Source: an uncultured Bacteroidales bacterium | GTDB lineage: Bacteria > Bacteroidota > Bacteroidia > Bacteroidales > P3 | DNA: 64,000 nt | Assembly: GCA_900317125.1 (NCBI GenBank) | Contig: ONFR01000002.1 | Location: 1-64,000, forward strand | Direction: 5' to 3' | In this document: in pieces, positions 1 to 64,000 of the stretch | How positions within the stretch are numbered: position 1 is the stretch's first letter | How the letters are laid out: each line of letters opens with the position of its first letter | Program-made: the position numbers and the translations under genes | The notes under the pieces: generated by a model | Told to the model about the DNA's origin: nothing | Database searches by the model: none | What the model saw: the letters and a program-made list of their open reading frames with translations, nothing else

Positions 1-758
1 CCGTCAAGGAGTGCGATAATATCCGTTGGAACCTGCCCAATGTAAATATTCCCATCACTGTCCACACCAAAAGGCCCTCCTGGAAAAGCTTGGTTATCAA
101 TACGGCTGGTCGATTCTGGATTTATTCCTCCCGACCTATCCATTGTTATCACGGCTCCATTACTGTCAATCCATGCGATTTGCAAAAAATGATGTTCCAA
201 GAAGTTGCCATCCAAATCCATGATAGAGAATGCCGTTGCCACACCACTACCCAAACTATCTGCTGCTATCATAAATGACGTATCGTCACTAGTTATTAGC
301 GTATCATAGAAATAAAGGTACGCATCATTGCCCGTCGGAATAATATCGACAAGAGACTCTACATATAATGCCGTATCACCAACAAGATGTATTTCATCAA
401 TAGTGCAAGGAAAACCTTGATTTGCATGAAGAACCTTCTTCCACATAATCTGACCATCGGGAGAGAACTTGACAATGGCAGCATTAAGAGTAGTGTTACA
501 TTGGCTTCCGTAAGGCGTAAATGGCAACAGGTCCTGTCCGTCAATAGTTGCACCATTGCCGAACTGCCCTGCGACATAGAGATTGCCATGCGAGTCGGTC
601 ACAGAACCGACGATGTGGTTATAGGGATAATCTGAGCGACTATAGCCCGAATAGGACTTCACCCACTCGAAGTGTTGGGAGAAGGCGGGAAGGGAGAATA
701 ACATGCAGAACACCAGCAGGGCGGTGCTTTTCAATTTGTGGGGGTCTTTGTATTTCAT
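1..758 (-). CDS. Secreted beta-propeller-type (SBBP-like) protein, 3' end cut by window edge
   Basis: Read directly from the minus strand: an ATG at 758 opens a frame with no stop for 252 codons, down to the first base of the window, so the C-terminus lies outside. The protein begins with a short basic stretch and a hydrophobic segment ending in PAFSQ, a typical signal peptide. It continues with blocks such as TDSHGNLYVAG, VKFSPDGQIMWKK and GVDSDGNIYIGQ, which match the SBBP / NHL-like beta-propeller repeats common in exported Bacteroidota proteins. Such proteins often end in a T9SS sorting domain, but that part is not visible here. The 185 bp between it and the upstream mtaD-like gene hold no other gene. 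The substrate is unknown. The gene call is solid; the fold is an inference from the repeats. Confidence 0.82.
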   Translation of the reverse strand, partial: MKYKDPHKLKSTALLVFCMLFSLPAFSQHFEWVKSYSGYSRSDYPYNHIVGSVTDSHGNLYVAGQFGNGATIDGQDLLPFTPYGSQCNTTLNAAIVKFSPDGQIMWKKVLHANQGFPCTIDEIHLVGDTALYVESLVDIIPTGNDAYLYFYDTLITSDDTSFMIAADSLGSGVATAFSIMDLDGNFLEHHFLQIAWIDSNGAVITMDRSGGINPESTSRIDNQAFPGGPFGVDSDGNIYIGQVPTDIIALLD

Positions 759-943
759 GATACAGTTTTTTTGACGTTAATAATAGACAGCACTTTTTCC
801 GCAGTTGCGAAGATGTCTTTTTATATAGAGTCAAAAGGTGCGTTTTGGATACCCCCTCTGTCTTTATATTTAACTTTATTTAACTCTTTTTCTTGAAAAA
901 AGGGGGGGGACAAGTTTTGGGGGCAACAATGAAAGATGGATTC

Positions 944-2200
944 TCAAGGGCGTAGTTTCCGTGCGTGACGGAAGGCTTGGGTGCGTATTTCATCTTCGCC
1001 TTCCACATGGCGGTTGTGCATCACGATGCGGCCATTGCAGATGACGGTGTCCACAGCATCGCCGTGTGCGGAGTAGAACAGGCCTGAGAGAGTGTCGTGC
1101 ATGGGAACAAAGGCCAGGTTCTCCAAGTCAACAAGAATCAGGTCGGCCACTTTCCCTGTCTCAATTCTCCCGGCATTGATTCCGGCAACCTTGAAGCCGT
1201 TCTCCGAGACCACCTGCATCAGCTCGGTGGTGGGCAGCACGGTGGGATCTTGCCGCACCCCTTTCTGAAGGTACGACATGAGGCGTGCGGCCTCAATCAT
1301 GTCTAAGTTATTGCTGCTAGCACTGCCGTCGGTGCCGAGGGTGACGTTCACCCCTGCCTCCCGCAATTCGCTATATAAGAAACGGTAGCCTGAGCCCAGT
1401 TTCAGGTTGGAGGCGGGATTGTGTGTCGCTGTTACGTGGTGGCGAGCCATCAGGTCTATCTCTTCACGGCTCAAATACAGGCTGTGTGCGCCCACCAGTC
1501 GGTTCTTGGTTAGCTCCAGCACCCCTGTCCGCTCCAGCAGCTCGTAGGGACGGCAATTATGGGCGGCAAGGCACTCCTGCACCTCTCGCTCCGTCTCCGA
1601 CATGTGGATTTGGTAGATTGTCCCGTACCGGTGGCTCATCTCGGCGCAGTGCATCAGTCCTTTCTCGCTGACGGTGTAGACGGAATGGGGTGCGATGCTG
1701 ATTTTCAGCAGGTCGCTGGCTCCTTCCACTTGGTCGCGCAGTTGACGGAAAGAGTCATCAGTAAGCTCGTCGCCGTCCCCGAACACATTGATGCCAAGGA
1801 TGCCGCGGATGCCCATTTCCGCCACGGCCTTCGCAGCATTGGGGAGGAGGAAATACATGTCGTTGAAGAGGGTGGTGCCGCTCTTAATCATTTCGAGGCA
1901 GGCCAGTTTCGCGCCCCAGTACACAGCCTCGCCGTCGAGGTGCTTCTCGGCAGGCCAGATACTTTCGGTCAGCCATTGCTGCAAGGGCAGGTCGCTGCCC
2001 AGTCCTTTCAGCAGGGTCATGGCGGCGTGGGTGTGCATGTTGGCAAAGGAGGGAAAGGCTGCTTTGCCCCTGCCGTCTATTCTGATAGCATTAACCGGCA
2101 TCGGAATCTGTGTTCCAATGCCGGTTATCATACTGTTTTCTATCAGTATATTTGTACTCTTCTCGTTCAACAGCACATCTTCGATAAGGATGGGTTCCAT
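944..2200 (-). CDS. mtaD: Amidohydrolase, MTA/SAH deaminase-like
   Basis: A 418-aa metal-dependent hydrolase of the amidohydrolase superfamily (ATZ/TRZ/MtaD branch), expected to deaminate 5'-methylthioadenosine or S-adenosylhomocysteine, or a related purine, in the cytoplasm. Visible motifs are the HxH pair in ANMHTHAAM (His56, His58), GTTLFNDM, IAPHSVYT, the metal His in YQIHMSE, GAHSLYL, and LGTDGSASSNNLDM with the catalytic or metal Asp. Length fits the family. It starts 14 nt after atpC stops, so it is probably the last gene of an atpD-atpC-mtaD transcript. Substrate choice within the family cannot be settled from sequence alone: guanine or other aromatic deaminases share the motifs. Family call strong, gene symbol tentative. 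Confidence 0.82.
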   Translation of the reverse strand: MEPILIEDVLLNEKSTNILIENSMITGIGTQIPMPVNAIRIDGRGKAAFPSFANMHTHAAMTLLKGLGSDLPLQQWLTESIWPAEKHLDGEAVYWGAKLACLEMIKSGTTLFNDMYFLLPNAAKAVAEMGIRGILGINVFGDGDELTDDSFRQLRDQVEGASDLLKISIAPHSVYTVSEKGLMHCAEMSHRYGTIYQIHMSETEREVQECLAAHNCRPYELLERTGVLELTKNRLVGAHSLYLSREEIDLMARHHVTATHNPASNLKLGSGYRFLYSELREAGVNVTLGTDGSASSNNLDMIEAARLMSYLQKGVRQDPTVLPTTELMQVVSENGFKVAGINAGRIETGKVADLILVDLENLAFVPMHDTLSGLFYSAHGDAVDTVICNGRIVMHNRHVEGEDEIRTQAFRHARKLRP

Positions 2201-2214
2201 TGTCGAGTGTTGCG

Positions 2215-2451
2215 CTATTGTACTAAAATCAGGATGTCATTCTGCTGCCCTTTCACCACTCCGCCTCTGATGTCGAAGGTCTTTGTTTCGTCATCGTTGG
2301 TGACAAGGCGTATAGTACCCTTACTCAGCGAGGAGATGATGGGGGCGTGGTTCTGCAGTATTTCGAACAGACCGCCTGTGCCGGGCAGTTGAAGCAACTT
2401 GGCTTCGCCTTCGAATACTGTCGAATCGGGTTTCGTGATTTTCACTTTCAT
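2215..2451 (-). CDS. atpC: F1Fo ATP synthase epsilon subunit (short form)
   Basis: A 78-aa protein matching only the N-terminal beta-sandwich domain of F1 epsilon: MKVKITKPDSTVFEGEA, LPGTGGLFEILQNHAPII, LSKGTIRL and a closing GGVVKG strand. This domain sits on the gamma stalk and couples rotor to catalytic head. The C-terminal helical hairpin that inhibits ATP hydrolysis in other bacteria is absent. That short form is usual in Bacteroidota, so I do not read it as a truncation. It begins 12 nt after atpD ends and is followed 14 nt later by an amidohydrolase, not by atpI/atpB. Confidence 0.95.
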   Translation of the reverse strand: MKVKITKPDSTVFEGEAKLLQLPGTGGLFEILQNHAPIISSLSKGTIRLVTNDDETKTFDIRGGVVKGQQNDILILVQ

Positions 2452-2463
2452 GGCGTGGGTGCA

Positions 2464-3978
<1,515 letters not shown>

Positions 3979-4023
3979 TTATATGTTATTTTTCGTGTCG
4001 AAGATTCGGGACATTTGAAAGTG

Positions 4024-4054
4024 CGAAATTACAATTTTATTCCCAACTGACAAA
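4024..4054 (-). promoter_or_regulatory. Promoter for atpD-atpC-mtaD
   Basis: On the minus strand, TTTG (4051-4054) is followed after exactly 19 nt by TAATTTCG (4024-4031). This is one mismatch from the Bacteroidota TTTG-N19-TAnnTTTG primary promoter. It lies in the 127-bp gap between dprA and atpD. Confidence 0.6.
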
Positions 4055-4099
4055 ATTTTTAACACAAAAAAAAATATCAACAAGTGTTAATGTTCTGTA

Positions 4100-5287
4100 T
4101 CAGTTTGCTTTGTATAATCTGCCGGGAAGGCATCTCACGACGTTTTTCAGCTCCAAATCCATCATGATGGAGGCTATTTTTGGGAGTGGCATACCACTTT
4201 TCGCGACGATTTCGTCCATGGTCATTTCGTTGTTGTCTGTCAGCAGTTGCACCACCGCCTGTTCGCTGCTGCTCAGCGAAGAAAAGATGGCCAGTTGCTC
4301 CTCTTTCTGTCGCTGGCGGTCGAAGGTATTCTTCCACCCCATCTGGTAGAAGAGGTCGCCGGCATTGCGTATCATCACCGCCTTGTTATGTATCACCAGG
4401 TTGTTGCACCCTTCCGACAGGGGGTCGCCAAGCCGTCCCGGTACAGCAAATACCTCGCGGTGGTAGCTGTTGGCCATGTTGGCCGTTATCAGTGCGCCGC
4501 CGCGTTCGGCAGCCTCCACCACGATAGTGGCATCGCTCAGCGCCGCCACGATGCGGTTGCGGGCAGGGAAATAGGCGGCATTGATGCCTGTCCCAACGGG
4601 GTATTCGCTCAGCAGCGTACCGCCCTGCTCCACAATCTTTCTTGCCAGCAGGCGGTTCTGGTAAGGGTACACGATGTCGAGTCCATGGCCCATCACCGCC
4701 ACCGTGGGCAGGCCGTTGTCCAACGCCGCTGTGTGGGCTGCGGTATCGATGCCGTAAGCCAGTCCGCTTACGATTGTAGTGTTGTCGGTTTTCATCTCCT
4801 GAACCAGACGACGGGTGGTGGTGCGGCCGTAGTCGGTGCATTTGCGCGAACCCACCATCGCCACAGTGTGCTTCGCGTTCAGGTCGCTCCGCCCTATGCG
4901 GTAGAGCAGCACCGGTGTGTCCTCGCATCCTGCCTCGTTCAGACGTTGTGGGTATTCCTCCTCGGTGCAGAAGAGGGTGTTCACGCCATAACCCTGCATC
5001 AGGGGAATTTGTTGCTCTGCCAGCATCAAAGGTCTGCGGCTTTCGATGTCGGCAATGATGGCATGGTGGTTTTGGAAGATTTCTTGCAGCTGGGCATGCG
5101 ACATGGCGAAGAGGTCCTCAGGCTTCCGGCAGATGCCGAGCAGTTGCCGGATGCTCTTGCATCCCAGGCCGTAAATCAGTGTCAGTGCTATATGATAAGG
5201 GTTCAAGGCAAGGAAGTGTTTGTTTTTGTTATTGATGAATAGTGGGATGGGAGGCAAAGAATCCGAGGTCCTTGGTCGTATTGGCAA
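4100..5287 (-). CDS. dprA: DNA-processing protein DprA
   Basis: DprA/Smf loads RecA on incoming single-stranded DNA in transformation. The Rossmann-like core is clear: VAMVGSRKCTDYGR, VSGLAYGIDTAAH, LPTVAVMGHGLDIVYP, LLSEYPVGT, FPARNRIVAALSDATIVVEA, GGALITANMA and EVFAVPG. An N-terminal SAM-like helical region precedes it. A C-terminal winged-helix domain follows (SSEQAVVQLLTDNNEMTMDEIVAKSG). The ATG at 5287 makes it overlap the upstream Nudix gene by 59 nt. A TTG codon just after the Nudix stop, beginning LNPYHIALTL at about 5205, would remove most of that and fits the usual family start better, so the true start is uncertain. Likely co-transcribed with the Nudix gene. Confidence 0.93.
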   Translation of the reverse strand: MPIRPRTSDSLPPIPLFINNKNKHFLALNPYHIALTLIYGLGCKSIRQLLGICRKPEDLFAMSHAQLQEIFQNHHAIIADIESRRPLMLAEQQIPLMQGYGVNTLFCTEEEYPQRLNEAGCEDTPVLLYRIGRSDLNAKHTVAMVGSRKCTDYGRTTTRRLVQEMKTDNTTIVSGLAYGIDTAAHTAALDNGLPTVAVMGHGLDIVYPYQNRLLARKIVEQGGTLLSEYPVGTGINAAYFPARNRIVAALSDATIVVEAAERGGALITANMANSYHREVFAVPGRLGDPLSEGCNNLVIHNKAVMIRNAGDLFYQMGWKNTFDRQRQKEEQLAIFSSLSSSEQAVVQLLTDNNEMTMDEIVAKSGMPLPKIASIMMDLELKNVVRCLPGRLYKAN

Positions 5288-5864
5288 GGATTTGCAGCGA
5301 GGCGTAAGATGTCGACAGGCGGTCGAGGCATACCTCGCCAGGCACCCATACGGCCTCCGTTATCTCCTCCTCGGTTTGCGGGCGGGGCTGGATGCGGAGT
5401 GCGTGCATGGCAAACCACGAGGTCTGCTTCAGATGCCATCCCCCGTATTTATCGTAGATATGGTACGTCTTGGCGACAAGCCTGACTGATGGACAGGCCG
5501 TTACGCCTGTCTCCTCGGCCACCTCGCGCAGTGCTGCGGTGGCAAGGGTCTCGCCCCGTTCCACCATGCCCTTGGGTAGGTCCCACCGCCCTCCGCGATG
5601 TATCATCAGGCAGTCGCCGTCGTCCGTGCACACCAGCCCCCCGGCAGCCTTCACATAGCGGAAACGGCAGTGTAGGTATTCAGCCACGTTTTGTGGTGGA
5701 CGGCTGGTCCACACCCAAATATTGCCCTGTCCTGAGGTCAGATAATCGAAACAGTCGTCCAGACGGAAGTCGTCCGCTACACTGTAACCGTCGGGCACAG
5801 CCTCTCTGCTCCGTTGCGAGGCGGGACAAAGCTGCATCAGTGATTCGTTGTAAGCTATAATCAT
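5229..5864 (-). CDS. Nudix hydrolase
   Basis: A 211-aa protein with a perfect Nudix box, G99-x5-E-x7-REV-x-EE-x-GV ending near residue 121 (LPKGMVERGE then REVAEETGV). This is the Mg2+-binding and catalytic helix-loop that cleaves nucleoside diphosphates linked to another group. About 70 residues precede the Nudix fold and carry no motif I know. A C-terminal WFAMHALR and EITEAVWVP pattern resembles ADP-ribose or diadenosine-type Nudix enzymes, but the substrate cannot be fixed from sequence. It is first in a two-gene minus-strand unit with dprA. Confidence 0.88.
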   Translation of the reverse strand: MIIAYNESLMQLCPASQRSREAVPDGYSVADDFRLDDCFDYLTSGQGNIWVWTSRPPQNVAEYLHCRFRYVKAAGGLVCTDDGDCLMIHRGGRWDLPKGMVERGETLATAALREVAEETGVTACPSVRLVAKTYHIYDKYGGWHLKQTSWFAMHALRIQPRPQTEEEITEAVWVPGEVCLDRLSTSYASLQILANTTKDLGFFASHPTIHQ

Positions 5865-5958
5865 TGCTCTTTATAACGGCGACCCGCTCTGTTTATTGTG
5901 ACTTGTTGAATATTGTGTTTCCAGAAAACGACGATGTGTCTTGCATAAATGGGATAAA

Positions 5959-6096
5959 CCCAAATCGGTCGATGGAATATACCTATTCGAAATCTCCGAT
6001 GGAGAAATATCCTATCTATCAACTTGGTATGCTACTAAGCGAAAGCCCCTACGTATACTCCGTAGGAGTTTTCGGTTTCCTAATGACCGATTTGGG
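5959..6096. repeat. 138-bp element with CCCAAATCGGTC terminal inverted repeats
   Basis: The ends are CCCAAATCGGTC (5959-5970) and its reverse complement (6085-6096). The pentamer ATAAA directly flanks both sides (5954-5958 and 6097-6101), which looks like a target-site duplication. The last 28 bp (6069-6096) match the right end of a larger element at 37517-37940 at 27 of 28 positions. Inside is a short hairpin CTACGTATACTCCGTAGG. No coding frame fits. It fills most of the gap between the Nudix gene and the terminator of the large surface-protein gene. Confidence 0.6.
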
Positions 6097-6105
6097 ATAA
6101 AAAAA

Positions 6106-6137
6106 GGACGGATACCCTGTTGCCAAGGTATCCGTCC
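6106..6137 (-). terminator. Rho-independent terminator of the large Fn3 protein gene
   Basis: Perfect 11-bp stem GGACGGATACC (6106-6116) and GGTATCCGTCC (6127-6137) with a 10-nt loop. On the minus strand it is followed by seven T. It sits 26 nt after the stop of the gene starting at 12699. Confidence 0.9.
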
Positions 6138-6162
6138 CGAAGGGTATAACTGATGAGCCGGA

Positions 6163-9100
6163 TTACTTGATCACCAGCTTGGTGATGTAGGTATCCCTGC
6201 CCGTGCAGATACGTACGAAGTAAGTGCCTTGGGCCATTCCCGTAAGGTCGAGAGTATGGCTTGCCGTACCCGTGCATTCAACTTCCGCACTGGTGAGTGT
6301 GCGGCCCTGCATGTCGATGAGGGTGATTGCTGCACGTCCCTCAACATCGTTCAGCACAATGGTAGTGCTCTGCGATGCGGGGTTGGGGCGGATAGCATAG
6401 TGCGGGTTGGCACCCACGTTGTCGATGCCGATATTGGGAGTGGTCGTGAAGTAGTTGGTCGAAGCCCAGATGCTCATCCAGTCCTCGCCGCAGATAGAGC
6501 GGATGAACACTTCGTACTCCGTCTCTGGTTCGAGGCCTGTCAGCGTATGGCTGGTGGTGGTGACGGTGTCAATCCGGTTGGTGCCGGGAGCCATACCTCT
6601 GTAGCCATAGTTCACCAGCCAGGTGCCGGAGTTGTTGCCACCGGCGGTCCAGCGTACCTGAGCTGTTGTAGCAGTGATGTCCGACACTGCGATATTCTCC
6701 ACGGGGGCGCATTCGTCGGTAGTCACCGCCAGCGTGTCGCTCGGGTCGCTCATCACAATGCCGCCGCCGCACAGGCTTGTCACTGTGAAGTAGTAAGTGG
6801 TGGCGGGCTCCAGACCATCGATAGTAAAGGGATGAACTGTGACATCTATCACCTCGTCCACCATGGTGTTGAACATGTGCACCTGCCAAGTGTTGGTGTC
6901 CACTTCGGCTGTCCAGTCAAGCACAATCTCGCGTCCGCTGGTGCTGACCGCTCTCACGTTGGCAGGAATATCGCACGGCATCGTATCCGTCACAAACGTA
7001 CCGGTATTCCAATCCGAATAGTAGTTGGTGTCGCATATCTGGCGGATGGAGTAGGAGTAAGCCGTAGCAGGCATCAGGCCGCCGATGCTGTACGACATCG
7101 TGTTCACCACTGTGGCTTCAGGCCATTCAATCTCGCTGGCCAGCTTCACGGCAACCTCGTAGCTGCCCAAGCCGCCAGTCCACTCGATAGTGGCCGTAGT
7201 GTATGTGGTGCTGATGTTGTCAATTTCGGGAACATGGCAGGTACGGTCGCCGCAGGTGACCAAGCGCATCATGTTGCGATACTGCACCAGCGTACCGGCG
7301 GGGATGGTGGAGTTAATCCGGATGGGTACTCCCGAACTGCTGGTATAGATGGCCACATTGCTGTCCATCAGGTTCACTCGTTTTTCCGAGGTATAGCTGC
7401 CGTAATAATCTTCGGCGCCGGAGCGCAGCACAGCCACTACCACATTGCTGTGGCCGTCCCAGGTGAACACCGAGTCAAAGGTGAAACGGTTCCAGCCGGC
7501 AGTCATATCCATGTTTCCGGAGAAGTAGGGAGCCAGGCTGTCAGCCGGGAGCCAGTCGGCACCCGAACGGAAGTTTGTGCGGTCGGTCTGACCGAGATAG
7601 ATGGTGCAGTTCTCGGCGTTGTGGACGGGACTGTAGGTGAGGAATTCCAGTGCATCCACCATCACCAGGTCAGCCATCTCGGCCGAATCGATTATCTGCT
7701 GGGTGTAGGTATACTGGTTATACTCATAGAAAGGCAGATAGGCATAGTTGCTGGAATAGAGCTCATGCCCCACAGTGTCGAAGGCGGGGTTGTCGCAGAT
7801 TTCCGTCTGGAAGAAGCCCGCAACCACCGAGCTGGTGTCTGCCGAGTCGCAGATGGCTGTCAGCTCGTACTCATAGCGGGTGTTCTGTGTCAACCCGTTG
7901 AGGACTACGCTGTCGTCCGTGAGCTGCAGGGTGGTGAAAGCGTCGCCGCTGCCCAGCTCGCGGTAGCTGAACATGAGATTATTGGCCTCCGAGGTCCAGC
8001 GGATGGTGGCATCCGTCGTCGTCGAGGTGTATTGGACATTGGCAGGAGGCAGGCAGTGGGTCACGTGGTTCAGCGTGATGTCGTCCATATAGGCATACCA
8101 TGTCGAAGTGGGACGGTCAGCCTTGATGGCCACATACGAACCGTTCCCGGTGTAGCCCTCAAAGGTGAAGGTGTACTCTGTCCACGTGGTGTTGCCGTTG
8201 ATGGTGAGAGTGTCGACTCCCTCAAAGGTGGTGATGTCGTCCGGGTCGGTCATGACGCCAACCTTGAATACCGGAGTATACGAGGTGGAGGAGGACTTGG
8301 CCCAGAACGAGAGGATCAGGCTGTTGGCCGGTGCCACCGTGGTGTCAACCTCGGGCAGTACGATGCAATAGTAGTCGCCATAGGTGTTGGCGGTGGTGCT
8401 GCCATACCAGTACATACCTTTCGCGCCGGTGTGGGCATAGCTGGTCGACGCCGAGATGTAGGGATAGCCATAATAGCTTGATGCGTTGTTCAGGTGATGC
8501 CAGCAATAAGCGAATGTGTTGGTGTTGCTGGCTCCGGTGTTCTCGTCTTCGAAGCTCTGGAAATAGGGGAAGGTGGAGATGAGACCGCATTCGGTACGTG
8601 CCATGTGGGCGAAGCTCCACAAACTGGTGTCGGTGGCGGAACAGATGCAGCGCACCTCTACTTGGTATGCGGAGCTGCTGGCGAGACCGGTGACGGAGGT
8701 ACTGTTGGTTGAGCAGAAGAAGGTTGTATCGCCGTTAGGACTGGACAGGCGTACCTGGTATCCCAATGCGCCGCTGATGCTGTCCCATGCCAGGTCGAAA
8801 CCGTGGGTGGTAGCGTTGCTCTCGTGTACGTTGGAGGGACGTGCGCAGTTGGGGGTAAGGTACAGCTCTACGTCGTCCATATAGCAGTACCAAGACGAAG
8901 TGGGACGGTTAATCTTGAATGCAGGGAAGGTGCCGTTGCCCGTATACGAGGCAAACGAGGATTCAAAGCCCTGCCATTCGAGGACATTCTCGACATAGAC
9001 GGTGTCGACCGGCACAAAGGACTCTGCCGAGTCGGGGTCGTTCATCACGCCCACAACAAACACGGGGTGGTAGCTCGTCGAGGTGGGTCTTGCCCAGAAG

Positions 9101-12100
9101 GTGATGGAGGTATTGGCAATGTTGTAGTTGCTGCCCAGTTCAGGCAATACGCAGAATGTGTATGCAGGATATGAGGAGGAGGTGGAACCGTACCAATAGA
9201 GGTATTGGTTGCCGGTACGCGAAGAGGTGCCGCTGCTGACATACGGGTAGTAGTTGGTCGAAGCTCCGGGAGCCACAACGCGCTTCCAACAGTATGGGAA
9301 CTCGGCGGCAGAACCCGTGGCGATGCCCTCAAAACCATAGGAGAAGGGCAGCACGTCGACAGGTACACACTCGGTGCGGAAACTGGAGCTCACCATATCG
9401 CTGGTGTCGCTTCCGCACAGTCCCCTGACATATACCGTGTAGGGTGTGTTAGGCGTAAGTCCGCTGAAGATGTATGTCGTGTCGTTGACAAGTGTTTCAT
9501 TGCCGTATGACGAGCCGCCGGAAACCGACACAAGGTAGCTGGGCGAGGTGCCCGTCCAGGTGACGAAGGCGCTGTCCGAAGTGGCCTCAACCGATTCAAT
9601 GGCGGGCGGCGGGCAGGTGGTGTATCCGATGGTAATCTCGTCGACATAGGCATACCATGCTGCACTGCCTGTGGTGGGGTGCACGTCGTGGATGGCCACA
9701 AAGGTCCCTTCGCCGGTATAGTTGGTCAGGCCGCCAACCAGCTCTTGCCAGTTGGTGGAGCCGTCCGTGCTGACAGTCTGGCAGGGAACAAAGGTGCTGG
9801 CGTCGTTCGGGTCGGTCATCACGCCAATCTGGAAGGTGGGATGGTAGGTGGCGCTGGTGGCCTTGGTCCAGAACTTCACAACCACATTCTGTATGTTAAA
9901 GATGTCGGTGTTGATTTGCGGGGATACCAGCATGAAGCTGTCGGGATAGTTGACGCCGGGTGAGGCGGGATGGTACCAATACAAGGCTTTCGAGCCCAGA
10001 TGCTGGTACGTGGTTGAGTTGGAGACGTATGGGTAGTAATACATCTGTGCGTCGGAGTTGTAGGTCCAGCAGGGAATCTCGGGACGCGTGGTGCTGGTCG
10101 ACACCGCCACATCCTCCCAGTCGAGGACGATGGGCAGCGAGTCGAGGGCGTTGCAGTAGGTGCGGAAGGTGATGCGGCAGGGCTCTGCAATGCCGTTGTC
10201 CGGGCAGTAGGGCAGAATCCACACATCATACTCCGTGTTGGGTTGCAGATTGAGGTACGAAATCATCGTGTCGGTAACATGGATGGCGGTGCTGTCGTGG
10301 AAATTGAACCCCGTGTGTCCAAGATACACGTCCCATCCTCCGGAGGTCAGGGTGTCCATCCAATGCACGTCGGCAGAGGTGGTGGTGATGTTGTCCACAT
10401 ATACATCCTCCACCTTCGGGCAGTCGGGGATGAACTGGAGGTTCACCTCATCAAGATAGAAATAGCGGTATGCGGTGGCATTGCTGTAACCCATAAAGGC
10501 GAGATAGGAACGGTGTGGAGTGGCGTTGTACAGATTCACCTCGTGATACAGCGGGCGAGTGGCGTTTACATACACCGAGTCGAAAGCCACAAAGGTGCTG
10601 GCGTCGTTCGGGTCGGTCACCGTACCGATATACAGATAGTCGTAATACGAAGAGCTGGAGGTTGTGGCGTAGAAACTAAGCCGCAACTGGTTCAGCACAG
10701 CAACATTGGTGTCCACTTCGGGCAGCACCACGCATTCCCAAGTGGGCATACCGGAGGTGGTGGTATTCATCGGGGGCAGATACATATATATGTACTGGCC
10801 GATAGCGTAGCTGCTTCCCGAGTTGATATAGGGATAGTAGCTGTCGTAAGTGCCGCTGCCGTCGCTCAGGAAACGCCAGCAGGGATGCGAGGTGCGCGTA
10901 CCTGTGGCACAAGTCTCAAAGCCTTCCTCCCAAGGAAACACTCTCAGCGGGCCGCAGGCGGTGGTGAAGTTCACCGTATTCCACTGTCCGGCGGTGGCGC
11001 AGTGCGAACGCACATAGAATGTGTAGCTTGTATTGGGCTGCAGACCGGTGAACGACAGGGTGGTGTCGCTGGTCGAATGGGTCGAAGTGTCGTTGCTCAG
11101 CGGCATCTCGGCACGCCATTCATAGTAGTAGGCACCCGTGTTGGCCCAGGTAAACGAGGCCGCTGTGTCGCCGATATTGCTCTCGATGATGCCGGGACGG
11201 ATGCAGGACTCGAAGTTCAGCGTGATGTCGTCGATATAGGCATAGAAGAGCGTGTTCGTCGTCGGCTTTGTCATCATTAAGGCAACATACCTTCCGTTGC
11301 CATTGTAGTTGCTCAGTGTCACCGTGAAGTGCTGCGGTGCGACGAGATTGGTGGTCACCGTGTCGCAGGCCACAAAGGAGTTGACATTGAACGGGTCGGT
11401 CATCACACCCACCATAATGCGAGGGTAGTACGTCGTGCTTGACGAACTCAGCCAGAAATCCACCACAAGATTGCGCACATCCACCGTGTCGCCCAGCCTG
11501 GGCAGGAAGACGCCGCAACGACGCGGATAGTTCATGGTGGAGGTATAGTAGAAATACAGGCTGTAGGAACCCGTGTGGGCATGGGCAGCGCTGTTGTTCA
11601 GATAGGGGTATCCAATATAGGATGCGCTGTGGGCATCGTTGAAGTGGCCCCAGCAGGGAATCACGGGCGGCACATCGGCTGCACCGTATGATGTCGCACT
11701 GTCGAAATTGAAAGTATAGGGGAATGTGTATATCATGCCGCAGGTGGTGTCCGGCACCTTCACATGATAGGTGGACATCAGACTGGTAGAGGTAGTGCAG
11801 AGACCTCTTACAACAAACTCGTATTCAGCATTCGGATACAATCCGTTCATCGTGTAGCTGTTCGTCGACACGGTGTCGATATGGCCGAACGACCAGGTCG
11901 AACCGCAGGTGTCCCACATCACTTCATACAGCGGTGCGTTGCCGTCCCACATCAATGTCGCCGACGAGTCGGTCAGGCGGTCGACGCGTACATCCGCCGG
12001 CAAATCGCAAACATGCGGCACAATCTGGATATCGTCAATCATCAGCGGGGGATTCTCGCCCGTGTTGCCGTCGTTCATCCACATCACGGCCAGGCAGTAG

Positions 12101-12699
12101 GTGCCTGCCGCATTGACGGTGAACGTCTGGCTGTGGTAACGCAGCTCTGCGCTGCCGCTCAGGGGTTGTGTGCCGTTCAGCGAGATGCAGGTGCTCGGGG
12201 TGGTCACGGCACTCAGTATCTCGCCGGGAATACTGCTCGCTGTGTCCCAGCCAATGGTGCTGGCGGTGAATACATAAGACGACGGTGTCAGCAGCAAACG
12301 GCCAAAGTCGTAAATCGTCTCGCCTTTGCAGTGCCACCAGAACCCCACATCGTAGTCACCCGCTGCGGGGAAATACAAAAAGGTGTAGGCAAACACACGC
12401 GACTGAACATACGTCGAGTCGCCTGCAGTCGATGACCCCACCTTGTATAAATTCGAGTGCGGTGTCACATACTGCTGTGTAACGTACATCGAGGAATGAC
12501 CGCCCGGCGTAGTGTTGGCCAGGGTGTCGATAATCAGGTAGTTGTAGCACGACCCGTTCACCATTGTCCAACGCCCGTTTTGGGTAGCGTTCTCAAAGTC
12601 GCAACTGTAAGGCACAGTGTCTACAGCCGTCTGGCTTCTTGATGCCAGCGGTATCAATGCCGCTGCCATAAAGAGAAACAGTGTAATTGTCCTTTTCAT
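6163..12699 (-). CDS. Giant surface protein: repeated jelly-roll and Fn3 modules with T9SS sorting domain
   Basis: The start is placed at the ATG at 12699 (MKRTITLFLFMAAALIPLASRSQ, a clear signal peptide), giving 2178 aa. The longer frame upstream has no signal sequence. After one divergent N-terminal module there are five related blocks. Each opens with a Cys, a LPFxxxFE-like strand and CW, then has YYPYVSS, LYWY, VLPELD, FWA, VGVMTDPxDxxTF, YTGNG and ends in YAYxDDI. These resemble MAM / jelly-roll carbohydrate-binding folds. Each is followed by an Fn3-like domain (WTG, GLxPNTxYxVYVRxxC). Three or more further Fn3 domains and a divergent beta domain come next. The last ~75 residues (IRPNPASQ, DMQGR, GTYFVRI, KLVIK) form a type-A T9SS sorting domain. 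Likely a cell-surface adhesin or glycan-binding scaffold; no catalytic motif seen. Monocistronic, with its own promoter and terminator. Confidence 0.9.
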   Translation of the reverse strand: MKRTITLFLFMAAALIPLASRSQTAVDTVPYSCDFENATQNGRWTMVNGSCYNYLIIDTLANTTPGGHSSMYVTQQYVTPHSNLYKVGSSTAGDSTYVQSRVFAYTFLYFPAAGDYDVGFWWHCKGETIYDFGRLLLTPSSYVFTASTIGWDTASSIPGEILSAVTTPSTCISLNGTQPLSGSAELRYHSQTFTVNAAGTYCLAVMWMNDGNTGENPPLMIDDIQIVPHVCDLPADVRVDRLTDSSATLMWDGNAPLYEVMWDTCGSTWSFGHIDTVSTNSYTMNGLYPNAEYEFVVRGLCTTSTSLMSTYHVKVPDTTCGMIYTFPYTFNFDSATSYGAADVPPVIPCWGHFNDAHSASYIGYPYLNNSAAHAHTGSYSLYFYYTSTMNYPRRCGVFLPRLGDTVDVRNLVVDFWLSSSSTTYYPRIMVGVMTDPFNVNSFVACDTVTTNLVAPQHFTVTLSNYNGNGRYVALMMTKPTTNTLFYAYIDDITLNFESCIRPGIIESNIGDTAASFTWANTGAYYYEWRAEMPLSNDTSTHSTSDTTLSFTGLQPNTSYTFYVRSHCATAGQWNTVNFTTACGPLRVFPWEEGFETCATGTRTSHPCWRFLSDGSGTYDSYYPYINSGSSYAIGQYIYMYLPPMNTTTSGMPTWECVVLPEVDTNVAVLNQLRLSFYATTSSSSYYDYLYIGTVTDPNDASTFVAFDSVYVNATRPLYHEVNLYNATPHRSYLAFMGYSNATAYRYFYLDEVNLQFIPDCPKVEDVYVDNITTTSADVHWMDTLTSGGWDVYLGHTGFNFHDSTAIHVTDTMISYLNLQPNTEYDVWILPYCPDNGIAEPCRITFRTYCNALDSLPIVLDWEDVAVSTSTTRPEIPCWTYNSDAQMYYYPYVSNSTTYQHLGSKALYWYHPASPGVNYPDSFMLVSPQINTDIFNIQNVVVKFWTKATSATYHPTFQIGVMTDPNDASTFVPCQTVSTDGSTNWQELVGGLTNYTGEGTFVAIHDVHPTTGSAAWYAYVDEITIGYTTCPPPAIESVEATSDSAFVTWTGTSPSYLVSVSGGSSYGNETLVNDTTYIFSGLTPNTPYTVYVRGLCGSDTSDMVSSSFRTECVPVDVLPFSYGFEGIATGSAAEFPYCWKRVVAPGASTNYYPYVSSGTSSRTGNQYLYWYGSTSSSYPAYTFCVLPELGSNYNIANTSITFWARPTSTSYHPVFVVGVMNDPDSAESFVPVDTVYVENVLEWQGFESSFASYTGNGTFPAFKINRPTSSWYCYMDDVELYLTPNCARPSNVHESNATTHGFDLAWDSISGALGYQVRLSSPNGDTTFFCSTNSTSVTGLASSSAYQVEVRCICSATDTSLWSFAHMARTECGLISTFPYFQSFEDENTGASNTNTFAYCWHHLNNASSYYGYPYISASTSYAHTGAKGMYWYGSTTANTYGDYYCIVLPEVDTTVAPANSLILSFWAKSSSTSYTPVFKVGVMTDPDDITTFEGVDTLTINGNTTWTEYTFTFEGYTGNGSYVAIKADRPTSTWYAYMDDITLNHVTHCLPPANVQYTSTTTDATIRWTSEANNLMFSYRELGSGDAFTTLQLTDDSVVLNGLTQNTRYEYELTAICDSADTSSVVAGFFQTEICDNPAFDTVGHELYSSNYAYLPFYEYNQYTYTQQIIDSAEMADLVMVDALEFLTYSPVHNAENCTIYLGQTDRTNFRSGADWLPADSLAPYFSGNMDMTAGWNRFTFDSVFTWDGHSNVVVAVLRSGAEDYYGSYTSEKRVNLMDSNVAIYTSSSGVPIRINSTIPAGTLVQYRNMMRLVTCGDRTCHVPEIDNISTTYTTATIEWTGGLGSYEVAVKLASEIEWPEATVVNTMSYSIGGLMPATAYSYSIRQICDTNYYSDWNTGTFVTDTMPCDIPANVRAVSTSGREIVLDWTAEVDTNTWQVHMFNTMVDEVIDVTVHPFTIDGLEPATTYYFTVTSLCGGGIVMSDPSDTLAVTTDECAPVENIAVSDITATTAQVRWTAGGNNSGTWLVNYGYRGMAPGTNRIDTVTTTSHTLTGLEPETEYEVFIRSICGEDWMSIWASTNYFTTTPNIGIDNVGANPHYAIRPNPASQSTTIVLNDVEGRAAITLIDMQGRTLTSAEVECTGTASHTLDLTGMAQGTYFVRICTGRDTYITKLVIK

Positions 12700-12780
12700 T
12701 GTTTGAGTGTTTTTTGTTATAGACCCGCCATTCATTGTGCATCTATAGGAGCCGGGTCTGCATGCTCGTATAAATTGTTG

Positions 12781-12788
12781 CAAATATA
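12781..12788 (-). promoter_or_regulatory. -7 box for the giant surface protein gene
   Basis: TATATTTG on the minus strand, 82 nt before the ATG at 12699. A TTTG at the right distance is not seen. The resulting leader could form a 7-bp stem AGACCCG/CGGGTCT (12721-12759). Confidence 0.5.
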
Positions 12789-13421
12789 GTCAATTTTTTC
12801 TTCCAAAAGCGATTTTTTTTGTTCCTGCTCATGTTTGAATTATGTAAAATGTTGTAAATGAGTTTAGTGTTTGCAAATTATTTAACATTTGCGAAAGGCT
12901 GGAATCTTGTTTCGGAGGCGGTTGAAATGTTTACATTTTATTGAAAGCGTCATGTGAAGAGGGAGTAATAAGGCGGTTGTTGTTAGTTCTGTTCCTTATA
13001 TCAGGTATTTCCATCGTGATTCTGTCGAAGTAAGGTTCTGCCATTCGCCCATGCTCCCTGCTCCCTGCCCGTTTCTCCACCCTGGCTCCATCCTAACTCC
13101 ACCGAAACTCCATTCCCACCCGTTCGCGTTGCCCTACACAATAGAAGCGTCGTTCAATACAGGAAACTTGTAGTCTCGTTATTCATTCGTTTTCCTTTGC
13201 CATATCGAGTAACGATGCTGTGACGATGCTGTAACGATACTGGATTGAAGGGAGGAACAGGTGAGCGAGCTGGCGGTTTGGCTTTCGTTTGGCTGTTGTT
13301 ACCTCTTTCCGAGCTTGGTATTGCTCTGTGGATTACGGGTGTATGCATCGGTGTTGTTGCCGTCGGATTGAGGTTTGGGGATAAGGTGAATTATTTTTTT
13401 CTCCGAATCAAAAAAAAAGCG
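12789..13421. other. Gene-free region between divergent transcripts, containing one 101-bp element
   Basis: No frame here has a plausible start, length or protein character. The left third is A/T rich. About 13045-13130 is strongly pyrimidine-skewed (repeated CTCC and CCCT). A 101-bp iteron element occupies 13151-13251. The right end carries the pyrE promoter. Confidence 0.6.
13151..13251 (+). repeat. 101-bp iteron element, copy A
   Basis: Starts CGTTCAAT (13151) and ends ATTGAAGG (13251). Three direct 11-bp iterons of consensus GTAACGATGCT lie at 13209-13241, ending 10 bp before the right end. Same length and same architecture as the copies at 37723-37823 and 51046-51146. The 58 bp left of the iterons is weakly conserved except for CATATCGA just before them. 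Lies 180 bp upstream of pyrE. Confidence 0.7.
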
Positions 13422-13429
13422 TATCTTTG
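13422..13429 (+). promoter_or_regulatory. -7 box for pyrE
   Basis: TATCTTTG lies only 4 nt before the first ATG of pyrE. Transcription would then begin at or just before the start codon, giving a nearly leaderless message unless the second Met codon (13452) is used. Confidence 0.6.
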
Positions 13430-13433
13430 CGTT

Positions 13434-14090
13434 ATGAAAACAAACAACGACATGGCCCTTCAGACGGCCACTTTCTTACTGCAAGTCAAAGCAATAAAAC
13501 TTAACAACGAACACCCGTTTACATGGGCGTCGGGTCGCAAATCGCCCATTTATTGCGACAACCGTGTCACTCTTTCGTATCCCGAGATACGCACATTCAT
13601 CCGTCAGCGTTTCGTCGATGTGGTGAACGAGTATTGGGGCGACGTGGATGTTGTGGCCGGTGTGGCCACGGGCGGCATCGCCCAGGGCGCCCTGGTGGCC
13701 CAGGAATTGGGCAAGCCTTTCGTGTATGTACGCTCCGAGGCCAAGTCGCACGGCTTGACCAACCAGATTGAGGGCGAGATTCACGAAGGCCAGTCGGTAG
13801 TGGTCATCGAAGACCTCGTGTCGACAGGCAAGAGCAGCCTTATCGCCGTGAACGCTTTGCGCGAACGCGGCTGCAACGTGAAGGGTATGGCCGCTATCTT
13901 CACCTACGGCCTTGCCGTGGCCGAGCGCAATTTTGCCGACGCCAACGTCGAGCTGCACACGCTTACCAACTACGACACCTTGATCGAGGTGGCCTGCAAG
14001 GAGGAGTACATCCGTCCTGTGGAGATGGAGAGCCTTGCCGCCTGGCGCAAGAATCCCGAGGCGTGGAGCGACGCCCACATGAATGCGTAA
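13434..14090 (+). CDS. pyrE: Orotate phosphoribosyltransferase
   Basis: Converts orotate and PRPP to orotidine monophosphate, the fifth step of pyrimidine synthesis, in the cytoplasm. The PRPP-binding motif VVVIEDLVSTGKSS is near residues 122-135. Other family marks are KAIKLN, FTWASGRKSPIYCDNR, VAGVATGGIAQGALVAQ, PFVYVRSEAKSHG and LGK. The frame is open further upstream, but family alignment starts here: MKTNNDMALQ from 13434 gives 218 aa, and the Met at 13452 is an alternative. A promoter box lies immediately upstream. No other pyrimidine gene is adjacent. Confidence 0.97.
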   Translation: MKTNNDMALQTATFLLQVKAIKLNNEHPFTWASGRKSPIYCDNRVTLSYPEIRTFIRQRFVDVVNEYWGDVDVVAGVATGGIAQGALVAQELGKPFVYVRSEAKSHGLTNQIEGEIHEGQSVVVIEDLVSTGKSSLIAVNALRERGCNVKGMAAIFTYGLAVAERNFADANVELHTLTNYDTLIEVACKEEYIRPVEMESLAAWRKNPEAWSDAHMNA

Positions 14091-14107
14091 ACGTGACTAT
14101 GTGTTAA

Positions 14108-14190
14108 TGGATGTTGATATGCTGGATGTTGATATGTTGCGAGTCGTATAAACTTATCAACGTTGCAACGATATTAACGTATTAACGGAA
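14108..14190 (+). repeat. Dispersed repeat F, copy 1 (TGGATGTTGATATG family)
   Basis: Two tandem 15-bp units beginning TGGATGTTGATATG (14108-14122, 14123-14137) are followed by GAGTCGTATAAACTTATCAAC and an AT-rich tail with AACGGAATAACG. GTTGATA and TTATCAAC can pair as a stem. Related copies lie at 27944 and 30804. It occupies the pyrE to SUMF1-like gap. Confidence 0.6.
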
Positions 14191-14198
14191 TAACGAAT

Positions 14199-15236
14199 TT
14201 GAAACGCTGCTTTGCCATATTGCTGTTCGTTCTCTCGTTGCCGGTGCTGAGGGCACAGGTGGTGAGCGATGTGTCGTTCACACTCCGCAACGACTCGCTG
14301 GCCATACGGTATACGCTCGACCGACGTGCCGACATCTGCGTGCGGGTGTCGGTGGGCGGCGGACGCTATACCGAGCCTTTGAAGGGCCTGAGGGGCGCTG
14401 TGGGCAAGGGCGTGGAGCCCGGCACAGGGCTGACCATTGAGGCCATTCGCCTGTCGGAGATACGCGGGGTGGATTCGGCCGACCTTTCCTTTCTTGTTGA
14501 GGTGGACGACGGTGCCCTGCTGGTGTATGTCGACACACTGGCGTTCCGCATGCTGCCTGTCGAGGGTGGCAGTTTTGTGATGGGCTGCACCCATCCCCAC
14601 GGCGAGCGCCACACCTATGCCGATGAGCTGCCCACCCACAAGGTGACGGTGAACACGTTCTACATGGGGCAGCATGAGGTGACGCAGGGGCTGTGGAAGG
14701 CCGTGATGGGCGAGAACCCGTCGAAATGGGCAGAGGGCGACAGCTTGCCTGTGGAACAGGTGTCGTGGAACGCGGCACAGATTTTCGTGGCCCGTCTCAG
14801 CCAGATGACCGGTTACCGTTTCCGCCTGCCCACCGAGGCCGAGTGGGAGTATGCCGCGCGCGGCGGGGTACGGAGCCACAACACCCCTTATCCCGGTGTG
14901 CGCAGCCAGGTGTGGGAGACCTGCTGGTATGGCGGCAACAGCAACGGCCACAGTCACCCCGTGGGGCGGTTGCTGCCCAACGAGTTGGGACTGTATGATA
15001 TGGGGGGCAACGTGATGGAGTGGTGCAGCGACTGGATGGAGGCCTACAGCGCCTCGCCCCAGAACTGCCCGCAAGGTCCCCGCACGGGCGAGAACCGCAT
15101 TCTGCGCGGCGGCTGCTTCAACAGCCCTACGTGGGGTTGCAGCGTATTTGAGCGCAGCTGGTATCTGCCCGAGTATGGCTACAGCTATTTCGGCTGCCGC
15201 CTGGTGCTCGACAGCATCGAGCACGAAGAGGATTGA
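14199..15236 (+). CDS. Secreted SUMF1 / FGE-sulfatase-domain protein
   Basis: A 345-aa protein with a signal peptide (FAILLFVLSLPVLRAQ). An N-terminal beta-rich region of about 95 residues (VSFTLRNDSLAIRYTL) is followed by a formylglycine-generating-enzyme-like domain: GGSFVMGC, ELPTHKVTVNTFYMGQHEVTQGLW, VEQVSWNAAQIF, YRFRLPTEAEWEYAARGG, NELGLYDMGGNVMEWCSDW, RILRGGCF and GCRLVL. In this family the domain can oxidise sulfatase Cys, bind Ca2+, or be a structural C-type-lectin-like fold. I do not see the clustered catalytic Cys pair with certainty, so function is open. The start is TTG (14199); an in-frame stop lies just upstream and no ATG is nearer. Next gene hpt is 62 bp downstream. Confidence 0.87.
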   Translation: MKRCFAILLFVLSLPVLRAQVVSDVSFTLRNDSLAIRYTLDRRADICVRVSVGGGRYTEPLKGLRGAVGKGVEPGTGLTIEAIRLSEIRGVDSADLSFLVEVDDGALLVYVDTLAFRMLPVEGGSFVMGCTHPHGERHTYADELPTHKVTVNTFYMGQHEVTQGLWKAVMGENPSKWAEGDSLPVEQVSWNAAQIFVARLSQMTGYRFRLPTEAEWEYAARGGVRSHNTPYPGVRSQVWETCWYGGNSNGHSHPVGRLLPNELGLYDMGGNVMEWCSDWMEAYSASPQNCPQGPRTGENRILRGGCFNSPTWGCSVFERSWYLPEYGYSYFGCRLVLDSIEHEED

Positions 15237-15298
15237 AGGTGAAAGGACGAATGTGTTTCGCTACTTGCAACAGTCGACACATTCAAATAGCTTGAATA

Positions 15299-15838
15299 AT
15301 GGAAAAGATTCAGGTGTTGGACAAACAATTCAGATTGTATCTGCCCGAGTCGGAGATTCAGGAGGTGGTGCGGCGCGTGGCTGCTGAGCTGTCGCGCGAC
15401 TACAAGGGGCGCAACCCTATCCTCTGTCCTGTGCTGACGGGCAGTTTTGTCTTTGCCGCCGATTTGGTACGACAGCTTGATTTCGACGCCGAGGTGTCGT
15501 TTGTCCGCTATTCGTCCTATTCGGGCATGTCTACAACCGGCAAGGTGAAGGAGGTGATGGGTTTCCCGCAATCGTGCCGACACCGCGATGTGGTGATTGT
15601 GGAGGATATTATCGACAGCGGCATCTCGATGGAGTATGTCCTCGGCCAACTGAGGCAGTTGGAGCCTTCGAGCATCGCCATCTGCACCTTCCTCTTCAAG
15701 CCTGGTAAGTTCAAGAGGAATTACAAGATAGATTATATAGGCAAGGAAATCCCTGACGACTTTATAGTGGGCTACGGGCTCGACTATGAGGGCGTGGGAC
15801 GTACTTATCGCGATATTTATGTATACGAAGGTTTATGA
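15299..15838 (+). CDS. hpt: Hypoxanthine phosphoribosyltransferase
   Basis: Purine salvage enzyme of 179 aa that makes IMP or GMP from hypoxanthine or guanine and PRPP. The PRPP-binding signature VVIVEDIIDSGISM is near residues 99-112. LCPVLTGSFVFAADLVRQL, the flexible-loop segment VSFVRYSSYSGMSTTGKV and the DFIVGYGLDY nucleobase-binding region are all present. The stop overlaps the next start as ATGA, so it is translationally linked to the small lipoprotein gene. Confidence 0.97.
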   Translation: MEKIQVLDKQFRLYLPESEIQEVVRRVAAELSRDYKGRNPILCPVLTGSFVFAADLVRQLDFDAEVSFVRYSSYSGMSTTGKVKEVMGFPQSCRHRDVVIVEDIIDSGISMEYVLGQLRQLEPSSIAICTFLFKPGKFKRNYKIDYIGKEIPDDFIVGYGLDYEGVGRTYRDIYVYEGL

Positions 15839-16218
15839 AAAAACGTGTTTTATATTGCTTTCTGCTGTTGGCCGGAATGGCCTCGATGGTCAGCTGTATC
15901 GACGACCTGGACCTAGTGATCAACAAGGATGACCTTGTGGGCAAATGGCATGCCACCGACAAAACAACGGAATTCTGGCGTTTCAAGTCTGACGGCTCGG
16001 GGTTGACCTGGGACGAGGCGGACGATGTGCATGAGTATGACACAGGGGGGGTGCTGCATTTCACTTGGACGACCGTGGGGTCTCATCTTGAAATCGACTA
16101 CGCGGGCCAGATGGGGGAGCATGCCTACGAGAACTACACGGTCACCCGCCAGACGCAGGACACCCTGGTGTGGAAGGACATGTTTGGCGATAACAGAACA
16201 TTTGTCAAAGTACGGTAA
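15835..16218 (+). CDS. Small lipoprotein, lipocalin-like fold
   Basis: A 127-aa protein with a type II signal peptide (LLAGMASMVSC, lipidated Cys21). The mature part is VGKWHATDKTTEFWRFKSDGSG, HFTWTTVGSHLEI and VTRQTQDTLVWKD, a pattern typical of small lipocalin-like lipoproteins of Bacteroidota. Overlaps hpt by 4 nt and precedes the AsmA-like gene by 5 nt, so the three form one operon. The ligand or role is unknown. Confidence 0.8.
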   Translation: MKKRVLYCFLLLAGMASMVSCIDDLDLVINKDDLVGKWHATDKTTEFWRFKSDGSGLTWDEADDVHEYDTGGVLHFTWTTVGSHLEIDYAGQMGEHAYENYTVTRQTQDTLVWKDMFGDNRTFVKVR

Positions 16219-16223
16219 CAATC

Positions 16224-19200
16224 ATGAAAAAAGGTTGGAAAATAGCCCTCATATCCGTGGGGTCGCTGCTGGGGATTATTGTGGTGGCAGTGGCTGTGCT
16301 CTGCTGGCTGCTTTTCACCCCGGCCAGGCTTACATCAATAGTCAATGGTTTGGCTTCGAACTATATCACTTGCGAATACCATCTCGGCAAGGTGGGGCTG
16401 TCGCTCTTCAAGACATGGCCCGATGTGGGGGTGGAGGTGAAGGACGTGGTGCTGGTGAACCCCTATCAGATTCCCGCCGACAATGCCTTGGCGGCCAGTA
16501 TGGTGCATGACGACACCCTTGCGCGGGTGTCATCCTTGACCGTGGGGCTGGACTTGAAGGCGTTTCTGAAAGAGGGTGCTGTGGTGGTGCACCAAATCCG
16601 TCTCGACGACACCAAGGCCAATCTCTATACCGCGCCCGACGGGTGGAGCAACTTGGATGTCTTTGTCACCAACGACAAAGAGGAGGAGGAACCCACCGAC
16701 GAGTCGTCGTTACCCGAGATAATACAGTTGGAGAAACTGAGCGTCAACAATCTGCAGGCTCAATACTGCAACCTCCCTCAGCGCATGCTGGCTGAAGTGG
16801 GGGGTGTGGATATGGACATTAAGGGGTCGCTGCTGCATTCCGTTATCGATGCCGACATGAAGATGACGGTGGACAAACTGCTGCTGGATATGGTCGACAG
16901 CGCCGGGCATCCCGCGCTCTGCGCCAACGCTACCGACGTAGTGCTGCGTGCCGAGGCGGCGGGAACCACCGATTCGCTGCGCGGACGCATGAGGCTGTCG
17001 CTGCCCGAAGGCTATCTTGCCGCCGGGGGACAGGCGTTCACCACCGAGGCTATGTCGGCTTCGCGCCACGGCCTGCTGGACCTTGATGTGCCGTTCCGCG
17101 CCAATGTCGACAAGATGCGTTTTGCGCTGGATGAAGCTTCGCTCCGTCTGGCGGATTACAAGCTGGATGTGGACGGCGATGTGGCTTTGGCTCAGGAGGA
17201 ACGCCCGATGGAGGTCGACCTCAGACTGCAGTCGGACAAATGGCAGGTGGCAGACCTGCTGGCCATGTTGCCCCCGTTTATCACCGAGAGCCTGAAAGGG
17301 ATGAAGGTGGACGGGAAGGCGCAGCTGTCGGCACATGTGTATGGTGTGATGGACGAGGGCCGTATGCCCTTGGTCGACGCCGATGTCGAACTGGACAAAG
17401 GGTCGTTCGCCGCTCCCAAGATGCTGCCCGCCCCGCTGCGCAACATCACGGCAAGGGTCAGCGCCAATGTGAACCTCTCGTCGGACAGTGCCTATAAAGG
17501 GGTCTCCAAGGTGGAGATCCACCAACTGGATGCCAAGATGAGCCACTCCACCGTGGGCATTACAGGCACCGTCGACGACTTGATGGGCGATATGCTGGTC
17601 GACGCCCGCCTGAAGGGCGACCTCAATCTGCCCGACTTGCGTCCTTTCCTGCCCGACACCATGCCGCTCGACCTGCAAGGCACCACGCGTGTGGACCTGA
17701 AGGCCAAGAGCCGCCTGAGCGCGTTGACAGATATGGATTTGAAACGTATCCAGCTGGGCGGAAACCTCTATATGAAAAACATGAAGGTGCGTTGGGACAG
17801 CATACATGCCTCTTCGCCCCAGCTGAATGTCGCCTTGGCCCTGCCCACCAAGCGTCAAAGTGCCAAGGTGGCAGAACTGATTGGCGCACATATTATTGGC
17901 GGCCAGCTGGATGTGAAAATGGATAATATGAACCTCGATGCCCAGGTGACCAGTCCGGACATCAATGTGGGCATTCCGAATATCCTGGACAAAAAGCAGC
18001 CCTTGGCGGCGTCGTTCCGCATCGGAGCCAGCAAGTTGAATGTCAACATGGATTCGATGATTGTCTACTCGGACACCCTGAAGCTGAAAGGTAGCGTGAA
18101 GAACGACTCGACGCAGGACAATGTCCTGAAGCAGTGGAATCCAGATGTTGATATTGACATCCACCGCGCTGTGTTGGCCATGAACAACATGACCGAGGCA
18201 GTGCGTATGACCTCCTTTAAGTTCAACTACAAACCCGAGGTGTGCAACATCGAGCAGGCCGATGTGCTATGGGGAGTGTCGGACTACCATCTGGCGGGCA
18301 AGGTGTATGGTGTTGAGGATTGGCTCAGCCACAAGGGTATGCTGCGCGGGACACTGGATTTCAACTCGCAATATGCCGACATCGACCAGCTGATGGGCAT
18401 CCTCAGCGGTATGGGCACCGACGAGGACACCTTGGCACAGCAACGTGTCGAGGACAATGTGCCTAAAGAGGCCAACCCCTTCATCGTACCCAAGGATGTG
18501 AACGTGCGCCTGAACACCCACATCGCCCGTTGTGTGGCTTTCGGCAACGACCTCAACACACTGGGTGGCTCGCTCACTGTCAACGACGGCGTGGCGGTGC
18601 TCGACCAGATGGGTTTCACCTGCAAGGCTGCCCGCATGCAGCTTACAGGCGTGTATAAGTCGCCCAGGGTGAACAACCTCTTCACAGGACTTGACTTCCA
18701 TCTGCTCGACATCCAGATTGAAGAACTGCTGGAGATGATTCCATCCATCGACACCCTTGTGCCGATGCTTAAAGCCTTCAAGGGCAAGGCCAACTTCCAC
18801 TTGGCGGCGGAGTGCGCCCTCGACGCTTTCTATAAGCCCAAGATGAGCACCCTCCTCGGTGCCATGGCCATCAACGGCAAAGACCTTGTGGTGCTGGACA
18901 ATGAAAGCCTTGCCTCCATGGCTCGCTTGCTGCAGTTCAAGAATTGGAGGGAGAAAGACAACAATATCGGTGTGGACAGCATCAGTGTCGAGGCGCAGGT
19001 GGTCCGCAAGAACATCACCGTATATCCTTTCCTGCTCAATCTGCACAACTATCAGCTCTGCATCAGTGGACATCATTCGCTCGACAATAAGTGCAACTAC
19101 CACCTCGAGTTGCTCAAATGTCCCCTGCCTGCCCGACTGGCCATCGACGTGACGGGCAATATCTCCAAACCCAAGATTGAGCTTGGCAAGTTATTGTATG

Positions 19201-19298
19201 CCGAGATGTACAAACCCGAGGAGAAAGACTACCTGAGTGACTACACCCTCAGGGTGAAGAACCAGGTGAGGAAATACCTCGAGGCCAATGTGAAATAA
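16224..19298 (+). CDS. AsmA-family protein
   Basis: A 1024-aa protein with one N-terminal membrane anchor (residues ~7-32, KIALISVGSLLGIIVVAVAVLC) followed by the typical AsmA start TPARLTSIVN and LGKVGLSLFKTWPDVGVEVKDVVLVNP. The long beta-rich body matches AsmA / AsmA-like C-terminal regions (LDASLRL-type, VNDGVAVLDQMGF, GNISKPKIELGKLLY). Proteins of this family (AsmA, TamB, YhdP) are thought to form hydrophobic-groove bridges that move phospholipids between inner and outer membranes. The link to hpt and a lipoprotein by tight spacing is not explained by function. A long repeat-rich stretch follows the gene. Confidence 0.9.
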   Translation: MKKGWKIALISVGSLLGIIVVAVAVLCWLLFTPARLTSIVNGLASNYITCEYHLGKVGLSLFKTWPDVGVEVKDVVLVNPYQIPADNALAASMVHDDTLARVSSLTVGLDLKAFLKEGAVVVHQIRLDDTKANLYTAPDGWSNLDVFVTNDKEEEEPTDESSLPEIIQLEKLSVNNLQAQYCNLPQRMLAEVGGVDMDIKGSLLHSVIDADMKMTVDKLLLDMVDSAGHPALCANATDVVLRAEAAGTTDSLRGRMRLSLPEGYLAAGGQAFTTEAMSASRHGLLDLDVPFRANVDKMRFALDEASLRLADYKLDVDGDVALAQEERPMEVDLRLQSDKWQVADLLAMLPPFITESLKGMKVDGKAQLSAHVYGVMDEGRMPLVDADVELDKGSFAAPKMLPAPLRNITARVSANVNLSSDSAYKGVSKVEIHQLDAKMSHSTVGITGTVDDLMGDMLVDARLKGDLNLPDLRPFLPDTMPLDLQGTTRVDLKAKSRLSALTDMDLKRIQLGGNLYMKNMKVRWDSIHASSPQLNVALALPTKRQSAKVAELIGAHIIGGQLDVKMDNMNLDAQVTSPDINVGIPNILDKKQPLAASFRIGASKLNVNMDSMIVYSDTLKLKGSVKNDSTQDNVLKQWNPDVDIDIHRAVLAMNNMTEAVRMTSFKFNYKPEVCNIEQADVLWGVSDYHLAGKVYGVEDWLSHKGMLRGTLDFNSQYADIDQLMGILSGMGTDEDTLAQQRVEDNVPKEANPFIVPKDVNVRLNTHIARCVAFGNDLNTLGGSLTVNDGVAVLDQMGFTCKAARMQLTGVYKSPRVNNLFTGLDFHLLDIQIEELLEMIPSIDTLVPMLKAFKGKANFHLAAECALDAFYKPKMSTLLGAMAINGKDLVVLDNESLASMARLLQFKNWREKDNNIGVDSISVEAQVVRKNITVYPFLLNLHNYQLCISGHHSLDNKCNYHLELLKCPLPARLAIDVTGNISKPKIELGKLLYAEMYKPEEKDYLSDYTLRVKNQVRKYLEANVK

Positions 19299-19318
19299 AG
19301 GAAACAACGTTTTATTAT

Positions 19319-19502
19319 CTCCACGTATCTCACGTATCACAAGTATTATCACTACAAGTGATTTTTATACGTGTAATACGCGAGATACGTGGAGTTCTTG
19401 TGAGATATGTGGAGACCTTGCAAGGTAGTGAATTTTATACGTGTAATACGCGAGATACGTGGAGATTCTGTGAGATACGTGGAGACCTCGCGAGGTGGTG
19501 AA
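19319..19502. repeat. Two 70-bp tandem repeats preceded by an inverted copy of their core
   Basis: Two 70-bp units (19363-19432 and 19433-19502) carry TTTTATACGTGTAATACG and GAGATACGTGGAG and are nearly identical. Upstream, CTCCACGTATCTCAC (19319-19333) is the exact reverse complement of GTGAGATACGTGGAG at 19470-19484, so the transcript could fold into long alternative hairpins. The repeats lie in the 258-bp gap between convergent genes, just before a terminator. No coding frame. Confidence 0.75.
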
Positions 19503-19509
19503 AAGCAAA

Positions 19510-19540
19510 GGACTGGAAAACGAAGAACGCTTTCCAGCCC
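19510..19540. terminator. Bidirectional terminator
   Basis: Stem GGACTGGAAA (19510-19519) and TTTCCAGCCC (19531-19540) with an 11-nt loop and one G-U pair. It lies between the AsmA-like gene and the convergent gene ending at 19557, with T-rich sequence on both sides. Confidence 0.7.
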
Positions 19541-19556
19541 TTGTTGATTTTATTTG

Positions 19557-21644
19557 TTATTGTGCTGTGACGGTTTGGGGGTTTCCCCACAAATAAGGTT
19601 CTGAGCCGGTGAAAAAACCGTGCCAGCCTGTGCCACCGTAGAAGAATGAATCCCAGTATTGATAGGTGCCGCTGGTGATGTCGGGGCTGGAAATGACAAT
19701 GGGGTAGCTGTTGACGGCTCTGGGACGTGTGGTTTCGGTTCCGGGGTCGGCATAGTTCTCGATAAAACCGTTGCCTTTAATCCAGCGGTAGGCTCTAGAA
19801 TCATACATAAGCACTATCTCTCCAGCGGAATTCTTGATGGTAATTCGCCAGTAGTAGTCGGTTGAAGTGATTTGCAGGTAGGGTTGATAACCACTGACGT
19901 TGGGACGGTCCCAAGCTCCCATTCTGTCGCCTTGGCAGATGAGTGTGCCTCCGTTGAGGGCGAAATGTCCTCCGGCATCGGTGGCGGCGTCAAAGCCTAC
20001 TTCACGTCCGTTGGCGATGATGAATCCCCCGTTGACATTGGTGTTGCCGTTACAGTCAATGGCATCGTTGCCGCGAGAGTAGCACCATATTTTGCCGCCG
20101 TTGATTTCGAGGTAGTTTGCCGCGTTGAGGGCGTCGTCGTAGGCGTTGGCTTCAATGATTCCGCCATTGATAAAGAGGCTGTCCTTGCTCTCGATGGCCT
20201 CGCCGTTGGGGTCGCCACTGCTCTGGGCGCAGAAGACACCCACATGACCGCTGTTGAAATAGAGGTTGCCTTCAATCTTGATGCCTTTGGGCAGGCCTTT
20301 GAAGTAGTCGGACTCGTTGCCACCCCAAGGCCCGTGGCCACCGCCGCCTATGGCGTTAACGGGGTTGCCGCTGGTTTGGACATATACATGCACCAGCGCA
20401 TCGTCGTCGCCGATGCGGCCCACGGTCATATTGCCGTCGGCTTTAATGCCGCGACCGCCGAGACCGGTGCTGCGGGCGTCGAGGCGGCCGCCGTAGATGT
20501 AGATATTGCTGTCGGCGCTCATGCAGGCACAGGCATAACCGTCTATGGCCTGCCTGCCGGTACCGCCCACGGCAAGGCCGTCGCCGTGGGTGGTGAGCGT
20601 GGTGGTTCCGCCGTTGACAATGATGTCGTAGTCGCTGGAGAGGCAGCGGCCTCCGGCGTTGGTGGCGGGACAGTCGACGGTAAGACTGCCTCCGTTGATG
20701 ACGATGTCGCCTCGTGTGCCTTCGTCTATGTCGCCGGTTTTGATGCCGGTGCAGTAGGAGAAGTCATAGCCGGTCTCGTAGTCGGCCGAGGTGTCGATTA
20801 CCACGCTGCCCGAGGCTGTGATGTTAAGCTTGCCACCGTTCATGGTGAAGCTTTGGTCGGACTTGATGCCTTTCTTGGTGTCGGCAGTGACTTGGATGTT
20901 GATGTCGCCGTTGTTCACGGTCACACCGCGTTTGCCTTGCAGTCCATTGGCAAAGGAAGAGGCGACGCTGAGTATGCCGGAGCCTTGCAGGGTGAAAGCC
21001 CCTTTGGTGTAGACCACTGCCTTGTCGGCATTGCTGTCGGCATCGGCAAGGCTGTTCTCGGTTTCGGCAACAATGTGGATGAGGGCGTTCTGATTCTTGT
21101 CGATGTAGATGGCGGCACTGCCCATCGAGGTGAGTTGCACACCGTCAAGGCGCAGGATGACAGGGGTGCTGAGTTTGCTGAAGAGTAGGTTTCCGTCGGT
21201 GGAGGTGCCGCTGAGGTTGTACACCACATTGTTGAGTGTGGTGGCTTGAGATTTCACCGTCACATGGCCGCCGGCAGCGGTAATCTTGATGCTGTCGTCG
21301 GGGTAGGGATTGGTGATAGAAACCGAGGCACCGTTCCACACGATGCGTATCATCCCCGTGGTGTCGATGCTGACGGGGTCGATGGGCAAGGTGGTGTCGC
21401 CGTATGTGACCATTGAAAAGGTTATACTGTCGATTTGGTTTACATGGGGGCTCCATCTGGCGTCGCTGTAGAAAATATTGACGTAGTTTTTGCTGTCGGC
21501 ATTGATGCTGTCCAAAGCCGAAACAGGTGTTTGGAAAACGATGTTTCCGTCATAATGGGCGTTGAGGACACGGGTTTGTCCCATGGCGGTAACCCCTGCG
21601 GTGAGGAGGATTGCCATTATGCTGAGTTGCAGTGTCTTTTTCAT
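19557..21644 (-). CDS. Cthe_2159-like right-handed beta-helix carbohydrate-binding protein
   Basis: A 695-aa protein with signal peptide MKKTLQLSIMAILLTAGVTAMGQ. From about residue 95 it matches the carbohydrate-binding beta-helix family described from Clostridium thermocellum Cthe_2159 (DUF4353): VVYNLSGTSTDGNLLF, ILRLDGVQLTS, AAIYIDKNQNALIHI, GVTVNNGDINIQVTADTKKGIKSD, MNGGKLNITASG, GRGIKADGNMTVG, FINGGIIEANAYDDALNAA, and a final ...GGTLICQGD. That family binds acidic polysaccharides in a Ca2+-dependent way. No T9SS sorting domain is seen at its own C-terminus (ends QTVTAQ). Last gene of a three-gene operon of exported proteins. Confidence 0.85.
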   Translation of the reverse strand: MKKTLQLSIMAILLTAGVTAMGQTRVLNAHYDGNIVFQTPVSALDSINADSKNYVNIFYSDARWSPHVNQIDSITFSMVTYGDTTLPIDPVSIDTTGMIRIVWNGASVSITNPYPDDSIKITAAGGHVTVKSQATTLNNVVYNLSGTSTDGNLLFSKLSTPVILRLDGVQLTSMGSAAIYIDKNQNALIHIVAETENSLADADSNADKAVVYTKGAFTLQGSGILSVASSFANGLQGKRGVTVNNGDINIQVTADTKKGIKSDQSFTMNGGKLNITASGSVVIDTSADYETGYDFSYCTGIKTGDIDEGTRGDIVINGGSLTVDCPATNAGGRCLSSDYDIIVNGGTTTLTTHGDGLAVGGTGRQAIDGYACACMSADSNIYIYGGRLDARSTGLGGRGIKADGNMTVGRIGDDDALVHVYVQTSGNPVNAIGGGGHGPWGGNESDYFKGLPKGIKIEGNLYFNSGHVGVFCAQSSGDPNGEAIESKDSLFINGGIIEANAYDDALNAANYLEINGGKIWCYSRGNDAIDCNGNTNVNGGFIIANGREVGFDAATDAGGHFALNGGTLICQGDRMGAWDRPNVSGYQPYLQITSTDYYWRITIKNSAGEIVLMYDSRAYRWIKGNGFIENYADPGTETTRPRAVNSYPIVISSPDITSGTYQYWDSFFYGGTGWHGFFTGSEPYLWGNPQTVTAQ

Positions 21645-21657
21645 GTGTGGTCCTCCC

Positions 21658-22140
21658 TTATTTTTGTTTCACAATCTTTGCTGAATGGCTGCCGCAACGC
21701 AGGATATAGAGTCCTTCTGGCAGCTGGCTGATGTCCATTGTGGTGCCGTCGGTGACCGTCAGCTCCCTGAGCTTCACACCGGTTACGTTGTAGAGCACAG
21801 CCTGCTGGGGAGTATCGCCGATACCGCTGAGGGTGACCTTGTCGCGTGCAGGATTGGGGGTTAGCTGAAGGTCGGAGGCGTCAATCTCGTTGATGCCGAT
21901 GATGGGGTGAGAGAAGGTGATGACACGGATGTCGTCAAGGGCATAAGTGCCCCAGTTGCGAAAGCCAATTTGGCAGTACATGGAGTCGTCTTGGAAGAAA
22001 TAGAGGCCATAGCCCCAATCCATGTAGTCGGATACGATTTCGTTGCCTTCCAAGTCATACACGTTTGTACGGACTTGTGCATTGGCTGCCCCGCCAAAGA
22101 GCAGGAGCAGCAGGATGAGGTGTTTTAATGTGTTTTTCAT
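21658..22140 (-). CDS. Small T9SS cargo protein
   Basis: A 160-aa protein with a signal peptide (HLILLLLLFGGAANAQ). About 70 residues follow (NVYDLEGNEIVSDYMDWGYG, LDDIRVITFSHP) that resemble the linker after a jelly-roll domain. A complete type-A T9SS sorting domain closes the protein (LTPNPARDKVTLSG, LYNVTGVKL, LPEGLYILRCG, AKIVKQK). It is very short for a T9SS substrate: little more than a sorting tail plus one mini-domain. It starts 16 nt after the peptidase gene and ends 13 nt before the beta-helix gene. Function unknown. Confidence 0.85.
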   Translation of the reverse strand: MKNTLKHLILLLLLFGGAANAQVRTNVYDLEGNEIVSDYMDWGYGLYFFQDDSMYCQIGFRNWGTYALDDIRVITFSHPIIGINEIDASDLQLTPNPARDKVTLSGIGDTPQQAVLYNVTGVKLRELTVTDGTTMDISQLPEGLYILRCGSHSAKIVKQK

Positions 22141-22156
22141 AATTGTTGGATATTAT

Positions 22157-23662
22157 TTAGAAGAGGTAATATGTCAACTTGCAAGAGGAGAAGGTGTTGA
22201 ATGTGCGAGGCATATTTGTGGACACGAAGAGCGGATTAAGCTGATAGCCTGCAGTGAAGCCGAACTCCCATTGCTTGCCTATATCGAAGCCGAAACCCCA
22301 GGTGATGCCATATTGGTGGGCGGTGCAGTGCTGGCCGTTGCCTGAGGCAATGGCTGCGGCAGTGGCAGGATGGGTGGTGGAGGTGGTGCGGAAGGCGTTG
22401 TCGAACCCGTAGCTGTAATAACCACCGAAAGCCAGATAGAATGAGGCGTAGTAGTCGCCGGCATAATATCGCAACATCAACGGCACGGTGACGGATTGCT
22501 GATGCAATCTAAGACTAGAGTGGTAGATGTCGCTGGGGTCGGGGTAAGGGGAGCGTGTGTAGGCGTAGAGTACATCGGCATGGAGTGAGAAATGCTTGCT
22601 GAAGTTGCACTGCAAGGCCAGACCGGCCTCACCTCCAATGAGCGACTTGCCGCTGAAGGCAGCCTCGGGGAAACGGAGCCAGGCACTGTTGAAGCCAAGG
22701 GAGAGACCCAAGTTGAAGGGCAAAGGATTGCTGCTATGCTTGGGTGAGAGCTTGCCGGAGGCCAGTGTGCCTTGATGGTTGGCAACGCGGAGGGTGAGAG
22801 CGGCCATGTAGTCGGTGACAAGGTCGAGACCTTTATAGTCTATCAGGTCGGCATCGTCTTCGGGTTTGTGGTAGGGCGATTTCAGACCGGTGGTGACTGC
22901 CAGTGTGGGCACACCCTTTTTGGCGAAAGGCTCGGTGTCGGTGGCACCGAATGGGGAGGTCTCGAAACGTTTGGAGGTAATCTTGATGGGGATGCCAAGG
23001 CTCTTGGTATCGGTAAGCTGGTCGCTGTTCAGCAGGGTGCCAGTCCCTTCCAGGGTTAGGCTGCCGCTTTGTTTCAGCCAGCCCACCATGTCCACACTCA
23101 TCATCAGTTTCACACGGCCGAGGAGGTTGAGCTCTTCCATCTTTTGGGCCAGCGCAGTGGAACCGTGTAGGCCAATCTCCTCGGCATCGAAGGCGCAGAT
23201 AATCACACTGCGTTTCAATTCGCCTTGGCGTGCCAGCAGTTGGCGTGCCACCTCGGTGACGCAGGCGGTGCCCGAGGCGTTGTCGTCGGCACCGTTGTAT
23301 ATCTTGCCTTTCCTTACGCCCAGATGGTCATAATGCCCACCAATGACGATGAATTCGTTCTTTAGAACGGGGTCGTTGCCCTCGATGATGGCGATGAGAT
23401 TGTTGTATTCACTTTTGCCGGATAATTCAAAAGGCATACGGTAGTCATTGTTCCAAAGGGGTTTAAGCCCCATCGCGCGCCACTGGCGAGTGATGTAGTT
23501 GGCGGCACGGTGGGCGTCGAGACTGCCGGCCCTGCGTCCTTGCAGGCTGTCGGCGGCAAGGGTGTAGACATGTTGTTCCAGGCGTTGGCGTTGGGTGCTG
23601 TTTTGTCCCATGGCGTTGCTCATCAGCAGCAACGCAGTGGCAATGATTAATGTACGTTTCAT
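22157..23662 (-). CDS. M28-family peptidase fused to a predicted outer-membrane beta-barrel
   Basis: Residues 1-19 are a signal peptide and ~25-300 an M28 zinc aminopeptidase domain with all expected metal ligands: His110 (GGHYDHLG), Asp126 (GADDNASG), Glu161/Glu162 (DAEEIGLHG), Asp191 (SVDMVGW) and His265 (SPYHKPEDD). The last ~190 residues read as a PorT-like or outer-membrane-protein beta-barrel: repeated alternating strands (LGLSLGFNSAWLRF, SLHADVLYAYTR, VTVPLMLRYYAG, ASFYLAFGGYYSYG, ITWGFGFDIG, WEFGFTAGYQL) and a C-terminal aromatic (YYLF). M28 enzymes usually end after the peptidase fold, so this joins a peptidase to its own membrane anchor. First gene of the operon; the 130-bp gap upstream faces the transporter gene. 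Confidence 0.88.
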   Translation of the reverse strand: MKRTLIIATALLLMSNAMGQNSTQRQRLEQHVYTLAADSLQGRRAGSLDAHRAANYITRQWRAMGLKPLWNNDYRMPFELSGKSEYNNLIAIIEGNDPVLKNEFIVIGGHYDHLGVRKGKIYNGADDNASGTACVTEVARQLLARQGELKRSVIICAFDAEEIGLHGSTALAQKMEELNLLGRVKLMMSVDMVGWLKQSGSLTLEGTGTLLNSDQLTDTKSLGIPIKITSKRFETSPFGATDTEPFAKKGVPTLAVTTGLKSPYHKPEDDADLIDYKGLDLVTDYMAALTLRVANHQGTLASGKLSPKHSSNPLPFNLGLSLGFNSAWLRFPEAAFSGKSLIGGEAGLALQCNFSKHFSLHADVLYAYTRSPYPDPSDIYHSSLRLHQQSVTVPLMLRYYAGDYYASFYLAFGGYYSYGFDNAFRTTSTTHPATAAAIASGNGQHCTAHQYGITWGFGFDIGKQWEFGFTAGYQLNPLFVSTNMPRTFNTFSSCKLTYYLF

Positions 23663-23792
23663 TTTGAGTATTATTTTGTTATTGTATTAAAAACGGATTT
23701 TCTCTTGCTTTATTGTGCATCGGAGAGAAAAATGGGCGTGCTACACAATATTAACCACTCGTTTACGTTTAACAAATAAAACAATAAATAAT

Positions 23793-25196
23793 ATGACTTC
23801 GTTTGCTTCTCTTTCAGCCTGGGGATGGCTGATACAGTTCTTCATCATTGTTGTCGCCCTGTTGGTGGCTAACCTTGTACGTTGCAACGTTCCTCTGTTT
23901 AAACGCAGCCTGTTGCCCTCCGCTCTGCTGGCGGGATTGCTTATCTTGTGCTTGAAACCTTTCGGCTTCTTTGCCGCCTTGGTTGACAAGCCCTCGATGG
24001 AGATTATCACCTACCATGCCCTGGGGCTGGGGTTCGTGGCCATGGCCTTGAAGAACAAGAAAATCAGGAGCGCCACTACCACCATGAAAGTTGTCGAGAC
24101 GGGAGCCGTCACCGCCAGCACCTATATCCTGCAGGGACTGACAGGGTTGCTCATCACCATCCCCCTGTTCCTGTTGTGGAACAACACCGATTTCTTCTAC
24201 GCGTCGGGACTGCTGTTGCCCATGGGCTACGGGCAGGGACCTGGACAGGCTTTGAACTTCGGGGTGACCTATTCGGGCTGGGCTGAAGGACAGGGCATCG
24301 CCTTCCATGGTGCCGATTTTGGTCTAAGCATCGCCGCAACAGGCTTCATCGTGGGCAGTCTGGTGGGAGTGATATATATGAACATACTGCGCCGCAAGGG
24401 CAGGCTGAAAAGGCAGGAGGGCGATTATAAGGAGGAGTATACGCTGGCTGATTACCAGTCGGATAACGAGATTCCCCACGCCGAGTCTATCGACAAGCTG
24501 ACGGTGCAGATCAGCCTTGTGCTGCTGGTCTACGCCATGGTGTTCCTCCTCATGTACGGGGTGGAGCAACTCGACCTTGGCAATTTCGGCACCAAGACAC
24601 TCAAACCCATGGTATGGGGCTTCAACTTCCTGTGGGGTACCCTGCTGGGCGTGCTGGTGAAGGTGATTATCAACCGTCTGCGCAAGACCCACCTGATGAA
24701 TCGGGAATATATCAACAACTTTACGCTCGACCGCCTTGCCGGAACCTGCTTCGACTTCATGATTGTGGCAGGCACCGCCGCCATCGACTTCAACAATCTG
24801 CGCGGTCTCTGGCTACCGCTCGTGTTGGTGTGCCTTCTTGGTGCCGTGGCAACGTTCTTCTATGTGCGGGCTTGTGCCAAGCATCTTTATCCCGATTACC
24901 GGTACGAGGGTTTCTTCTCCATGTTCGGCATGCTCACCGGCACAGCAAGCAACGGCATGATACTGCTGCGCGAGATAGACCCCAAGTTCGAGACCCCCGC
25001 CGCCAACAACCTGGTGTTGCAGACCATCCCGGCCATCGTCTTCGGATTCCCCGTGCTGCTGCTTATGGGTTTCGGCCCGCAGAGCATGAAGAGCTGCCTC
25101 ATCACCCTAGGCATACTTGTCGTGGCGTTCCTCGTCTTTGCCCTGTTCATCTTCAGGAAGAAATTGTTTAATAGTAAGTCTCAAAAGTCCAATTAG
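23793..25196 (+). CDS. GltS-like sodium/glutamate-type symporter
   Basis: About 467 aa and 10-12 hydrophobic segments. The start is placed at MTSFASLSAWGWLIQFF (23793); upstream codons lack membrane character. Family marks are the early motif in RSLLPSALLAGLL, GPGQALNFGVTYSGWAEGQG (equivalent to the substrate-loop region of GltS), GADFGLSIAATGFIVGSLVG, and a second inverted-repeat half with FDFMIVAGTAAIDF and FGMLTGTASNGMILLREIDP. It probably couples Na+ to uptake of glutamate or a similar anion, but the specificity is inferred. The BamA-like gene starts 13 nt downstream. Confidence 0.75.
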   Translation: MTSFASLSAWGWLIQFFIIVVALLVANLVRCNVPLFKRSLLPSALLAGLLILCLKPFGFFAALVDKPSMEIITYHALGLGFVAMALKNKKIRSATTTMKVVETGAVTASTYILQGLTGLLITIPLFLLWNNTDFFYASGLLLPMGYGQGPGQALNFGVTYSGWAEGQGIAFHGADFGLSIAATGFIVGSLVGVIYMNILRRKGRLKRQEGDYKEEYTLADYQSDNEIPHAESIDKLTVQISLVLLVYAMVFLLMYGVEQLDLGNFGTKTLKPMVWGFNFLWGTLLGVLVKVIINRLRKTHLMNREYINNFTLDRLAGTCFDFMIVAGTAAIDFNNLRGLWLPLVLVCLLGAVATFFYVRACAKHLYPDYRYEGFFSMFGMLTGTASNGMILLREIDPKFETPAANNLVLQTIPAIVFGFPVLLLMGFGPQSMKSCLITLGILVVAFLVFALFIFRKKLFNSKSQKSN

Positions 25197-25209
25197 TCCA
25201 ATTAGCTCA

Positions 25210-26568
25210 ATGAAAAAACATCTTGTACCCCTTTTTGCTTTTAGCTTTTGTCTTTTAGTTTCCGTTTCCCTGTCGGCGCAGGATTCGACCAATATCCGCA
25301 AGGGCTGGACATTCGGTGTCTTGCCCAGCTTTGCCTACGATGCCGACCTGGGGCTGCAGCTCGGACTGCTGTCCAACGTCTATTATTTTGGCGACGGTGC
25401 CGTCTATCCCGACTATTACCACTCTTTCTATGTCGAGGCTGCCACCACCTCCAAGCATTACGGCCTTTACCGGTTTGCCTACGACTCCAAGTACCTCATC
25501 CCCGGTCATCGCCTGAGTATCGACCTCACCTATCTGCCTGACCAGATGTGCGACTTCTATGGCTTCAACGGCTATGAGGCGTTGTATCGTCCCGAATACT
25601 CCGACCAGTCAAGCGCACTTTACCGCACCCGTGCTTATTATAAGTTCAAACGCGACATGTTCCGCCTCAGTGCCGACTTGCAGGGAACCATTGACAAGCC
25701 TTGGTACTGGAATGTGGGCATTGGGCTGCTCTACTACAACGTGGGCACCGTCGATGTGGCACGGCTGAACAAGTACACCAAAGACGAAGCCAAAATGCTG
25801 CCCGAAGGCGTTGGTACCCTCTACGACCAGTATGTGACGCTGGGCTATATCAGCCCTGCCGAGGCCAAGGGAGGCTACCACCCCTATCTGCATGGAGGGC
25901 TCACCTTCGACACCCGCGACCGCCAGCAGAATCCCCGTCGAGGCATTCATGCCGACGCATTCCTTACCTATTATGCCGGAATGGGCGAGATGAAAGCCTA
26001 CAACGATCTCAAGTTCAATGCATGCTGGAGACACTATCTGCCCATCATCACCAACCGTCTCACCTTTGCCTACCGTTTGGGTACCCAGCTGAATGTGGCT
26101 GGCAATAGCCCCTTCTACCTGAATACCTACCTCAACCAGCTTTACATGCAGCGCGTCATCTATGAGGGATTGGGCGGCGCCAACTCTATCCGCGGCATTA
26201 TGCGCAACCGTATCCTCGCCCGTGGCGTGGCCTTCGCTAATGTAGAGTTCCGTGTGCAGGTGGCGCACTTCAAGATTGGCAAGGAGAACTTCTATATAGG
26301 CCTTAACCCCTTCATGGATGCCGGCATGGTGGTGCAACCCTACAACCGTGTCATGTCCGACCCAGTTCAGGCTGCCCTGAGTTCGGTCAATCCCGACAAA
26401 CTCTACGACGAGAGCCGCCTCTACACGCCCCACCTCTCAGCCGGTTGCGGCCTCAAAGTGGCCATGAACGACAACTTTGTCCTCAGCGTCGACTGGGCCA
26501 CCGCCCTCGACAAGCAGGACAACAACAAGTTCAGCAACCTCTACATCAAGATGGGGTACATGTTCTAA
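25210..26568 (+). CDS. BamA/TamA-like outer membrane beta-barrel (surface antigen family)
   Basis: 452 aa from the ATG at 25210, which begins a clear signal peptide (LVPLFAFSFCLLVSVSLSAQ). No POTRA domain is present: the mature protein is a 16-strand-like barrel with FGVLPSFAYDADLGLQLG at the start, GGLTFDTRDRQQNPRRGIHADAF, LGGANSIRGIMRNRILARG (the RGF-like lid motif region) and FSNLYIKMGYMF at the end. This short form is common in Bacteroidota, and its role (insertion, lipid transport or another) is unknown. Closely follows the GltS-like gene; an inverted repeat begins at its stop codon. Confidence 0.85.
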   Translation: MKKHLVPLFAFSFCLLVSVSLSAQDSTNIRKGWTFGVLPSFAYDADLGLQLGLLSNVYYFGDGAVYPDYYHSFYVEAATTSKHYGLYRFAYDSKYLIPGHRLSIDLTYLPDQMCDFYGFNGYEALYRPEYSDQSSALYRTRAYYKFKRDMFRLSADLQGTIDKPWYWNVGIGLLYYNVGTVDVARLNKYTKDEAKMLPEGVGTLYDQYVTLGYISPAEAKGGYHPYLHGGLTFDTRDRQQNPRRGIHADAFLTYYAGMGEMKAYNDLKFNACWRHYLPIITNRLTFAYRLGTQLNVAGNSPFYLNTYLNQLYMQRVIYEGLGGANSIRGIMRNRILARGVAFANVEFRVQVAHFKIGKENFYIGLNPFMDAGMVVQPYNRVMSDPVQAALSSVNPDKLYDESRLYTPHLSAGCGLKVAMNDNFVLSVDWATALDKQDNNKFSNLYIKMGYMF

Positions 26569-26634
26569 ATTGAGAATTGAGAATTGAGACCTGTCGAGTG
26601 TTACATCTCAATTCTCAATTCTCAACTCTCAATT
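26568..26634. terminator. Large inverted repeat between convergent genes
   Basis: AATTGAGA-type repeats (26568-26589) pair with TCTCAATT-type repeats (26606-26627) at 20 of 22 positions, with T5 at 26636-26640. It begins inside the stop codon of the BamA-like gene and includes the stop codon of the facing PCMD gene, so it likely ends both transcripts. Confidence 0.7.
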
Positions 26635-27867
26635 CTTTTTGATGAATCTTTGTGAGCCGCTTGTGGTGCGGATGATGTAGGCTCCCTGAGGCAGGTAGCT
26701 GATGTCTATCTGCGTGGTGCCGTGGCACTGATGGGTTGTCATGACGCTGCCGCGCATGTCGGTGATGGTCACTTCGCCTTCGGCTACGATGTTGAGGATG
26801 GATTGGGCGGGATTGGGATAGACCTTTACTGTAGTAACATCCTCGGTTTCGGCAATGCCCACGGGTGCAGGCTCGGTGGGAGCAGTGAGCATAACGCTGT
26901 ACACACGTACGGTCACGCTGTCCTCAGCGGTGACGGTGATGGTCACTTTGGCGGTGGTGTCGCTCAGCCGCTCGCGAGTCATGTTGACGGTGGCGTCGCT
27001 TACCTCGGTGATGGCTTCGACAGCGGCGGTGCCAAGTCGAGAGGTGTCAGCCAGCCGTACGGTGTAGTCGAAGTGGCCTTTATCGAAGTCGGCCACTGGA
27101 GTGCCGTCCACGTTGATGCCGTTGAGCCAGGCACTGTAGATGAAGACGATGTCGTCGATAGACAGTGAGTCGTCACCCTCGCCAGCTCCGGGCGTGTTGT
27201 TTGTGGTCATGTTCACCAGCATGTAGTTGCCTGTCGAGGTGCCGTTGTAATTGAATGCGGCCTTCAGCAGGGTCCAACCCATCTGGTCGGGGTACTCGGT
27301 GGTGCGGGTGGTGTGTATCACGGCGCGCCCTTTGTATTTGGAAGGGTCGCTGACATCGTTAGGAGCACGGAAGTCGTTGTCGCCATGCAGGATGGCCTCG
27401 ACCTGTGCTTCGGAGACAGTGTGATAGGCGAAGAAGCTGACCCATACGTACATCGAGTCGGGAGTGGCGGTGAAGGGCAGGCTATGGTCGGCATTGCTGC
27501 GTTCGGTGTAGTTGTAGTTGTCGCTGCTGGATGCCGACATGCTTCCGGCATGGATGCGACCCGTGGTCATGTTGCCGTTGGCCTTGATGCCAATAATCGA
27601 CTGGGTGTAGATGGTGAGGTACGACGAACCGGTGCCGCCCGGACGGCTGCCGTAGCGGTGGTAGTGGTGGGGCGATGAGGCCAAGGCGGCCCAGGAACCG
27701 TCGCTGGAGGCAAAGGAGTTCCAATGGGTGGGTTCGTCGCTGAGACCTGTGCCGTCCCATTCTTCAAAGCCCGCATTGGGCAACTGGAATGTGTTTTGAG
27801 CCTGCAGCATGGAAGTGAACATTGTTGCCAAACCCAGCAGGGCAAAGGTAATAAAGTTTTGTTTCAT
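26629..27867 (-). CDS. PCMD-domain T9SS surface protein
   Basis: 412 aa from the ATG at 27867 (MKQNFITFALLGLATMFTSMLQAQ, a signal peptide); the frame extends upstream but without signal character and over the promoter. The body begins FQLPNAGFEEWDG and has THWNSFAS, GSRPGGTGSSYLTIYT, GKATTGRI-like TTGRIHAGS, and SLSIDDIVFIYS, which match the putative carbohydrate metabolism domain (PCMD) of Bacteroidota. A short repeat domain (TVNMTRERLSDTTAKVTITV) follows. A type-A T9SS tail ends the protein (VYPNPAQSILNI, ITDMRGSV, LPQGAYIIRTT, QRFIKKN). Likely cell-surface glycan binding or handling; no catalytic residues identified. Confidence 0.85.
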   Translation of the reverse strand: MKQNFITFALLGLATMFTSMLQAQNTFQLPNAGFEEWDGTGLSDEPTHWNSFASSDGSWAALASSPHHYHRYGSRPGGTGSSYLTIYTQSIIGIKANGNMTTGRIHAGSMSASSSDNYNYTERSNADHSLPFTATPDSMYVWVSFFAYHTVSEAQVEAILHGDNDFRAPNDVSDPSKYKGRAVIHTTRTTEYPDQMGWTLLKAAFNYNGTSTGNYMLVNMTTNNTPGAGEGDDSLSIDDIVFIYSAWLNGINVDGTPVADFDKGHFDYTVRLADTSRLGTAAVEAITEVSDATVNMTRERLSDTTAKVTITVTAEDSVTVRVYSVMLTAPTEPAPVGIAETEDVTTVKVYPNPAQSILNIVAEGEVTITDMRGSVMTTHQCHGTTQIDISYLPQGAYIIRTTSGSQRFIKKN

Positions 27868-27905
27868 AGATGATTGAATGTATAAATTAGTTATTATTAA
27901 GAATG

Positions 27906-27913
27906 CAAAGATA
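27906..27913 (-). promoter_or_regulatory. -7 box for the PCMD protein gene
   Basis: TATCTTTG on the minus strand, 39 nt before the ATG at 27867. No TTTG is seen at the ideal distance. Confidence 0.5.
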
Positions 27914-27943
27914 CAAAAAAAAGAGAATATGTAAATGTGTGAA

Positions 27944-27990
27944 TGGATGTTGATACGTTGTGAGTCGTATAAACATATCAACTATATTAA
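27944..27990 (+). repeat. Dispersed repeat F, copy 3
   Basis: TGGATGTTGATACG (27944) followed by GTTGTGAGTCGTATAAACAT and ATCAACTATATTAACG. This is a single-unit version of the repeats at 14108 and 30804. It lies between the PCMD gene promoter and the stop of the Y-family polymerase gene. Confidence 0.6.
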
Positions 27991-27995
27991 CGAAT

Positions 27996-29189
27996 TCAAT
28001 TCAGGTCGGTGTGGCCGAAGTTGATATTGTTGCCTCCGAACTTCCTGTTCAGTTCATCGGTCACCTGCATGAGCTTGCGGTGGCGTTCGTCGTCGCGCTC
28101 GTTGAAGAGGTCTAGTTGCACACCTTTCTCGTCGGTGATGTCGGTGAGTACCACGCCGGCCTGTTTGTAGAGGAATCCTTCGCGGTAGATGGTGTTCAGG
28201 GCGGCGAGGGCGGCTTTGATGATGGAGGGGGTGAAGGCAGTGGGGGAGGGGAGTTTGACGGAGGTGCTGTTGCGGTATTGGCCGAGGTCGTCGCGGTGGC
28301 GGTTGGTGGAGAGGAATACTGTCACCGAGCGGCAGACGCTCTGCTGGCTGCGCAGGTTGGAGGCGCAGGCGTCGGCGAAGGTGCGGATGGCTTGCTCCAG
28401 GTCTTCACGCTTGTCGGTCATACGGGCAAAGGTGCGGCTCTGCATAATAGAGCGTTGGGTGGCTGGGCGGTTGAGGTTGATGCAGGGGGTTCCGTTCAGC
28501 TCGCGCCAGGTGCGGAGTCCCGTCAAGGAAAAGAGTGAGTCGACGGTGTGCTCGTCGCAGTCGGCAAACTGTTTGGCATTGGCTATGCCCATGCCGACAA
28601 GTTTCTGGAGGTGTTTGCGCCCGATACCCCACACGTCGGCAACGGGAAGCATGGCGAGGGCTTTGTTGCGTTTGTCGGGAGTCAGCACGCAGACGCCGTG
28701 GTAGCCGCTGTAGTGTTTGGCATAGTGCGTGGCCACCTTTGCCAGCGTGTAGGTCTGAGAGCAGCCGCAGCTGACGGGGATGCCTGTGGTGGAGGTGATG
28801 AGGTCCATGACGAGACGGACGTAGTGTGTCACCGTGGCAGGTTCTTCAACGGGCAGGCGTCCGAAGAACTCGTCGACGGAGTACTGCACGAAGTCGAGCA
28901 CGATGCCCTGCTGCTGCACAGTGTCCATGATTTGCCTGGAGATGCGGCGGTATTTCTTGTGGTCGGCGGGGCATACCACCACATCGTTGAGGCGGAGGAG
29001 GCTGCGTACTTTGAAGAGGGGGATGCCGCGTTTGAGGCCGAGGGCTTTGGCCTCGGGAGTGAGTGCGAGGATGACACCGCCCCCGTTTTCGTTGCCATTG
29101 GCCACGACAAGGGGCCTTCCCGCTAGTCCTGGGCGGGTGGCGACTTCGCACGAGGCAAAGTAGGCGTTGCAGTCGATATGCAGATACAT
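27996..29189 (-). CDS. umuC: Y-family DNA polymerase (UmuC-like)
   Basis: A 397-aa translesion polymerase. The palm begins YLHIDCNAYFASCE (metal Asp6, steric-gate aromatic Tyr10/Phe11) and has the catalytic VQYSVDEFFG motif (Asp106, Glu107). Other marks are VSCGCSQTYTLAKVATHYAK, VWGIGRKHLQKLVGMGI (helix-hairpin-helix) and a little-finger region ending in a DUF4113-like GVVLTDITDEKGVQLDLF. Bacteroidota usually pair umuC with umuD; no umuD lies beside it here, so it may act alone or be regulated elsewhere. Repeat F copy 3 ends close to its stop. Confidence 0.92.
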   Translation of the reverse strand: MYLHIDCNAYFASCEVATRPGLAGRPLVVANGNENGGGVILALTPEAKALGLKRGIPLFKVRSLLRLNDVVVCPADHKKYRRISRQIMDTVQQQGIVLDFVQYSVDEFFGRLPVEEPATVTHYVRLVMDLITSTTGIPVSCGCSQTYTLAKVATHYAKHYSGYHGVCVLTPDKRNKALAMLPVADVWGIGRKHLQKLVGMGIANAKQFADCDEHTVDSLFSLTGLRTWRELNGTPCINLNRPATQRSIMQSRTFARMTDKREDLEQAIRTFADACASNLRSQQSVCRSVTVFLSTNRHRDDLGQYRNSTSVKLPSPTAFTPSIIKAALAALNTIYREGFLYKQAGVVLTDITDEKGVQLDLFNERDDERHRKLMQVTDELNRKFGGNNINFGHTDLN

Positions 29190-29337
29190 GACGGGTTTCG
29201 GTGTCGGGATTTATAAACGTTAAAAATGTAACGGAGGGGTGAGGGTTTTATTGCGTATCGGGGTATTTTGGATAGTTTTGTCGTGAACGGGCAATATTTT
29301 CCCTTCAGAGGCGTTATTGATATAAATCTTTTGCGCT

Positions 29338-30798
29338 ATGAATCGTCTGTTGAAATATATGATTGTGGCTTTGCTGACGGCAATGACTGCCACAGCCGTC
29401 GCCCAGACCAATATCACCATCCACGGCGAGGTGGTGAACGGGGCAGGGAAGGATGTGTATCTGTACCGCTACACGGACATGCTGACGATGACGGAGGTGG
29501 AGGTGGACCACGCTGTGATAGGGGAGAACCGCACTTTCGAGTTGAAGGGCTATGCCAATTACCCGGTGATGATGACGCTGCAGATTGAGAACTACAGCCA
29601 GTCGTTCTTTGTCGAGCCCGGGCGCGACTATGAGGTGTATGTGCCGCGGTTTGACTGGAATATGGATGAGCAGAGGAATGTGTATCTGGCTCCCGAGGCG
29701 TTGCCCTTGGAGTTCGTGAATATGCCCAAAGGTGAACTGAACGGGTTGATTACCGATTTCGAGGCGGTGGTGGCGCATTATATCGACAGTCTGCGGATGT
29801 TCTTCGACTGCCGTTTCCGTCCGCAGAAGCGTTACTTCGACAGTCTGGAGGCTGAGGTGGCGCGGCGCTGTCCCGACACGAAGAACGAGTTTTTCAACCG
29901 CTACAAGCGTTACCAGCTGGCAAGCATGCGCTACGGCCTGCATTTTGCCACTCGCAGGCAGATGGTTGACCGCTACATCAAGGGACAGCCGATACTATAT
30001 TACGACGACAACTACATGTCGTTCTTTACCACCCTGTTTGCCAATTCGGTGTCGAAGGGGACGAACAAGATTCCTGCGTGGCAGCTGGGCGACTGGGTGA
30101 ACGGGCTAAAGGTGAAGGTGTTTCTCGACTCGCTGGGCACGGACACGCTGCTGCGCAACGAGCGGGTGCGCGAACTGGTGGCGTTGCAGGCGCTGCAGGA
30201 GGCCTATTATCTGCCCCGATACTATGAGGGGGGCAAGGTGGTGCAGATGCTGGAGATGATTGGCAAGCGGAGCAAGTTTCCGGAACACAAAGTGCTGTCC
30301 GACCGTATTGTGGCCAGCCTGACGCGACAGGAGCCGGGGGCGACAATGGAGGATTTCACACTGCCCGATGTGGACAAGAAGATGGTGTCGCTGGAAGGAA
30401 TGAAAGGGAAGTGGGTGTACCTGTCGTTTGTGAGGGTGGGCAGCCCCAACAGCATGGGCGAGATTGAGACGCTGGCGCATTTCAAGGACAGCATCTATGC
30501 GAAAAACAAGAATGTGGAGTTTGTGACGATATGCTGCGACCGCGAGTTCCAGAAGATGTACCACCTGCTGAAGAACACCAAAAAGGGACAGCACTACAAC
30601 TGGACGTGGCTGCACTTCAACGGCAACTACAAGCTGCTAGAGCATTACGGCGTGGTGTCGTACCCCTGGTTCATACTGATAAATCCCGAGGGACAGCTGC
30701 AGTATACGGTGACGCCGTCGCCCGCCAGCGGGTTCCTGCTCCATGCCCCTTGGCAGCCCAAGCAGCAAGCCGAGGAAAAGCCGTTCTTCCTGAGGTAG
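29338..30798 (+). CDS. Periplasmic thioredoxin-fold (TlpA-like) protein without a CXXC
   Basis: 486 aa with a signal peptide (YMIVALLTAMTATAVAQ). The first ~110 residues are a beta-sandwich like DUF4369. A helical middle follows, then a thioredoxin-like domain starts at about 340: MEDFTLPDVDKKMVSLEGMKGKWVYLSF, FVTICCDRE, and the cis-Pro loop YPWFILINPEG (Pro443). Where TlpA or ResA carry WCxxC, this protein has VGSPNSMG (around 368-374), with no cysteine. Redox activity is therefore unlikely, and a binding or structural role is an inference. A possible -7 box TAGTTTTG lies at 29273-29280. Two F-type repeats follow the gene. Confidence 0.85.
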   Translation: MNRLLKYMIVALLTAMTATAVAQTNITIHGEVVNGAGKDVYLYRYTDMLTMTEVEVDHAVIGENRTFELKGYANYPVMMTLQIENYSQSFFVEPGRDYEVYVPRFDWNMDEQRNVYLAPEALPLEFVNMPKGELNGLITDFEAVVAHYIDSLRMFFDCRFRPQKRYFDSLEAEVARRCPDTKNEFFNRYKRYQLASMRYGLHFATRRQMVDRYIKGQPILYYDDNYMSFFTTLFANSVSKGTNKIPAWQLGDWVNGLKVKVFLDSLGTDTLLRNERVRELVALQALQEAYYLPRYYEGGKVVQMLEMIGKRSKFPEHKVLSDRIVASLTRQEPGATMEDFTLPDVDKKMVSLEGMKGKWVYLSFVRVGSPNSMGEIETLAHFKDSIYAKNKNVEFVTICCDREFQKMYHLLKNTKKGQHYNWTWLHFNGNYKLLEHYGVVSYPWFILINPEGQLQYTVTPSPASGFLLHAPWQPKQQAEEKPFFLR

Positions 30799-30803
30799 TT
30801 TGT

Positions 30804-30895
30804 TGGATGTTGATATGTTGGATGTTGATATGATGCAAACCATATTAACTTATCAACTTATCAACGGTTTAACCTATCAACGGAATAACACATTA
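30804..30895 (+). repeat. Dispersed repeat F, copy 2
   Basis: Two tandem 15-bp units beginning TGGATGTTGATATG (30804-30818, 30819-30833), then a TATCAACTTATCAACGG stretch and CAACGGAATAACAC, as in copy 1. It lies between the thioredoxin-fold gene and the TPR operon. The rest of this 221-bp gap holds GAGAACGTGTTCTC (30903-30916), a near-palindrome that could be an operator. Confidence 0.6.
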
Positions 30896-30984
30896 ACGAC
30901 TTGAGAACGTGTTCTCACGGCCTTTTCACAAACTGGTGTTGAAAAGTGTCCGGGACAGGTGGCTGGTATGATATATTTTATTAG

Positions 30985-30992
30985 TATCTTTA
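30985..30992 (+). promoter_or_regulatory. Possible -7 box for the TPR operon
   Basis: TATCTTTA, one base from the TAnnTTTG consensus, 27 nt before the ATG at 31020. No clear TTTG upstream. Confidence 0.4.
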
Positions 30993-31019
30993 CTTCTTAA
31001 AATAAGTAAACACTTTAGT

Positions 31020-34000
31020 ATGCAACGTATTAAATCTCTTTTAGTTATTGCGGTTGTAATGATGGCCGTGCAGCCTGTTTTCGGGCAGAAATCGTCGTCG
31101 GACGAGGGTGTGCGGCAGCTTTACCGCCAGGCTGTGGACCTGTATCAGAAGGAAAAATATGCATCGGCGCAGCATCTGTTCGACAAGTTGACGGCGGATG
31201 CCGCAGGGGTGGACGACGAGATGGCCAGGGAGGCCTGCTTCTATGGCGCAGTGTGCGCCGAGCGGCTGGGCAACAGCGACGCCGATTTCCGCCTCACTGA
31301 GTTTCTGCGTCGCTATCCCCAGAACAAGCACACGAATATGGCCAACTTCTATCTGGGCAACTACCACTATGCCGCAGGCGACTATGCCAAGGCGTTGAAG
31401 TATTACAAGAAAGTGCCTGCCCGCGAGGTGGAGTACGGCCACCGTAGCGAGTATAACTTCAAGGTGGGGTACTGCTATTTCGTCGACGAGGACTATGCCG
31501 AGGCAAAGAAATTCTTTGCCCAGGACATCAACGGTCGCACGAAGTACACCAATGCCTCGCTCTATTATTATGCCCATCTGCAATACATGGAGGGCAAGTA
31601 TGACCTGGCACTTCGCAATTTCGAGAAACTGCAGTCGGACAACAAGTTTGCCAAGATAGTGCCTTCGTATGTGGCACGTATCTACTACTATCTCGGCAAG
31701 AACGACGAGCTGCTGCAGATGGCTCCTACACTGCTGCTGGAGGAGGATGTTTTCAAGAAGAACGAGATACGACAGATGGTGGCGGAAGTGTATTTCAACC
31801 GTGGCGAGTACAAGAACGCTTTGGACTACTATACTGCCGCCATGCGCAACCGCGACCGTGAAGAGACCGCCGCCGTGCAGGATGTGGCACCTGCTACGTC
31901 CAAGGGCAAAAAGGCTCAGTTGCCGGTGGCCTGTACCCCCCAGGACAGCTACTACCAGATAGGCTACTGCCATTATATGCTTCACCAATACGACTCTGCT
32001 CAGTTCTATCTGGGCAAGAAGACCGCTTGCGACGACAGTGTGGCTCAGAGTGCCCTGTATGTGCTGGGCGATGTGGACATCAAGCTAGGCCGCAAGAATG
32101 ATGCCCGCAGCATGTTCCTCCAAGCCTCGAAGATGGACTATGACCCCAAGATAAAGGAGGATGCGCTGTTCAACTACGCCAAGCTGTCGTATGAGTTGAA
32201 CGCCAATCCTTATAACGAGTCGATCCGTTCGTTCGAGGATTACCTGGCCAAGTATCCCAAGAGTGTCCACAAGGCCGAGGTGCAGGAGATCCTCAGCTCG
32301 CTCTACTTCACCACGCGCAACTACAAGGATGCCCTCACCCTTATCGAGAAGATTCCCGACCGCACCCCGCTCATGAACCAGGCCTACCAGCGTATCGTCA
32401 TCAACAGGGGTATCGAGGTGTTCAACACGGGCAACATGAAAAACGCCGCCAGCTATTTCCAGAAGGCAGCCAAAATCAATGCCCTGCCCAAGTACACCAC
32501 CGATGCCTACTATCTATATGCCGAGTCGCGTTACCGTATGGGCGACTACGATGCTGCCGGCAAGACGCTCGACCGCTTCATGGTCAGCAGCAACGCCACC
32601 ACTTCGCCCTACTACCGTCAGGCGCTCTATACGCACGGCTACCTGTGCATGAAACGCAACAACATTTCCGATGCCGCCGACGACTTTAAGATTTTCCTCC
32701 GACTGGCCGACAAATCCATCGACAAGCATCAGGTCAACGATGTGAACAACCGGCTGGGAGACTGCAGCTATCTCGACAGCAAATACGCCGAAGCCATCAA
32801 GTACTACGACCGTGTGATAGAGGCTGAGGATGCCGATGCCGACTATGCCACCTATCAGAAAGCCCTTTGCTACGGAGCCATGGGCAAATATCATGAGAAG
32901 CTCACCTATCTGAACCAGATTTTCGAGCGCTACAACCAGTCGCCCTTGGCGCCCAAAGCACTCTTCGAGATAGGCAACACCTATCTTGTTTGCGACAACA
33001 ACGAGATGGCTTTGCTCTACTTCAACAACTTCCGCACCCGTTACCCGCAGAACAGTCTGGTGAAGACGGCACTGCTCAACATGGGACTCATCTACTACAA
33101 TACCGACCGCAACAACGAGGCACTCGATGTCTTCGACCAGCTGTTGACTCACTATGCCGGCACCGACGAGGCCCGCGATGCCCTCAGCACTGTGAAGAAT
33201 ATATATGTGAGCCAGAACCGAGTGGACGAATACTTCACCTATGTAAAGCGTACCACCAAGACCAACGTCTCGACGGTCGAACAGGACAGCACCCTCTACA
33301 TGAGTGCCGAGAACCTTTACATGAACGGCGACTGCGAGAGCTCGGTAAAGAGCTTCGAGAGCTATCTCAGCAAGTTCCCCGAAGGCCTCTTCCATCTTCA
33401 GGCACACTATTACGCTGCCGATTGCCTCTTCCGCAACGGGCAGAACGAGCAGGCACTGCCGCATTACGAGGCTGTGGCTGCCGCCTCGCGCAACAGCTAC
33501 ACCGAGCGGTCTCTCCACAATGCCGCCAATATCGCCTATAACCTGAACAACTTCACCAAGGCACTCGACCTCTACGGCCAGCTGGTCGAGGTGGCCGAAA
33601 ATGCCAACAACCGTCTCGCGGGCAGGGTGGGCTACCTGCGTAGCTGGGTACATCTGGCACAGCGCGACAGCATTGTCTCCGCGGCCCGCATGCTCCTCTC
33701 CGAGCCCAAGATTACCGACGAGTTGCGCGACGAGGCTCGCATCAGCATGGCGCGCAGCTACTACGAAACCCCTGCCACCTATCCTCAGGCCGACAGCATC
33801 TACGCGCTGCTTACCGCCTCCACCAACGGCGATTACAGCGGCGAGGCTTCCTACCGCAGGGCCGAGATGCGTTTCCTGCAAGCCGACTATGATGCCTCCG
33901 AGCGTGTCATCGAGACCATCACCGCTGCACCCGTCAGCGACTACTGGCTGGCCAAGAGCTTCATTCTCTGGGCCGACATCTTCCATGCTCGCGGCAATAA

Positions 34001-34172
34001 CCTCCAGGCCAAACAGACCCTCCAGAGCATCATCGACAACTACGATGGCGACGACCTCGTGCAGGTGGCCTTGCAAAAACGCAATGCCATCCTCGAGGAG
34101 GAGAAGCCCGTGCAGCAGCCCGAAGAGGAAGAGATAGTAATTGAACTTGAAAAAGAACCCGAAAATAATTAG
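31020..34172 (+). CDS. Large tetratricopeptide-repeat (TPR) protein, exported
   Basis: 1050 aa. A signal peptide (LLVIAVVMMAVQPVFGQ) is followed almost entirely by TPR and TPR-like helical repeats: YRQAVDLYQKEKYASAQHLFDKL, FYLGNYHYAAGDYAKALKYYKK, YAEAKKFFAQDI, NNEMALLYFNNFRTRYPQNSLVKTALLNMGLIYYNTDR and YLSKFPEGLFHLQAHYYAADC. The C-terminus is acidic and proline-rich (EEEKPVQQPEEEEIVIELEKE). It probably acts in the periplasm as a protein-binding scaffold. Its stop is 2 nt before a barrel gene, and folC follows. Similar TPR-plus-barrel pairs occur in other Bacteroidota, but no function is firmly known to me. Confidence 0.88.
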   Translation: MQRIKSLLVIAVVMMAVQPVFGQKSSSDEGVRQLYRQAVDLYQKEKYASAQHLFDKLTADAAGVDDEMAREACFYGAVCAERLGNSDADFRLTEFLRRYPQNKHTNMANFYLGNYHYAAGDYAKALKYYKKVPAREVEYGHRSEYNFKVGYCYFVDEDYAEAKKFFAQDINGRTKYTNASLYYYAHLQYMEGKYDLALRNFEKLQSDNKFAKIVPSYVARIYYYLGKNDELLQMAPTLLLEEDVFKKNEIRQMVAEVYFNRGEYKNALDYYTAAMRNRDREETAAVQDVAPATSKGKKAQLPVACTPQDSYYQIGYCHYMLHQYDSAQFYLGKKTACDDSVAQSALYVLGDVDIKLGRKNDARSMFLQASKMDYDPKIKEDALFNYAKLSYELNANPYNESIRSFEDYLAKYPKSVHKAEVQEILSSLYFTTRNYKDALTLIEKIPDRTPLMNQAYQRIVINRGIEVFNTGNMKNAASYFQKAAKINALPKYTTDAYYLYAESRYRMGDYDAAGKTLDRFMVSSNATTSPYYRQALYTHGYLCMKRNNISDAADDFKIFLRLADKSIDKHQVNDVNNRLGDCSYLDSKYAEAIKYYDRVIEAEDADADYATYQKALCYGAMGKYHEKLTYLNQIFERYNQSPLAPKALFEIGNTYLVCDNNEMALLYFNNFRTRYPQNSLVKTALLNMGLIYYNTDRNNEALDVFDQLLTHYAGTDEARDALSTVKNIYVSQNRVDEYFTYVKRTTKTNVSTVEQDSTLYMSAENLYMNGDCESSVKSFESYLSKFPEGLFHLQAHYYAADCLFRNGQNEQALPHYEAVAAASRNSYTERSLHNAANIAYNLNNFTKALDLYGQLVEVAENANNRLAGRVGYLRSWVHLAQRDSIVSAARMLLSEPKITDELRDEARISMARSYYETPATYPQADSIYALLTASTNGDYSGEASYRRAEMRFLQADYDASERVIETITAAPVSDYWLAKSFILWADIFHARGNNLQAKQTLQSIIDNYDGDDLVQVALQKRNAILEEEKPVQQPEEEEIVIELEKEPENN

Positions 34173-34174
34173 TC

Positions 34175-36025
34175 ATGAAGAACTTCAGCATACACACCGT
34201 CATGTGCGCCCTCGGCCTTCTGGCCGCAGGTCCTGTCTGTCAGGCTCAGGCCGACAGCAATGTCTATAACGAACGCGTGGTTGTCACCAGCCGCTACAAA
34301 CCTGTGGTGGAGGAGAGCCAGAAGGTGAACGTGGCCCCTACCATCACCGACACCGTGGCCACCATGCCCAAAGACCTTACCTACGACATCACCACCCGGC
34401 GTCTCACCTCGCTCTATCAGCCTTCGCGCATCAAGGCTGCCCGCATCATCGGCGAACCCGCCACCCGCCTCTATAGCAACTATCTCAAGCTCGGATTCGG
34501 CAACTATTGGTCGCCCCTCGCCGAGTTCTACTATAACTCGCTGCGCAGCCACGACCGTACCTTCGGTGTCCGCGCCACCCATCGCTCTTCATGGGGCACC
34601 ATAGGCCGTCATGTCGACACCGTCTATTCCCCCGACCATTACGGCCAGGCTCCGTTCTCCTATACCGACATCACCGCCTTTGGCAAATACATCACCCGCA
34701 ACCATCTGCAGCTAAGTGCTGACGTGGGCTATCAAAACGACTTCACCCGCTACTATGGCTTTTCCGACAGCACGCTCCATGCCGTTCTTGCCCTCCCTCG
34801 CGACAGCATCACCCGCTCCTCCTACCGCATGGCTTACAACACCGCATCGGTCAACCTTGGCGTCAAGACCCTCAACACCGACGTCAACGCCCTTGGATAT
34901 GAAGCCAATGTAGGCGTCACCGACCTCTTTGCCACCTATGGCCAGAACGAGTTCAACATCAATGTGGACGGGAACATCCATTACGGCTTCACCATTGCAC
35001 AGCAGTATAAAGCCATCGCCTATCTCCACCTTACCTACGACGGCTACGCCAACAGCTTCAATCCTTATGAACTGCCCTTGGGCCACGACTCACTCTTGGC
35101 TGCCTCTCTTGCCGACACGGCCAATGGCCGCTGCGCCCTCAGCGAGAGCAAGTACCGCCGTCTCTACAATGTCAACCCCTATTTCGACTTCCTCTTTTCG
35201 GGATTTCAGATTCACGCCGGTGCCGTGGTGGCGCTCGACGGCTACAACATCCCCGAGATAGAGCCGCGCATCTATCCCGATGTCGCTGTCAGCAAATCGT
35301 TCTTCCACGACCTTGTCAACGTCACCCTCTCCGCCCGCGGCAATATCGAGGCGCAGAGTTGGAACCGTCTCCGTCTCGTCAACCCCTACATCATGCCCAA
35401 CAGCACCGTGCGTGCCACCAGCCACTACGATTTTGGCGCCAACATCCGCCTGAACCTCAGCAAGAAGATCGACTTCAACCTGTATGGCTTCTACAGCTAT
35501 CTCAACGACGACCTCTCGTTCAGGCTCAACGAGCAGTATACACTGCATAATGTCTTTATCCCTGTATACGACAGCATCACCCGCGTCAAGGTGGGCGGCA
35601 GTTTTGTCTTCATCAACGACGAGATGCTCCGCCTCGAACTTAAGGGCAACTACTATCTCTACAAGAACCAGAAGACCTACATCCGCAACGGCGAAACTGT
35701 AGAATACCCATTGTACTACCGTCCCGACTTCGACGCTGCCCTTGCCGCCACAGTCAATTACAACGACAAAGTCATCGGCCGCGCCGAGTTCCAGACGCTT
35801 GGCCGTATGCCCTATACCATTGTGAAGGATGCCGCTGGTGCCGACAGTACACTGTTCCTGCCCATGCGCCTCGGGCTCAACCTCGAAGTGGAATACCGCC
35901 ACAACAAGGCCCTCAGTTTCTTCCTCAAGTTCGACAACCTCCTGTTCCAACGCTACTTTTATTGGCAGAACTACCCCAGTTACCGCGGTCTCTGCCTTGT
36001 TGGACTCACCTACACTTTACACTAA
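34175..36025 (+). CDS. Outer membrane beta-barrel protein paired with the TPR protein
   Basis: 616 aa. The signal peptide is followed by SNVYNERVVVTSRYKPVVEE, which looks like the start of TonB-dependent-receptor or TonB-box-like N-termini, but there is no complete plug domain. From LYSNYLKLGFGNYWSPLAEFYYNS onward it is a long series of amphipathic beta strands ending in LCLVGLTYTLH. I read it as a plug-less barrel of the family often encoded next to large TPR proteins. Translation is almost contiguous with the TPR gene (2 nt) and folC (6 nt). Partnership with the TPR protein is an inference from that spacing. Confidence 0.8.
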   Translation: MKNFSIHTVMCALGLLAAGPVCQAQADSNVYNERVVVTSRYKPVVEESQKVNVAPTITDTVATMPKDLTYDITTRRLTSLYQPSRIKAARIIGEPATRLYSNYLKLGFGNYWSPLAEFYYNSLRSHDRTFGVRATHRSSWGTIGRHVDTVYSPDHYGQAPFSYTDITAFGKYITRNHLQLSADVGYQNDFTRYYGFSDSTLHAVLALPRDSITRSSYRMAYNTASVNLGVKTLNTDVNALGYEANVGVTDLFATYGQNEFNINVDGNIHYGFTIAQQYKAIAYLHLTYDGYANSFNPYELPLGHDSLLAASLADTANGRCALSESKYRRLYNVNPYFDFLFSGFQIHAGAVVALDGYNIPEIEPRIYPDVAVSKSFFHDLVNVTLSARGNIEAQSWNRLRLVNPYIMPNSTVRATSHYDFGANIRLNLSKKIDFNLYGFYSYLNDDLSFRLNEQYTLHNVFIPVYDSITRVKVGGSFVFINDEMLRLELKGNYYLYKNQKTYIRNGETVEYPLYYRPDFDAALAATVNYNDKVIGRAEFQTLGRMPYTIVKDAAGADSTLFLPMRLGLNLEVEYRHNKALSFFLKFDNLLFQRYFYWQNYPSYRGLCLVGLTYTLH

Positions 36026-36031
36026 TAGCGC

Positions 36032-37405
36032 ATGAATTACAATCAAACTTTAGAGTACCTCTTCAACAGTCTGCCCATGTACCACCGCATCGGGAAGGCT
36101 GCCTATAAGGCCGACATCACCAACACCGTCAGCCTCATGCAGCATCTCGGCCATCCCGAGCAACGGTTCCGTTCCATCCATGTGGCAGGCACCAACGGCA
36201 AAGGCTCCGTCTCCCATTTTCTTGCCTCTGTCCTCATGCAGGCGGGCTACAAAGTGGGGCTCTACACCTCGCCCCATCTCGTCGACTTCCGCGAGCGTAT
36301 CCGTATCAACGGTGCCATGATTCCCCGCGACGCAGTGACCCGTTTTGTCGAGCTCCACAAACCTTTCATGGAAACCCTTCAGCTCAGCTTCTTCGAGATG
36401 ACCGTGGGCCTGGCCTTCGACTACTTTGCTTCACAGCAGGTCGACATCGCCGTCGTGGAGGTAGGCATGGGCGGGCGGCTCGACAGCACCAATGTCATTA
36501 CCCCCCTCCTCAGCATCATCACAAATATTGGCTTCGACCACACACAGTTTCTTGGCGACACCCTGCCCAAGATTGCTGCCGAAAAGGCAGGCATCATCAA
36601 ACCCGGCATTCCCGTGGTGATAGGGGAGACCCACCCCGAAACGCGTCCCGTCTTCGAGCAAAAAGCAGCCGAGATGCGCTCCCCCATATACTTTGCCGAC
36701 GACCACTACCGCATTATAGAGCAACCGGCACCGCCCTCGCTCCACTCCTCCGACCTTCAATTCACAGTGGAAAAATTGAACGTTGAAACAGGAAAGTGGG
36801 AAGTTGAAAACTATCCGGGTGCGGCAGCTGGGGTATGTTCTCAATTCTCATCTCCCCTCAGCGGTAGTTACCAACTCCACAACCTTGCCACCCTCTTCCA
36901 GGCGTTGCAGCTATTGCCCACCGTCGGATTGACCGTTTCGCTGCAGCATATCCAGCGCGGCATCTCCCGTGTGGTGGCCGACACTGGCCTTCATGGCCGC
37001 TGGGAACAGCTCGACAGCCGTCCCCTCACCATCTGCGAAACCGCTCACAATGCCGACGGTATTGAAGCCATGCTCCAAAAGCTCGCCTCATTGCCCTACC
37101 GTAGGCTGCATCTGGTCTATGGCTGTGTCAACGACAAGGATTATGTCAAGATACTCCACATGCTCCCCTCCGAACGGACTACCTACTACTATACCCAGCC
37201 CTCCGTGCCTCGGGGCTTGCCTGTGGACACCTTGGCCGAAGCCGCCAAGAACATTGGCATGCCTGGACTGGCCTTCCCCACCGTGGGCGAAGCCATCCGT
37301 GCCGCACGGGCCTCCGCCGACCCCAACAACGACCTTGTGTTGGTAACGGGCAGCATCTTCCTCGTAGCCGACGCCGTCGGATACTATTCCGCTTTAGCAC
37401 GATAA
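36032..37405 (+). CDS. folC: Folylpolyglutamate / dihydrofolate synthase
   Basis: Mur-ligase-fold cytoplasmic enzyme of 457 aa that adds glutamate to folate. The P-loop is VAGTNGKGSVSHFLAS. TSPHLVDFRERI, FFEMTVGLAFDYFA, VEVGMGGRLDSTNVI, SIITNIGFDHTQFLG, KAGIIKPG and the C-terminal ligase domain (DTGLHGRWEQLDSRP, TAHNADGIEAML, VYGCVNDKDY) are all present. A poorly conserved stretch at residues ~246-276 looks like extra sequence inserted in the second domain (see findings). Last gene of the TPR-barrel-folC unit. Confidence 0.95.
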   Translation: MNYNQTLEYLFNSLPMYHRIGKAAYKADITNTVSLMQHLGHPEQRFRSIHVAGTNGKGSVSHFLASVLMQAGYKVGLYTSPHLVDFRERIRINGAMIPRDAVTRFVELHKPFMETLQLSFFEMTVGLAFDYFASQQVDIAVVEVGMGGRLDSTNVITPLLSIITNIGFDHTQFLGDTLPKIAAEKAGIIKPGIPVVIGETHPETRPVFEQKAAEMRSPIYFADDHYRIIEQPAPPSLHSSDLQFTVEKLNVETGKWEVENYPGAAAGVCSQFSSPLSGSYQLHNLATLFQALQLLPTVGLTVSLQHIQRGISRVVADTGLHGRWEQLDSRPLTICETAHNADGIEAMLQKLASLPYRRLHLVYGCVNDKDYVKILHMLPSERTTYYYTQPSVPRGLPVDTLAEAAKNIGMPGLAFPTVGEAIRAARASADPNNDLVLVTGSIFLVADAVGYYSALAR

Positions 37406-37516
37406 CCCTGCCTGGGGATACACGATGCTTGCCCGAACCCGGCTGGCTGTTGCTTTCTGTGCGCAAACCTGGTTTGCTGTAACGTCCTCCTCCCGCATTC
37501 GTCATTGCTTCTTTAA

Positions 37517-37940
37517 ACCAAATCGGTCATTCGGCCGACTTTTCAATCAGGATAACCGCACTCTCGATTCACTTTTTACACTTTTCCGACGGACACTCCA
37601 ACCCCGCCGCAACGCCCTCCACACTCCTTCCTTGCCCAGCCTTTGCTCCCTCACTGCGCCTTCCCTGTACCACCGCAGTGCCGGGAAGTCTCAGCCGTCG
37701 GTGCGCCACGACCCACTTGAGTCGTTCAATCTAGGCTCGATGTTGCCTGCTTCCCGGCTTGTTATCCGTTATCATGTCGAGTAACGATGCTATAACGATA
37801 CTTTAACGATGCAGGATTGAACGGCCCCTCTCCGTAGCGAGGGGAAATCGTTGCCGCTTCACGACGCAGGGCTTATCCCCGTGCATTGCACGGCTCGGCA
37901 ATTACTCTGGATTTTTCGGTTTCCTAACGACCGATTTGGG
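37517..37940. repeat. 424-bp element with CCAAATCGGTC terminal inverted repeats, gene-free
   Basis: The left end is CCAAATCGGTC (37518-37528) and the right end GACCGATTTGGG (37929-37940). The last 28 bp equal the right end of the 138-bp element at 5959-6096 at 27 of 28 positions. Inside are a pyrimidine-rich stretch (about 37560-37680) and the 101-bp iteron element copy B. Frames inside have no protein character. Together with flanks this explains most of the 658-bp gap between folC and the lipoprotein gene ending at 38064. Confidence 0.6.
37723..37823 (+). repeat. 101-bp iteron element, copy B
   Basis: Starts CGTTCAAT (37723) and ends ATTGAACG (37823). Three 11-bp iterons (GTAACGATGCT, ATAACGATACT, TTAACGATGCA) span 37781-37813, again 10 bp from the right end and preceded by CATGTCGA. 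Nested within the CCAAATCGGTC element. Confidence 0.72.
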
Positions 37941-38005
37941 TTCAACTGACTGAAGGCATTTGGTGGAAAGGGTGACGGACAGGTACCCGTACGGTAGAGC
38001 AAAAA

Positions 38006-38040
38006 ACTGGCGGGACAGACCTGCTGCCTGTCCCGCCAGT
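38006..38040 (-). terminator. Terminator of the small lipoprotein gene
   Basis: Perfect 13-bp stem ACTGGCGGGACAG (38006-38018) and CTGTCCCGCCAGT (38028-38040) with a 9-nt loop. On the minus strand it runs into TTTTTTGCT. It is 24 nt after the stop at 38064. Confidence 0.92.
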
Positions 38041-38063
38041 AATAGAATGGAGGGTGAATGATG

Positions 38064-38513
38064 TTAATTGGCAGGTGTGCTACCCAAGGCTTGGAGCAGC
38101 TGGATGATGGCTGTGGCCGTACCTACATTGTTGGACACCGTGCTGGCATTCACATTCAGTCCTGTGAGGCTGTTCATGGTGTTGATGACGTAGTCGACAT
38201 TGGCGGCGGTGATGAGGCCGGAGCCGGCAGAAACCATGCCAGCGGCAAATGCTTTCTTGTAGTCGGGGTTTTCCTTGTTGGAACGCATGTTGGTGTAGCC
38301 GGTGGCAACCATGAGGGCGGCGGTGAGGTCCGTCGGATTGCTGAGACTGACGGTGCCAGTGTTTCTGTACGAGTTATAGAGTGTGATAATGGCGTTGGCC
38401 GTGTTGCGGCCTTGGGTCTTGGCAGCGCTGTCCACGGAAGTGCCACCCATGCTGCTGCAGGAGGCAAAGGCCATGGCAGCGATGCACATCATAATGATAC
38501 TGAATCTTTTCAT
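38064..38513 (-). CDS. Small lipoprotein of unknown function
   Basis: 149 aa from the ATG at 38513, where a type II signal peptide begins (MCIAAMAFASC, Cys19); the longer upstream frame overlaps the promoter and is rejected. The mature part (TQGRNTANAIITLYNSYRNTG, AALMVATGYTNMRSNKENPDYKKAFAAGMVSAGSGLITA, GLNVNASTVSNNVGTATAIIQLLQALG) is helical, alanine- and asparagine-rich, with no domain I recognise. It has its own promoter and a strong terminator, and is divergent from the P5C dehydrogenase gene. Confidence 0.8.
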   Translation of the reverse strand: MKRFSIIMMCIAAMAFASCSSMGGTSVDSAAKTQGRNTANAIITLYNSYRNTGTVSLSNPTDLTAALMVATGYTNMRSNKENPDYKKAFAAGMVSAGSGLITAANVDYVINTMNSLTGLNVNASTVSNNVGTATAIIQLLQALGSTPAN

Positions 38514-38553
38514 GATAGTATAGTATTGTTTTTGTTTTGTTATTTTCAGGATG

Positions 38554-38561
38554 CAAAGATA
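38554..38561 (-). promoter_or_regulatory. -7 box for the small lipoprotein gene
   Basis: TATCTTTG on the minus strand, 41 nt before the ATG at 38513, with a poly-T tract about 20 nt further upstream. It is back-to-back with the promoter of the gene at 38650. Confidence 0.6.
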
Positions 38562-38569
38562 CATTTTTT

Positions 38570-38598
38570 TTTGCATATTGAAAAAAAATCGTATATTT
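38570..38598 (+). promoter_or_regulatory. Promoter for the P5C dehydrogenase gene
   Basis: TTTG (38570-38573), 17 nt spacer, TATATTTG (38591-38598); start codon 52 nt downstream. The spacer is slightly short of the usual 19. Confidence 0.6.
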
Positions 38599-38649
38599 GC
38601 AAATTGTTTCAATATGGTATTCATAAGTTAAATTCTATTATAAATTCGT

Positions 38650-40284
38650 ATGAACAACACCATTTTCACATTCCCGAAACCCGAGAACGAACCCGTCCTC
38701 GGCTACAAGCCCGGCAGTCCCGAGCGTAAAGAGATTCGTAAGGCTCTCGACGAGCTCTACAAGAAGACCACCACCATCTGCCCCATTATTGGAGGCAAGG
38801 AGGTGAAAACCGCCGAGATGGGCGAGATTGTGATGCCCACCGACAACAAGCATGTGCTTGCCAAGTACTACAAAGTGGGAGAAAAGGAGGTTCAGGCCGC
38901 TATCGCCGCCGCCATGAAGGCTCACGAGGAGTGGGCCAACACCCCGTGGATTGAGCGTGCCAGTGTGATGCTGAAGATTGCCACCCTTATCAGTGGCAAG
39001 TACCGTTGGCTTATCAACGCTGCCACCATGCTTGGTCAGGGCAAGACCACCATGCAGGCCGAAATCGACTCGGCATGCGAGTTGGTGGACTTTCTGCGCT
39101 ACAATGCCTATTACGCTTCGCAGATATACAGCGACCAGCCCTGCAGCGACAAGGGTACGCTGAACTATGTGACCTACCGCCCGATGGAAGGTTTTGTGTT
39201 TGCCATCACTCCCTTCAACTTCACCTCCATCGCCAGCAACCTCTGCCTGTCGCCTGTGCTGATGGGCAATGTGTGCATCTGGAAACCCAGCACCACCGCC
39301 ATGCTGTCCAACTACCTGTTGATGAAAATCTATAAAGAGGCCGGCCTGCCCGACGGCGTGGTGAACTTCCTGCCCGGCAGCGGTTCGCTGATCGGCAAGG
39401 TGGCTTTTGCCGACGCCAACCTGTGCGGTGTCCACTTCACCGGTTCTACTGGCACGTTCAACAGCTTCTGGAAATCAATCGGCGACAATATCGCCAACTA
39501 CCGCACTTATCCCAAGATTGTGGGTGAGACCGGCGGCAAGGACTTCATCTTTGTCCACAAGTCGGCCAATCCCGAGCAGGTGGCCACGGCCATTGTGCGC
39601 GGAGCTTTCGAGTTCCAGGGTCAGAAGTGCTCGGCCGCCTCGCGCGCCTATATCCCCAAGAGCCTGTGGCCCAAGGTCGAAAAACTTGTGGGTAAGATGC
39701 TTGCTGAAATCAAGGTGGGCGACGTGCGCGACTTCAGCGCTTTCGTCAACGCTGTTATCGACGAGGCTTCGTTCGACAACTGCATGCGTTATATCGAGCA
39801 TGCCAAGAAGAGCAAAGATGCCGAAATCGTGTTCGGCGGCACCGGCGACAAGAGCAAGGGATGGTTTATCCAGCCCACGGTCATCCGTGCCCTCGACCCG
39901 AAATACAAGTCGATGTGCGAGGAGATTTTCGGACCCATCATCACCGTGTATGTCTACGAGGATGCCAAGTACGAGGAGACACTGCGTCTCTGCAACGAGA
40001 CTTCGCCCTACGCACTGACGGGTGCCATCTTTGCCACCGACCGCAAGGCATTGCGGACGGGTGCCAATATCCTGAAGTATGCCGCAGGCAACATCTATTA
40101 CAACGACAAGCCTACAGGTGCCGTGGTGGGTCAGCAGCCCTTTGGCGGTGCCCGTGCCAGCGGCACAAACGACAAGGCCGGCTCGTACCTGAACCTGATT
40201 CGCTGGACCAGCCCTCAGGCCATTAAGGAGACTTTCGACCCCGCCTACGACTACAAGTATCCCTTCATCAGCGATGCTGAATAA
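38650..40284 (+). CDS. pruA: 1-pyrroline-5-carboxylate (L-glutamate gamma-semialdehyde) dehydrogenase
   Basis: A 544-aa aldehyde dehydrogenase that oxidises glutamate semialdehyde to glutamate with NAD+, the last step of proline breakdown. Catalytic Cys327 lies in FEFQGQKCSAASRAY. The general-base Glu293 is in VGETGGKDF. NAD-binding FTGSTGTFNSFWK, TPFNFTSIASNL and the C-terminal QQPFGGARASGTNDKAG are present. The N-terminal ~60 residues (FPKPENEPVLGYKPGSPER) are characteristic of the eukaryote-like P5CDH branch, which distinguishes it from general ALDHs. No proline dehydrogenase gene is adjacent. A strong terminator follows. Confidence 0.93.
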   Translation: MNNTIFTFPKPENEPVLGYKPGSPERKEIRKALDELYKKTTTICPIIGGKEVKTAEMGEIVMPTDNKHVLAKYYKVGEKEVQAAIAAAMKAHEEWANTPWIERASVMLKIATLISGKYRWLINAATMLGQGKTTMQAEIDSACELVDFLRYNAYYASQIYSDQPCSDKGTLNYVTYRPMEGFVFAITPFNFTSIASNLCLSPVLMGNVCIWKPSTTAMLSNYLLMKIYKEAGLPDGVVNFLPGSGSLIGKVAFADANLCGVHFTGSTGTFNSFWKSIGDNIANYRTYPKIVGETGGKDFIFVHKSANPEQVATAIVRGAFEFQGQKCSAASRAYIPKSLWPKVEKLVGKMLAEIKVGDVRDFSAFVNAVIDEASFDNCMRYIEHAKKSKDAEIVFGGTGDKSKGWFIQPTVIRALDPKYKSMCEEIFGPIITVYVYEDAKYEETLRLCNETSPYALTGAIFATDRKALRTGANILKYAAGNIYYNDKPTGAVVGQQPFGGARASGTNDKAGSYLNLIRWTSPQAIKETFDPAYDYKYPFISDAE

Positions 40285-40295
40285 GACTCACACTT

Positions 40296-40320
40296 GGTGC
40301 CACGCCATAGGCGTGGCACC
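40296..40320 (+). terminator. Terminator of the P5C dehydrogenase gene
   Basis: Perfect 11-bp stem GGTGCCACGCC (40296-40306) and GGCGTGGCACC (40310-40320), 3-nt loop, then TTTTGTTAA. Confidence 0.9.
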
Positions 40321-40361
40321 TTTTGTTAACACGAATGTGCAATTTTAAACTCTTATAACCT

Positions 40362-41081
40362 ATGAAGAAAAAAGTACTGTTTGTTACTGCTTTTATGACG
40401 CTGTTTTGCGTTGCGAAAGCACAGGATGCGTTAGATACCAACGCTGCCCCTAGTTTTTATCATTGGAATGTAGGCCTGTCGCTTGGTTTTGACTATAACG
40501 ACCATAGCGCCAATATGGTTTACATGAAAGGCATGACCTATACAGGTTTGATAGGCGTGACGACTGGCTTGCATGTACAATACAACTTTATGCCTTGGCT
40601 GGGTGTGCGTGCAGGAGTCATGACAGTGATGAAAGACTATACCATGACCAATACTGTGGTTTTGGGAGGTAAAGTAGTTGGTGGTGCTCAGACCAATACA
40701 TACAACGGCTATTTAGATGTGCCGGTGATGGCTGTATTCTCCTATGGCAACAGGTTTAAAGTTCACCTCGGCTTGGGATGTTATATGGGTTATTGGATGG
40801 TGAGTTCGCGTTCAGGCGTCGGTATACCTCTCGTCGGCGAGAAAGGGGAATTTGACGAGGATGTCAAATTCAACAGCACCCGCGACAACCGTTTCGACGG
40901 AGGTTTAGCCGCCTCGGCAGGTATATCGCTTGCCCTTGGCAAGGCAAAGGCTTGGTCGCTGGGGCTTGAGGGATGTTACCTCTACGGTCTTACCGACATA
41001 CAGAAGAAGTATATGCGCAATCTCAGTCCTCGGTATAATACAACCTATTCCGTACAGCTGAGTTTAAGCTATTCTTTTTAG
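40362..41081 (+). CDS. Outer membrane beta-barrel protein, cassette copy 1
   Basis: 239 aa with a signal peptide (LFVTAFMTLFCVAKAQ) and a PorT-like 8-strand-type barrel: WNVGLSLGFDYN, GVTTGLHVQYNFMPWLGVRAGVMTVMKDY, YLDVPVMAVFSYG, VHLGLGCYMGYWM and the C-terminal YSVQLSLSYSF. It shares specific blocks with the protein at 42436-43173: MVYM near the N-terminus, FDED-x-x-FN-x-x-RDNR, and TDIQKxYMxNLxPRYNT. That makes the two paralogues. An S41-peptidase lipoprotein gene follows after 44 nt. Function unknown; membership of a peptidase-barrel pair is inferred from the repeated gene order. Confidence 0.82.
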   Translation: MKKKVLFVTAFMTLFCVAKAQDALDTNAAPSFYHWNVGLSLGFDYNDHSANMVYMKGMTYTGLIGVTTGLHVQYNFMPWLGVRAGVMTVMKDYTMTNTVVLGGKVVGGAQTNTYNGYLDVPVMAVFSYGNRFKVHLGLGCYMGYWMVSSRSGVGIPLVGEKGEFDEDVKFNSTRDNRFDGGLAASAGISLALGKAKAWSLGLEGCYLYGLTDIQKKYMRNLSPRYNTTYSVQLSLSYSF

Positions 41082-41125
41082 GATGAAGAACAAAACTAAT
41101 TATTAATCTTCCATTTTGATAAACT

Positions 41126-42403
41126 ATGAAAACAAGAAAATATATCTTTAATATCATGGCACTTGCCGCAATGTCGACGCTGATGATGGTGTCATGCCGC
41201 AAAGAGGCTCCAGTCCTTCATGACCCCAATAATATTCCGTGCAAGACCTATACCCAACAGTTCCAGGCAGTATGGGAAGGCGTGGATCAGTCGTATGTCT
41301 TCTGGGAAAGGGATACCGTCAACTGGGATAAACGCTATGACCTCTGTCTGCCCATTTTCCACGATTTTGATGCCCGCGGCACTGCCAATCCTGTCACTGC
41401 CGAAGAGTATAAGGCTGCTTGGTTAAAGGTGTTCAAAGGTCTTGTCGACCATCATTTCGTTGGCGTTCTGTGGAATCCGAATCTGAAGGGTGCTGTTATC
41501 GTCAATGCGGGTCACCAAGCTCGCTATACGACCGACATCGCCCAGGAGATTTCCATTCTCAAGCGCATGCCCGGAATCAGCGACCTGACAGAGAACACCG
41601 TTCAGGGAAGCAAAGCACCTCAGTCGTGGAGCTGCCTGTTGCCCGGCAAGGTTTCAGGCGAGAAGATAGCCTATTTCCGTTTCTCGGGTTTTGGATTCGA
41701 CATAAAAAATCAGTCGAGGGCAGAGTTGGCTCCGTTATATGCCTTCTTCGACCCCGATACTCTAGGCAACGTGGGTGACCGTGCCCTCATCAACCGCGAT
41801 GATGTAAAGGGCATTATCATCGATGTGAGAGGCAATGGCGGTGGAAGCTTCGGCAATATCGATATGTATATTGGCTCTTTGCTGCATAAGGATTTGCAAA
41901 TAGGTTATACTCGTGTGAAAGAGGGCATTGGAAGATTGGATTACAGTGCATGGCTTCCATTGAAAATCGCTGCCCACAAAAGACCTATAAATAAGGAGAA
42001 GGATGTCGTATTGCTTGTTGACGCCAATTCTATTAGCTGTTCTGAAGTTACTGCAGTGTTTATGAAGTATCTTCCCAAAGGTAAAGTGGTGGGTGATCGC
42101 ACGTATGGTGCTACAGGCCCACTCTGGTCTAACACGATTCTCCACGATGTATTTTACAACGGTTGCTTCGGTGATACAAATCTGTATAATCGCTTCCTTG
42201 AAGATCGTGGCACTTATTCGAATGATAATTTCACCTATTATGTCTACACTAGCACATTCGAGTTTGTCGACCGCAACTATGAGAGCTTCGAAGGCAAGGG
42301 TGTCAATCCCGATATCTTGGTTCCTTACAATGAGCAAGAGTTGAAAGCTGGAACCGACAAGCAGTTGGAACGTGCACTGGAATATCTTCGTAACGGGAAA
42401 TAA
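41126..42403 (+). CDS. S41-family peptidase lipoprotein, cassette copy 1
   Basis: 425 aa with lipobox MMVSC (Cys24). The N-terminal part (QQFQAVWEGVDQSYVFWERDTVNWDKRY, VFKGLVDHHFVGVLW) is a helical capping domain. The peptidase core has GIIIDVRGNGGGSFGNIDMYIGSLL (231-250), YTRVKEGIGRLDYSAWLP and NSISCSEVTAVFMKYLPKGKVVGDRTYGATG. Ser304, in SISC, aligns with SVSC of the paralogue at 43265 and is the likely nucleophile of a C-terminal-processing-protease-type fold. No PDZ domain is evident. Exported and lipid-anchored, so it acts in the periplasm or at the surface. Confidence 0.87.
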   Translation: MKTRKYIFNIMALAAMSTLMMVSCRKEAPVLHDPNNIPCKTYTQQFQAVWEGVDQSYVFWERDTVNWDKRYDLCLPIFHDFDARGTANPVTAEEYKAAWLKVFKGLVDHHFVGVLWNPNLKGAVIVNAGHQARYTTDIAQEISILKRMPGISDLTENTVQGSKAPQSWSCLLPGKVSGEKIAYFRFSGFGFDIKNQSRAELAPLYAFFDPDTLGNVGDRALINRDDVKGIIIDVRGNGGGSFGNIDMYIGSLLHKDLQIGYTRVKEGIGRLDYSAWLPLKIAAHKRPINKEKDVVLLVDANSISCSEVTAVFMKYLPKGKVVGDRTYGATGPLWSNTILHDVFYNGCFGDTNLYNRFLEDRGTYSNDNFTYYVYTSTFEFVDRNYESFEGKGVNPDILVPYNEQELKAGTDKQLERALEYLRNGK

Positions 42404-42435
42404 TTCTGCAAATATTGTAACATAACAATCGTTTT

Positions 42436-43173
42436 ATGAGAATGAACAATCGTCTAACCATTCCTATCGCCCGATGCCTGTTGTTGGTGTGGCTGGCTGC
42501 TGTGCCTGTAGTGCTCTCCGCGCAGGAGGATGTTCAGGCCGAACCGCGTACCCGCCATTTCAGCTTCGGCATCACCGCAGGTATGGACCGCAACTACCAT
42601 AGTGTGGATATGGTGTATATGTCGGATATGAAGTTCGACAAGTTCAGAACGGGTACGGTGTTTGGGCTCCGACTGGGGTATGCGCCCCTTAAGTGGCTCT
42701 CCATCAACACCGGCGCAGTGCTGATACAGAAGAATTACCACATGGACCATGTGTTTGAGTATTACTATCTGCGCTACTCGCTCAACACCACATCGAACAA
42801 TGACTATATCAATGTCCCTCTCGAATTGAAACTGAGTGTGGGTAAGACGGTCAGACTGCATGCTTTTGGTGGCGTTTTCGGCGGCTATTGGCTGAAAGGG
42901 CATAGGAAAGGGGTGACCTATTCATTCTCTAACGAAAGGAATTACTCCTTTGACGAGGATTATGTGTTTAACGACAAGCGCGACAACAGGATTGAGAAGG
43001 GGTTCACCTGGGGCGCCGGTCTCAGCGGCATGATTCTTGGCAAGTTAGAGGTGGGTGCTGAAATAAGATGGTATTACAGCATCACCGATATCCAGAAGCC
43101 TTATATGACCAACCTCAATCCCCGCTACAATACTGCTGTCGCCTTTCAGGCAGGCTTGAGTTACTGGCTATAG
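42436..43173 (+). CDS. Outer membrane beta-barrel protein, cassette copy 2
   Basis: 245 aa, signal peptide LLLVWLAAVPVVLSAQ, then an 8-strand-type barrel (FSFGITAGMDRNYHSVDMVYM, LGYAPLKWLSINTGAVLIQKNY, NVPLELKLSVG, LHAFGGVFGGYWL, FQAGLSYWL). It is a paralogue of 40362-41081, with the same FDED, RDNR and TDIQKPYMTNLNPRYNT blocks. It lies 32 nt after the first S41 gene, so all four cassette genes may share a transcript. A hairpin separates it from the second S41 gene. Confidence 0.82.
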   Translation: MRMNNRLTIPIARCLLLVWLAAVPVVLSAQEDVQAEPRTRHFSFGITAGMDRNYHSVDMVYMSDMKFDKFRTGTVFGLRLGYAPLKWLSINTGAVLIQKNYHMDHVFEYYYLRYSLNTTSNNDYINVPLELKLSVGKTVRLHAFGGVFGGYWLKGHRKGVTYSFSNERNYSFDEDYVFNDKRDNRIEKGFTWGAGLSGMILGKLEVGAEIRWYYSITDIQKPYMTNLNPRYNTAVAFQAGLSYWL

Positions 43174-43210
43174 TTCAATAGAATATCATCAATTAGGAAT
43201 AAACGTTTTG

Positions 43211-43234
43211 CCCCCTCGCCGTTTGACGAGGGGG
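43211..43234. other. Hairpin between cassette genes
   Basis: CCCCCTCG (43211-43218) and CGAGGGGG (43227-43234), perfect 8-bp stem with 8-nt loop. No T-tract follows on either strand, so it may be an RNA processing or attenuation element and not a terminator. Confidence 0.5.
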
Positions 43235-43264
43235 TAAATAAAAAGAATTAATAGAACATTCTAT

Positions 43265-44596
43265 ATGAGAAAAGACGCTTTTTTTTATGGCCTGCTATTG
43301 TTGGTCACATTGAGCAACGTGTCGTGCCGCAAGGAACCTCTGGAAAACCGAGGCAACCCCAACAACCTTATCTGTAAGAACTATCTTTCGCAGTTTGAGG
43401 CTATCTGGTCGGGCATGGACCAGGGCTATGTGTTCTGGGACCGTGACACCGTCGACTGGGATGCCCGCTACGAGGAGTTCCGCCCTATTTTTGCCGCCTT
43501 CGATGCACGTCCGGCCAACAAGCCCGTCACGCAAATTGAATACATGGAAGCCTATACCGGCCTCTTCGCAGGACTGCTGGACCACCACCTCGCCGGTCGC
43601 TTTTATGCTGCCAAAGGCATACCTCATGGGCAATGTGAGGCTTTTGTGTCGCCCGGGACAAACGATTACTATCATAGCGTGTCCAATTCCGAAGCCCTCC
43701 GTTTGCAGCTCAAGGCTTTGCGCAAAAAGGCAATACCTGGAACGCTGGTGGAATACAGCCCAAATAATGATTATGGAAATCCGGGCTCATATTTCTGCCT
43801 GATTCCTGGTGCCAACGATGGCGAGTTGATTGCCTATTTCCGTTTCACCAACTTCTTCATGGTGCAGATGCATCAGAAGTATCAGTGGTATCCCAACTCT
43901 CCCGACTCGCAGAAGGCACAGGCTCCAGCCAGAGCCTTCTATGGCCCGCTCTATAATGAAGGCATCACTACCGAGGCAGGCTATGCCAACAATGATTCGG
44001 TGGTGGGCATCATCATCGATGTGCGAGGCAACGGTGGTGGCAGTGTGGAAGATCTGGAACCGCTTATTGGCTCCCTCTCCCAGTCGCCCACACTCGTAGG
44101 CTACACCCGTGTAAAGGAGGGCTATGGCCGACTGGACTACAGTGCTTGGTCGGAGAGTGTGGTAAACTGCCCCGCACTGCATCTTAATAAGCAGAAGCCC
44201 ATTGTGGTGCTGGCCGATGTCACGTCCGTCAGCTGTGCCGAGTTGGCAACGATGCTTATCAAAGCACTCCCCAACGGAACATTTATCGGCGAGAGGACGT
44301 ACGGTGCTATCGGTGGTCTCTATTCCGGTGGCTCCACCAACATCTATCACGACCTGTTCTACTCTGGTTGCTTTGGCGATTACGAGTACTTTGAAAATGG
44401 TCCCGACCCGTATCGCGATAACTTCTCCTACTATGTATACACCAGTACATTCCACATGGTCGACAACACTTACGGCGATGTGGAGGGTGTAGGTGTCCAA
44501 CCAGATATTGAGATTCGGTTTAATCTCAATAGGCTAGACGAAGGTACCGATAATCAGTTGGACCGTGCCATCCGATTCATCCGTGTGGGTCATTGA
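43265..44596 (+). CDS. S41-family peptidase lipoprotein, cassette copy 2
   Basis: 443 aa with lipobox LSNVSC (Cys21). Same plan as the copy at 41126: FEAIWSGMDQGYVFWDRDTVDWDARY, FAGLLDHHLAGRFY, GIIIDVRGNGGGSVEDLEPLIGSL (248-271), YTRVKEGYGRLDYSAW, SVSCAELATMLIKALPNGTFIGERTYGAIGG (Ser323 likely nucleophile) and the final YVYTSTFHMVD, EGVGVQPDI, DNQLDRAIRFI. The distinctive blocks are kept while the middle is divergent, so the duplication is old. It ends 9 nt before the convergent binding-protein gene. Confidence 0.87.
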   Translation: MRKDAFFYGLLLLVTLSNVSCRKEPLENRGNPNNLICKNYLSQFEAIWSGMDQGYVFWDRDTVDWDARYEEFRPIFAAFDARPANKPVTQIEYMEAYTGLFAGLLDHHLAGRFYAAKGIPHGQCEAFVSPGTNDYYHSVSNSEALRLQLKALRKKAIPGTLVEYSPNNDYGNPGSYFCLIPGANDGELIAYFRFTNFFMVQMHQKYQWYPNSPDSQKAQAPARAFYGPLYNEGITTEAGYANNDSVVGIIIDVRGNGGGSVEDLEPLIGSLSQSPTLVGYTRVKEGYGRLDYSAWSESVVNCPALHLNKQKPIVVLADVTSVSCAELATMLIKALPNGTFIGERTYGAIGGLYSGGSTNIYHDLFYSGCFGDYEYFENGPDPYRDNFSYYVYTSTFHMVDNTYGDVEGVGVQPDIEIRFNLNRLDEGTDNQLDRAIRFIRVGH

Positions 44597-44605
44597 TGAA
44601 CTTCA

Positions 44606-45526
44606 CTATCTGTTTAACTTCTCTCTGATATAGAGAATTGCCTGCAGATTGCGCGGCACCTGCAGGTCGATAGTCCCGCTCTCTATTGCTATCACCTTAC
44701 CCGTTTTCACGGCGGTGAGCTTGTTGTAGGGCTTGGTTCGGCAGAACGTGGCTGAGTCCTCGCGGCGAATCATGATGTATTCAGGATCGGCCTGCATCAA
44801 CGCCTCGAGGCTATAGCTCCAACCGGTGATGTCGGCGGCCACATTGTGACCTCCAGCCATCTCGATAATATCGTTGATAAAAGAGTTTCCCCCTGCGGTG
44901 AAGTTGCCCGAGGGACCGAATCCGACCACATAATATATGCTAGGACGAGGGGCTTCGTTAGTGGGAAGGCTTTCGCCAAGCGTACCCATCATGGAACGCA
45001 TGTGGGCGATGAGGCTGTCTGCCTGTCGGGTGCATCCTACTAATTGCCCGATCTTGGCGATATTTTCATACAGCCCTTCATATTGTTGCTTCTCAATCAC
45101 GCAGGCGATGGGGATGCCCATCTTCTCCAGTTGTTGGTGGCACTTTTGCGGTATCATCGAGCCACTGATGACCAAGTCGGGATTGAGGGAGGCTATTTTC
45201 TCCACATTCAGATTGCTTATGCCGCCGATTGAGGGAATCTTCTTTGCCTCGGGAGGGTAGGAGCAGAAGTCCGTCCGCCCGATAAGCAGCGAGTCGGCAT
45301 GCAATGCAAAAATAATCTCGGTGACAGCGGGAGAGGTGCTCACCACCCGTTTCGGGCAGGTGGGCACCTCCACTGTACGCTGATAGTCGTCGACAAAGGT
45401 GACGTACGCTTGGTTCGAAGGTGAGCCGGACGGGGCATTGCACGAAACCGTCACCATCGTGAATAGACTTAAAACACAGAGCATGAAGAACATTCTGTGT
45501 CGTGTACGGGGATTGGTGTTTGTCAT
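44606..45526 (-). CDS. Periplasmic metal-chelate/cobalamin-type binding lipoprotein (ABC transporter)
   Basis: 306 aa with lipobox TMVTVSC (Cys29). The fold is that of helical-backbone receptors for cobalamin, haem or ferric siderophores: VVSTSPAVTEIIFAL, SYPPEAKKIPSIGGISNLNVEKIASLNPDLVISG, IPIACV, EMAGGHNVAADITGWS and DPEYIMI. It would hand substrate to an inner-membrane permease, but none is encoded nearby. The gene starts 10 nt after fabG ends and may be co-transcribed with it. A TonB-dependent receptor of the right kind is at 51376-53451, not adjacent. Substrate not determined. Confidence 0.83.
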   Translation of the reverse strand: MTNTNPRTRHRMFFMLCVLSLFTMVTVSCNAPSGSPSNQAYVTFVDDYQRTVEVPTCPKRVVSTSPAVTEIIFALHADSLLIGRTDFCSYPPEAKKIPSIGGISNLNVEKIASLNPDLVISGSMIPQKCHQQLEKMGIPIACVIEKQQYEGLYENIAKIGQLVGCTRQADSLIAHMRSMMGTLGESLPTNEAPRPSIYYVVGFGPSGNFTAGGNSFINDIIEMAGGHNVAADITGWSYSLEALMQADPEYIMIRREDSATFCRTKPYNKLTAVKTGKVIAIESGTIDLQVPRNLQAILYIREKLNR

Positions 45527-45536
45527 AGCGTATGAG

Positions 45537-46283
45537 TTATGCGTCTTCCATTCCTCCGCAAAGGTGCATCACGTCGCCGGTGTTGTAGCTGCCCAGTTCT
45601 GATGCGTAGTACAGGCATGCATTGGCCACCTCTTGGGGTGTCCCCGGACGGCGTAGCGGGATACGTGTCTGCCAGTAGGTCTTCATTTGCTCGGGTATCT
45701 CGCCAGTCATCTCAGTGACGATGAATCCGGGGGCAACGACATTCATACGGATGTTGCGCGCGCCCAGTTCCTTCACTGCACTCTTGGTGAAACCGATGAT
45801 GCCGGCTTTGGCAGCTGCATAGTTGGCTTGTCCGGCGTTGCCTCCGATGCCTACCACGGAACTGATGTTGACAATACTGCCAAATCCCTGTTTCCACATG
45901 GAGGGCTGTACGGCCTGGGTCATCAGGAATACCGACTTCAAGTCGTTGTTGATGACGTTGTCCCACTGCGCCTCGGTCATGCGTTTGATGGCGGCGTCGT
46001 CGGTGATACCGGCGTTGTTGATAAGGATGTCGATATGGCCGAAATCCTGCAGTGTGTCGGCCACAAACTGCTGAGTGCTTTGTTTGTTTGCCACATCAAC
46101 GGCATACCCTTTGGCTTTCACCCCGAGGGCTTCAAGCTCTTTTTCAACCGATTCCATCTGTGCGTTGCGGCTGCGTCCGCAGAAGGAGATGTTACATCCC
46201 TCCTCGGCAAAGCGGAGGGCAATGGCGCGACCTATACCGCGGGTGGCGCCGGTGATAATGGCTACTTTGTCTTTTAAAAGCAT
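45537..46283 (-). CDS. fabG: 3-oxoacyl-ACP reductase
   Basis: 248-aa short-chain dehydrogenase. Cofactor motif TGATRGIGRAIA (11-22), NNAG (89-92), catalytic Ser141/Ser142 in NISSVVG, and Tyr155-x3-Lys159 in YAAAKAG. C-terminal GFIVTEMTGEIPE and GTPQEVANACLYYASELGSYNTGDVMHLCGG match FabG of fatty-acid synthesis, which reduces beta-ketoacyl-ACP with NADPH. Other SDR roles are possible but less likely. First gene of a pair with the binding lipoprotein; its own promoter is not evident. Confidence 0.93.
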   Translation of the reverse strand: MLLKDKVAIITGATRGIGRAIALRFAEEGCNISFCGRSRNAQMESVEKELEALGVKAKGYAVDVANKQSTQQFVADTLQDFGHIDILINNAGITDDAAIKRMTEAQWDNVINNDLKSVFLMTQAVQPSMWKQGFGSIVNISSVVGIGGNAGQANYAAAKAGIIGFTKSAVKELGARNIRMNVVAPGFIVTEMTGEIPEQMKTYWQTRIPLRRPGTPQEVANACLYYASELGSYNTGDVMHLCGGMEDA

Positions 46284-46337
46284 GATTAGTTACCTGTTTT
46301 TAGTTAGCGGTGTGCTACACTTGTGTTTAAAATACGA

Positions 46338-46378
46338 AGAGAGTTGAAAGTGATGGTGTCGCTCTCAACTCTCTTTTT
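46338..46378 (-). terminator. Terminator of gapA
   Basis: Perfect 10-bp stem AGAGAGTTGA (46338-46347) and TCAACTCTCT (46365-46374), loop of 17 nt. It lies 30 nt past the gapA stop and before fabG. T-rich on both sides, more clearly on the plus strand. Confidence 0.6.
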
Positions 46379-46407
46379 GCATTACCTATGGTAACGCTCT
46401 CTCATTG

Positions 46408-47415
46408 TTAGAGCAGGGTGGCCAGCTTGGCGGCGAGGTCGCCGACACGGGTGCTGTAACCCTTCTCGTTGTCGTACCAGCTGACAACCTTCACGAAGTT
46501 GCCATCCATCACCTGGGTCAGCAGGCTGTCGAAGATGGAACTGTGGGTGTTGTCGATAATGTCGACGCTGACCACGGGGTCCTCGGTATACTGCAGAACA
46601 CCCTTCATGGGGCCTTCGGCGGCAGCCTTGATGGCGGCGTTGATTTCTTCCTTGGTGACGTTGCGGTTCAGCTCAGCAGTGAGGTCCACAACAGAACCGT
46701 CGGGAGTGGGAACGCGCATGGCGAAACCGTCCAGTTTGCCTTTCATCTCGGGGATAACCAGACCCACGGCCTTGGCGGCGCCGCTCGAAGTGGGGATGAT
46801 CGAAACGGCGGCGGCACGGGCACGACGCAGGTCGCTGTGCGGCTGGTCCAGAATCTTCTGGTCGTTGGTATAGCTGTGGATGGTGTTCATCAAACCGCGT
46901 TTGATACCGAAGGTGTCGTTCAGCACCTTGGCGACAGGAGCCAGGCAGTTGGTGGTGCAGCTGGCGTTGGAGACGAGCTGCATCTCTTTGGTCAGCACAT
47001 TGTCGTTAACACCCATCACAATGGTAGCGTCCACATCCTCGGCCTTGCTGGCGGGGACGGTGAGGATAACTTTTTTGGCACCGGCGATGATGTGCTTCAT
47101 CATCTGCTCTCGTTTCTTGAACAGGCCGGTCGACTCAACCACGATGTCAACACCCAGCTCTTTCCAAGGCAGGTTCTGCGGGTCGCGTTCGGCATAGATC
47201 TTCACCTTCTTGCCATTCACTACGATGCAGTCGCCCTCGGCGTGCACTTCACCTTCGAAGTTGTCGTGCACAGAATCGTATTTGAACAGGTATGCCAGGG
47301 TGTCGGCACTGGTAAGGTCGTTAACGGCCACGATGTCCAATTCGGGATGGTCCAGCATGGCGCGGAAGGACATTCTTCCGATACGGCCGAAGCCGTTGAT
47401 TGCTACTTTTGCCAT
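46408..47415 (-). CDS. gapA: Glyceraldehyde-3-phosphate dehydrogenase, type I
   Basis: 335 aa. NAD-binding GFGRIGR (8-14) and VNDLTSADTLAYL. Catalytic SNASCTTNC with Cys153. Other marks are ESTGLF, HSYTNDQKILD, RARAAAVSIIPTSSGAAKA, GFAMRVPTPDGSVVD and SWYDNEKGYS. Oxidises glyceraldehyde-3-phosphate in glycolysis or reverses it in gluconeogenesis. The promoter is a consensus Bacteroidota site at 47469-47499. Gene is monocistronic, divergent from mtgA. Confidence 0.98.
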   Translation of the reverse strand: MAKVAINGFGRIGRMSFRAMLDHPELDIVAVNDLTSADTLAYLFKYDSVHDNFEGEVHAEGDCIVVNGKKVKIYAERDPQNLPWKELGVDIVVESTGLFKKREQMMKHIIAGAKKVILTVPASKAEDVDATIVMGVNDNVLTKEMQLVSNASCTTNCLAPVAKVLNDTFGIKRGLMNTIHSYTNDQKILDQPHSDLRRARAAAVSIIPTSSGAAKAVGLVIPEMKGKLDGFAMRVPTPDGSVVDLTAELNRNVTKEEINAAIKAAAEGPMKGVLQYTEDPVVSVDIIDNTHSSIFDSLLTQVMDGNFVKVVSWYDNEKGYSTRVGDLAAKLATLL

Positions 47416-47468
47416 ATTGTATTGCTTTTTAGGTATTTGTGTGAATTTTTGTTGTATTAATCGTTTTA

Positions 47469-47499
47469 CAAATATACATTTTTTTCTCTATTTGGCAAA
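47469..47499 (-). promoter_or_regulatory. Promoter for gapA (consensus)
   Basis: Minus-strand TTTG (47496-47499), exactly 19 nt, TATATTTG (47469-47476). A full match to the Bacteroidota primary-sigma consensus, as expected for a highly expressed glycolytic gene. Confidence 0.8.
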
Positions 47500-47506
47500 A
47501 AAATAG

Positions 47507-47514
47507 TACTTTTG
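47507..47514 (+). promoter_or_regulatory. -7 box for mtgA-xerD
   Basis: TACTTTTG, 73 nt before the ATG at 47588, only 7 bp beyond the -33 box of the divergent gapA promoter. T-rich -33 region without a clean TTTG. Confidence 0.5.
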
Positions 47515-47587
47515 CACCAATTTTTTAGGATAAATGCACTTTTTTCGAATGGGGTAATGTGCTCAATCCCCACACGATAACGATATT

Positions 47588-48469
47588 ATGGCAAAAAAAA
47601 CTAGACAAAAACATAAGGCTCGCAAGCGCCGTGGCTTGAAACGATGGAAACAACTCTCCTTTATGGGCAAGGTGTGGCGTGTGTGCTGGGTCACCCTTCT
47701 CTCGCTCTTCGGGTTCTCCATTTTCCAGGTATTGGTGTGCGCTGTCATCAATCCCCCGCTCACCCCGCTCATGGTTCAACGCTTCTTCGAACAGATGTCC
47801 GACAGCGAGCGTCCCGTGGTCTTCCAGCGCGACTACGTCTCCATCGACGACATCTCGCCCAACCTTATCAACGCTGTCGCCATTGCCGAGGACGGTGGTC
47901 TCTACATGTACCACCACGGCTTTGCCGTCCAGCGCATGAAAAAGGCCTATACCAGCTCCGTCACCAAGCGCACCCGTGCCGGCGGCAGCACCATCAGCCA
48001 GCAGACCGCCAAAAACTGTTTCCTCCCGCATACCCACCGCATGTGGCGCAAAGCCATCGAGGCCTACTACACCATCCTCATTGAGAAAATCTGGGGCAAG
48101 AAGCGTATCATGGAGTGCTATCTCAACATCATCGAGTTTGGCAACGGAATCTATGGATGCGAGGCCGCCTCACAGCACTATTTCCACCATTCCGCCAGCA
48201 AGCTCACCCGCCGCGAGGCCGCACTCCTTGCCGCCTGTCTGCCCTCACCCCTCCGAAGCAACCCCGCACGTCCGTCGCGCTACCTCTCCCGCCGTGCCTC
48301 CACCCTCCAGCACCGCATGGGCTTCTACGGCACCGCTGCCACCCTTCAGGACGGCAAAATCGTCATGACCGAGGGGAAGAACCCCAAATACAAGAAAATG
48401 GTCGAGGAGGAGAATATATTCGACTTTACCGTCTGGATGCTGAAGCAAAAAATGGGCATCAAAGATTAG
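47588..48469 (+). CDS. mtgA: Monofunctional peptidoglycan glycosyltransferase
   Basis: 293-aa GT51 enzyme that polymerises lipid II into glycan strands at the inner membrane. A basic cytoplasmic head (KKTRQKHKARKRRGLKRWK) is followed by one transmembrane helix (residues ~28-53). The catalytic Glu101 is in AIAEDGGLYMYHHGF. Motifs AGGSTISQQTAKN, KIWGKKRIMECYLNIIEFGNGIYGCEAASQHYF and LTRREAALLAACLPSP follow. No transpeptidase domain. xerD begins 3 nt after its stop. Confidence 0.94.
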   Translation: MAKKTRQKHKARKRRGLKRWKQLSFMGKVWRVCWVTLLSLFGFSIFQVLVCAVINPPLTPLMVQRFFEQMSDSERPVVFQRDYVSIDDISPNLINAVAIAEDGGLYMYHHGFAVQRMKKAYTSSVTKRTRAGGSTISQQTAKNCFLPHTHRMWRKAIEAYYTILIEKIWGKKRIMECYLNIIEFGNGIYGCEAASQHYFHHSASKLTRREAALLAACLPSPLRSNPARPSRYLSRRASTLQHRMGFYGTAATLQDGKIVMTEGKNPKYKKMVEEENIFDFTVWMLKQKMGIKD

Positions 48470-48472
48470 CCG

Positions 48473-49372
48473 ATGGACTGGAGCCTAAGCGTCAAGCATT
48501 TCGAGGTTCACCTCCGTCTGGAGCGTAACCTGTCGGCCAACACCGTCGAGGCCTACCTCCACGATGTTGCGCTGCTGCGACGCTGGGCCGAAGGCGAAGG
48601 GCTGCTCCCCGACCAGGTCACTGTCGAAGGGCTGCGCAGTCTCATCGCCCAGCTGAACGACATCAGTGTCTCTGCCACCACCCAGTGCCGCATCCTCTCG
48701 GGGTGGCGCGCCTTTTTCCGCATGCTTGTCATCGAGGATGTCGTCCTCGACAATCCCGCCGAACATATCGAGATGCCCACACGCCCCAAGCACCTTCCCG
48801 ACGTGCTCACCGATGCCGACATCACCGCCATGCAGGCCACCTTCGACCGCAGCCGCCCGGGCCCGTCGCGCAATTATGTCATTGTCGAAGTGCTGTATGG
48901 GTGCGGACTTCGGGTGTCCGAGCTTGTCAACCTCAAGCTCTCCAACATCTATGCCGAGGAGCGGATGCTGCAAGTGGTGGGCAAAGGCGACAAGGAACGC
49001 TGGGTGCCCATCAACGACCGCGCACTGAATCTCCTCCAGCACTACATCCTCTTCGAGCGTAGTCAGCTCTCCATCCAGCACGGCGAGGAAGTGTATGTCT
49101 TCCTCAACCTCCGCGGGCACCACCTGTCGCGTATCGCCGTCTTCCAATTCATACAGCAAGCCGCCATCGAGGCCGGCATCCACAAGAATGTCTCCCCGCA
49201 CAGCCTGCGCCACAGCTTCGCCACCGAGCTGGTGCAGAACGGCGCCGACCTCCGTGCCGTGCAGGAGATGCTCGGTCACGAAAGTCTTGCTACCACCGAA
49301 ATCTATACCCACCTCTCCCGCCAATACCTGCGCGACACCATCAGCACCTACCATCCCCACTACAAGAAATGA
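48473..49372 (+). CDS. xerD: Tyrosine recombinase XerD
   Basis: 299 aa, the standard length. The N-terminal SAM-like domain is WSLSVKHFEVHLRLERNLSANTVEAYLHDV. Catalytic residues are Arg147 (GCGLRVSEL), Lys171 (GKGDKERWVP), His243 and Arg246 (SPHSLRHSFAT), His269 (MLGHESLATTEIYTH) and Tyr278. Resolves chromosome dimers at dif with XerC. It sits in an operon with mtgA and not beside any mobile-element gene, so I read it as the housekeeping recombinase. Confidence 0.95.
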   Translation: MDWSLSVKHFEVHLRLERNLSANTVEAYLHDVALLRRWAEGEGLLPDQVTVEGLRSLIAQLNDISVSATTQCRILSGWRAFFRMLVIEDVVLDNPAEHIEMPTRPKHLPDVLTDADITAMQATFDRSRPGPSRNYVIVEVLYGCGLRVSELVNLKLSNIYAEERMLQVVGKGDKERWVPINDRALNLLQHYILFERSQLSIQHGEEVYVFLNLRGHHLSRIAVFQFIQQAAIEAGIHKNVSPHSLRHSFATELVQNGADLRAVQEMLGHESLATTEIYTHLSRQYLRDTISTYHPHYKK

Positions 49373-49651
49373 TGCCGTTGCCTATCAAGCTTAAGGCACA
49401 ATGCGGTGATTATCAGAAGTAAACTTAAGGGCCAAGACAGGGATGCAACACGAAAACAGAACCTGCCTTTAGTCTGGACGCAGTATTTGTCAGAATAAAG
49501 CTGATGCCATGAATGCCCACAGCACTGTGATTGGGGCAAAGAATTGCTGGCCCATCCGGTAACCTTTGCGCTGCTACATACTAAAAAACGCTTTTTTCAG
49601 TTATTGCAAAAGACATATCACAAGAGTTATCACAAACCCATTGCTCGCACC

Positions 49652-50056
49652 ATGTCAGAAAACGCACTTGTACCGCAAAAGATAGAGCAGTATGGCCGCC
49701 ACTACGACGACCACTCGCTTTGGAGTAAAATCAAGTCTGCCGCAGCCAACGCGGGCCGCAAAGTGATTTACAATGTTTTGCTGCTCTACTACATGCTCAC
49801 CGACGCCACCATCCCGCTCCGGCACAAACGCCTCATCATAGGTGTGCTGGGCTATTTCATCCTGCCCATCGACCTCATCCCCGACTTCATCCCCGGCACC
49901 GGCTTTGCCGACGACCTTCTCGCGCTCCTCTACGTGGTCAAGGTGCTGCACGACAGTATCACCCCCGAAATCAAGGCCAAGGCGCAAGCCAAATGCAACG
50001 ACTATTTCAAGACCGACAGCGGCCAGACACCCCTCCCTCCCGACAATAACAGGTAA
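49652..50056 (+). CDS. YkvA-family (DUF1232) membrane protein
   Basis: 134 aa from the ATG at 49652 (MSENALVPQKIEQYG); the extra upstream codons look non-coding. Core motif is LTDATIPLRHKRLIIGVLGYFILPIDLIPDFIPGTGFADDLLALLYVV, the DUF1232 signature with its Pro-rich IPDFIPGTG turn, flanked by two hydrophobic segments. Function of the family is unknown. msrA starts 16 nt downstream. The 279 bp before it, after xerD, hold no recognisable gene or repeat. Confidence 0.85.
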   Translation: MSENALVPQKIEQYGRHYDDHSLWSKIKSAAANAGRKVIYNVLLLYYMLTDATIPLRHKRLIIGVLGYFILPIDLIPDFIPGTGFADDLLALLYVVKVLHDSITPEIKAKAQAKCNDYFKTDSGQTPLPPDNNR

Positions 50057-50072
50057 AACATCATATCAACCA

Positions 50073-51032
50073 ATGGAAAAGCAACTCTATCTTGCAGCCG
50101 GCTGCTTCTGGGGCGCCGAGCACTTCTTCAAACAAATCGACGGCGTCACCTTCACCGAGGTGGGCTTTGCCAACGGCAACACCGACAACCCCACCTACGA
50201 GCAGGTCTATACCGACACCACCGGCTTTGCCGAGACGGTACGTCTCAGCTACGACCCCCTCCGTGTCAGCCTCACTTTCCTCCTGCAGATGTATTTCAAG
50301 GCTATCGACCCGACCAGCCTCAACCAGCAAGGCGAAGACCGCGGTACGCGCTACCGCACAGGCATCTACTATACCGACCCCGACGACCTCCCCTTCATCC
50401 GTCAGGCCATGGCCCACGAGGCCGCACGTCATTCCAAACCCCTGCAGGTGGAGGTGCTGCCCCTCAACAACTTCTTCCGCGCTGAGGACTACCACCAGGA
50501 CTATCTCGATGTCAATCCCGACGGCTACTGCCACTTGCCTGTCGCATTGTTCCGAGAAGCTCGCGAAGCCCGCGACCTTGCCACCCTGCAGAAAGCCGAG
50601 AAATACCGCCTGCTCCTCAAGCAGCTCCAGTCCCTCCTCGAGGGCGAAAAGGACCCCATCGCCTGCATGGCCAATGCCGCTGCCATGCTGCACGACACCT
50701 TCCACTTTTGGTGGACGGGGTTCTACCGCGTGGTGGGCGACGAGCTGGTGCTCGGTCCTTTCCAAGGTCCTGTTGCCTGTATGCACATCGCCTACGGCAA
50801 GGGCGTTTGCGGAACGGCCTGGCAGCAGTGCCGCACCCTGCTGGTGCCCGATGTCGAGCAATTCCCCGGCCATATAGCCTGTAGCGCGGCTTCACGCAGC
50901 GAGGTGGTCGTCCCCGTCATGCACGACGGTTCCGTGACGGCTGTGCTGGACATCGACAGCCAGCACCTCGCCACATTCGACTACGCCGACCGCCATTTCC
51001 TGCAAGAGGTGGCTGCCCTGCTCCCCTGTTGA
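50073..51032 (+). CDS. msrA: Methionine sulfoxide reductase fusion: MsrA plus free-Met-(R)-sulfoxide reductase (fRMsr)
   Basis: 319 aa. Start chosen at MEKQLYLAAGCFWGAEHFF (50073); the longer frame is non-coding. Residues 1-160 are MsrA, with nucleophile Cys11 in GCFWGAE, TGFAETVRLSYDP, GTRYRTGIYY, RAEDYHQDYLDVNPDGYCH (Cys153 a likely resolving Cys). Residues ~165-319 are a GAF-fold fRMsr (MsrC type): FHFWWTGFYRV, LVLGPFQGPVACMHIAYGKGVCGTAW, PDVEQFPGHIACSAASRSEVVVPV and VLDIDSQHLATFDYAD. It carries the three conserved Cys (236, 246, 270). One chain could thus repair protein and free methionine-S-sulfoxide and free methionine-R-sulfoxide. Fusion of these two families is uncommon to my knowledge. 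Confidence 0.93.
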   Translation: MEKQLYLAAGCFWGAEHFFKQIDGVTFTEVGFANGNTDNPTYEQVYTDTTGFAETVRLSYDPLRVSLTFLLQMYFKAIDPTSLNQQGEDRGTRYRTGIYYTDPDDLPFIRQAMAHEAARHSKPLQVEVLPLNNFFRAEDYHQDYLDVNPDGYCHLPVALFREAREARDLATLQKAEKYRLLLKQLQSLLEGEKDPIACMANAAAMLHDTFHFWWTGFYRVVGDELVLGPFQGPVACMHIAYGKGVCGTAWQQCRTLLVPDVEQFPGHIACSAASRSEVVVPVMHDGSVTAVLDIDSQHLATFDYADRHFLQEVAALLPC

Positions 51033-51045
51033 TATGGAGCAGATT

Positions 51046-51146
51046 CGTTCAATATTGCATCGTTACCGCTTTGTTACAGCATCGTTACAGGATATAATAA
51101 AGGGGAACGAGCCTGAAACGATGGTTGAAGGATGCAGTATTGAACG
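51046..51146 (-). repeat. 101-bp iteron element, copy C
   Basis: Inverted relative to copies A and B. Ends are CGTTCAAT (51046-51053) and ATTGAACG (51139-51146). The outer 17 of 18 bases are inverted repeats (TTCGTTCAATAYTGCATC). Three iterons are present as the complement at 51056-51088 (TGCATCGTTAC, CGCTTTGTTAC, AGCATCGTTAC), 10 bp from the end. It starts 14 bp after the msrA stop. Confidence 0.75.
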
Positions 51147-51226
51147 AACTTAGGACATGTCAAAATGATATTTGCCGCCCTGCATTTGCCCGCGAGTGGG
51201 TCGGCAGGGGATGGAAATGAAATATG

Positions 51227-51267
51227 CGTCGCCCGCACAAGATAGCTCTTATGCGGGCGACGTTTTT
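51227..51267 (+). terminator. Terminator downstream of msrA
   Basis: Stem CGTCGCCCGCA (51227-51237) and TGCGGGCGACG (51252-51262), perfect 11 bp, then TTTTT. The rest of the 343-bp gap between msrA and the convergent receptor gene holds the 101-bp element and nothing else recognisable. Confidence 0.88.
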
Positions 51268-51375
51268 ACCCTTATCGGTCAGCAGGGAAATGATTGTAAT
51301 GGATTGTATCATCCGTCTTTATGAACGATGGGGGTTCAATCTGCCTGTAGTTGTTAAGTTTCTGTGTTTTCTTTG

Positions 51376-53451
51376 TTATTGTTGGTTTGAATTGAGGTTA
51401 AGGCGTACCCCGCCTACGAATGTGCGGCCGGGCTGAGGCACCCCGCCGTGGTCGCGGTATTGGGTGTCGAGCAGGTTGTAGCCTTCGACAAAGAGGTGCA
51501 GCACCGTGCCGTGCAGCGTGTCGGCATGACGGCCAAGGGGCAGGGCGTATTCGGCTGCGGCGTTGAGCAGCAACACCCCGCCGTATGTGTGCAGCTGTCC
51601 CTGACTGTCGGTGTATTGCCCTATGCGGTAACGGTAGGAGGCGTCGGCTTTGAGACGCAGGCGCGGCCAGGGTGAGAAGGCAACGTAGAGGTCGGCTTTG
51701 TGTCGCAGGTATTCGAGGGCGTAGGCGGAAATCATGTTGCCCGGGTCGCGGTCGATGTGGCAGAACGAGTAGCCGCCGCCTACAACGGGCTGTAGGCGAT
51801 AGCGCGGGCGGTAGAGTAACGAGAGGTCGGCGCCCTTGGCGCTCACGTCGGTGTGGTTCATGGCATACCACAGTTCCTCGTCGGGCTGTCGAATCCAGTC
51901 GATAATGTCCCGGCCGTCGCGGTAGTAGAGGGTGGCCTGCAGTGCCAACGGCCGAGGGGTGTACTGCAGCGACAACTCGGCGGTGAGGCTGTGTTCGCTG
52001 TTCAGGTCGGGGTTGGCGATGTGGTTGACACTCTGATAGTAGAGGTCGGTGAAGGTGGGCAGGCGGTAGGTGCGGCTGAGGGCGGCGCGAAGATGCAGCT
52101 GGCTGGCCAGTCGGTAGCCCGACATGGCCGCGAGGCCGTAGTTAAAGCCGAAGGCGGTGTTGTAAAGTCCCAGGGCGGTGACCTCGGCGTTGAAGCGTCC
52201 GTATGCTATGCTGTAGCCGCCGTAGAGGGTGGCCGACATCCGGGCGGCGGAGTGGGTGTAGGGCGCGGGGAGCAGGCTGTCCGGTGTGCCCAGCACATTG
52301 CTTCGGATGCCCTCGCGTCGCAGTTCCGCCCCCAGCAGTGCTTCGCCTGCGCCCACACGTCGCAACAACCGGCTGCGGAGGCCGCTGATGGAAGAGAGAT
52401 GGTGATTGTGGCCGCTGTACCAGGCGGGTGCCGTAGTGTAGCCGTCGCGGAAGAGTTCGAAGCGGTCGCGGTGTAGGCGGCTGTAGAGAGTGGTCTCCAG
52501 CCGTGTGTGCTGCCAGCGGTGGACGTTGAACGCCGAAGCAGTGAGGGTGCGGGTGGCCTCGAACTGGTCGGGGTAGGCGGTGCTGTAGAATGCCTGGCTG
52601 CCGAAGGCCTTGGCCTGCCCGCCCAGCTGCAGATGCCAGTCGTTGGAGCTGCTGTGGCGTGCGGCTTGGAGGAAGAGGCTGCCGTGGCGGTAGTCGGTGT
52701 TGGGCATGTAGCCGTCGGAACGGTTGTATGCACCGGCAAGGGTCACAGCCCAAGGCCCCAGCATTTTAGTGCCGAGGAGGGCCGCTTTTGTCTGGGCGTG
52801 GCTGCCGCCGCTGAGTTCTGCCGTCAGGTGGTCGCGGTATTCCTCGCATACTACGATGTTGATGCCGCCGCAGAAGGCGGTGATGCCCCGCGCCATGAGT
52901 TGGGCAGGGGTGAGGAGTTCGATGCGCTGCACCATGCTGATGTCGACGGGCATGTCGAGCAGATGGTGTCCGGTCTGGGCGTCGGTGAGGTTGACGCCGT
53001 TGATGAGCAGAACGATTTGGTCGAAGGTGCCGCCACGCATGGCAAGGTCGCCTTGCACATCGTTGCCGCCACGTGTGCGCAGGTCGGTCCCCGGCAACAT
53101 CGCTACGAGGTCGCCAAGGGAGTGGACGGAAGTGTTGGAGAAATCTTGCGCGGTGAGCACCGCCGCAGGCTCGGGAGAGCAGAAGAGGGTGTCCGCCTGA
53201 GCGACAATGTCGATGGCTGGCAGGAGGCGTTCGTCGGGGTTGTCGTCGGTTTGTGCCGCGGCCTGCAGGGGGAGGAAGAGCATGCCGAGGGCGGCGATGG
53301 CTGCGGACTTGTGCAGCTGGCGGTCGGCAATGTAGGTGGCCAGGTGGCCGATGTTCACTACCCGGTGCAGGGAGTTGTAGGCGGCATAGGCCGCGCGGCA
53401 GTAGCGACGGAAACGGAACGCCGTGGTTCGGGTTTGTTTGTGTTGATACAT
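51376..53451 (-). CDS. TonB-dependent outer membrane receptor
   Basis: 691 aa. An unusual ~50-residue N-terminal extension (FRFRRYCRAAYAAYNSLHRV, VVNIGHLATYIADRQLHKS) precedes the signal-like SAAIAALGMLFLPLQAAAQ. A plug domain follows (VLTAQDFSNTSVHSLGDLVAMLPGTDLRTRGGNDVQGDLAMRGGTFDQIVLLINGVNLTDAQTGHHLLDMPVDISMVQRIELL). A 22-strand barrel closes the protein, ending FVEGYNLLDTQYRDHGGVPQPGRTFVGGVRLNL. A similar extension occurs in BtuB-like receptors of Bacteroides, so cobalamin or another small ligand is possible. The binding lipoprotein at 44606-45526 could be its periplasmic partner, but the two genes are 6 kb apart. Confidence 0.88.
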   Translation of the reverse strand: MYQHKQTRTTAFRFRRYCRAAYAAYNSLHRVVNIGHLATYIADRQLHKSAAIAALGMLFLPLQAAAQTDDNPDERLLPAIDIVAQADTLFCSPEPAAVLTAQDFSNTSVHSLGDLVAMLPGTDLRTRGGNDVQGDLAMRGGTFDQIVLLINGVNLTDAQTGHHLLDMPVDISMVQRIELLTPAQLMARGITAFCGGINIVVCEEYRDHLTAELSGGSHAQTKAALLGTKMLGPWAVTLAGAYNRSDGYMPNTDYRHGSLFLQAARHSSSNDWHLQLGGQAKAFGSQAFYSTAYPDQFEATRTLTASAFNVHRWQHTRLETTLYSRLHRDRFELFRDGYTTAPAWYSGHNHHLSSISGLRSRLLRRVGAGEALLGAELRREGIRSNVLGTPDSLLPAPYTHSAARMSATLYGGYSIAYGRFNAEVTALGLYNTAFGFNYGLAAMSGYRLASQLHLRAALSRTYRLPTFTDLYYQSVNHIANPDLNSEHSLTAELSLQYTPRPLALQATLYYRDGRDIIDWIRQPDEELWYAMNHTDVSAKGADLSLLYRPRYRLQPVVGGGYSFCHIDRDPGNMISAYALEYLRHKADLYVAFSPWPRLRLKADASYRYRIGQYTDSQGQLHTYGGVLLLNAAAEYALPLGRHADTLHGTVLHLFVEGYNLLDTQYRDHGGVPQPGRTFVGGVRLNLNSNQQ

Positions 53452-53598
53452 GTTTGTTGTAAATATGTGGTTTTAGGCAGATTGCAGCATAGTGTCAAAT
53501 CTGTGGAACGGGACACACATTACATCACCTTCACCGCAAAACGGGTTGCGGCAAAAGAGTATGGCGTCGTGCCATACAACGAGCGGAGGCGGAAACGC

Positions 53599-53874
53599 CT
53601 ATTTCTTGCCTACGAAGCCGGAGGCAAGGTTCTTGAGCTGGTTGGCAAGGTCTTTCTTCTCCTCGTCGGTGAGCTTCATGTCCTTGAAGGCATCGGTGGC
53701 GGAGGCGATGAGGTGCTGGATGTCGTTGTCGTCCTTGGCGGTTGAGAGCTTGCTCATGAAATCCTTGTTGGCGGTCAGCTGCGATACGATGGAGGCGATG
53801 TTAGGATTGCCTGCCAGTTTGCTGATTTGCTCGGTAATGTTCTTGTTCCCAAGAATTTTGTCGAAAATACCCAT
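53599..53874 (-). CDS. Small helical protein of unknown function
   Basis: 91 aa from the ATG at 53874 (MGIFDKILGNKNITEQ); an earlier start has no supporting signal. Charged and helical throughout: ISKLAGNPNIASIVSQLTANKDFMSKL, DDNDIQHLIASATDAFKDMKLTDEEKKDLANQLKNLASGF. No membrane segment, no Cys, no family I recognise. It lies between the receptor and the DUF4230 genes, 147 bp after the receptor start. Codon usage and a believable start support it being real. Confidence 0.7.
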   Translation of the reverse strand: MGIFDKILGNKNITEQISKLAGNPNIASIVSQLTANKDFMSKLSTAKDDNDIQHLIASATDAFKDMKLTDEEKKDLANQLKNLASGFVGKK

Positions 53875-54246
53875 AATAGTTGTTGTTTGAATTGATGTGG
53901 CAAAGGTACGCAAATTATTTTGAATGGTGTGGATGAAATGTGATGTGGAGGGCGTAAATTAACATTTGGGTGCCCTAAGTTTCCCCATCGGAACAGGGCT
54001 CCTGTTGACAAAAAGCGTTCAGACTACTGCTTGAGAAAGATGTTTCGACTATGTTTGAGCGTTGACAGGATTGTGTATAAGATGTTGAATTACATTTATG
54101 TGAGTGTTTTTGTAACAAAAAAGTGCTTGACAATGAGGAAAAATGTGTATATTTGCAGCACGGACAGGAGTTGCCTGGTGTGGGGGAGAAGTTTGTAACT
54201 TGTTGAAAGATACCTGTCGGATTGATAATTAAAAGAGTAAAAACAG

Positions 54247-54822
54247 ATGAAAAAAATGATGAGATGGCTGACGATGGTTGCTGCGACGGTGCTGCTGGCA
54301 TCGTGTTGCAAGACCGTTGACGAAAGCGCATGGCAGCAGAAGATGAAACAGGCTGCCGAACTGGGCACGGTGCAATATACCGTGCAGAAGGTGGTAAGCA
54401 ACAACGACGAGTCGTGGAAGATATTCGGCGACAGGAAGATTCTATTCTCCTTCAAAGCTGTGATAAAAGCGGGCATTGACATGGAGAAGTTCGATCCCAA
54501 GTCGGTAAGGGTATCCGAGAACAAACGCAAAGGGACGAAAAAGGTTTCGCTGGAACTGCCTCAACCCAAGATTTTCACTTACAACATCCGTCCCGAAGAC
54601 GTGAAGCTGCTCTACAGCGAGGTGTCATTGCTGCGCACGGAATATTCCAACAAAGAGCGTGACGAAATTGTGGCGAAAGGCTTGTGGGAGCTGAAGACAG
54701 ACAAGGAGTTGACGGCAATGATATTGAGGGACGCCCGGCTGAATGCTGAGTCGTTTGTAGAGATGTTGCTGCGCCGCAACGGGTTCACCAATGTAGAAAT
54801 AACATTTAAAGAGGAGGACTGA
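54247..54822 (+). CDS. DUF4230 lipoprotein
   Basis: 191 aa with lipobox VLLASC (Cys20). Mature region: LGTVQYTVQKVVSNNDESWKIFGDRKILFSFKAVIKAGIDMEKFDPKSVRV, LELPQPKIFTYNIRPEDVKLLYSE and MLLRRNGFTNVEITFKEED, the DUF4230 pattern. Members are membrane-associated and of unknown function. The next gene starts 1 nt after its stop and encodes a second, transmembrane DUF4230 protein, so the pair is one unit. Confidence 0.85.
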   Translation: MKKMMRWLTMVAATVLLASCCKTVDESAWQQKMKQAAELGTVQYTVQKVVSNNDESWKIFGDRKILFSFKAVIKAGIDMEKFDPKSVRVSENKRKGTKKVSLELPQPKIFTYNIRPEDVKLLYSEVSLLRTEYSNKERDEIVAKGLWELKTDKELTAMILRDARLNAESFVEMLLRRNGFTNVEITFKEED

Positions 54823-54823
54823 C

Positions 54824-55741
54824 ATGGAATTGAATGACGACAAACTGAACGAGGGTTGCGGGCTGGCAAACGGCAACGCCGAGGAGCCTGAAAAGGAGCC
54901 TGTGACCACTGCAGACGAGTGCGTGGATAACCAGGGTGCCGAAGAGGATGAGAAAACACTCACCGAGACGGTTGTGGAAGCGGCTGAGGAGTGTGCTGAC
55001 GCTGAAGCGGAGCCTTCTGAGCCAGCGGTGCCGGACAGTGCTTTGGGGCGTTTCTGGGAGGGTGTGAAGAGTTGTGCGCTGAAGGTGTGGAAATTCGTGT
55101 GTAAGATTCTTAAAATGCGTTGGGGACGGCTGATTGCCATCGCACTGCTGGTGTTGTTGGTAGTGATAGGCTTGCGTATATACAACAACATTACCGAGAA
55201 GAAGAGTTACTACGAGTCGCTGAGTCAGACGATTACCGAGATGAAGCAGATTTCGGAGTTTTGCACTGCCCAATATTTGGGCGAGGTGATGTTTAAGGAC
55301 GAGGAGAAAGTTGGCCTGAAGAATAAGGTCCTCGTGCTGATAATGAAGGGGACGGTACGTGCAGGGTTTGACCTGACGAATATGCAGACCGAACTGGTGG
55401 GCGACACCACCCTCAATGTGACACTGCCGCCAGCGAAGGTGCTGGACATCATCACCAATCCAGATGATACCAAGACATTCGTTGAGAGGGGCAATTGGAA
55501 GCACGAGCGGGTCACTGCCGACAAAAATGCCGCCCGCGCTAAACTGTTGGAGCTGGTGCTGGAGGACAACCTGCTGGCCACAGCCGAAGAGAACGGTATC
55601 CGGCAACTGACATCCATCTTCATGGCTTTCGGGTTCAAGCATGTGAATATCAAGATAGCCGACAGCGCAGGACCTGAAGATTTCGACACGGTTGTGGGCG
55701 ATTCGGTGTCGGACAACATCACAACATTGTATGCTAAATGA
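54824..55741 (+). CDS. DUF4230 membrane protein with acidic N-terminal region
   Basis: 305 aa. Residues ~18-70 are very acidic (NAEEPEKEPVTTADECVDNQGAEEDEKT). One transmembrane helix lies at ~102-120 (LIAIALLVLLVVIGLRIY). The DUF4230 domain then faces the periplasm: ISEFCTAQYLGEVMF, VLVLIMKGTVRAGFDLTNMQTELVG, NVTLPPAKVLDIITNPDDTKTF, FMAFGFKHVNIKIAD. It is the paralogue of the lipoprotein before it. Together they look like two forms, lipid- and helix-anchored, of one module. Function unknown. An inverted repeat at 55794-55831 follows. Confidence 0.85.
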   Translation: MELNDDKLNEGCGLANGNAEEPEKEPVTTADECVDNQGAEEDEKTLTETVVEAAEECADAEAEPSEPAVPDSALGRFWEGVKSCALKVWKFVCKILKMRWGRLIAIALLVLLVVIGLRIYNNITEKKSYYESLSQTITEMKQISEFCTAQYLGEVMFKDEEKVGLKNKVLVLIMKGTVRAGFDLTNMQTELVGDTTLNVTLPPAKVLDIITNPDDTKTFVERGNWKHERVTADKNAARAKLLELVLEDNLLATAEENGIRQLTSIFMAFGFKHVNIKIADSAGPEDFDTVVGDSVSDNITTLYAK

Positions 55742-55793
55742 GTGTGTGAATATGTCGCTGTGGGAATGTGGCTATGTGTGAAAGATTGTATTT

Positions 55794-55831
55794 AACGGGA
55801 TTTGTTTTCGGTCATGAAATCAAATCCCGTT
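55794..55831 (+). terminator. Inverted repeat upstream of sufB (terminator or operator)
   Basis: AACGGGATTTG (55794-55804) and CAAATCCCGTT (55821-55831) are perfect 11-bp arms. A run of T follows at 55839-55848, so it can end the DUF4230 transcript. The right arm also covers the expected -33 region of the sufB promoter and could be a regulator site. Confidence 0.65.
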
Positions 55832-55848
55832 ATCATGATTTTTTTTTG

Positions 55849-55856
55849 TATCTTTG
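55849..55856 (+). promoter_or_regulatory. -7 box for sufB
   Basis: TATCTTTG, 29 nt before the ATG at 55886. Its -33 position falls in the preceding inverted repeat. Confidence 0.6.
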
Positions 55857-55885
55857 CAACCTAAACAGAAAGAATAATCATTGCT

Positions 55886-57334
55886 ATGGCAGAAGACAAT
55901 AATAGTATCATACAGGAGGTTACCAACGAGGAGTATAAATGGGGTTTTGTCACCGATATCGAGACAGACACCATCGGCAAGGGCCTTAACGAAGATGTGA
56001 TACGCCTCATATCGAAGAAAAAGAACGAGCCGGAATGGCTGCTGGAGTTCCGCCTGAACGCTTTCCGCAAGTGGCAGACCATGGAGGAGCCTAACTGGGG
56101 ACACCTGAAGTATGACAAGGTGGACTACCAGGATATTATCTATTATGCGGCGCCCAAGCAGAAAGAGCTGAAGAAGAGCCTCGACGAGGTGGACCCGGAG
56201 CTGCTGGCCACTTTCGACAAGCTGGGTATCCCTCTGCGGGAGCAAAAGGAGCTGGCAGGTGTGGCATACGACGCCATCATGGACTCGGTTTCAGTGAAGA
56301 CCACTTCGCAGAAGATGCTTGAGGACAAGGGTATTTTGTTCTGCCCCATCAGCGAGGCGGTGCAGAAGTATCCCGACATTGTGAAACAATACCTTGGGTC
56401 GGTGGTGCCGGGCGGCGACAATTTCTTTGCCGCTTTGAATTCGGCCGTGTTCAGCGACGGGTCGTTCTGCTATATCCCCAATGGGGTGCGTTGCCCCATC
56501 GAGTTGTCGAGCTATTTCCGCATCAACGCCAAGGGTACGGGCCAGTTTGAGCGTACGCTCATCATTGCCGACGAAGAGGCCTATGTGAGTTACATGGAGG
56601 GCTGCACAGCTCCGCAGCGCGACGAGAACCAGCTGCATGCCGCTATTGTGGAAATCATTGCCTTGAAGGATGCCGAGGTGAAGTACAGCACCGTGCAGAA
56701 CTGGTATCCCGGCGACAAGGAGGGCAAGGGCGGTATCTATAACTTTGTCACTAAACGCGGCATCTGCAAAGGGTCGCGCAGCAAGATCTCCTGGACACAG
56801 GTGGAGACGGGTAGCGCGGTGACGTGGAAGTATCCCAGCTGCATCCTGCAGGGCGACGACAGCACGGCAGAGTTCTACAGCGTGGCAGTCACCAATAATT
56901 ACCAGCAAGCCGACACCGGCACGAAGATGATACATGTGGGCAAGAACACCCATAGCACCATCATGTCGAAGGGTATCAGTGCGGGACACAGTCAGAACAG
57001 CTACCGCGGATTGGTGCAGATAAATCGAAGCGCGGAGAACGCTCGCAATTTCTCGCAGTGCGACTCGCTGCTGCTGGGCGACAAGTGCGGGGCGCACACG
57101 TGGCCCTATATCAAGGCCAATAACAGCAGTGCCATCCTGGAGCACGAGGCAACTACGTCGAAGATTTCGGAAGACCAGCTCTTCTATTGTCAGCAGCGCG
57201 GTATCAGTGCCGAAAGTGCGGTGGGACTGATAGTGAATGGCTATGCCAAGGATGTGCTGAAGAAACTGCCCATGGAGTTTGCCGTAGAGGCGCAGAAACT
57301 GCTCAGCATCTCGCTGGAAGGGTCTGTCGGATGA
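55886..57334 (+). CDS. sufB: Fe-S cluster assembly protein SufB
   Basis: 482 aa, full length. Scaffold subunit of the SUF machinery. Conserved stretches: [152 protein letters not shown] and [18 protein letters not shown]. It normally works with SufC (ATPase) and SufD. Neither, nor SufS, follows it here; a methyltransferase gene does. Promoter is its own. Confidence 0.97.
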
Positions 57335-57391
57335 CATTAATTTCTTAATCGATTTACACATTCACACATTCACACGTTCCCACATTCATAA

Positions 57392-57925
57392 ATGGCACGT
57401 AAACTTTCTATGGAAGAGTTGCACCGCATTTCGGTGCAGGAGTTTAAGGAGGCTGAGAAATTGCCCCTCACGGTGGTGTTGGACAATGTGCGCAGCCAGA
57501 ATAATATCGGCTCGGTGTTCCGCACGGGAGATGCCTTCCGTGTAGAGCGCATTTGCTTGTGTGGTATCTGTTCCACTCCGCCTCATCGCGATATACACAA
57601 GACTGCACTTGGCGCCGAGGAGAGCGTGGAATGGAAGTACTACGAGGAGAGCATAGACTGTGTGCGGGAACTGAAAGAGCAGGGCTATAAGGTCTATGCC
57701 ATTGAGCAAGTTGACGACAGCATGAAACTGGATGCCCTTCCGGAACGATTTGGAGAGAAGGTGGCCATTATTTTCGGCAACGAGGTGGAAGGGGTACAGG
57801 AAGAGCTGTTGCCTTTGTGCGACGGAAGCATTGAGATTCCCCAACAGGGCACCAAACATTCGCTGAATGTGAGTTGTGCCGCCGCCATCGTGTTGTGGGA
57901 ATTCTTCAAGATATTAAAAAAGTAG
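57392..57925 (+). CDS. TrmH/SpoU-family RNA methyltransferase
   Basis: 177 aa with the three SPOUT motifs: NIGSVFRTGDAF (motif 1, with the catalytic Arg), IIFGNEVEGV (motif 2) and IPQQGTKHSLNVSCAAAIVLWEF (motif 3), which form the trefoil knot that binds S-adenosylmethionine. Expected to 2'-O-methylate tRNA or rRNA; which RNA cannot be told. It follows sufB by 57 nt that include short CACATTCA tandem repeats. Its stop codon is part of a terminator hairpin. Confidence 0.92.
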   Translation: MARKLSMEELHRISVQEFKEAEKLPLTVVLDNVRSQNNIGSVFRTGDAFRVERICLCGICSTPPHRDIHKTALGAEESVEWKYYEESIDCVRELKEQGYKVYAIEQVDDSMKLDALPERFGEKVAIIFGNEVEGVQEELLPLCDGSIEIPQQGTKHSLNVSCAAAIVLWEFFKILKK

Positions 57926-57953
57926 AAGAGTGTCGGATTCCGACATTCTTCTA
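57923..57953. terminator. Bidirectional terminator
   Basis: 15-bp inverted repeat (TAGAAGAGTGTCGGA and TCCGACATTCTTCTA, one G-U) that includes the stop codon of the methyltransferase. On the minus strand it is followed by T6, ending the gene at 57978. Confidence 0.8.
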
Positions 57954-57977
57954 TTCTTACCGGATATTTATTCTCTT

Positions 57978-59111
57978 TTAAAAGAGGTTTAAGCGAACAC
58001 CGAATGCCAAGTGGTAAGGGGTGATGGAACTCTCGTCGGGGACGTTGAGGTTCTTTAAGAGGGGTGTGAGCCCCGTTTCTGCGTATGCTCCAATCATACC
58101 GAAGTTGACACTGAAGCGCGTTCTGAGTTGGAATAGTTGGAGGGGAATGTCTTTGGAATAGCGTGTGTTGACGGATTCATCGTTCTCGGTGTGCGTGTAT
58201 GTCCGGTTGAGCGTTCTGGCGAAGTAGAGTTGTGGTATCAGTTCTAATTGCATGTTGAAAGTGTGCTTTTTGGCATAGGGATAGAATGTGAAGTGGAGGG
58301 GGAAGTCGATAGAGGAGGTGTAGATATCGCTTTTCCATGTGCCGGGCAGGTCGGAGGAGAGGTATTCTAAATTGAGTTCACCGTTTGAACGGTTGATTGT
58401 CACGTTGGGTTTGATGAAGGTGTATGGGCTTTGAGACCATTGTATGCCAATGCCGGCAGCAATATGGTTGTCCATGTATAGTGAGTAGCTGAATTGCCAG
58501 GTGGCGTTGCCAAAGAAAGGACCTTTGGTTAAATCGGGAGCATTGGTTTTTTTTGTGAACCAAAGACTGGAGCCATAATAGAACTGGTTATGGAAACGTT
58601 TGGCAAAGGTGTACTTTTTCATTCCGGTCCAGTTGCGTGCATTGTCGTGTTTGTCATTGTCCTTTTGGTCGGAAATGGTGATGCCCCATTCCGTCCTTGT
58701 CCCTTTTTTCTTGTTTTCCACTGTGCCAGAGTAGAACGAGCGCGTGTGGCGTCCTTTGCGTAGGGTGTCCCCCATAAAAATCACTCTTGCATTGTCCTTA
58801 ATATCGATCACGAGAGGGGCAGAGTTATTGGTTTGACTGGCTGTGGTGCCCACAGACAGGGTCTTGCCGTTGGCTGCTGCGGTGGTTTGGACGATGTTGC
58901 CGGCAACGGTGAAGAAGTTTTGTGACAAGTCATCTTCAGTGCCTTGGTAGGCTATCCAGTTGCAGGTGTCTAACTTCAGAATGATTGTGCAGTCTCCGAA
59001 TACGTTCAGTACATTAATCTCTTTGCTGAGGTTTTGACGGTAGATGGCATTCTGTGCTGTGGCCATGGCCGACAGGGCGATGAGTGCCACAATGATTGCT
59101 GTTTTTTTCAT
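57978..59111 (-). CDS. Outer membrane protein, head domain plus beta-barrel, in the ECF-sigma operon
   Basis: 377 aa with a signal peptide (AIIVALIALSAMATAQ). Residues ~20-115 form a beta-rich domain (INVLNVFGDCTIILKLDTCNWIAYQG, PLVIDIKDNARVIFMGD), similar to DUF2807-type adhesive heads. The rest is barrel-like: FAKRFHNQFYYGSSLWF, GNATWQFSYSLYMDNHIAAGIGIQW, FPLHFTFYPYAK, MQLELIPQLYFAR, FSVNFGMIGAYAETGLTPLL and a C-terminal FGVRLNLF. Last gene after sigma and anti-sigma, so probably the operon's effector or sensor. Function otherwise unknown. Confidence 0.8.
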   Translation of the reverse strand: MKKTAIIVALIALSAMATAQNAIYRQNLSKEINVLNVFGDCTIILKLDTCNWIAYQGTEDDLSQNFFTVAGNIVQTTAAANGKTLSVGTTASQTNNSAPLVIDIKDNARVIFMGDTLRKGRHTRSFYSGTVENKKKGTRTEWGITISDQKDNDKHDNARNWTGMKKYTFAKRFHNQFYYGSSLWFTKKTNAPDLTKGPFFGNATWQFSYSLYMDNHIAAGIGIQWSQSPYTFIKPNVTINRSNGELNLEYLSSDLPGTWKSDIYTSSIDFPLHFTFYPYAKKHTFNMQLELIPQLYFARTLNRTYTHTENDESVNTRYSKDIPLQLFQLRTRFSVNFGMIGAYAETGLTPLLKNLNVPDESSITPYHLAFGVRLNLF

Positions 59112-59146
59112 GATATTGCTATTTTTATTGTTTCTATTCTGATTGA

Positions 59147-59887
59147 TTAAATTGTCTTGTCTTTTTCTTCCTTGGTAACAAGAGTGATAACTCCATCTTT
59201 TATGCTGTTAATGAATTGTTGTCTGCGGTTGTCTGCGAAATCAATAATCATCTCGTTGATAGAGGTGGCCGTTTTCACTTCTGCCAAGTTGTCCACGAAA
59301 ATGATTTCCTCAGCCAGATTGTCGACAGGGATGATTTCCTCGGCCAACTGGCAGTAGATGATGGTGGGTTCTGTGTATGCTGGTTCGATGGCTTCATTTG
59401 CGGGGACGGTGGTCTCAGTGTCGGTCTCTTGTGGTTGCACGTTTAGTATACTCTTGTTTGCGCGTGGTAAGGAGGGATTCATCCTTTGGATGCGCCGATT
59501 GGCAGAAGCAGGGGAGGAGATGGGGGCACTTTGGTCTGTTGTAGGAGCGTCGGATGTCTTCGGCTGTATCTGAATAGGTTTGTTCTCAGCCACCAATGAT
59601 TCATTGTCTGTTCCTACAGTGGTTGACGTAGTTGTCCATATTCCATATCCCAACGCAAATACAATACATGCTGCTGCAGCCCAACGCCACAGGGGTACAA
59701 TGCGGCGGGTTTTGCGGGCAGGAGGCTCAGCGGTGACCACAAGGGTGGGGTCGTAGTAGGTCTCCATCTCCTCGCGAATGTCGGGATGTTCCAGCAGGAA
59801 CCGCTCCACTTCGGTGCGTGTGGTGCTGTCCAGTTCGCCTTCTTGATAGAGGTACAGGTAGCCCTCGTAATTGTCCATGTTAATCAT
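59147..59887 (-). CDS. Putative anti-sigma factor with C-terminal internal repeat
   Basis: 246 aa, starting in the ATGA overlap with the sigma gene (59884-59887); MDNYEGYL at the fourth codon is an alternative start. The first ~60 residues are an acidic helical domain (YLYLYQEGELDSTTRTEVERFLLEHPDIREEME), a typical sigma-binding region. One transmembrane helix (~66-84, VPLWRWAAAACIVFALGYGIW) follows. A periplasmic tail has a 10-residue unit LAEEIIPVDN repeated twice (181-190 and 191-200) and a third partial LAEVKTA. No zinc motif. It would hold the ECF sigma factor at the membrane. Confidence 0.8.
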   Translation of the reverse strand: MINMDNYEGYLYLYQEGELDSTTRTEVERFLLEHPDIREEMETYYDPTLVVTAEPPARKTRRIVPLWRWAAAACIVFALGYGIWTTTSTTVGTDNESLVAENKPIQIQPKTSDAPTTDQSAPISSPASANRRIQRMNPSLPRANKSILNVQPQETDTETTVPANEAIEPAYTEPTIIYCQLAEEIIPVDNLAEEIIFVDNLAEVKTATSINEMIIDFADNRRQQFINSIKDGVITLVTKEEKDKTI

Positions 59888-60384
59888 AACGCGTGTTGTT
59901 TTATGTTGTTCAACTTAAGGTATGCTTTCTTCAGATTGATGCGGGCGCGGTAGAGGATGCCGGTGACTTGGGGCACATCGAGTCCGGTGAGTTGGGCGAT
60001 CTCTTGATACTGGTAGCCCTCCAGGTCTTTCATCAACAGGATGGCGCGGTGCTGCTCGGGCAGTTGGTTAAGGGCTTTCTGCATGGCGTCGTGCAGCTCG
60101 AAGTTGTCGTGCTGGCTGTACCATTCTTCACCCACCAGCTCGGGAGCGATGTTGCGGAAGCGTTGTTCGCGGCGGTGCTGGTCGACCAGCTGGCGGTACA
60201 TTACGCGAATCATCCACCCCTTGGCCTTGTCGGCCTCCACCTCGCTGCGGTGTGTCCATAGTGCCACGAAAGCGTCCTGCACCGTGTCCCAGGCTCCGTC
60301 GCCGTCGGCAGTGTAGCGAACCGCGAAACGGTAGAGTGCTTCGCGGCACTGTTGGACTGTTTGTGTATATTCCTGTTCGCTCAT
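59884..60384 (-). CDS. ECF RNA polymerase sigma factor
   Basis: 166 aa from the ATG at 60384 (MSEQEYTQTVQQCREAL); the ORF extends upstream but without conservation. Region 2: FAVRYTADGDGAWDTVQDAFVALWTHRSEVE (~20-50), DKAKGWMIRVMYRQLVDQHRREQRF. Region 4: LNQLPEQHRAILLMKDLEGYQYQEIAQLTGLDVPQVTGILYRARINLKKAYLK (~105-157). It directs RNA polymerase to a small regulon, with activity set by the overlapping anti-sigma gene. Nothing nearby shows the signal. Confidence 0.95.
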   Translation of the reverse strand: MSEQEYTQTVQQCREALYRFAVRYTADGDGAWDTVQDAFVALWTHRSEVEADKAKGWMIRVMYRQLVDQHRREQRFRNIAPELVGEEWYSQHDNFELHDAMQKALNQLPEQHRAILLMKDLEGYQYQEIAQLTGLDVPQVTGILYRARINLKKAYLKLNNIKQHAL

Positions 60385-60528
60385 TTTCGATTTTAGCATT
60401 GTACAGGGTCGTGCCCTTTGAGTAGCTTTTTCCCAATAAACGAACATCTACCCTAAAATATTCGCAAAATGGCAAAAAAAAGAGGCAGAACTTTTTGGGA
60501 GGTCTGTCTCAATGTGTAAGATGCAGCG

Positions 60529-61158
60529 TTATTGTTTGATAACACGTTTGATGGCATTGCCGTTGTGCAAGGTTACGTGGAGGGTGTAGAGACCTGTGGG
60601 CAGGTGTTGAATGTTGATAACATTGCTGTCATGGAAGGTGGCGACGATGCGTCCGCTTTGGTCATAGACTTCAACCATATCCACTTCGGATGGCGAAATG
60701 GTGATTTTGCCGGTGGTTGGGTTGGGGGAGAGAGTGATATGGCCAAGGTTGTCAGCTGTGCAGATGCCTACCTCGGTGATGGTTAGCTGCAATACGATGA
60801 TGCTGTCGCATCCGGCCTCTGTCTGCCCCTCAAAGAGGTACTCGCCGCTTTCGTTGTAGGTGTTGCCCTGCCATGTGTAGCTGCCCGCGGCGGAGTCGAC
60901 AATTGTGTCGTGGGTACTATAGTTGATGGTGAGGAGGAGGGTGACAGTGCTGTCGCAGCCTAGAGAGTTGATAGATGTTATAGAATCAATAGAGGAGGCA
61001 GTATAGATAGAATCGTGCCAAGTGTAGCTGTCGCAGGCAGTGACGGTCTCAGTAGATGTAGTGCTGTAGTTGATGGTGAGGTGGAGGGTGACAGTACTGT
61101 CGCAGCCTTGAGAGTTGATAGATGTTATAGAGTCGATAGAGGAGGCAGTATAGATAGA
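60529..61158 (-). pseudogene. Severed C-terminal part of a T9SS protein (repeat domains and sorting tail)
   Basis: This piece continues the gene at 61125-64000 in a different frame. It holds the last domains, CDSYTWHDSIYT-xxx-GCDSTVTLLLTI repeats and GSYTWQGNTYNESGEYLFEGQTEAGCDSIIVLQLTI. The type-A T9SS tail is complete (LSPNPTTGKITISPSE, VYDQSGRIVATF, LPTGLYTLHVTL, KRVIKQ). There is no own start codon or promoter; a frame from 61203 begins in out-of-frame repeat DNA and has no signal peptide. The break is a 20-bp tandem duplication (61139-61178). Removing one copy restores one continuous frame. Either a natural frameshift or an assembly error. Confidence 0.82.
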
Positions 61159-61207
61159 GAGGAGGCAGTATAGATAGAATCGTGCCAAGTGTAGCTGTCG
61201 CATGCGG
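60921..61207. repeat. 147-bp direct coding repeat carrying a 20-bp tandem duplication
   Basis: AGTTGATGGTGAGG begins at 60921 and again at 61068 (period 147 bp, 49 codons), and the two copies are nearly identical. Each encodes one TACDSYTWHDSIYTASS...GCDSTVTLxLTI module. In the right copy, the 20 bp at 61139-61158 are repeated exactly at 61159-61178, shifting the frame by two bases relative to the other copy. Confidence 0.85.
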
Positions 61208-64000
61208 TATCAACGAGTATGATGTTGTCACTATTATGGATGGTGAGATTCAGCAACAGGATACTGTCACAGTCTGCTATCTGTGATAGCGTGTCAGTAT
61301 AAATGCCGGATAAGGTTAACAGTGTGTCGCGCCACATATATCTGTCGCACGCTGTGACCGCTATGCTGTCCTTAACCGTGTTACAGTTGGAGTGTACCCA
61401 ATGCTCCTCACGTCCTCCGGCACCAAAGTGTCCGTTTGCGTTGCGGATGTTGTCAGCCATCACCTTTAGTACATAGAGGCCAAACGCGTTGGTCTTATTT
61501 GCGATATGAACGGAATAGGTTGTGTCGTCCACACGACTGACGGTGACAGTGCTGTCCATCAACTCCACCCCATTGTTGCATTTCAGCGACATGTCGGCAT
61601 ATGTAAACGAGGTGTCGATGATGGGTTGGTTGAAACGCACTCGGAACGAGTCAAGTGTACTGCCAATAGCATGTATCGGGATGTCGAGTATTTCCTCCAC
61701 TTTCAGCATATCCTCTTTCAGTCGGAAGGTGACATTGTACGATGTCGGCCTTACTACCGTGAGAGTATCCACAATGTGCAAGCGGTTGTTGTATTCGGGA
61801 TCGAGACCAGCCACCAGATCAACAAAGGTCAGCCAGATATTGTCGAGCGGTATGCTGACGCTGTCGTCGCGCATGCAAGACACGATGTCGTACTTGCCTT
61901 GTCCCGGGTCGTAGGTTGAGGCATACTGCCAGCCGATGGTGTCGGGGAAGAGGGTGACACGCACCACAGTGTCAACCACCCGCACCAACTCGACGGTGCT
62001 GTCTGGCAGAGTCACTGTGTCCATATTCTCAACATAATGGTCAAACAAAGCGGAGTCTGTCCCAGCGACACTCACACTACGTCCCGAAGAGAAGTAAATG
62101 GTGTCGGGTCTGTTAAGGCCACCGTCGTTTGTAAGGAAGTCATGGATCGTGTCAGAGCCGGGTCTGTATTCCATCACCGTCTTGACGAGGCTGTGGGCAC
62201 GTGCCGAAACCAGGCTCAAGTCCCTGTCGTTTATCGAACTATTATGAATCACGTTAATATTGTCAACTGTGATAGTACCAAGTAGCGAACTCTTGAGCAG
62301 ATACTCAAGTGTGTGGGTCTCATCAGGTAGCACCGTACCTAGTACAATATCGCTCAACGGCTTTGAGCAAAATGCGCCGTCCATCATGGAATTCAGCATG
62401 GCGAGGTCGACCACCAGTCCCTGCCTGTTGTCCACAACTTGGGGAGAAAGAGAGGAGATACGCACATTCTCAGCACTGCCCGCTCCATTGTTCAGCACAC
62501 GCAACCCAATCGTGGCAGGGATGCTGGGCTCGATAACTGGGATGGTAAGCGGGTCGTCTGCAATGATGTTGTGCGTCACAAAGTAATCTATCTGTAGGTG
62601 TGGTGACGGATGTACGGTAAGTTTGACGGGTTTCAGTTCATCTGACATCTGAGCAGCCGTGAAGGGGTCAGTATAGGCTATTGAACCACCAAAAAGATAA
62701 GGTACTGGTGCCATAGGAGCAGCCGACATCAGCGGCACATACCTTACGGTAATAGTGCCAGTGCTGTTGGGAGCCAATGTGCCGAGAGAATCCACATTAT
62801 GTCTTCCGATGATTTGGATATCAAACATGTTTGAGCAGTCATGCCCCAAGGTGTCGCTCACGCCGAAGAGTAGCGACAGGTCACGCAATGCCACTGAGTC
62901 GTGAGGATTGTTGATGACCAGACGTCCCTCAAACGCCTCTCGAGTCATGGCTATCGACTGGTTGAACTGTAGCGTCACCCCGGCACATACCGATTTTTTC
63001 TTGGGGTAGCTCACCATCGAGTCTAATGTGGCCGTATACAATTCTTCTATCGACCAGTAGCCCTCATCCATGGCGGTCAGCTCCATCCGTTCCAATGCTC
63101 CGGTGGTGTTGGTGTCGAGATAGAAGAAGTCGAGTGAGTAGCCTGTCGGCACCATCGAAGGATTCAACCAGCCACGCTCATAGTACATCTTTGTCAAACA
63201 CCATCTATTTATATAACGCTTCAAGATTACTGTGTCAATTTCGATAATTGTGGTGTCATAGCTCTCCTTCAGTTGCTGAACGGTCGGGATAACCGTAGTT
63301 ACCAACCGGCGAGTAATAGAATACAACACCTCTGGATGTTCTCTAAATACCACCATAGAGTCGTCTACTAACTTGTAACGGATAACCTTGAGGGTGTCGT
63401 AGTATTTTTTTGCCAATCTGATGTTGTAGACATTGACATTGGTGTCGGAGCTGAAATTTACATTATATCCCCAAGGTATTTCTACAGAATCATTGGGACA
63501 TTCGGTTAAGGCACCGAAAAGGTCGTCAACGCAGAATGCTAATGGCTCAGCATAGGGGTTGCCGTCTCCTAACAATTGCATCAGTGCAGTCAGTGCGGCT
63601 TCTCCGTAGGCGGTGTTGAACACCGACGAGCTTCCGTCATTGCCGTCTCCCGTACTAGAAGTATTTCCATTGTCTGTCGACTGTTGTCCATAGTAGGCAG
63701 CCTGGTTCAGTAAGCGGATGGGGGTTTGTGATAATTGATTCGCGGTTCGTGCTATGGCCGCTGGGTCGCCACCATCTACTGCCGACTTCCACTGGTTGCT
63801 TTGGTCACGGTAGTTGTCGGCATTGTTCTGAGCACTGCCCTCGCTGTCGGTAGAATTATTTGTGTTGTATAAATGGTTGCTGCAGTCGAGAGCCGTCACT
63901 GTGGCTTTATACCAACAGGGCTGGCATTCCCAATCTGTTTCATTTTTCGGAAGCTTTGGCCAGTTGATGTGTGGCAAGGAATTGGGAGGAATAGTGTTAA
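61125..64000 (-). CDS. Large secreted protein, N-terminus beyond window edge, frame broken before its T9SS tail
   Basis: The frame is open to the last base of the window (a codon at 63977 is TTG inside an open frame, so not a start). The visible ~958 codons stop at 61125. Early part: SNHLYNTNNSTDSEGSAQNNADNYRDQS, VDGGDPAAIARTANQLSQ. Then beta-rich domains follow with many D-x-D-T and FxxxDS patterns (PHDSVALRDLSLLFGVSDTLG, APNSTGTITVRYVP, RVLNNGAGSAENVRISS), the look of a large Bacteroidota adhesin- or Ig-like scaffold. It ends with CDRYMWRDTLLTLSGIYTDTL and CDSYTWHDSIYTASS, then runs out of frame. No catalytic motif seen. Without its tail it could not be sorted by T9SS. Confidence 0.85.
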   Translation of the reverse strand, partial: NTIPPNSLPHINWPKLPKNETDWECQPCWYKATVTALDCSNHLYNTNNSTDSEGSAQNNADNYRDQSNQWKSAVDGGDPAAIARTANQLSQTPIRLLNQAAYYGQQSTDNGNTSSTGDGNDGSSSVFNTAYGEAALTALMQLLGDGNPYAEPLAFCVDDLFGALTECPNDSVEIPWGYNVNFSSDTNVNVYNIRLAKKYYDTLKVIRYKLVDDSMVVFREHPEVLYSITRRLVTTVIPTVQQLKESYDTTIIEIDTVILKRYINRWCLTKMYYERGWLNPSMVPTGYSLDFFYLDTNTTGALERMELTAMDEGYWSIEELYTATLDSMVSYPKKKSVCAGVTLQFNQSIAMTREAFEGRLVINNPHDSVALRDLSLLFGVSDTLGHDCSNMFDIQIIGRHNVDSLGTLAPNSTGTITVRYVPLMSAAPMAPVPYLFGGSIAYTDPFTAAQMSDELKPVKLTVHPSPHLQIDYFVTHNIIADDPLTIPVIEPSIPATIGLRVLNNGAGSAENVRISSLSPQVVDNRQGLVVDLAMLNSMMDGAFCSKPLSDIVLGTVLPDETHTLEYLLKSSLLGTITVDNINVIHNSSINDRDLSLVSARAHSLVKTVMEYRPGSDTIHDFLTNDGGLNRPDTIYFSSGRSVSVAGTDSALFDHYVENMDTVTLPDSTVELVRVVDTVVRVTLFPDTIGWQYASTYDPGQGKYDIVSCMRDDSVSIPLDNIWLTFVDLVAGLDPEYNNRLHIVDTLTVVRPTSYNVTFRLKEDMLKVEEILDIPIHAIGSTLDSFRVRFNQPIIDTSFTYADMSLKCNNGVELMDSTVTVSRVDDTTYSVHIANKTNAFGLYVLKVMADNIRNANGHFGAGGREEHWVHSNCNTVKDSIAVTACDRYMWRDTLLTLSGIYTDTLSQIADCDSILLLNLTIHNSDNIILVDTACDSYTWHDSIYTASSLSILPPLSTL

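Follow-up and report, generated by a model that had tools for sequence, protein, structure and literature searches.

In plasmid iteron centromeres of the parC type, an oligomer, ParR, binds arrays of phased direct repeats of ~11 bp, and the RUP and Correia families are short intergenic MITEs with inverted ends and many copies. BrickBuilt is described as a MITE of the same sort, short, intergenic, abundant and bounded by inverted ends (PMC10969869). REP/BIME elements, which are associated with RAYT, are dispersed intergenic palindromic repeats forming species-specific families, with a proposed chromosome-organising role (PMC2817692); the REP palindromes measure 20-40 bp (PMC3733652). The DNA gyrase motif of E. 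coli is symmetric and 130 bp long, has arms with 10.75-bp G/C phasing around a 36-bp centre without periodicity, and is enriched downstream of transcription units (PMC6379681), while gyrase cleavage specificity varies between species (PMC12324340). A dinucleotide periodicity of 10-11 bp is present genome-wide in bacteria (PMC7537859, PMC4132750).

Here we describe a family of 101-bp elements in a rumen Bacteroidales MAG, three of which lie in the stretch of 64,000 nucleotides analysed (the window). A description of this plan was absent from the titles and abstracts of the open-access literature searched. With a probability of about 0.4, we read the elements as phased docking arrays for a putative DNA-wrapping or bridging protein, probably architectural, for which gyrase is one candidate.

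Results

Anatomy of the element

The window sequence bears out three copies, all of 101 bp and the third inverted, at the positions where a sequence-only reading of this DNA had placed them (Table 1). The unit is dyad-symmetric, with a length composed as 10 + 3x11 + 15 + 3x11 + 10 = 101 bp, and its six 11-bp iterons form two inverted sets of three around a 15-bp centre. The helical phasing claimed in that reading stands, while its count of three iterons has to be replaced by six in two inverted sets; what it described as 58 poorly conserved bp is in fact the 15-bp centre, three inverted 11-bp iterons and the second 10-bp end. The termini follow C[C/G]TTCAAT...ATTGAA[C/G]G, with copy 1 terminating in ATTGAAGG. 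The iteron nearest the dyad starts 8 bp away from it and is highly conserved. The pattern extends ~12 bp past each end, reading CA[C/G]TAAC inward, which brings the total span to ~125 bp. We distinguished two sub-families, class I (window position 37723), which has a longer repeated intergenic context, and class II (13151 and 51046), in which the flanks are unique. Allowing up to 3 mismatches, we found the triple iteron 3 times in the window, whereas 100 dinucleotide-preserving shuffles contained none.

Table 1. Positions of the three elements and of their parts in the window.
Feature	Position	Strand	Basis
Copy 1, class II, 101 bp	13151..13251	-	92/101 identity to the orthologous 101-bp copy in the sister species (L124)
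Copy 1, parts	iteron sets (inverted) 13161-13193, 13209-13241; centre 13194-13208; ends 13151-13160, 13242-13251		
Copy 1, outer flank, within the extended pattern	13139..13150	.	flank consensus
Copy 1, outer flank, other side	13252..13263	.	flank consensus
Copy 2, class I, 101 bp	37723..37823	-	98/101 to the L106 (RGIG2732) copy with matching flanks
Copy 2, parts	iteron sets 37733-37765 (diverged), 37781-37813; centre 37766-37780		
Longer class I repeat around copy 2, part; small palindromes beside the element	37690..37850, limits approximate	.	class I flank consensus and sequence
Copy 3, class II, 101 bp, opposite in orientation to copies 1 and 2	51046..51146	+	96/101 to the orthologous copy (L132)
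Copy 3, parts	iteron sets 51056-51088, 51104-51136; centre 51089-51103		
Copy 3, outer flank	51034..51045	.	flank consensus
Copy 3, outer flank, other side	51147..51158	.	flank consensus

Copy number and length

The earlier proposal of a family implied further copies, and the 2.96-Mb genome carries at least 83 (81 distinct places from 150 scored rows, plus C18:47991 and C24:28397). A pattern search of the genome, to which only lengths of 86-115 bp were visible, gave 69 matches, 50 of them listed. With an unrelated match (C5:2528) and a broken half (C22:19201) set aside, 48 intact copies remained among the matches listed; 44 of them are 101 bp long and the other four 90, 102, 111 and 112 bp. 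Between the class II copies compared from this genome, 32% of core positions differ, yet 23 of these 26 copies measure exactly 101 bp. In another species of the genus (G068), a search open to 90-115 bp found 48 near-identical copies with only three lengths: 101 (34 copies), 90 (10) and 112 bp (4). The preferred length over a fluid interior that had been noticed in the three window copies thus holds in both genomes.

Dialects in other species of the genus

Arrays in other species of the genus use different iteron letters, a dialect, with the same 11-bp phase and dyad. Eleven dialect sets showed a similar S/W profile, with an A/T maximum at the dyad and maxima within ~1 bp of multiples of 11 from it; these sets are small, and those of this genome and the sister species are not independent. 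When 28 elements from nine genomes were trimmed to 101 bp around the dyad, each turn had invariant T and A positions. Position 57 from the dyad was always G or C, in a ratio of 51:49. Array densities in the G008, G023, G002 and G107 blocks are biased upwards, as these blocks were picked for holding hits. One strong array was present in 248 kb scanned from other families; therefore, the design is not strictly genus-bound.

Spacing and genomic placement

The elements are intergenic and recur every 25-30 kb. In pattern-limited copy lists, taken over the matches listed and omitting copies alone on their contig, the copies were over-dispersed, with 0 of 50 intervals below 9.6 kb compared to 14 expected, a minimum that 0 of 20,000 random placements reached, and a CV p of 0.017, although missed copies could shorten some intervals. 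Copies in G068, in a list limited in the same way, were also over-dispersed (minimum 3.3 kb, p 0.0008; CV 0.68 vs 0.98, p 0.002); for the 13 arrays of G107 the spacing was not significant (p 0.07 and 0.21). Convergent gaps hosted 16 of the 37 elements examined, compared to 21-23%.

One rival reading is that the elements are strong gyrase sites, in which the arms would wrap the GyrA C-terminal domains, the dyad would be the cleavage point and gyrase would be captured about every 30 kb. The elements resemble the E. coli motif in length (~125 against ~130 bp), in symmetry and in placement (convergent gaps here, downstream of transcription units there; PMC6379681), and may do so in phasing (11 bp here, 10.75-bp G/C phasing there); their A/T maximum lies at the dyad, and the cleavage specificity of gyrase is species-dependent (PMC12324340). 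However, the repeats here come to within 8 bp of the dyad, where PMC6379681 gives a 36-bp non-periodic centre. In most dialect sets, moreover, S/W power at 11 bp falls below that at 3.67 and 5.5 bp, which is not the signal of a simple helical wave and weighs on the docking-array reading too. The G107 genome carries several dialects, all of which one enzyme would have to accept. We consider this gyrase reading improbable.

Over-dispersion would also be produced by target immunity, if the elements were a MITE-like non-autonomous family. The iterons would then be transposase-binding ends placed back to back, the dialects would track different transposases, and class I, like the G068 cores, would have arisen in a burst. 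We take this, the main rival to the docking-array reading, to be possible, though short of probable, on the following evidence.

Evidence bearing on mobility

Many intergenic copies with inverted ends are what a MITE family would leave, and the G068 copies fit a burst in having sharp edges: among the 20 copies compared, which were the top of the score list, the cores diverge by 0.4-2.9% and 15 of 20 have the same centre, while the DNA just outside differs by 35-43%. Near-identical cores in unrelated surroundings suggest that cores have been copied. Still, direct repeats of at least 3 bp, the mark of a target-site duplication, bordered none of the 16 G068 copies with exact ends (from 20 loci). 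Joined outer flanks, representing an empty site, numbered 0 in G068 even when up to 3 mismatches were tolerated, compared to 4 for the control, and insertion into a palindromic target was rejected for G068.

Decay was scored in 464 kb of the 2.96 Mb with a matrix partly derived from the elements found there. The 13 elements scored 77-129 and nothing fell between 22 and 77; therefore, this sample holds no decayed copy. It holds no solitary half element either, and no transposon with separated ends turned up in these 464 kb. Viral contigs had no match to four patterns, nor had plasmid and phage records (one query each), which speaks against carriage by phage or plasmid.

Comparison with related species gave results of both kinds. 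On fully tiled contigs (C23 here, C47 in the sister species), 6 of 6 comparable sites were occupied in both, five of them by 101 bp in both species and one by 112 vs 101 bp; L156:9922, a 90-bp row of a loose pattern that is absent from the 464-kb scan, was treated as false in this count, and the row L165 as a class I site already counted via another row. Empty orthologous sites, which the sequence-only reading had proposed to look for, numbered none among these six. Length changes between the sister species would suit mobility; of 17 sister copies, two measure 100 bp and one 111 bp. Twenty ortholog pairs had no gaps, but a fixed 101-bp pattern had been used to fetch the sister loci, so this adds no independent support. 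In G045, 4 of 8 comparable sites differed from the pair of this genome and its sister, the sister lacking an element of this genome's type there, with 33 of 41 loci left out as having no orthologous DNA for both sides. These differences would fit insertion, but three of the four sister gaps are shorter by ~320-510 bp, more than the array length.

The genome has three Y1_Tnp genes, none of them between two copies. One, an IS200-like gene ~0.4 kb from a single element, counts toward the MITE-like reading. Of the two that were scanned with the RAYT model (cut-off 80), one scored 25.5 and the other 30.1 bits, and a RAYT partner was rejected.

Hairpin, RNA and curvature

Transcribed RNA hairpins, terminators or cruciforms would agree with the enrichment in convergent gaps and with the elements of G068 and G023, which are nearly perfect palindromes. 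The arms, however, are no more complementary within a copy than between copies (25.0 vs 25.03 of 42 in this genome, 23.75 vs 23.68 in the sister), and elsewhere the test for within-copy excess gave p 0.07 (G049) and p 0.09 (G045), with G008 below expectation, so a selected hairpin is unlikely. The RNAalifold consensus energy was -2.0 kcal/mol and the window had 0 Rfam matches at the gathering level. Overall, an RNA or cruciform structure is very improbable, and we dropped it for want of within-copy pairing. Static curvature was no greater than in shuffles under one wedge model, so that intrinsic curvature is unsupported under that model. The sequence-only reading had offered selection on protein-DNA or RNA contact; the arm comparison leaves the RNA part unsupported, and contact with double-stranded DNA is the likeliest cause.

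Discussion

Under the docking-array reading, a binder sensitive to both sequence and shape would assemble on the element with two-fold symmetry, its subunits touching the helix on the same side at 11-bp intervals along ~125 bp. Contacts on one face at this interval and over this distance would leave the DNA bent, wrapped or bridged. Intergenic sites each 25-30 kb, often in convergent gaps and in this genome at least ~10 kb apart, make a role in chromosome architecture likely, and candidate jobs are to maintain supercoil domains, to place a topoisomerase or to anchor loops. The binder may have co-diverged with its sites, which would give each species its own iteron letters with phase and dyad fixed.

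More tentatively, and we think it rather unlikely to hold in full, the arrays could form a genus-wide chromosomal spacing system of evenly spaced, two-fold putative protein arrays. The phase and the dyad would persist, as would the preferred length and many of the positions, while the iteron letters change across the genome from one species to the next, apparently as new cores are copied over the old sites. To our knowledge, such a system would be closer to centromere or insulator turnover than to any known bacterial repeat family.

If the docking-array reading is right, a little-studied gut lineage has countable and predictable architectural sites in which the sequence varies naturally and the geometry does not, so the marking of bacterial chromosome domains becomes directly testable. 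The switch of dialects would then show a binder and dozens of its sites co-evolving across a whole genome, which is rare in bacteria. Length steps of 11 bp and this spacing would be unusual for a mobile family, too.

Among known systems, parC shares arrays of ~11-bp phased repeats, with oligomer binding as its own feature, but here dozens of inverted arrays are dispersed over a chromosome. Prokaryotic MITEs (BrickBuilt, RUP, Correia) are likewise short, intergenic, abundant and bounded by inverted ends; the present elements differ in having no abutting target duplication (G068), length steps of 11 bp, no decay in 464 kb and sites common to the sister species. REP/BIME are also dispersed, intergenic and palindromic with species-specific families, and the chromosome-organising role is one proposed for them; unlike their 20-40-bp palindromes, the elements have 101 bp and six phased iterons, their arms need not pair, and no RAYT is flanked by two copies. 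The E. coli gyrase motif is similar in being dyad-symmetric, ~130 bp long and near gene ends (PMC6379681), and its helically phased G/C pattern may have a counterpart here, whereas the present elements, as candidate gyrase sites, have a stricter sequence, repeats that approach the dyad to 8 bp, even spacing and species dialects. Genome-wide dinucleotide periodicity has a period near 11 bp as well, but it is a statistical bias of whole genomes, while the arrays described here are discrete dyad-symmetric elements.

Anatomy and copy number of the element

The three copies that the sequence-only reading had reported in the window were exact in position and in their 101-bp length, and stood far above chance. 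The three 11-bp iterons that it described are also there, but each element has six of them, in two inverted sets round a dyad. A dissected copy begins with C[C/G]TTCAATcc, followed by three 11-mers close to AGCATCGTTAC; then come a 15-bp centre similar to CCGTCATNATGACGG and three 11-mers close to GTAACGATGCT, and the copy ends with ggATTGAA[C/G]G; patterned sequence runs on for ~12 bp past both ends (the outer flanks).

Coordinates of elements and associated features
Feature	Location	Position
Class II element	window	13151-13251
Class I element	window	37723-37823
Class II element, inverted	window	51046-51146
Class I intergenic cassette	window	37690-37960
Broken half of a class I element	own genome, contig C22	19201
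Class I copy apparently interrupted by ~1.3 kb of other DNA; intact in the sister species (L138)	own genome, C22 (L049)	745-2077
IS200-like transposase gene	own genome, C36 (L371)	974-1989
Inverted array with 11-bp iterons TTTCATACGTG	G029, another family of the order (L327)	near 2752

Further copies were found as well, which brings the total in the fragmented own genome (a rumen Bacteroidales MAG; 2.96 Mb, 47 contigs) to at least 83. A pattern search gave 69 matches; 150 scored rows of a second search came to 81 distinct places, to which 2 are added, one of them from the first search. The 101-bp length was kept in 44 of the 48 intact copies among the matches listed, the others having 90, 102, 111 and 112 bp (search range 86-115 bp). 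In the own class II copies examined, those with unique flanks, on average 32% of core positions differed, and still 23 of 26 had 101 bp. When 464 kb were scanned with a weight matrix, 13 elements had scores from 77 to 129 and no match scored from 22 to 77.

Class I copies, in the window and at the other class I loci, are embedded in an extended intergenic cassette, which also holds small palindromes and a motif similar to CTAAYGACCGATTTGGG. This motif, perhaps a separate repeat, recurs in intergenic DNA of G045 (UBA1208, to judge from identical sequence), next to arrays with the iteron letters, or dialect, of that species. Class I copies in the own dialect were also seen on 4-21 kb contigs of RUG539 (L092, L144) and RGIG2732 (L086, L104, L106). 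One of these contigs, L092, is a 98% match to the own genome; they are possibly cross-binned.

Conservation and symmetry

In 20 class II ortholog pairs between the own genome and the sister species RGIG7974 (JAFZPH; the named relatives are MAGs), 147 of 2,020 element positions and 349 of 4,772 aligned flank positions differed, i.e., 7.3% in both. Gap columns numbered 0 within the elements and 117 beside the flanks; however, the gap-free elements and intact TTCAAT are not independent evidence, because the sister loci were retrieved by a fixed-length pattern containing TTCAAT. Exactly 11 gap columns were present in four of the nine gapped flanks. The iteron G, which the retrieval pattern leaves free, was changed in 3 of 120 cases, compared to 20 and 21 at the neighbouring phases. 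By length, 17 sister copies had 101 bp (14), 100 bp (2) or 111 bp (1).

Arms of the same copy paired no better than arms of different copies, both in 23 own copies (25.0 within vs 25.03 between, of 42) and in 40 sister copies (23.75 within vs 23.68 between). Three further dialects, represented by 9, 7 and 9 copies, showed no significant excess either. A hairpin was therefore rejected, and the symmetry stems from both arms fitting one site consensus, as expected of a protein on double-stranded DNA.

Folded at the dyad, eleven dialect sets, several with only 2-4 elements, gave alike profiles of G/C versus A/T (S/W): A/T peaked no more than ~1 bp away from multiples of 11 bp, counted from the dyad. 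The S/W power was, for most sets, greater at 3.67 and 5.5 bp than at 11 bp; therefore, the pattern is richer than a single helical wave. Among own and sister elements, 30 of the 62 positions were at least 85% S or W, and at eight of these the commonest base made up at most 75% of its class. The clearest class-only position, at distance 57 from the dyad, was invariably G or C in a ratio of 51:49. Such positions suggest that the minor groove or the DNA shape is read. The static curvature predicted for the elements was no greater than that of shuffles.

Dialects across the genus and the order

Palindromic arrays of 11-bp iterons with different letters occur in other species of the genus. A single-dialect pattern had matches in 22 of 120 genus genomes. 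The own dialect was abundant only in the own genome (66) and the sister (73), with 1-3 array copies in each of G045, G055, G100 and G103; single matches in G047, G072, G089, G098 and G119 were not arrays on visual inspection. A common model built from 28 elements of nine genomes had matches in 31 of the 41 genus genomes, those used for training among them. Across the order it matched 16 of 119 genomes (own included), mostly with one weak match each; G177 had 18 weak matches. Genus blocks, some picked for holding matches, had 10-50 arrays per Mb, and 248 kb from other families had one strong array. The array in G029 and the weak matches in G177 indicate that this plan may reach beyond the genus. 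Tandem repeats with a 7-bp period (7, 14, 21) were common in all five genus genomes of blocks L146-L205.

Spacing, turnover and interpretation

The neighbours of 37 own copies were convergent in 16, divergent in 6 and tandem in 15 cases, with convergent gaps expected at 21-23%; some copies overlap short ORFs, possibly spurious products of the simple ORF finder used. The 50 own intervals had a mean of 29 kb and a minimum of 9.6 kb, with none shorter where ~14 were expected; none of 20,000 random placements inside contig spans matched this minimum. The same effect was seen in G068 (p 0.0008), where 58 copies on contigs with known length define 47 intervals that average 24.6 kb, the shortest being 3.3 kb. 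In G107 the spacing was not significant.

Of the 48 G068 copies whose 20-bp ends are exact, 34 measured 101 bp, 10 measured 90 bp and 4 measured 112 bp, in a search range of 90-115 bp. In 20 high-scoring copies the cores were near-identical, and the adjoining 11 bp were 35-43% different, yet patterned. No joined outer flanks, as in an empty site, were present in this genome, and thus the outer flanks are apparently a component of the site. We infer that cores may have been copied to old sites or homogenised there; core insertion without surviving empty sites is possible too.

A mobile-element family with target immunity would explain both the near-identical G068 cores and the spacing. The DNA examined, however, was without target duplications, halves, clean empty sites or decayed copies. 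Empty orthologous sites, proposed as a check, were sought in the sister; all six sites comparable between two fully tiled contigs (own C23, sister C47) were occupied in both, one differing by 11 bp. A distance of ~0.4 kb separates the IS200-like gene from a class II element; the gene is 99.4% identical in the sister, but its score is below the RAYT cut-off and it has a single neighbouring element.

Among 41 G045 loci examined, eight had both flanks available in own or sister DNA; an own-dialect element was in the same gap at four and absent at four (p about 0.02, assuming a rough 15% chance per locus). Since elements were over-represented among the available loci, the sharing of sites by the two dialects is rated as suggestive.

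The simplest interpretation is that the element would be a docking array, at spaced chromosomal sites, for a putative DNA-binding protein that forms oligomers and has two-fold symmetry and a helical repeat. DNA gyrase is a candidate binder: the size, symmetry and location of the array agree with what is described for it (PMC6379681; PMC12324340), but the array centre does not.

Follow-up and report, generated by a model that had tools for sequence, protein, structure and literature searches.

A 20-bp tandem duplication separating a giant BspA-like protein from its T9SS sorting tail in an uncultured Bacteroidales genome: probably a recent, revertible frameshift rather than a dedicated secretion switch

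The stretch of DNA analysed here (the window, 64,000 nucleotides at the start of a contig from an uncultured Bacteroidales bacterium) contains a large gene whose T9SS sorting tail lies behind a 20-bp tandem duplication, and the question is what this duplication does. According to the original prediction, a slippage-prone unit just ahead of the secretion signal could switch the protein between exported and retained forms, while a recent mutation or an assembly error were named as alternatives. The predicted repeat is there: the 20-bp unit is directly followed by a second, exact copy, found by TRF (100% match) and by our script (Table 1), and the maximal run of period 20 covers 61138-61178 (41 nt, 2.05 copies, 100% match). 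By arithmetic (4^-21 per position), about 1.5e-8 such runs are expected by chance in 64 kb. Since 20 cannot be divided by 3, the second copy shifts the frame, and this frameshift is the reason that the long ORF meets its stop at 61125. The gene is thus split in the way that had been described, as open reading frames and profile searches both place the last repeats and the T9SS tail in another frame. When the script reads one unit instead of two, a single frame runs to the T9SS tail, and since this is also the arrangement of the relatives, the view that removing one copy gives one continuous gene holds as well.

Table 1. Coordinates of the features around the duplication (positions in the window).
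Feature	Position	Strand	Basis
Long ORF, 3' part (957 codons in the window)	61125-64000	-	ORF; PF13306, PF07705
Rest of the gene in the shifted frame (two 49-aa repeats, another spacer repeat, T9SS tail)	60529-61203	-	ORF, profiles
T9SS type A C-terminal sorting domain (Por_Secre_tail)	60538-60726	-	PF18962, TIGR04183
147-bp (49-aa) repeat, copy A, 98-nt segment	60914-61011	-	Repeat search, spacing 147
147-bp repeat, copy B, 98-nt segment, 20-bp duplication at its edge	61061-61158	-	Repeat search
20-bp unit, copy 1	61139-61158	-	TRF (100% match), script
20-bp unit, copy 2, exact tandem copy	61159-61178	-	TRF, script

The long ORF as a whole occupies 61125-71192 of the contig (3,355 aa), with its start 7 kb past the window. 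It matches LRR_5 (PF13306) with 608 bits in 10 stretches, as a BspA-type LRR protein does, and the profile search also found a CARDB-like domain (PF07705); its N-terminus (MTTMKKRLLTYALLLLAGIGIAYGQ) looks, by eye, like a Sec signal peptide. The remainder in the other frame has 224 aa from an ATG at 61203, the frame being open from 61209, and its tail is recognised by both PF18962 (6.3e-11, 42.8 bits, and 45.3 bits in the genome search; curated cut-off 27) and TIGR04183 (3.4e-12, 46.2 bits; curated cut-off 23). For the T9SS machinery, the genome encodes SprA (TIGR04189, 2,364 bits) along with three C25 peptidases, and more than 60 further sorting domains score above the cut-off. Because the LRR body, an N-terminus that resembles a Sec signal peptide, the T9SS tail and the machinery occur together, the undivided gene would encode a giant BspA-like T9SS surface protein. 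In its BspA-type LRR body, its sorting domain and the machinery in the genome it is like known T9SS type A cargo (RgpB, and BspA of Tannerella forsythia); unlike such cargo, the long product of the assembled allele is without the sorting domain, which is out of frame with the exported body. RgpB that lacks its T9SS tail is not exported and is left in the periplasm (PMC5445135), and by this example the tail-less product here would likewise be kept from export.

Two further T9SS genes of this genome may be mentioned. On the same contig (C26, about 109-124 kb, L086), another repeat protein, intact and of 4,580 aa, has a T9SS tail and contains dozens of related 49-50-aa repeats. At C11 2149-2680 (L100), a 104-aa T9SS tail lies in a different frame than a short upstream remnant; this looks like a second T9SS gene, decayed and with no tandem duplication, and it was therefore rejected as a similar case. 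Systematic frame breaks before T9SS tails were rejected too, since most of the short-tail ORFs inspected (window 21658-22152, C14, C8) encode small proteins that are complete and begin with an N-terminus of their own; the one at C7 was ambiguous.

Comparison with relatives gives the direction of the change. In the nearest relative (G021) the gene is syntenic, with flanks 91-96% identical, and its orthologue is a single unbroken ORF (4,171 aa) in which the 20-bp unit occurs once; it has three of the 49-aa repeats, versus two here. Five further orthologues (G018, G036, G140/L088, G143 and G098) also read through to the tail, so that the sorting domain is in frame in each of these relatives, which show the full layout of T9SS type A cargo. 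A search that allowed up to 3 mismatches found the duplication tract in none of 119 other genomes of the genus. As the orthologues are intact and the tract is absent from these 119 genomes, the duplication is derived in the genome studied. A contig search for other strains returned only two more distant species.

The 147-bp repeats around the duplication are direct repeats, as had been stated, but their description as nearly identical was too strong: the 98-nt segments of copies A and B that were compared have 93% identity, with exact shared runs of 23 and 45 nt, and the longest exact runs between adjacent repeats are 45-47 nt. If the second unit were an artefact of assembly or strain mixture, the true sequence would have one unit, and the other would stem from the joining of contigs or from merged reads of strains or repeats. 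This would suit a genome that resembles a short-read metagenome bin (47 contigs, 16S rRNA gene not found) and a lesion that lies inside a repeat array, starting 2 nt within the edge of a 47-nt exact match from repeat to repeat. It would also suit the homologous array of G062, another member of the genus, where two 2-base N gaps (L107, 11822-11823 and 11980-11981) are each flanked by the same 9-bp duplicate (ATAACATCT) and the frame is broken, which is an assembly artefact; since these gaps have duplicated ends, assembly trouble at this array does occur. However, in 11 of the 16 relationships between contig ends of the genome studied, the ends overlap or coincide over exactly 99 nt, and the 346 kb examined contain no N; both point to un-scaffolded de Bruijn contigs (k of about 99, as inferred from these contig ends). 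Exact repeats in the array reach 47 nt at most, so it leaves no ambiguity at such a k, and the junction is expected in a contig of this kind only if the reads carried it. A false join between repeats would alter the length by 147 bp and not by 20.

Two more specific causes of this type were considered and rejected, namely an unmerged k-1 overlap, because the contig-end overlaps are 99 nt and not 20, and a general excess of tandem duplications in the assembly. In the 346 kb of the genome examined, the run at 61138-61178 is the only exact tandem duplication with a period of at least 18 bp that breaks a frame and is not of low complexity, and the 15-kb array at C26 (109-124 kb) likewise contains none of this kind. 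Assembly error, which had been offered as one alternative, is made less probable by the 99-nt end overlaps and the absence of N, and we regard it as unlikely, although it keeps more weight than the other rival readings discussed below.

The second alternative, a recent mutation, is the best fit, and the codons past the lesion are the reason. By a crude three-way parsimony, the changes on the own branch of this genome number 14 synonymous and 9 nonsynonymous after the lesion (168 codons, small counts) and, by the same crude method, 60 synonymous and 41 nonsynonymous before it (325 codons). In pairwise comparison, dN/dS past the lesion lies at 0.11-0.18, and about 200 codons there contain no stop codon. 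As judged from these substitutions, the part after the lesion gives no sign of relaxed constraint. The lack of decay implies that the lesion is recent, or that the intact form is still common, i.e., that the locus is polymorphic.

A reading in which no function is lost at all also has to be weighed, either because a programmed frameshift joins the two frames or because they are expressed as two separate proteins. The frames overlap by about 85 nt, so that ribosomes shifting by -1 within the overlap would read into the tail, and a hydrophobic stretch comes after the ATG of the tail ORF (61203). On the other hand, that hydrophobic stretch is out-of-frame repeat DNA, the relatives have no need of such a device, and in the overlap the script found neither a slippery heptamer nor a homopolymer of at least 4. 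On these last grounds a programmed ribosomal frameshift was ruled against, and the reading as a whole is, in our estimate, extremely improbable.

The switch that was originally proposed would be a case of phase-variable secretion, in which gain and loss of a 20-bp unit toggles the frame of the tail, so that exported and retained forms are both made in one population and are selected as bet-hedging. A switch of this type could look as the locus does, with a large surface protein that carries an exact tandem unit directly ahead of its export signal; the frames are intact on either side of the lesion, and the codons after it have not decayed. There is also a precedent in pneumococcus, where spontaneous and reversible tandem duplications within capsule genes are described as giving phase variation (Waite 2001, 2003, cited in PMC4243769). 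Set against this are the two copies only at the tract, its occurrence in 0 of 119 other genomes of the genus, the single unit in the nearest orthologue, a single assembled sequence that represents one state, and the lack of a second locus of this kind in the 346 kb. Among the open literature searched, no paper linked T9SS and phase variation either to frameshift or to tandem repeats with slipped-strand mispairing. The exported/retained switch thus finds no positive evidence here, and we consider it very unlikely as an explanation of the locus. The fuller claim, that the T9SS tail is taken away and restored as one 20-bp unit is gained and lost, that cells exporting the protein and cells retaining it in the periplasm occur in one population, and that the phase switch would act on secretion and not on expression, is slightly less probable still. 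If both states coexisted, secretion itself would be toggled by a slippage-prone unit ahead of a T9SS tail.

Spontaneous tandem duplications that disrupt the frame of the pneumococcal genes cap3A, cap8E and tts have been reported as reversible (Waite 2001, 2003, cited in PMC4243769 and PMC4022640). As far as these citing papers portray them, the present locus is like the capsule genes, having one short tandem duplication inside the ORF of a surface structure, a broken frame, an intact remainder and a reversion that is possible in principle. It is unlike them in that the affected part is the tail of a T9SS cargo and not a capsule enzyme, and in that one metagenomic consensus stands here against the reversibility reported there. 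Like the present locus, simple-sequence contingency loci have an exact tandem unit within coding sequence, and the number of copies would set the reading frame. They differ in having many short units, compared with a 20-bp unit present twice, and in a tract that is kept in relatives; here the tract is not conserved, and one copy number is known. Since the precedent makes any such duplication reversible, the duplication would act like a rarely reverting off-allele and not like a demonstrated switch.

We therefore return to the recent frameshift, which we hold, with some confidence, to be the probable explanation: a slippage-type mutation that created a non-exported allele in the sampled population, revertible in principle and not a dedicated switch. 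The 20-bp duplication would have arisen spontaneously, by slipped-strand mispairing or a similar replication error, within a 49-aa repeat. By breaking the frame, it detaches the T9SS sorting tail from the giant BspA-like surface protein, and the product of this allele, presumably exported by Sec, would be unable to cross the outer membrane and would be retained in the periplasm or degraded. The duplication is probably both recent and present in the sequenced population, and loss of one copy could restore the frame, at a low rate. Understood as a recent frameshift, the locus amounts to an ordinary allele, from a single metagenomic genome, whose product is no longer exported.

The setting of the locus is useful in its own right, and this context may matter more than the lesion: a giant surface protein has a very divergent body between shared ends. 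The gene body, about 8.7 kb (C26, about 70977-62300), is mostly 55-70% identical between this genome and the nearest relative, versus about 80-97% for the flanks and for the two gene ends (approximately the first 70 codons, and several hundred codons at the 3' end). For the 3' end, the same pattern is present in G062. Since identity drops only there, the body appears to have been exchanged or diversified between the shared ends, with sharp boundaries. A divergent body of this kind would be expected of a surface antigen that evolves under diversifying selection.

Two other tandem repeats in the window should be recorded. An exact 10-bp tandem pair (GTTGTCTGCG) is found at 59218-59237, close to the 3' end of an ORF on the minus strand; as the nearest relative has the pair at the same place, it is conserved and not new. 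At 19357-19502 there is a tandem array made up of about 2.1 copies of a 70-bp unit, with a 20-bp repeat inside.
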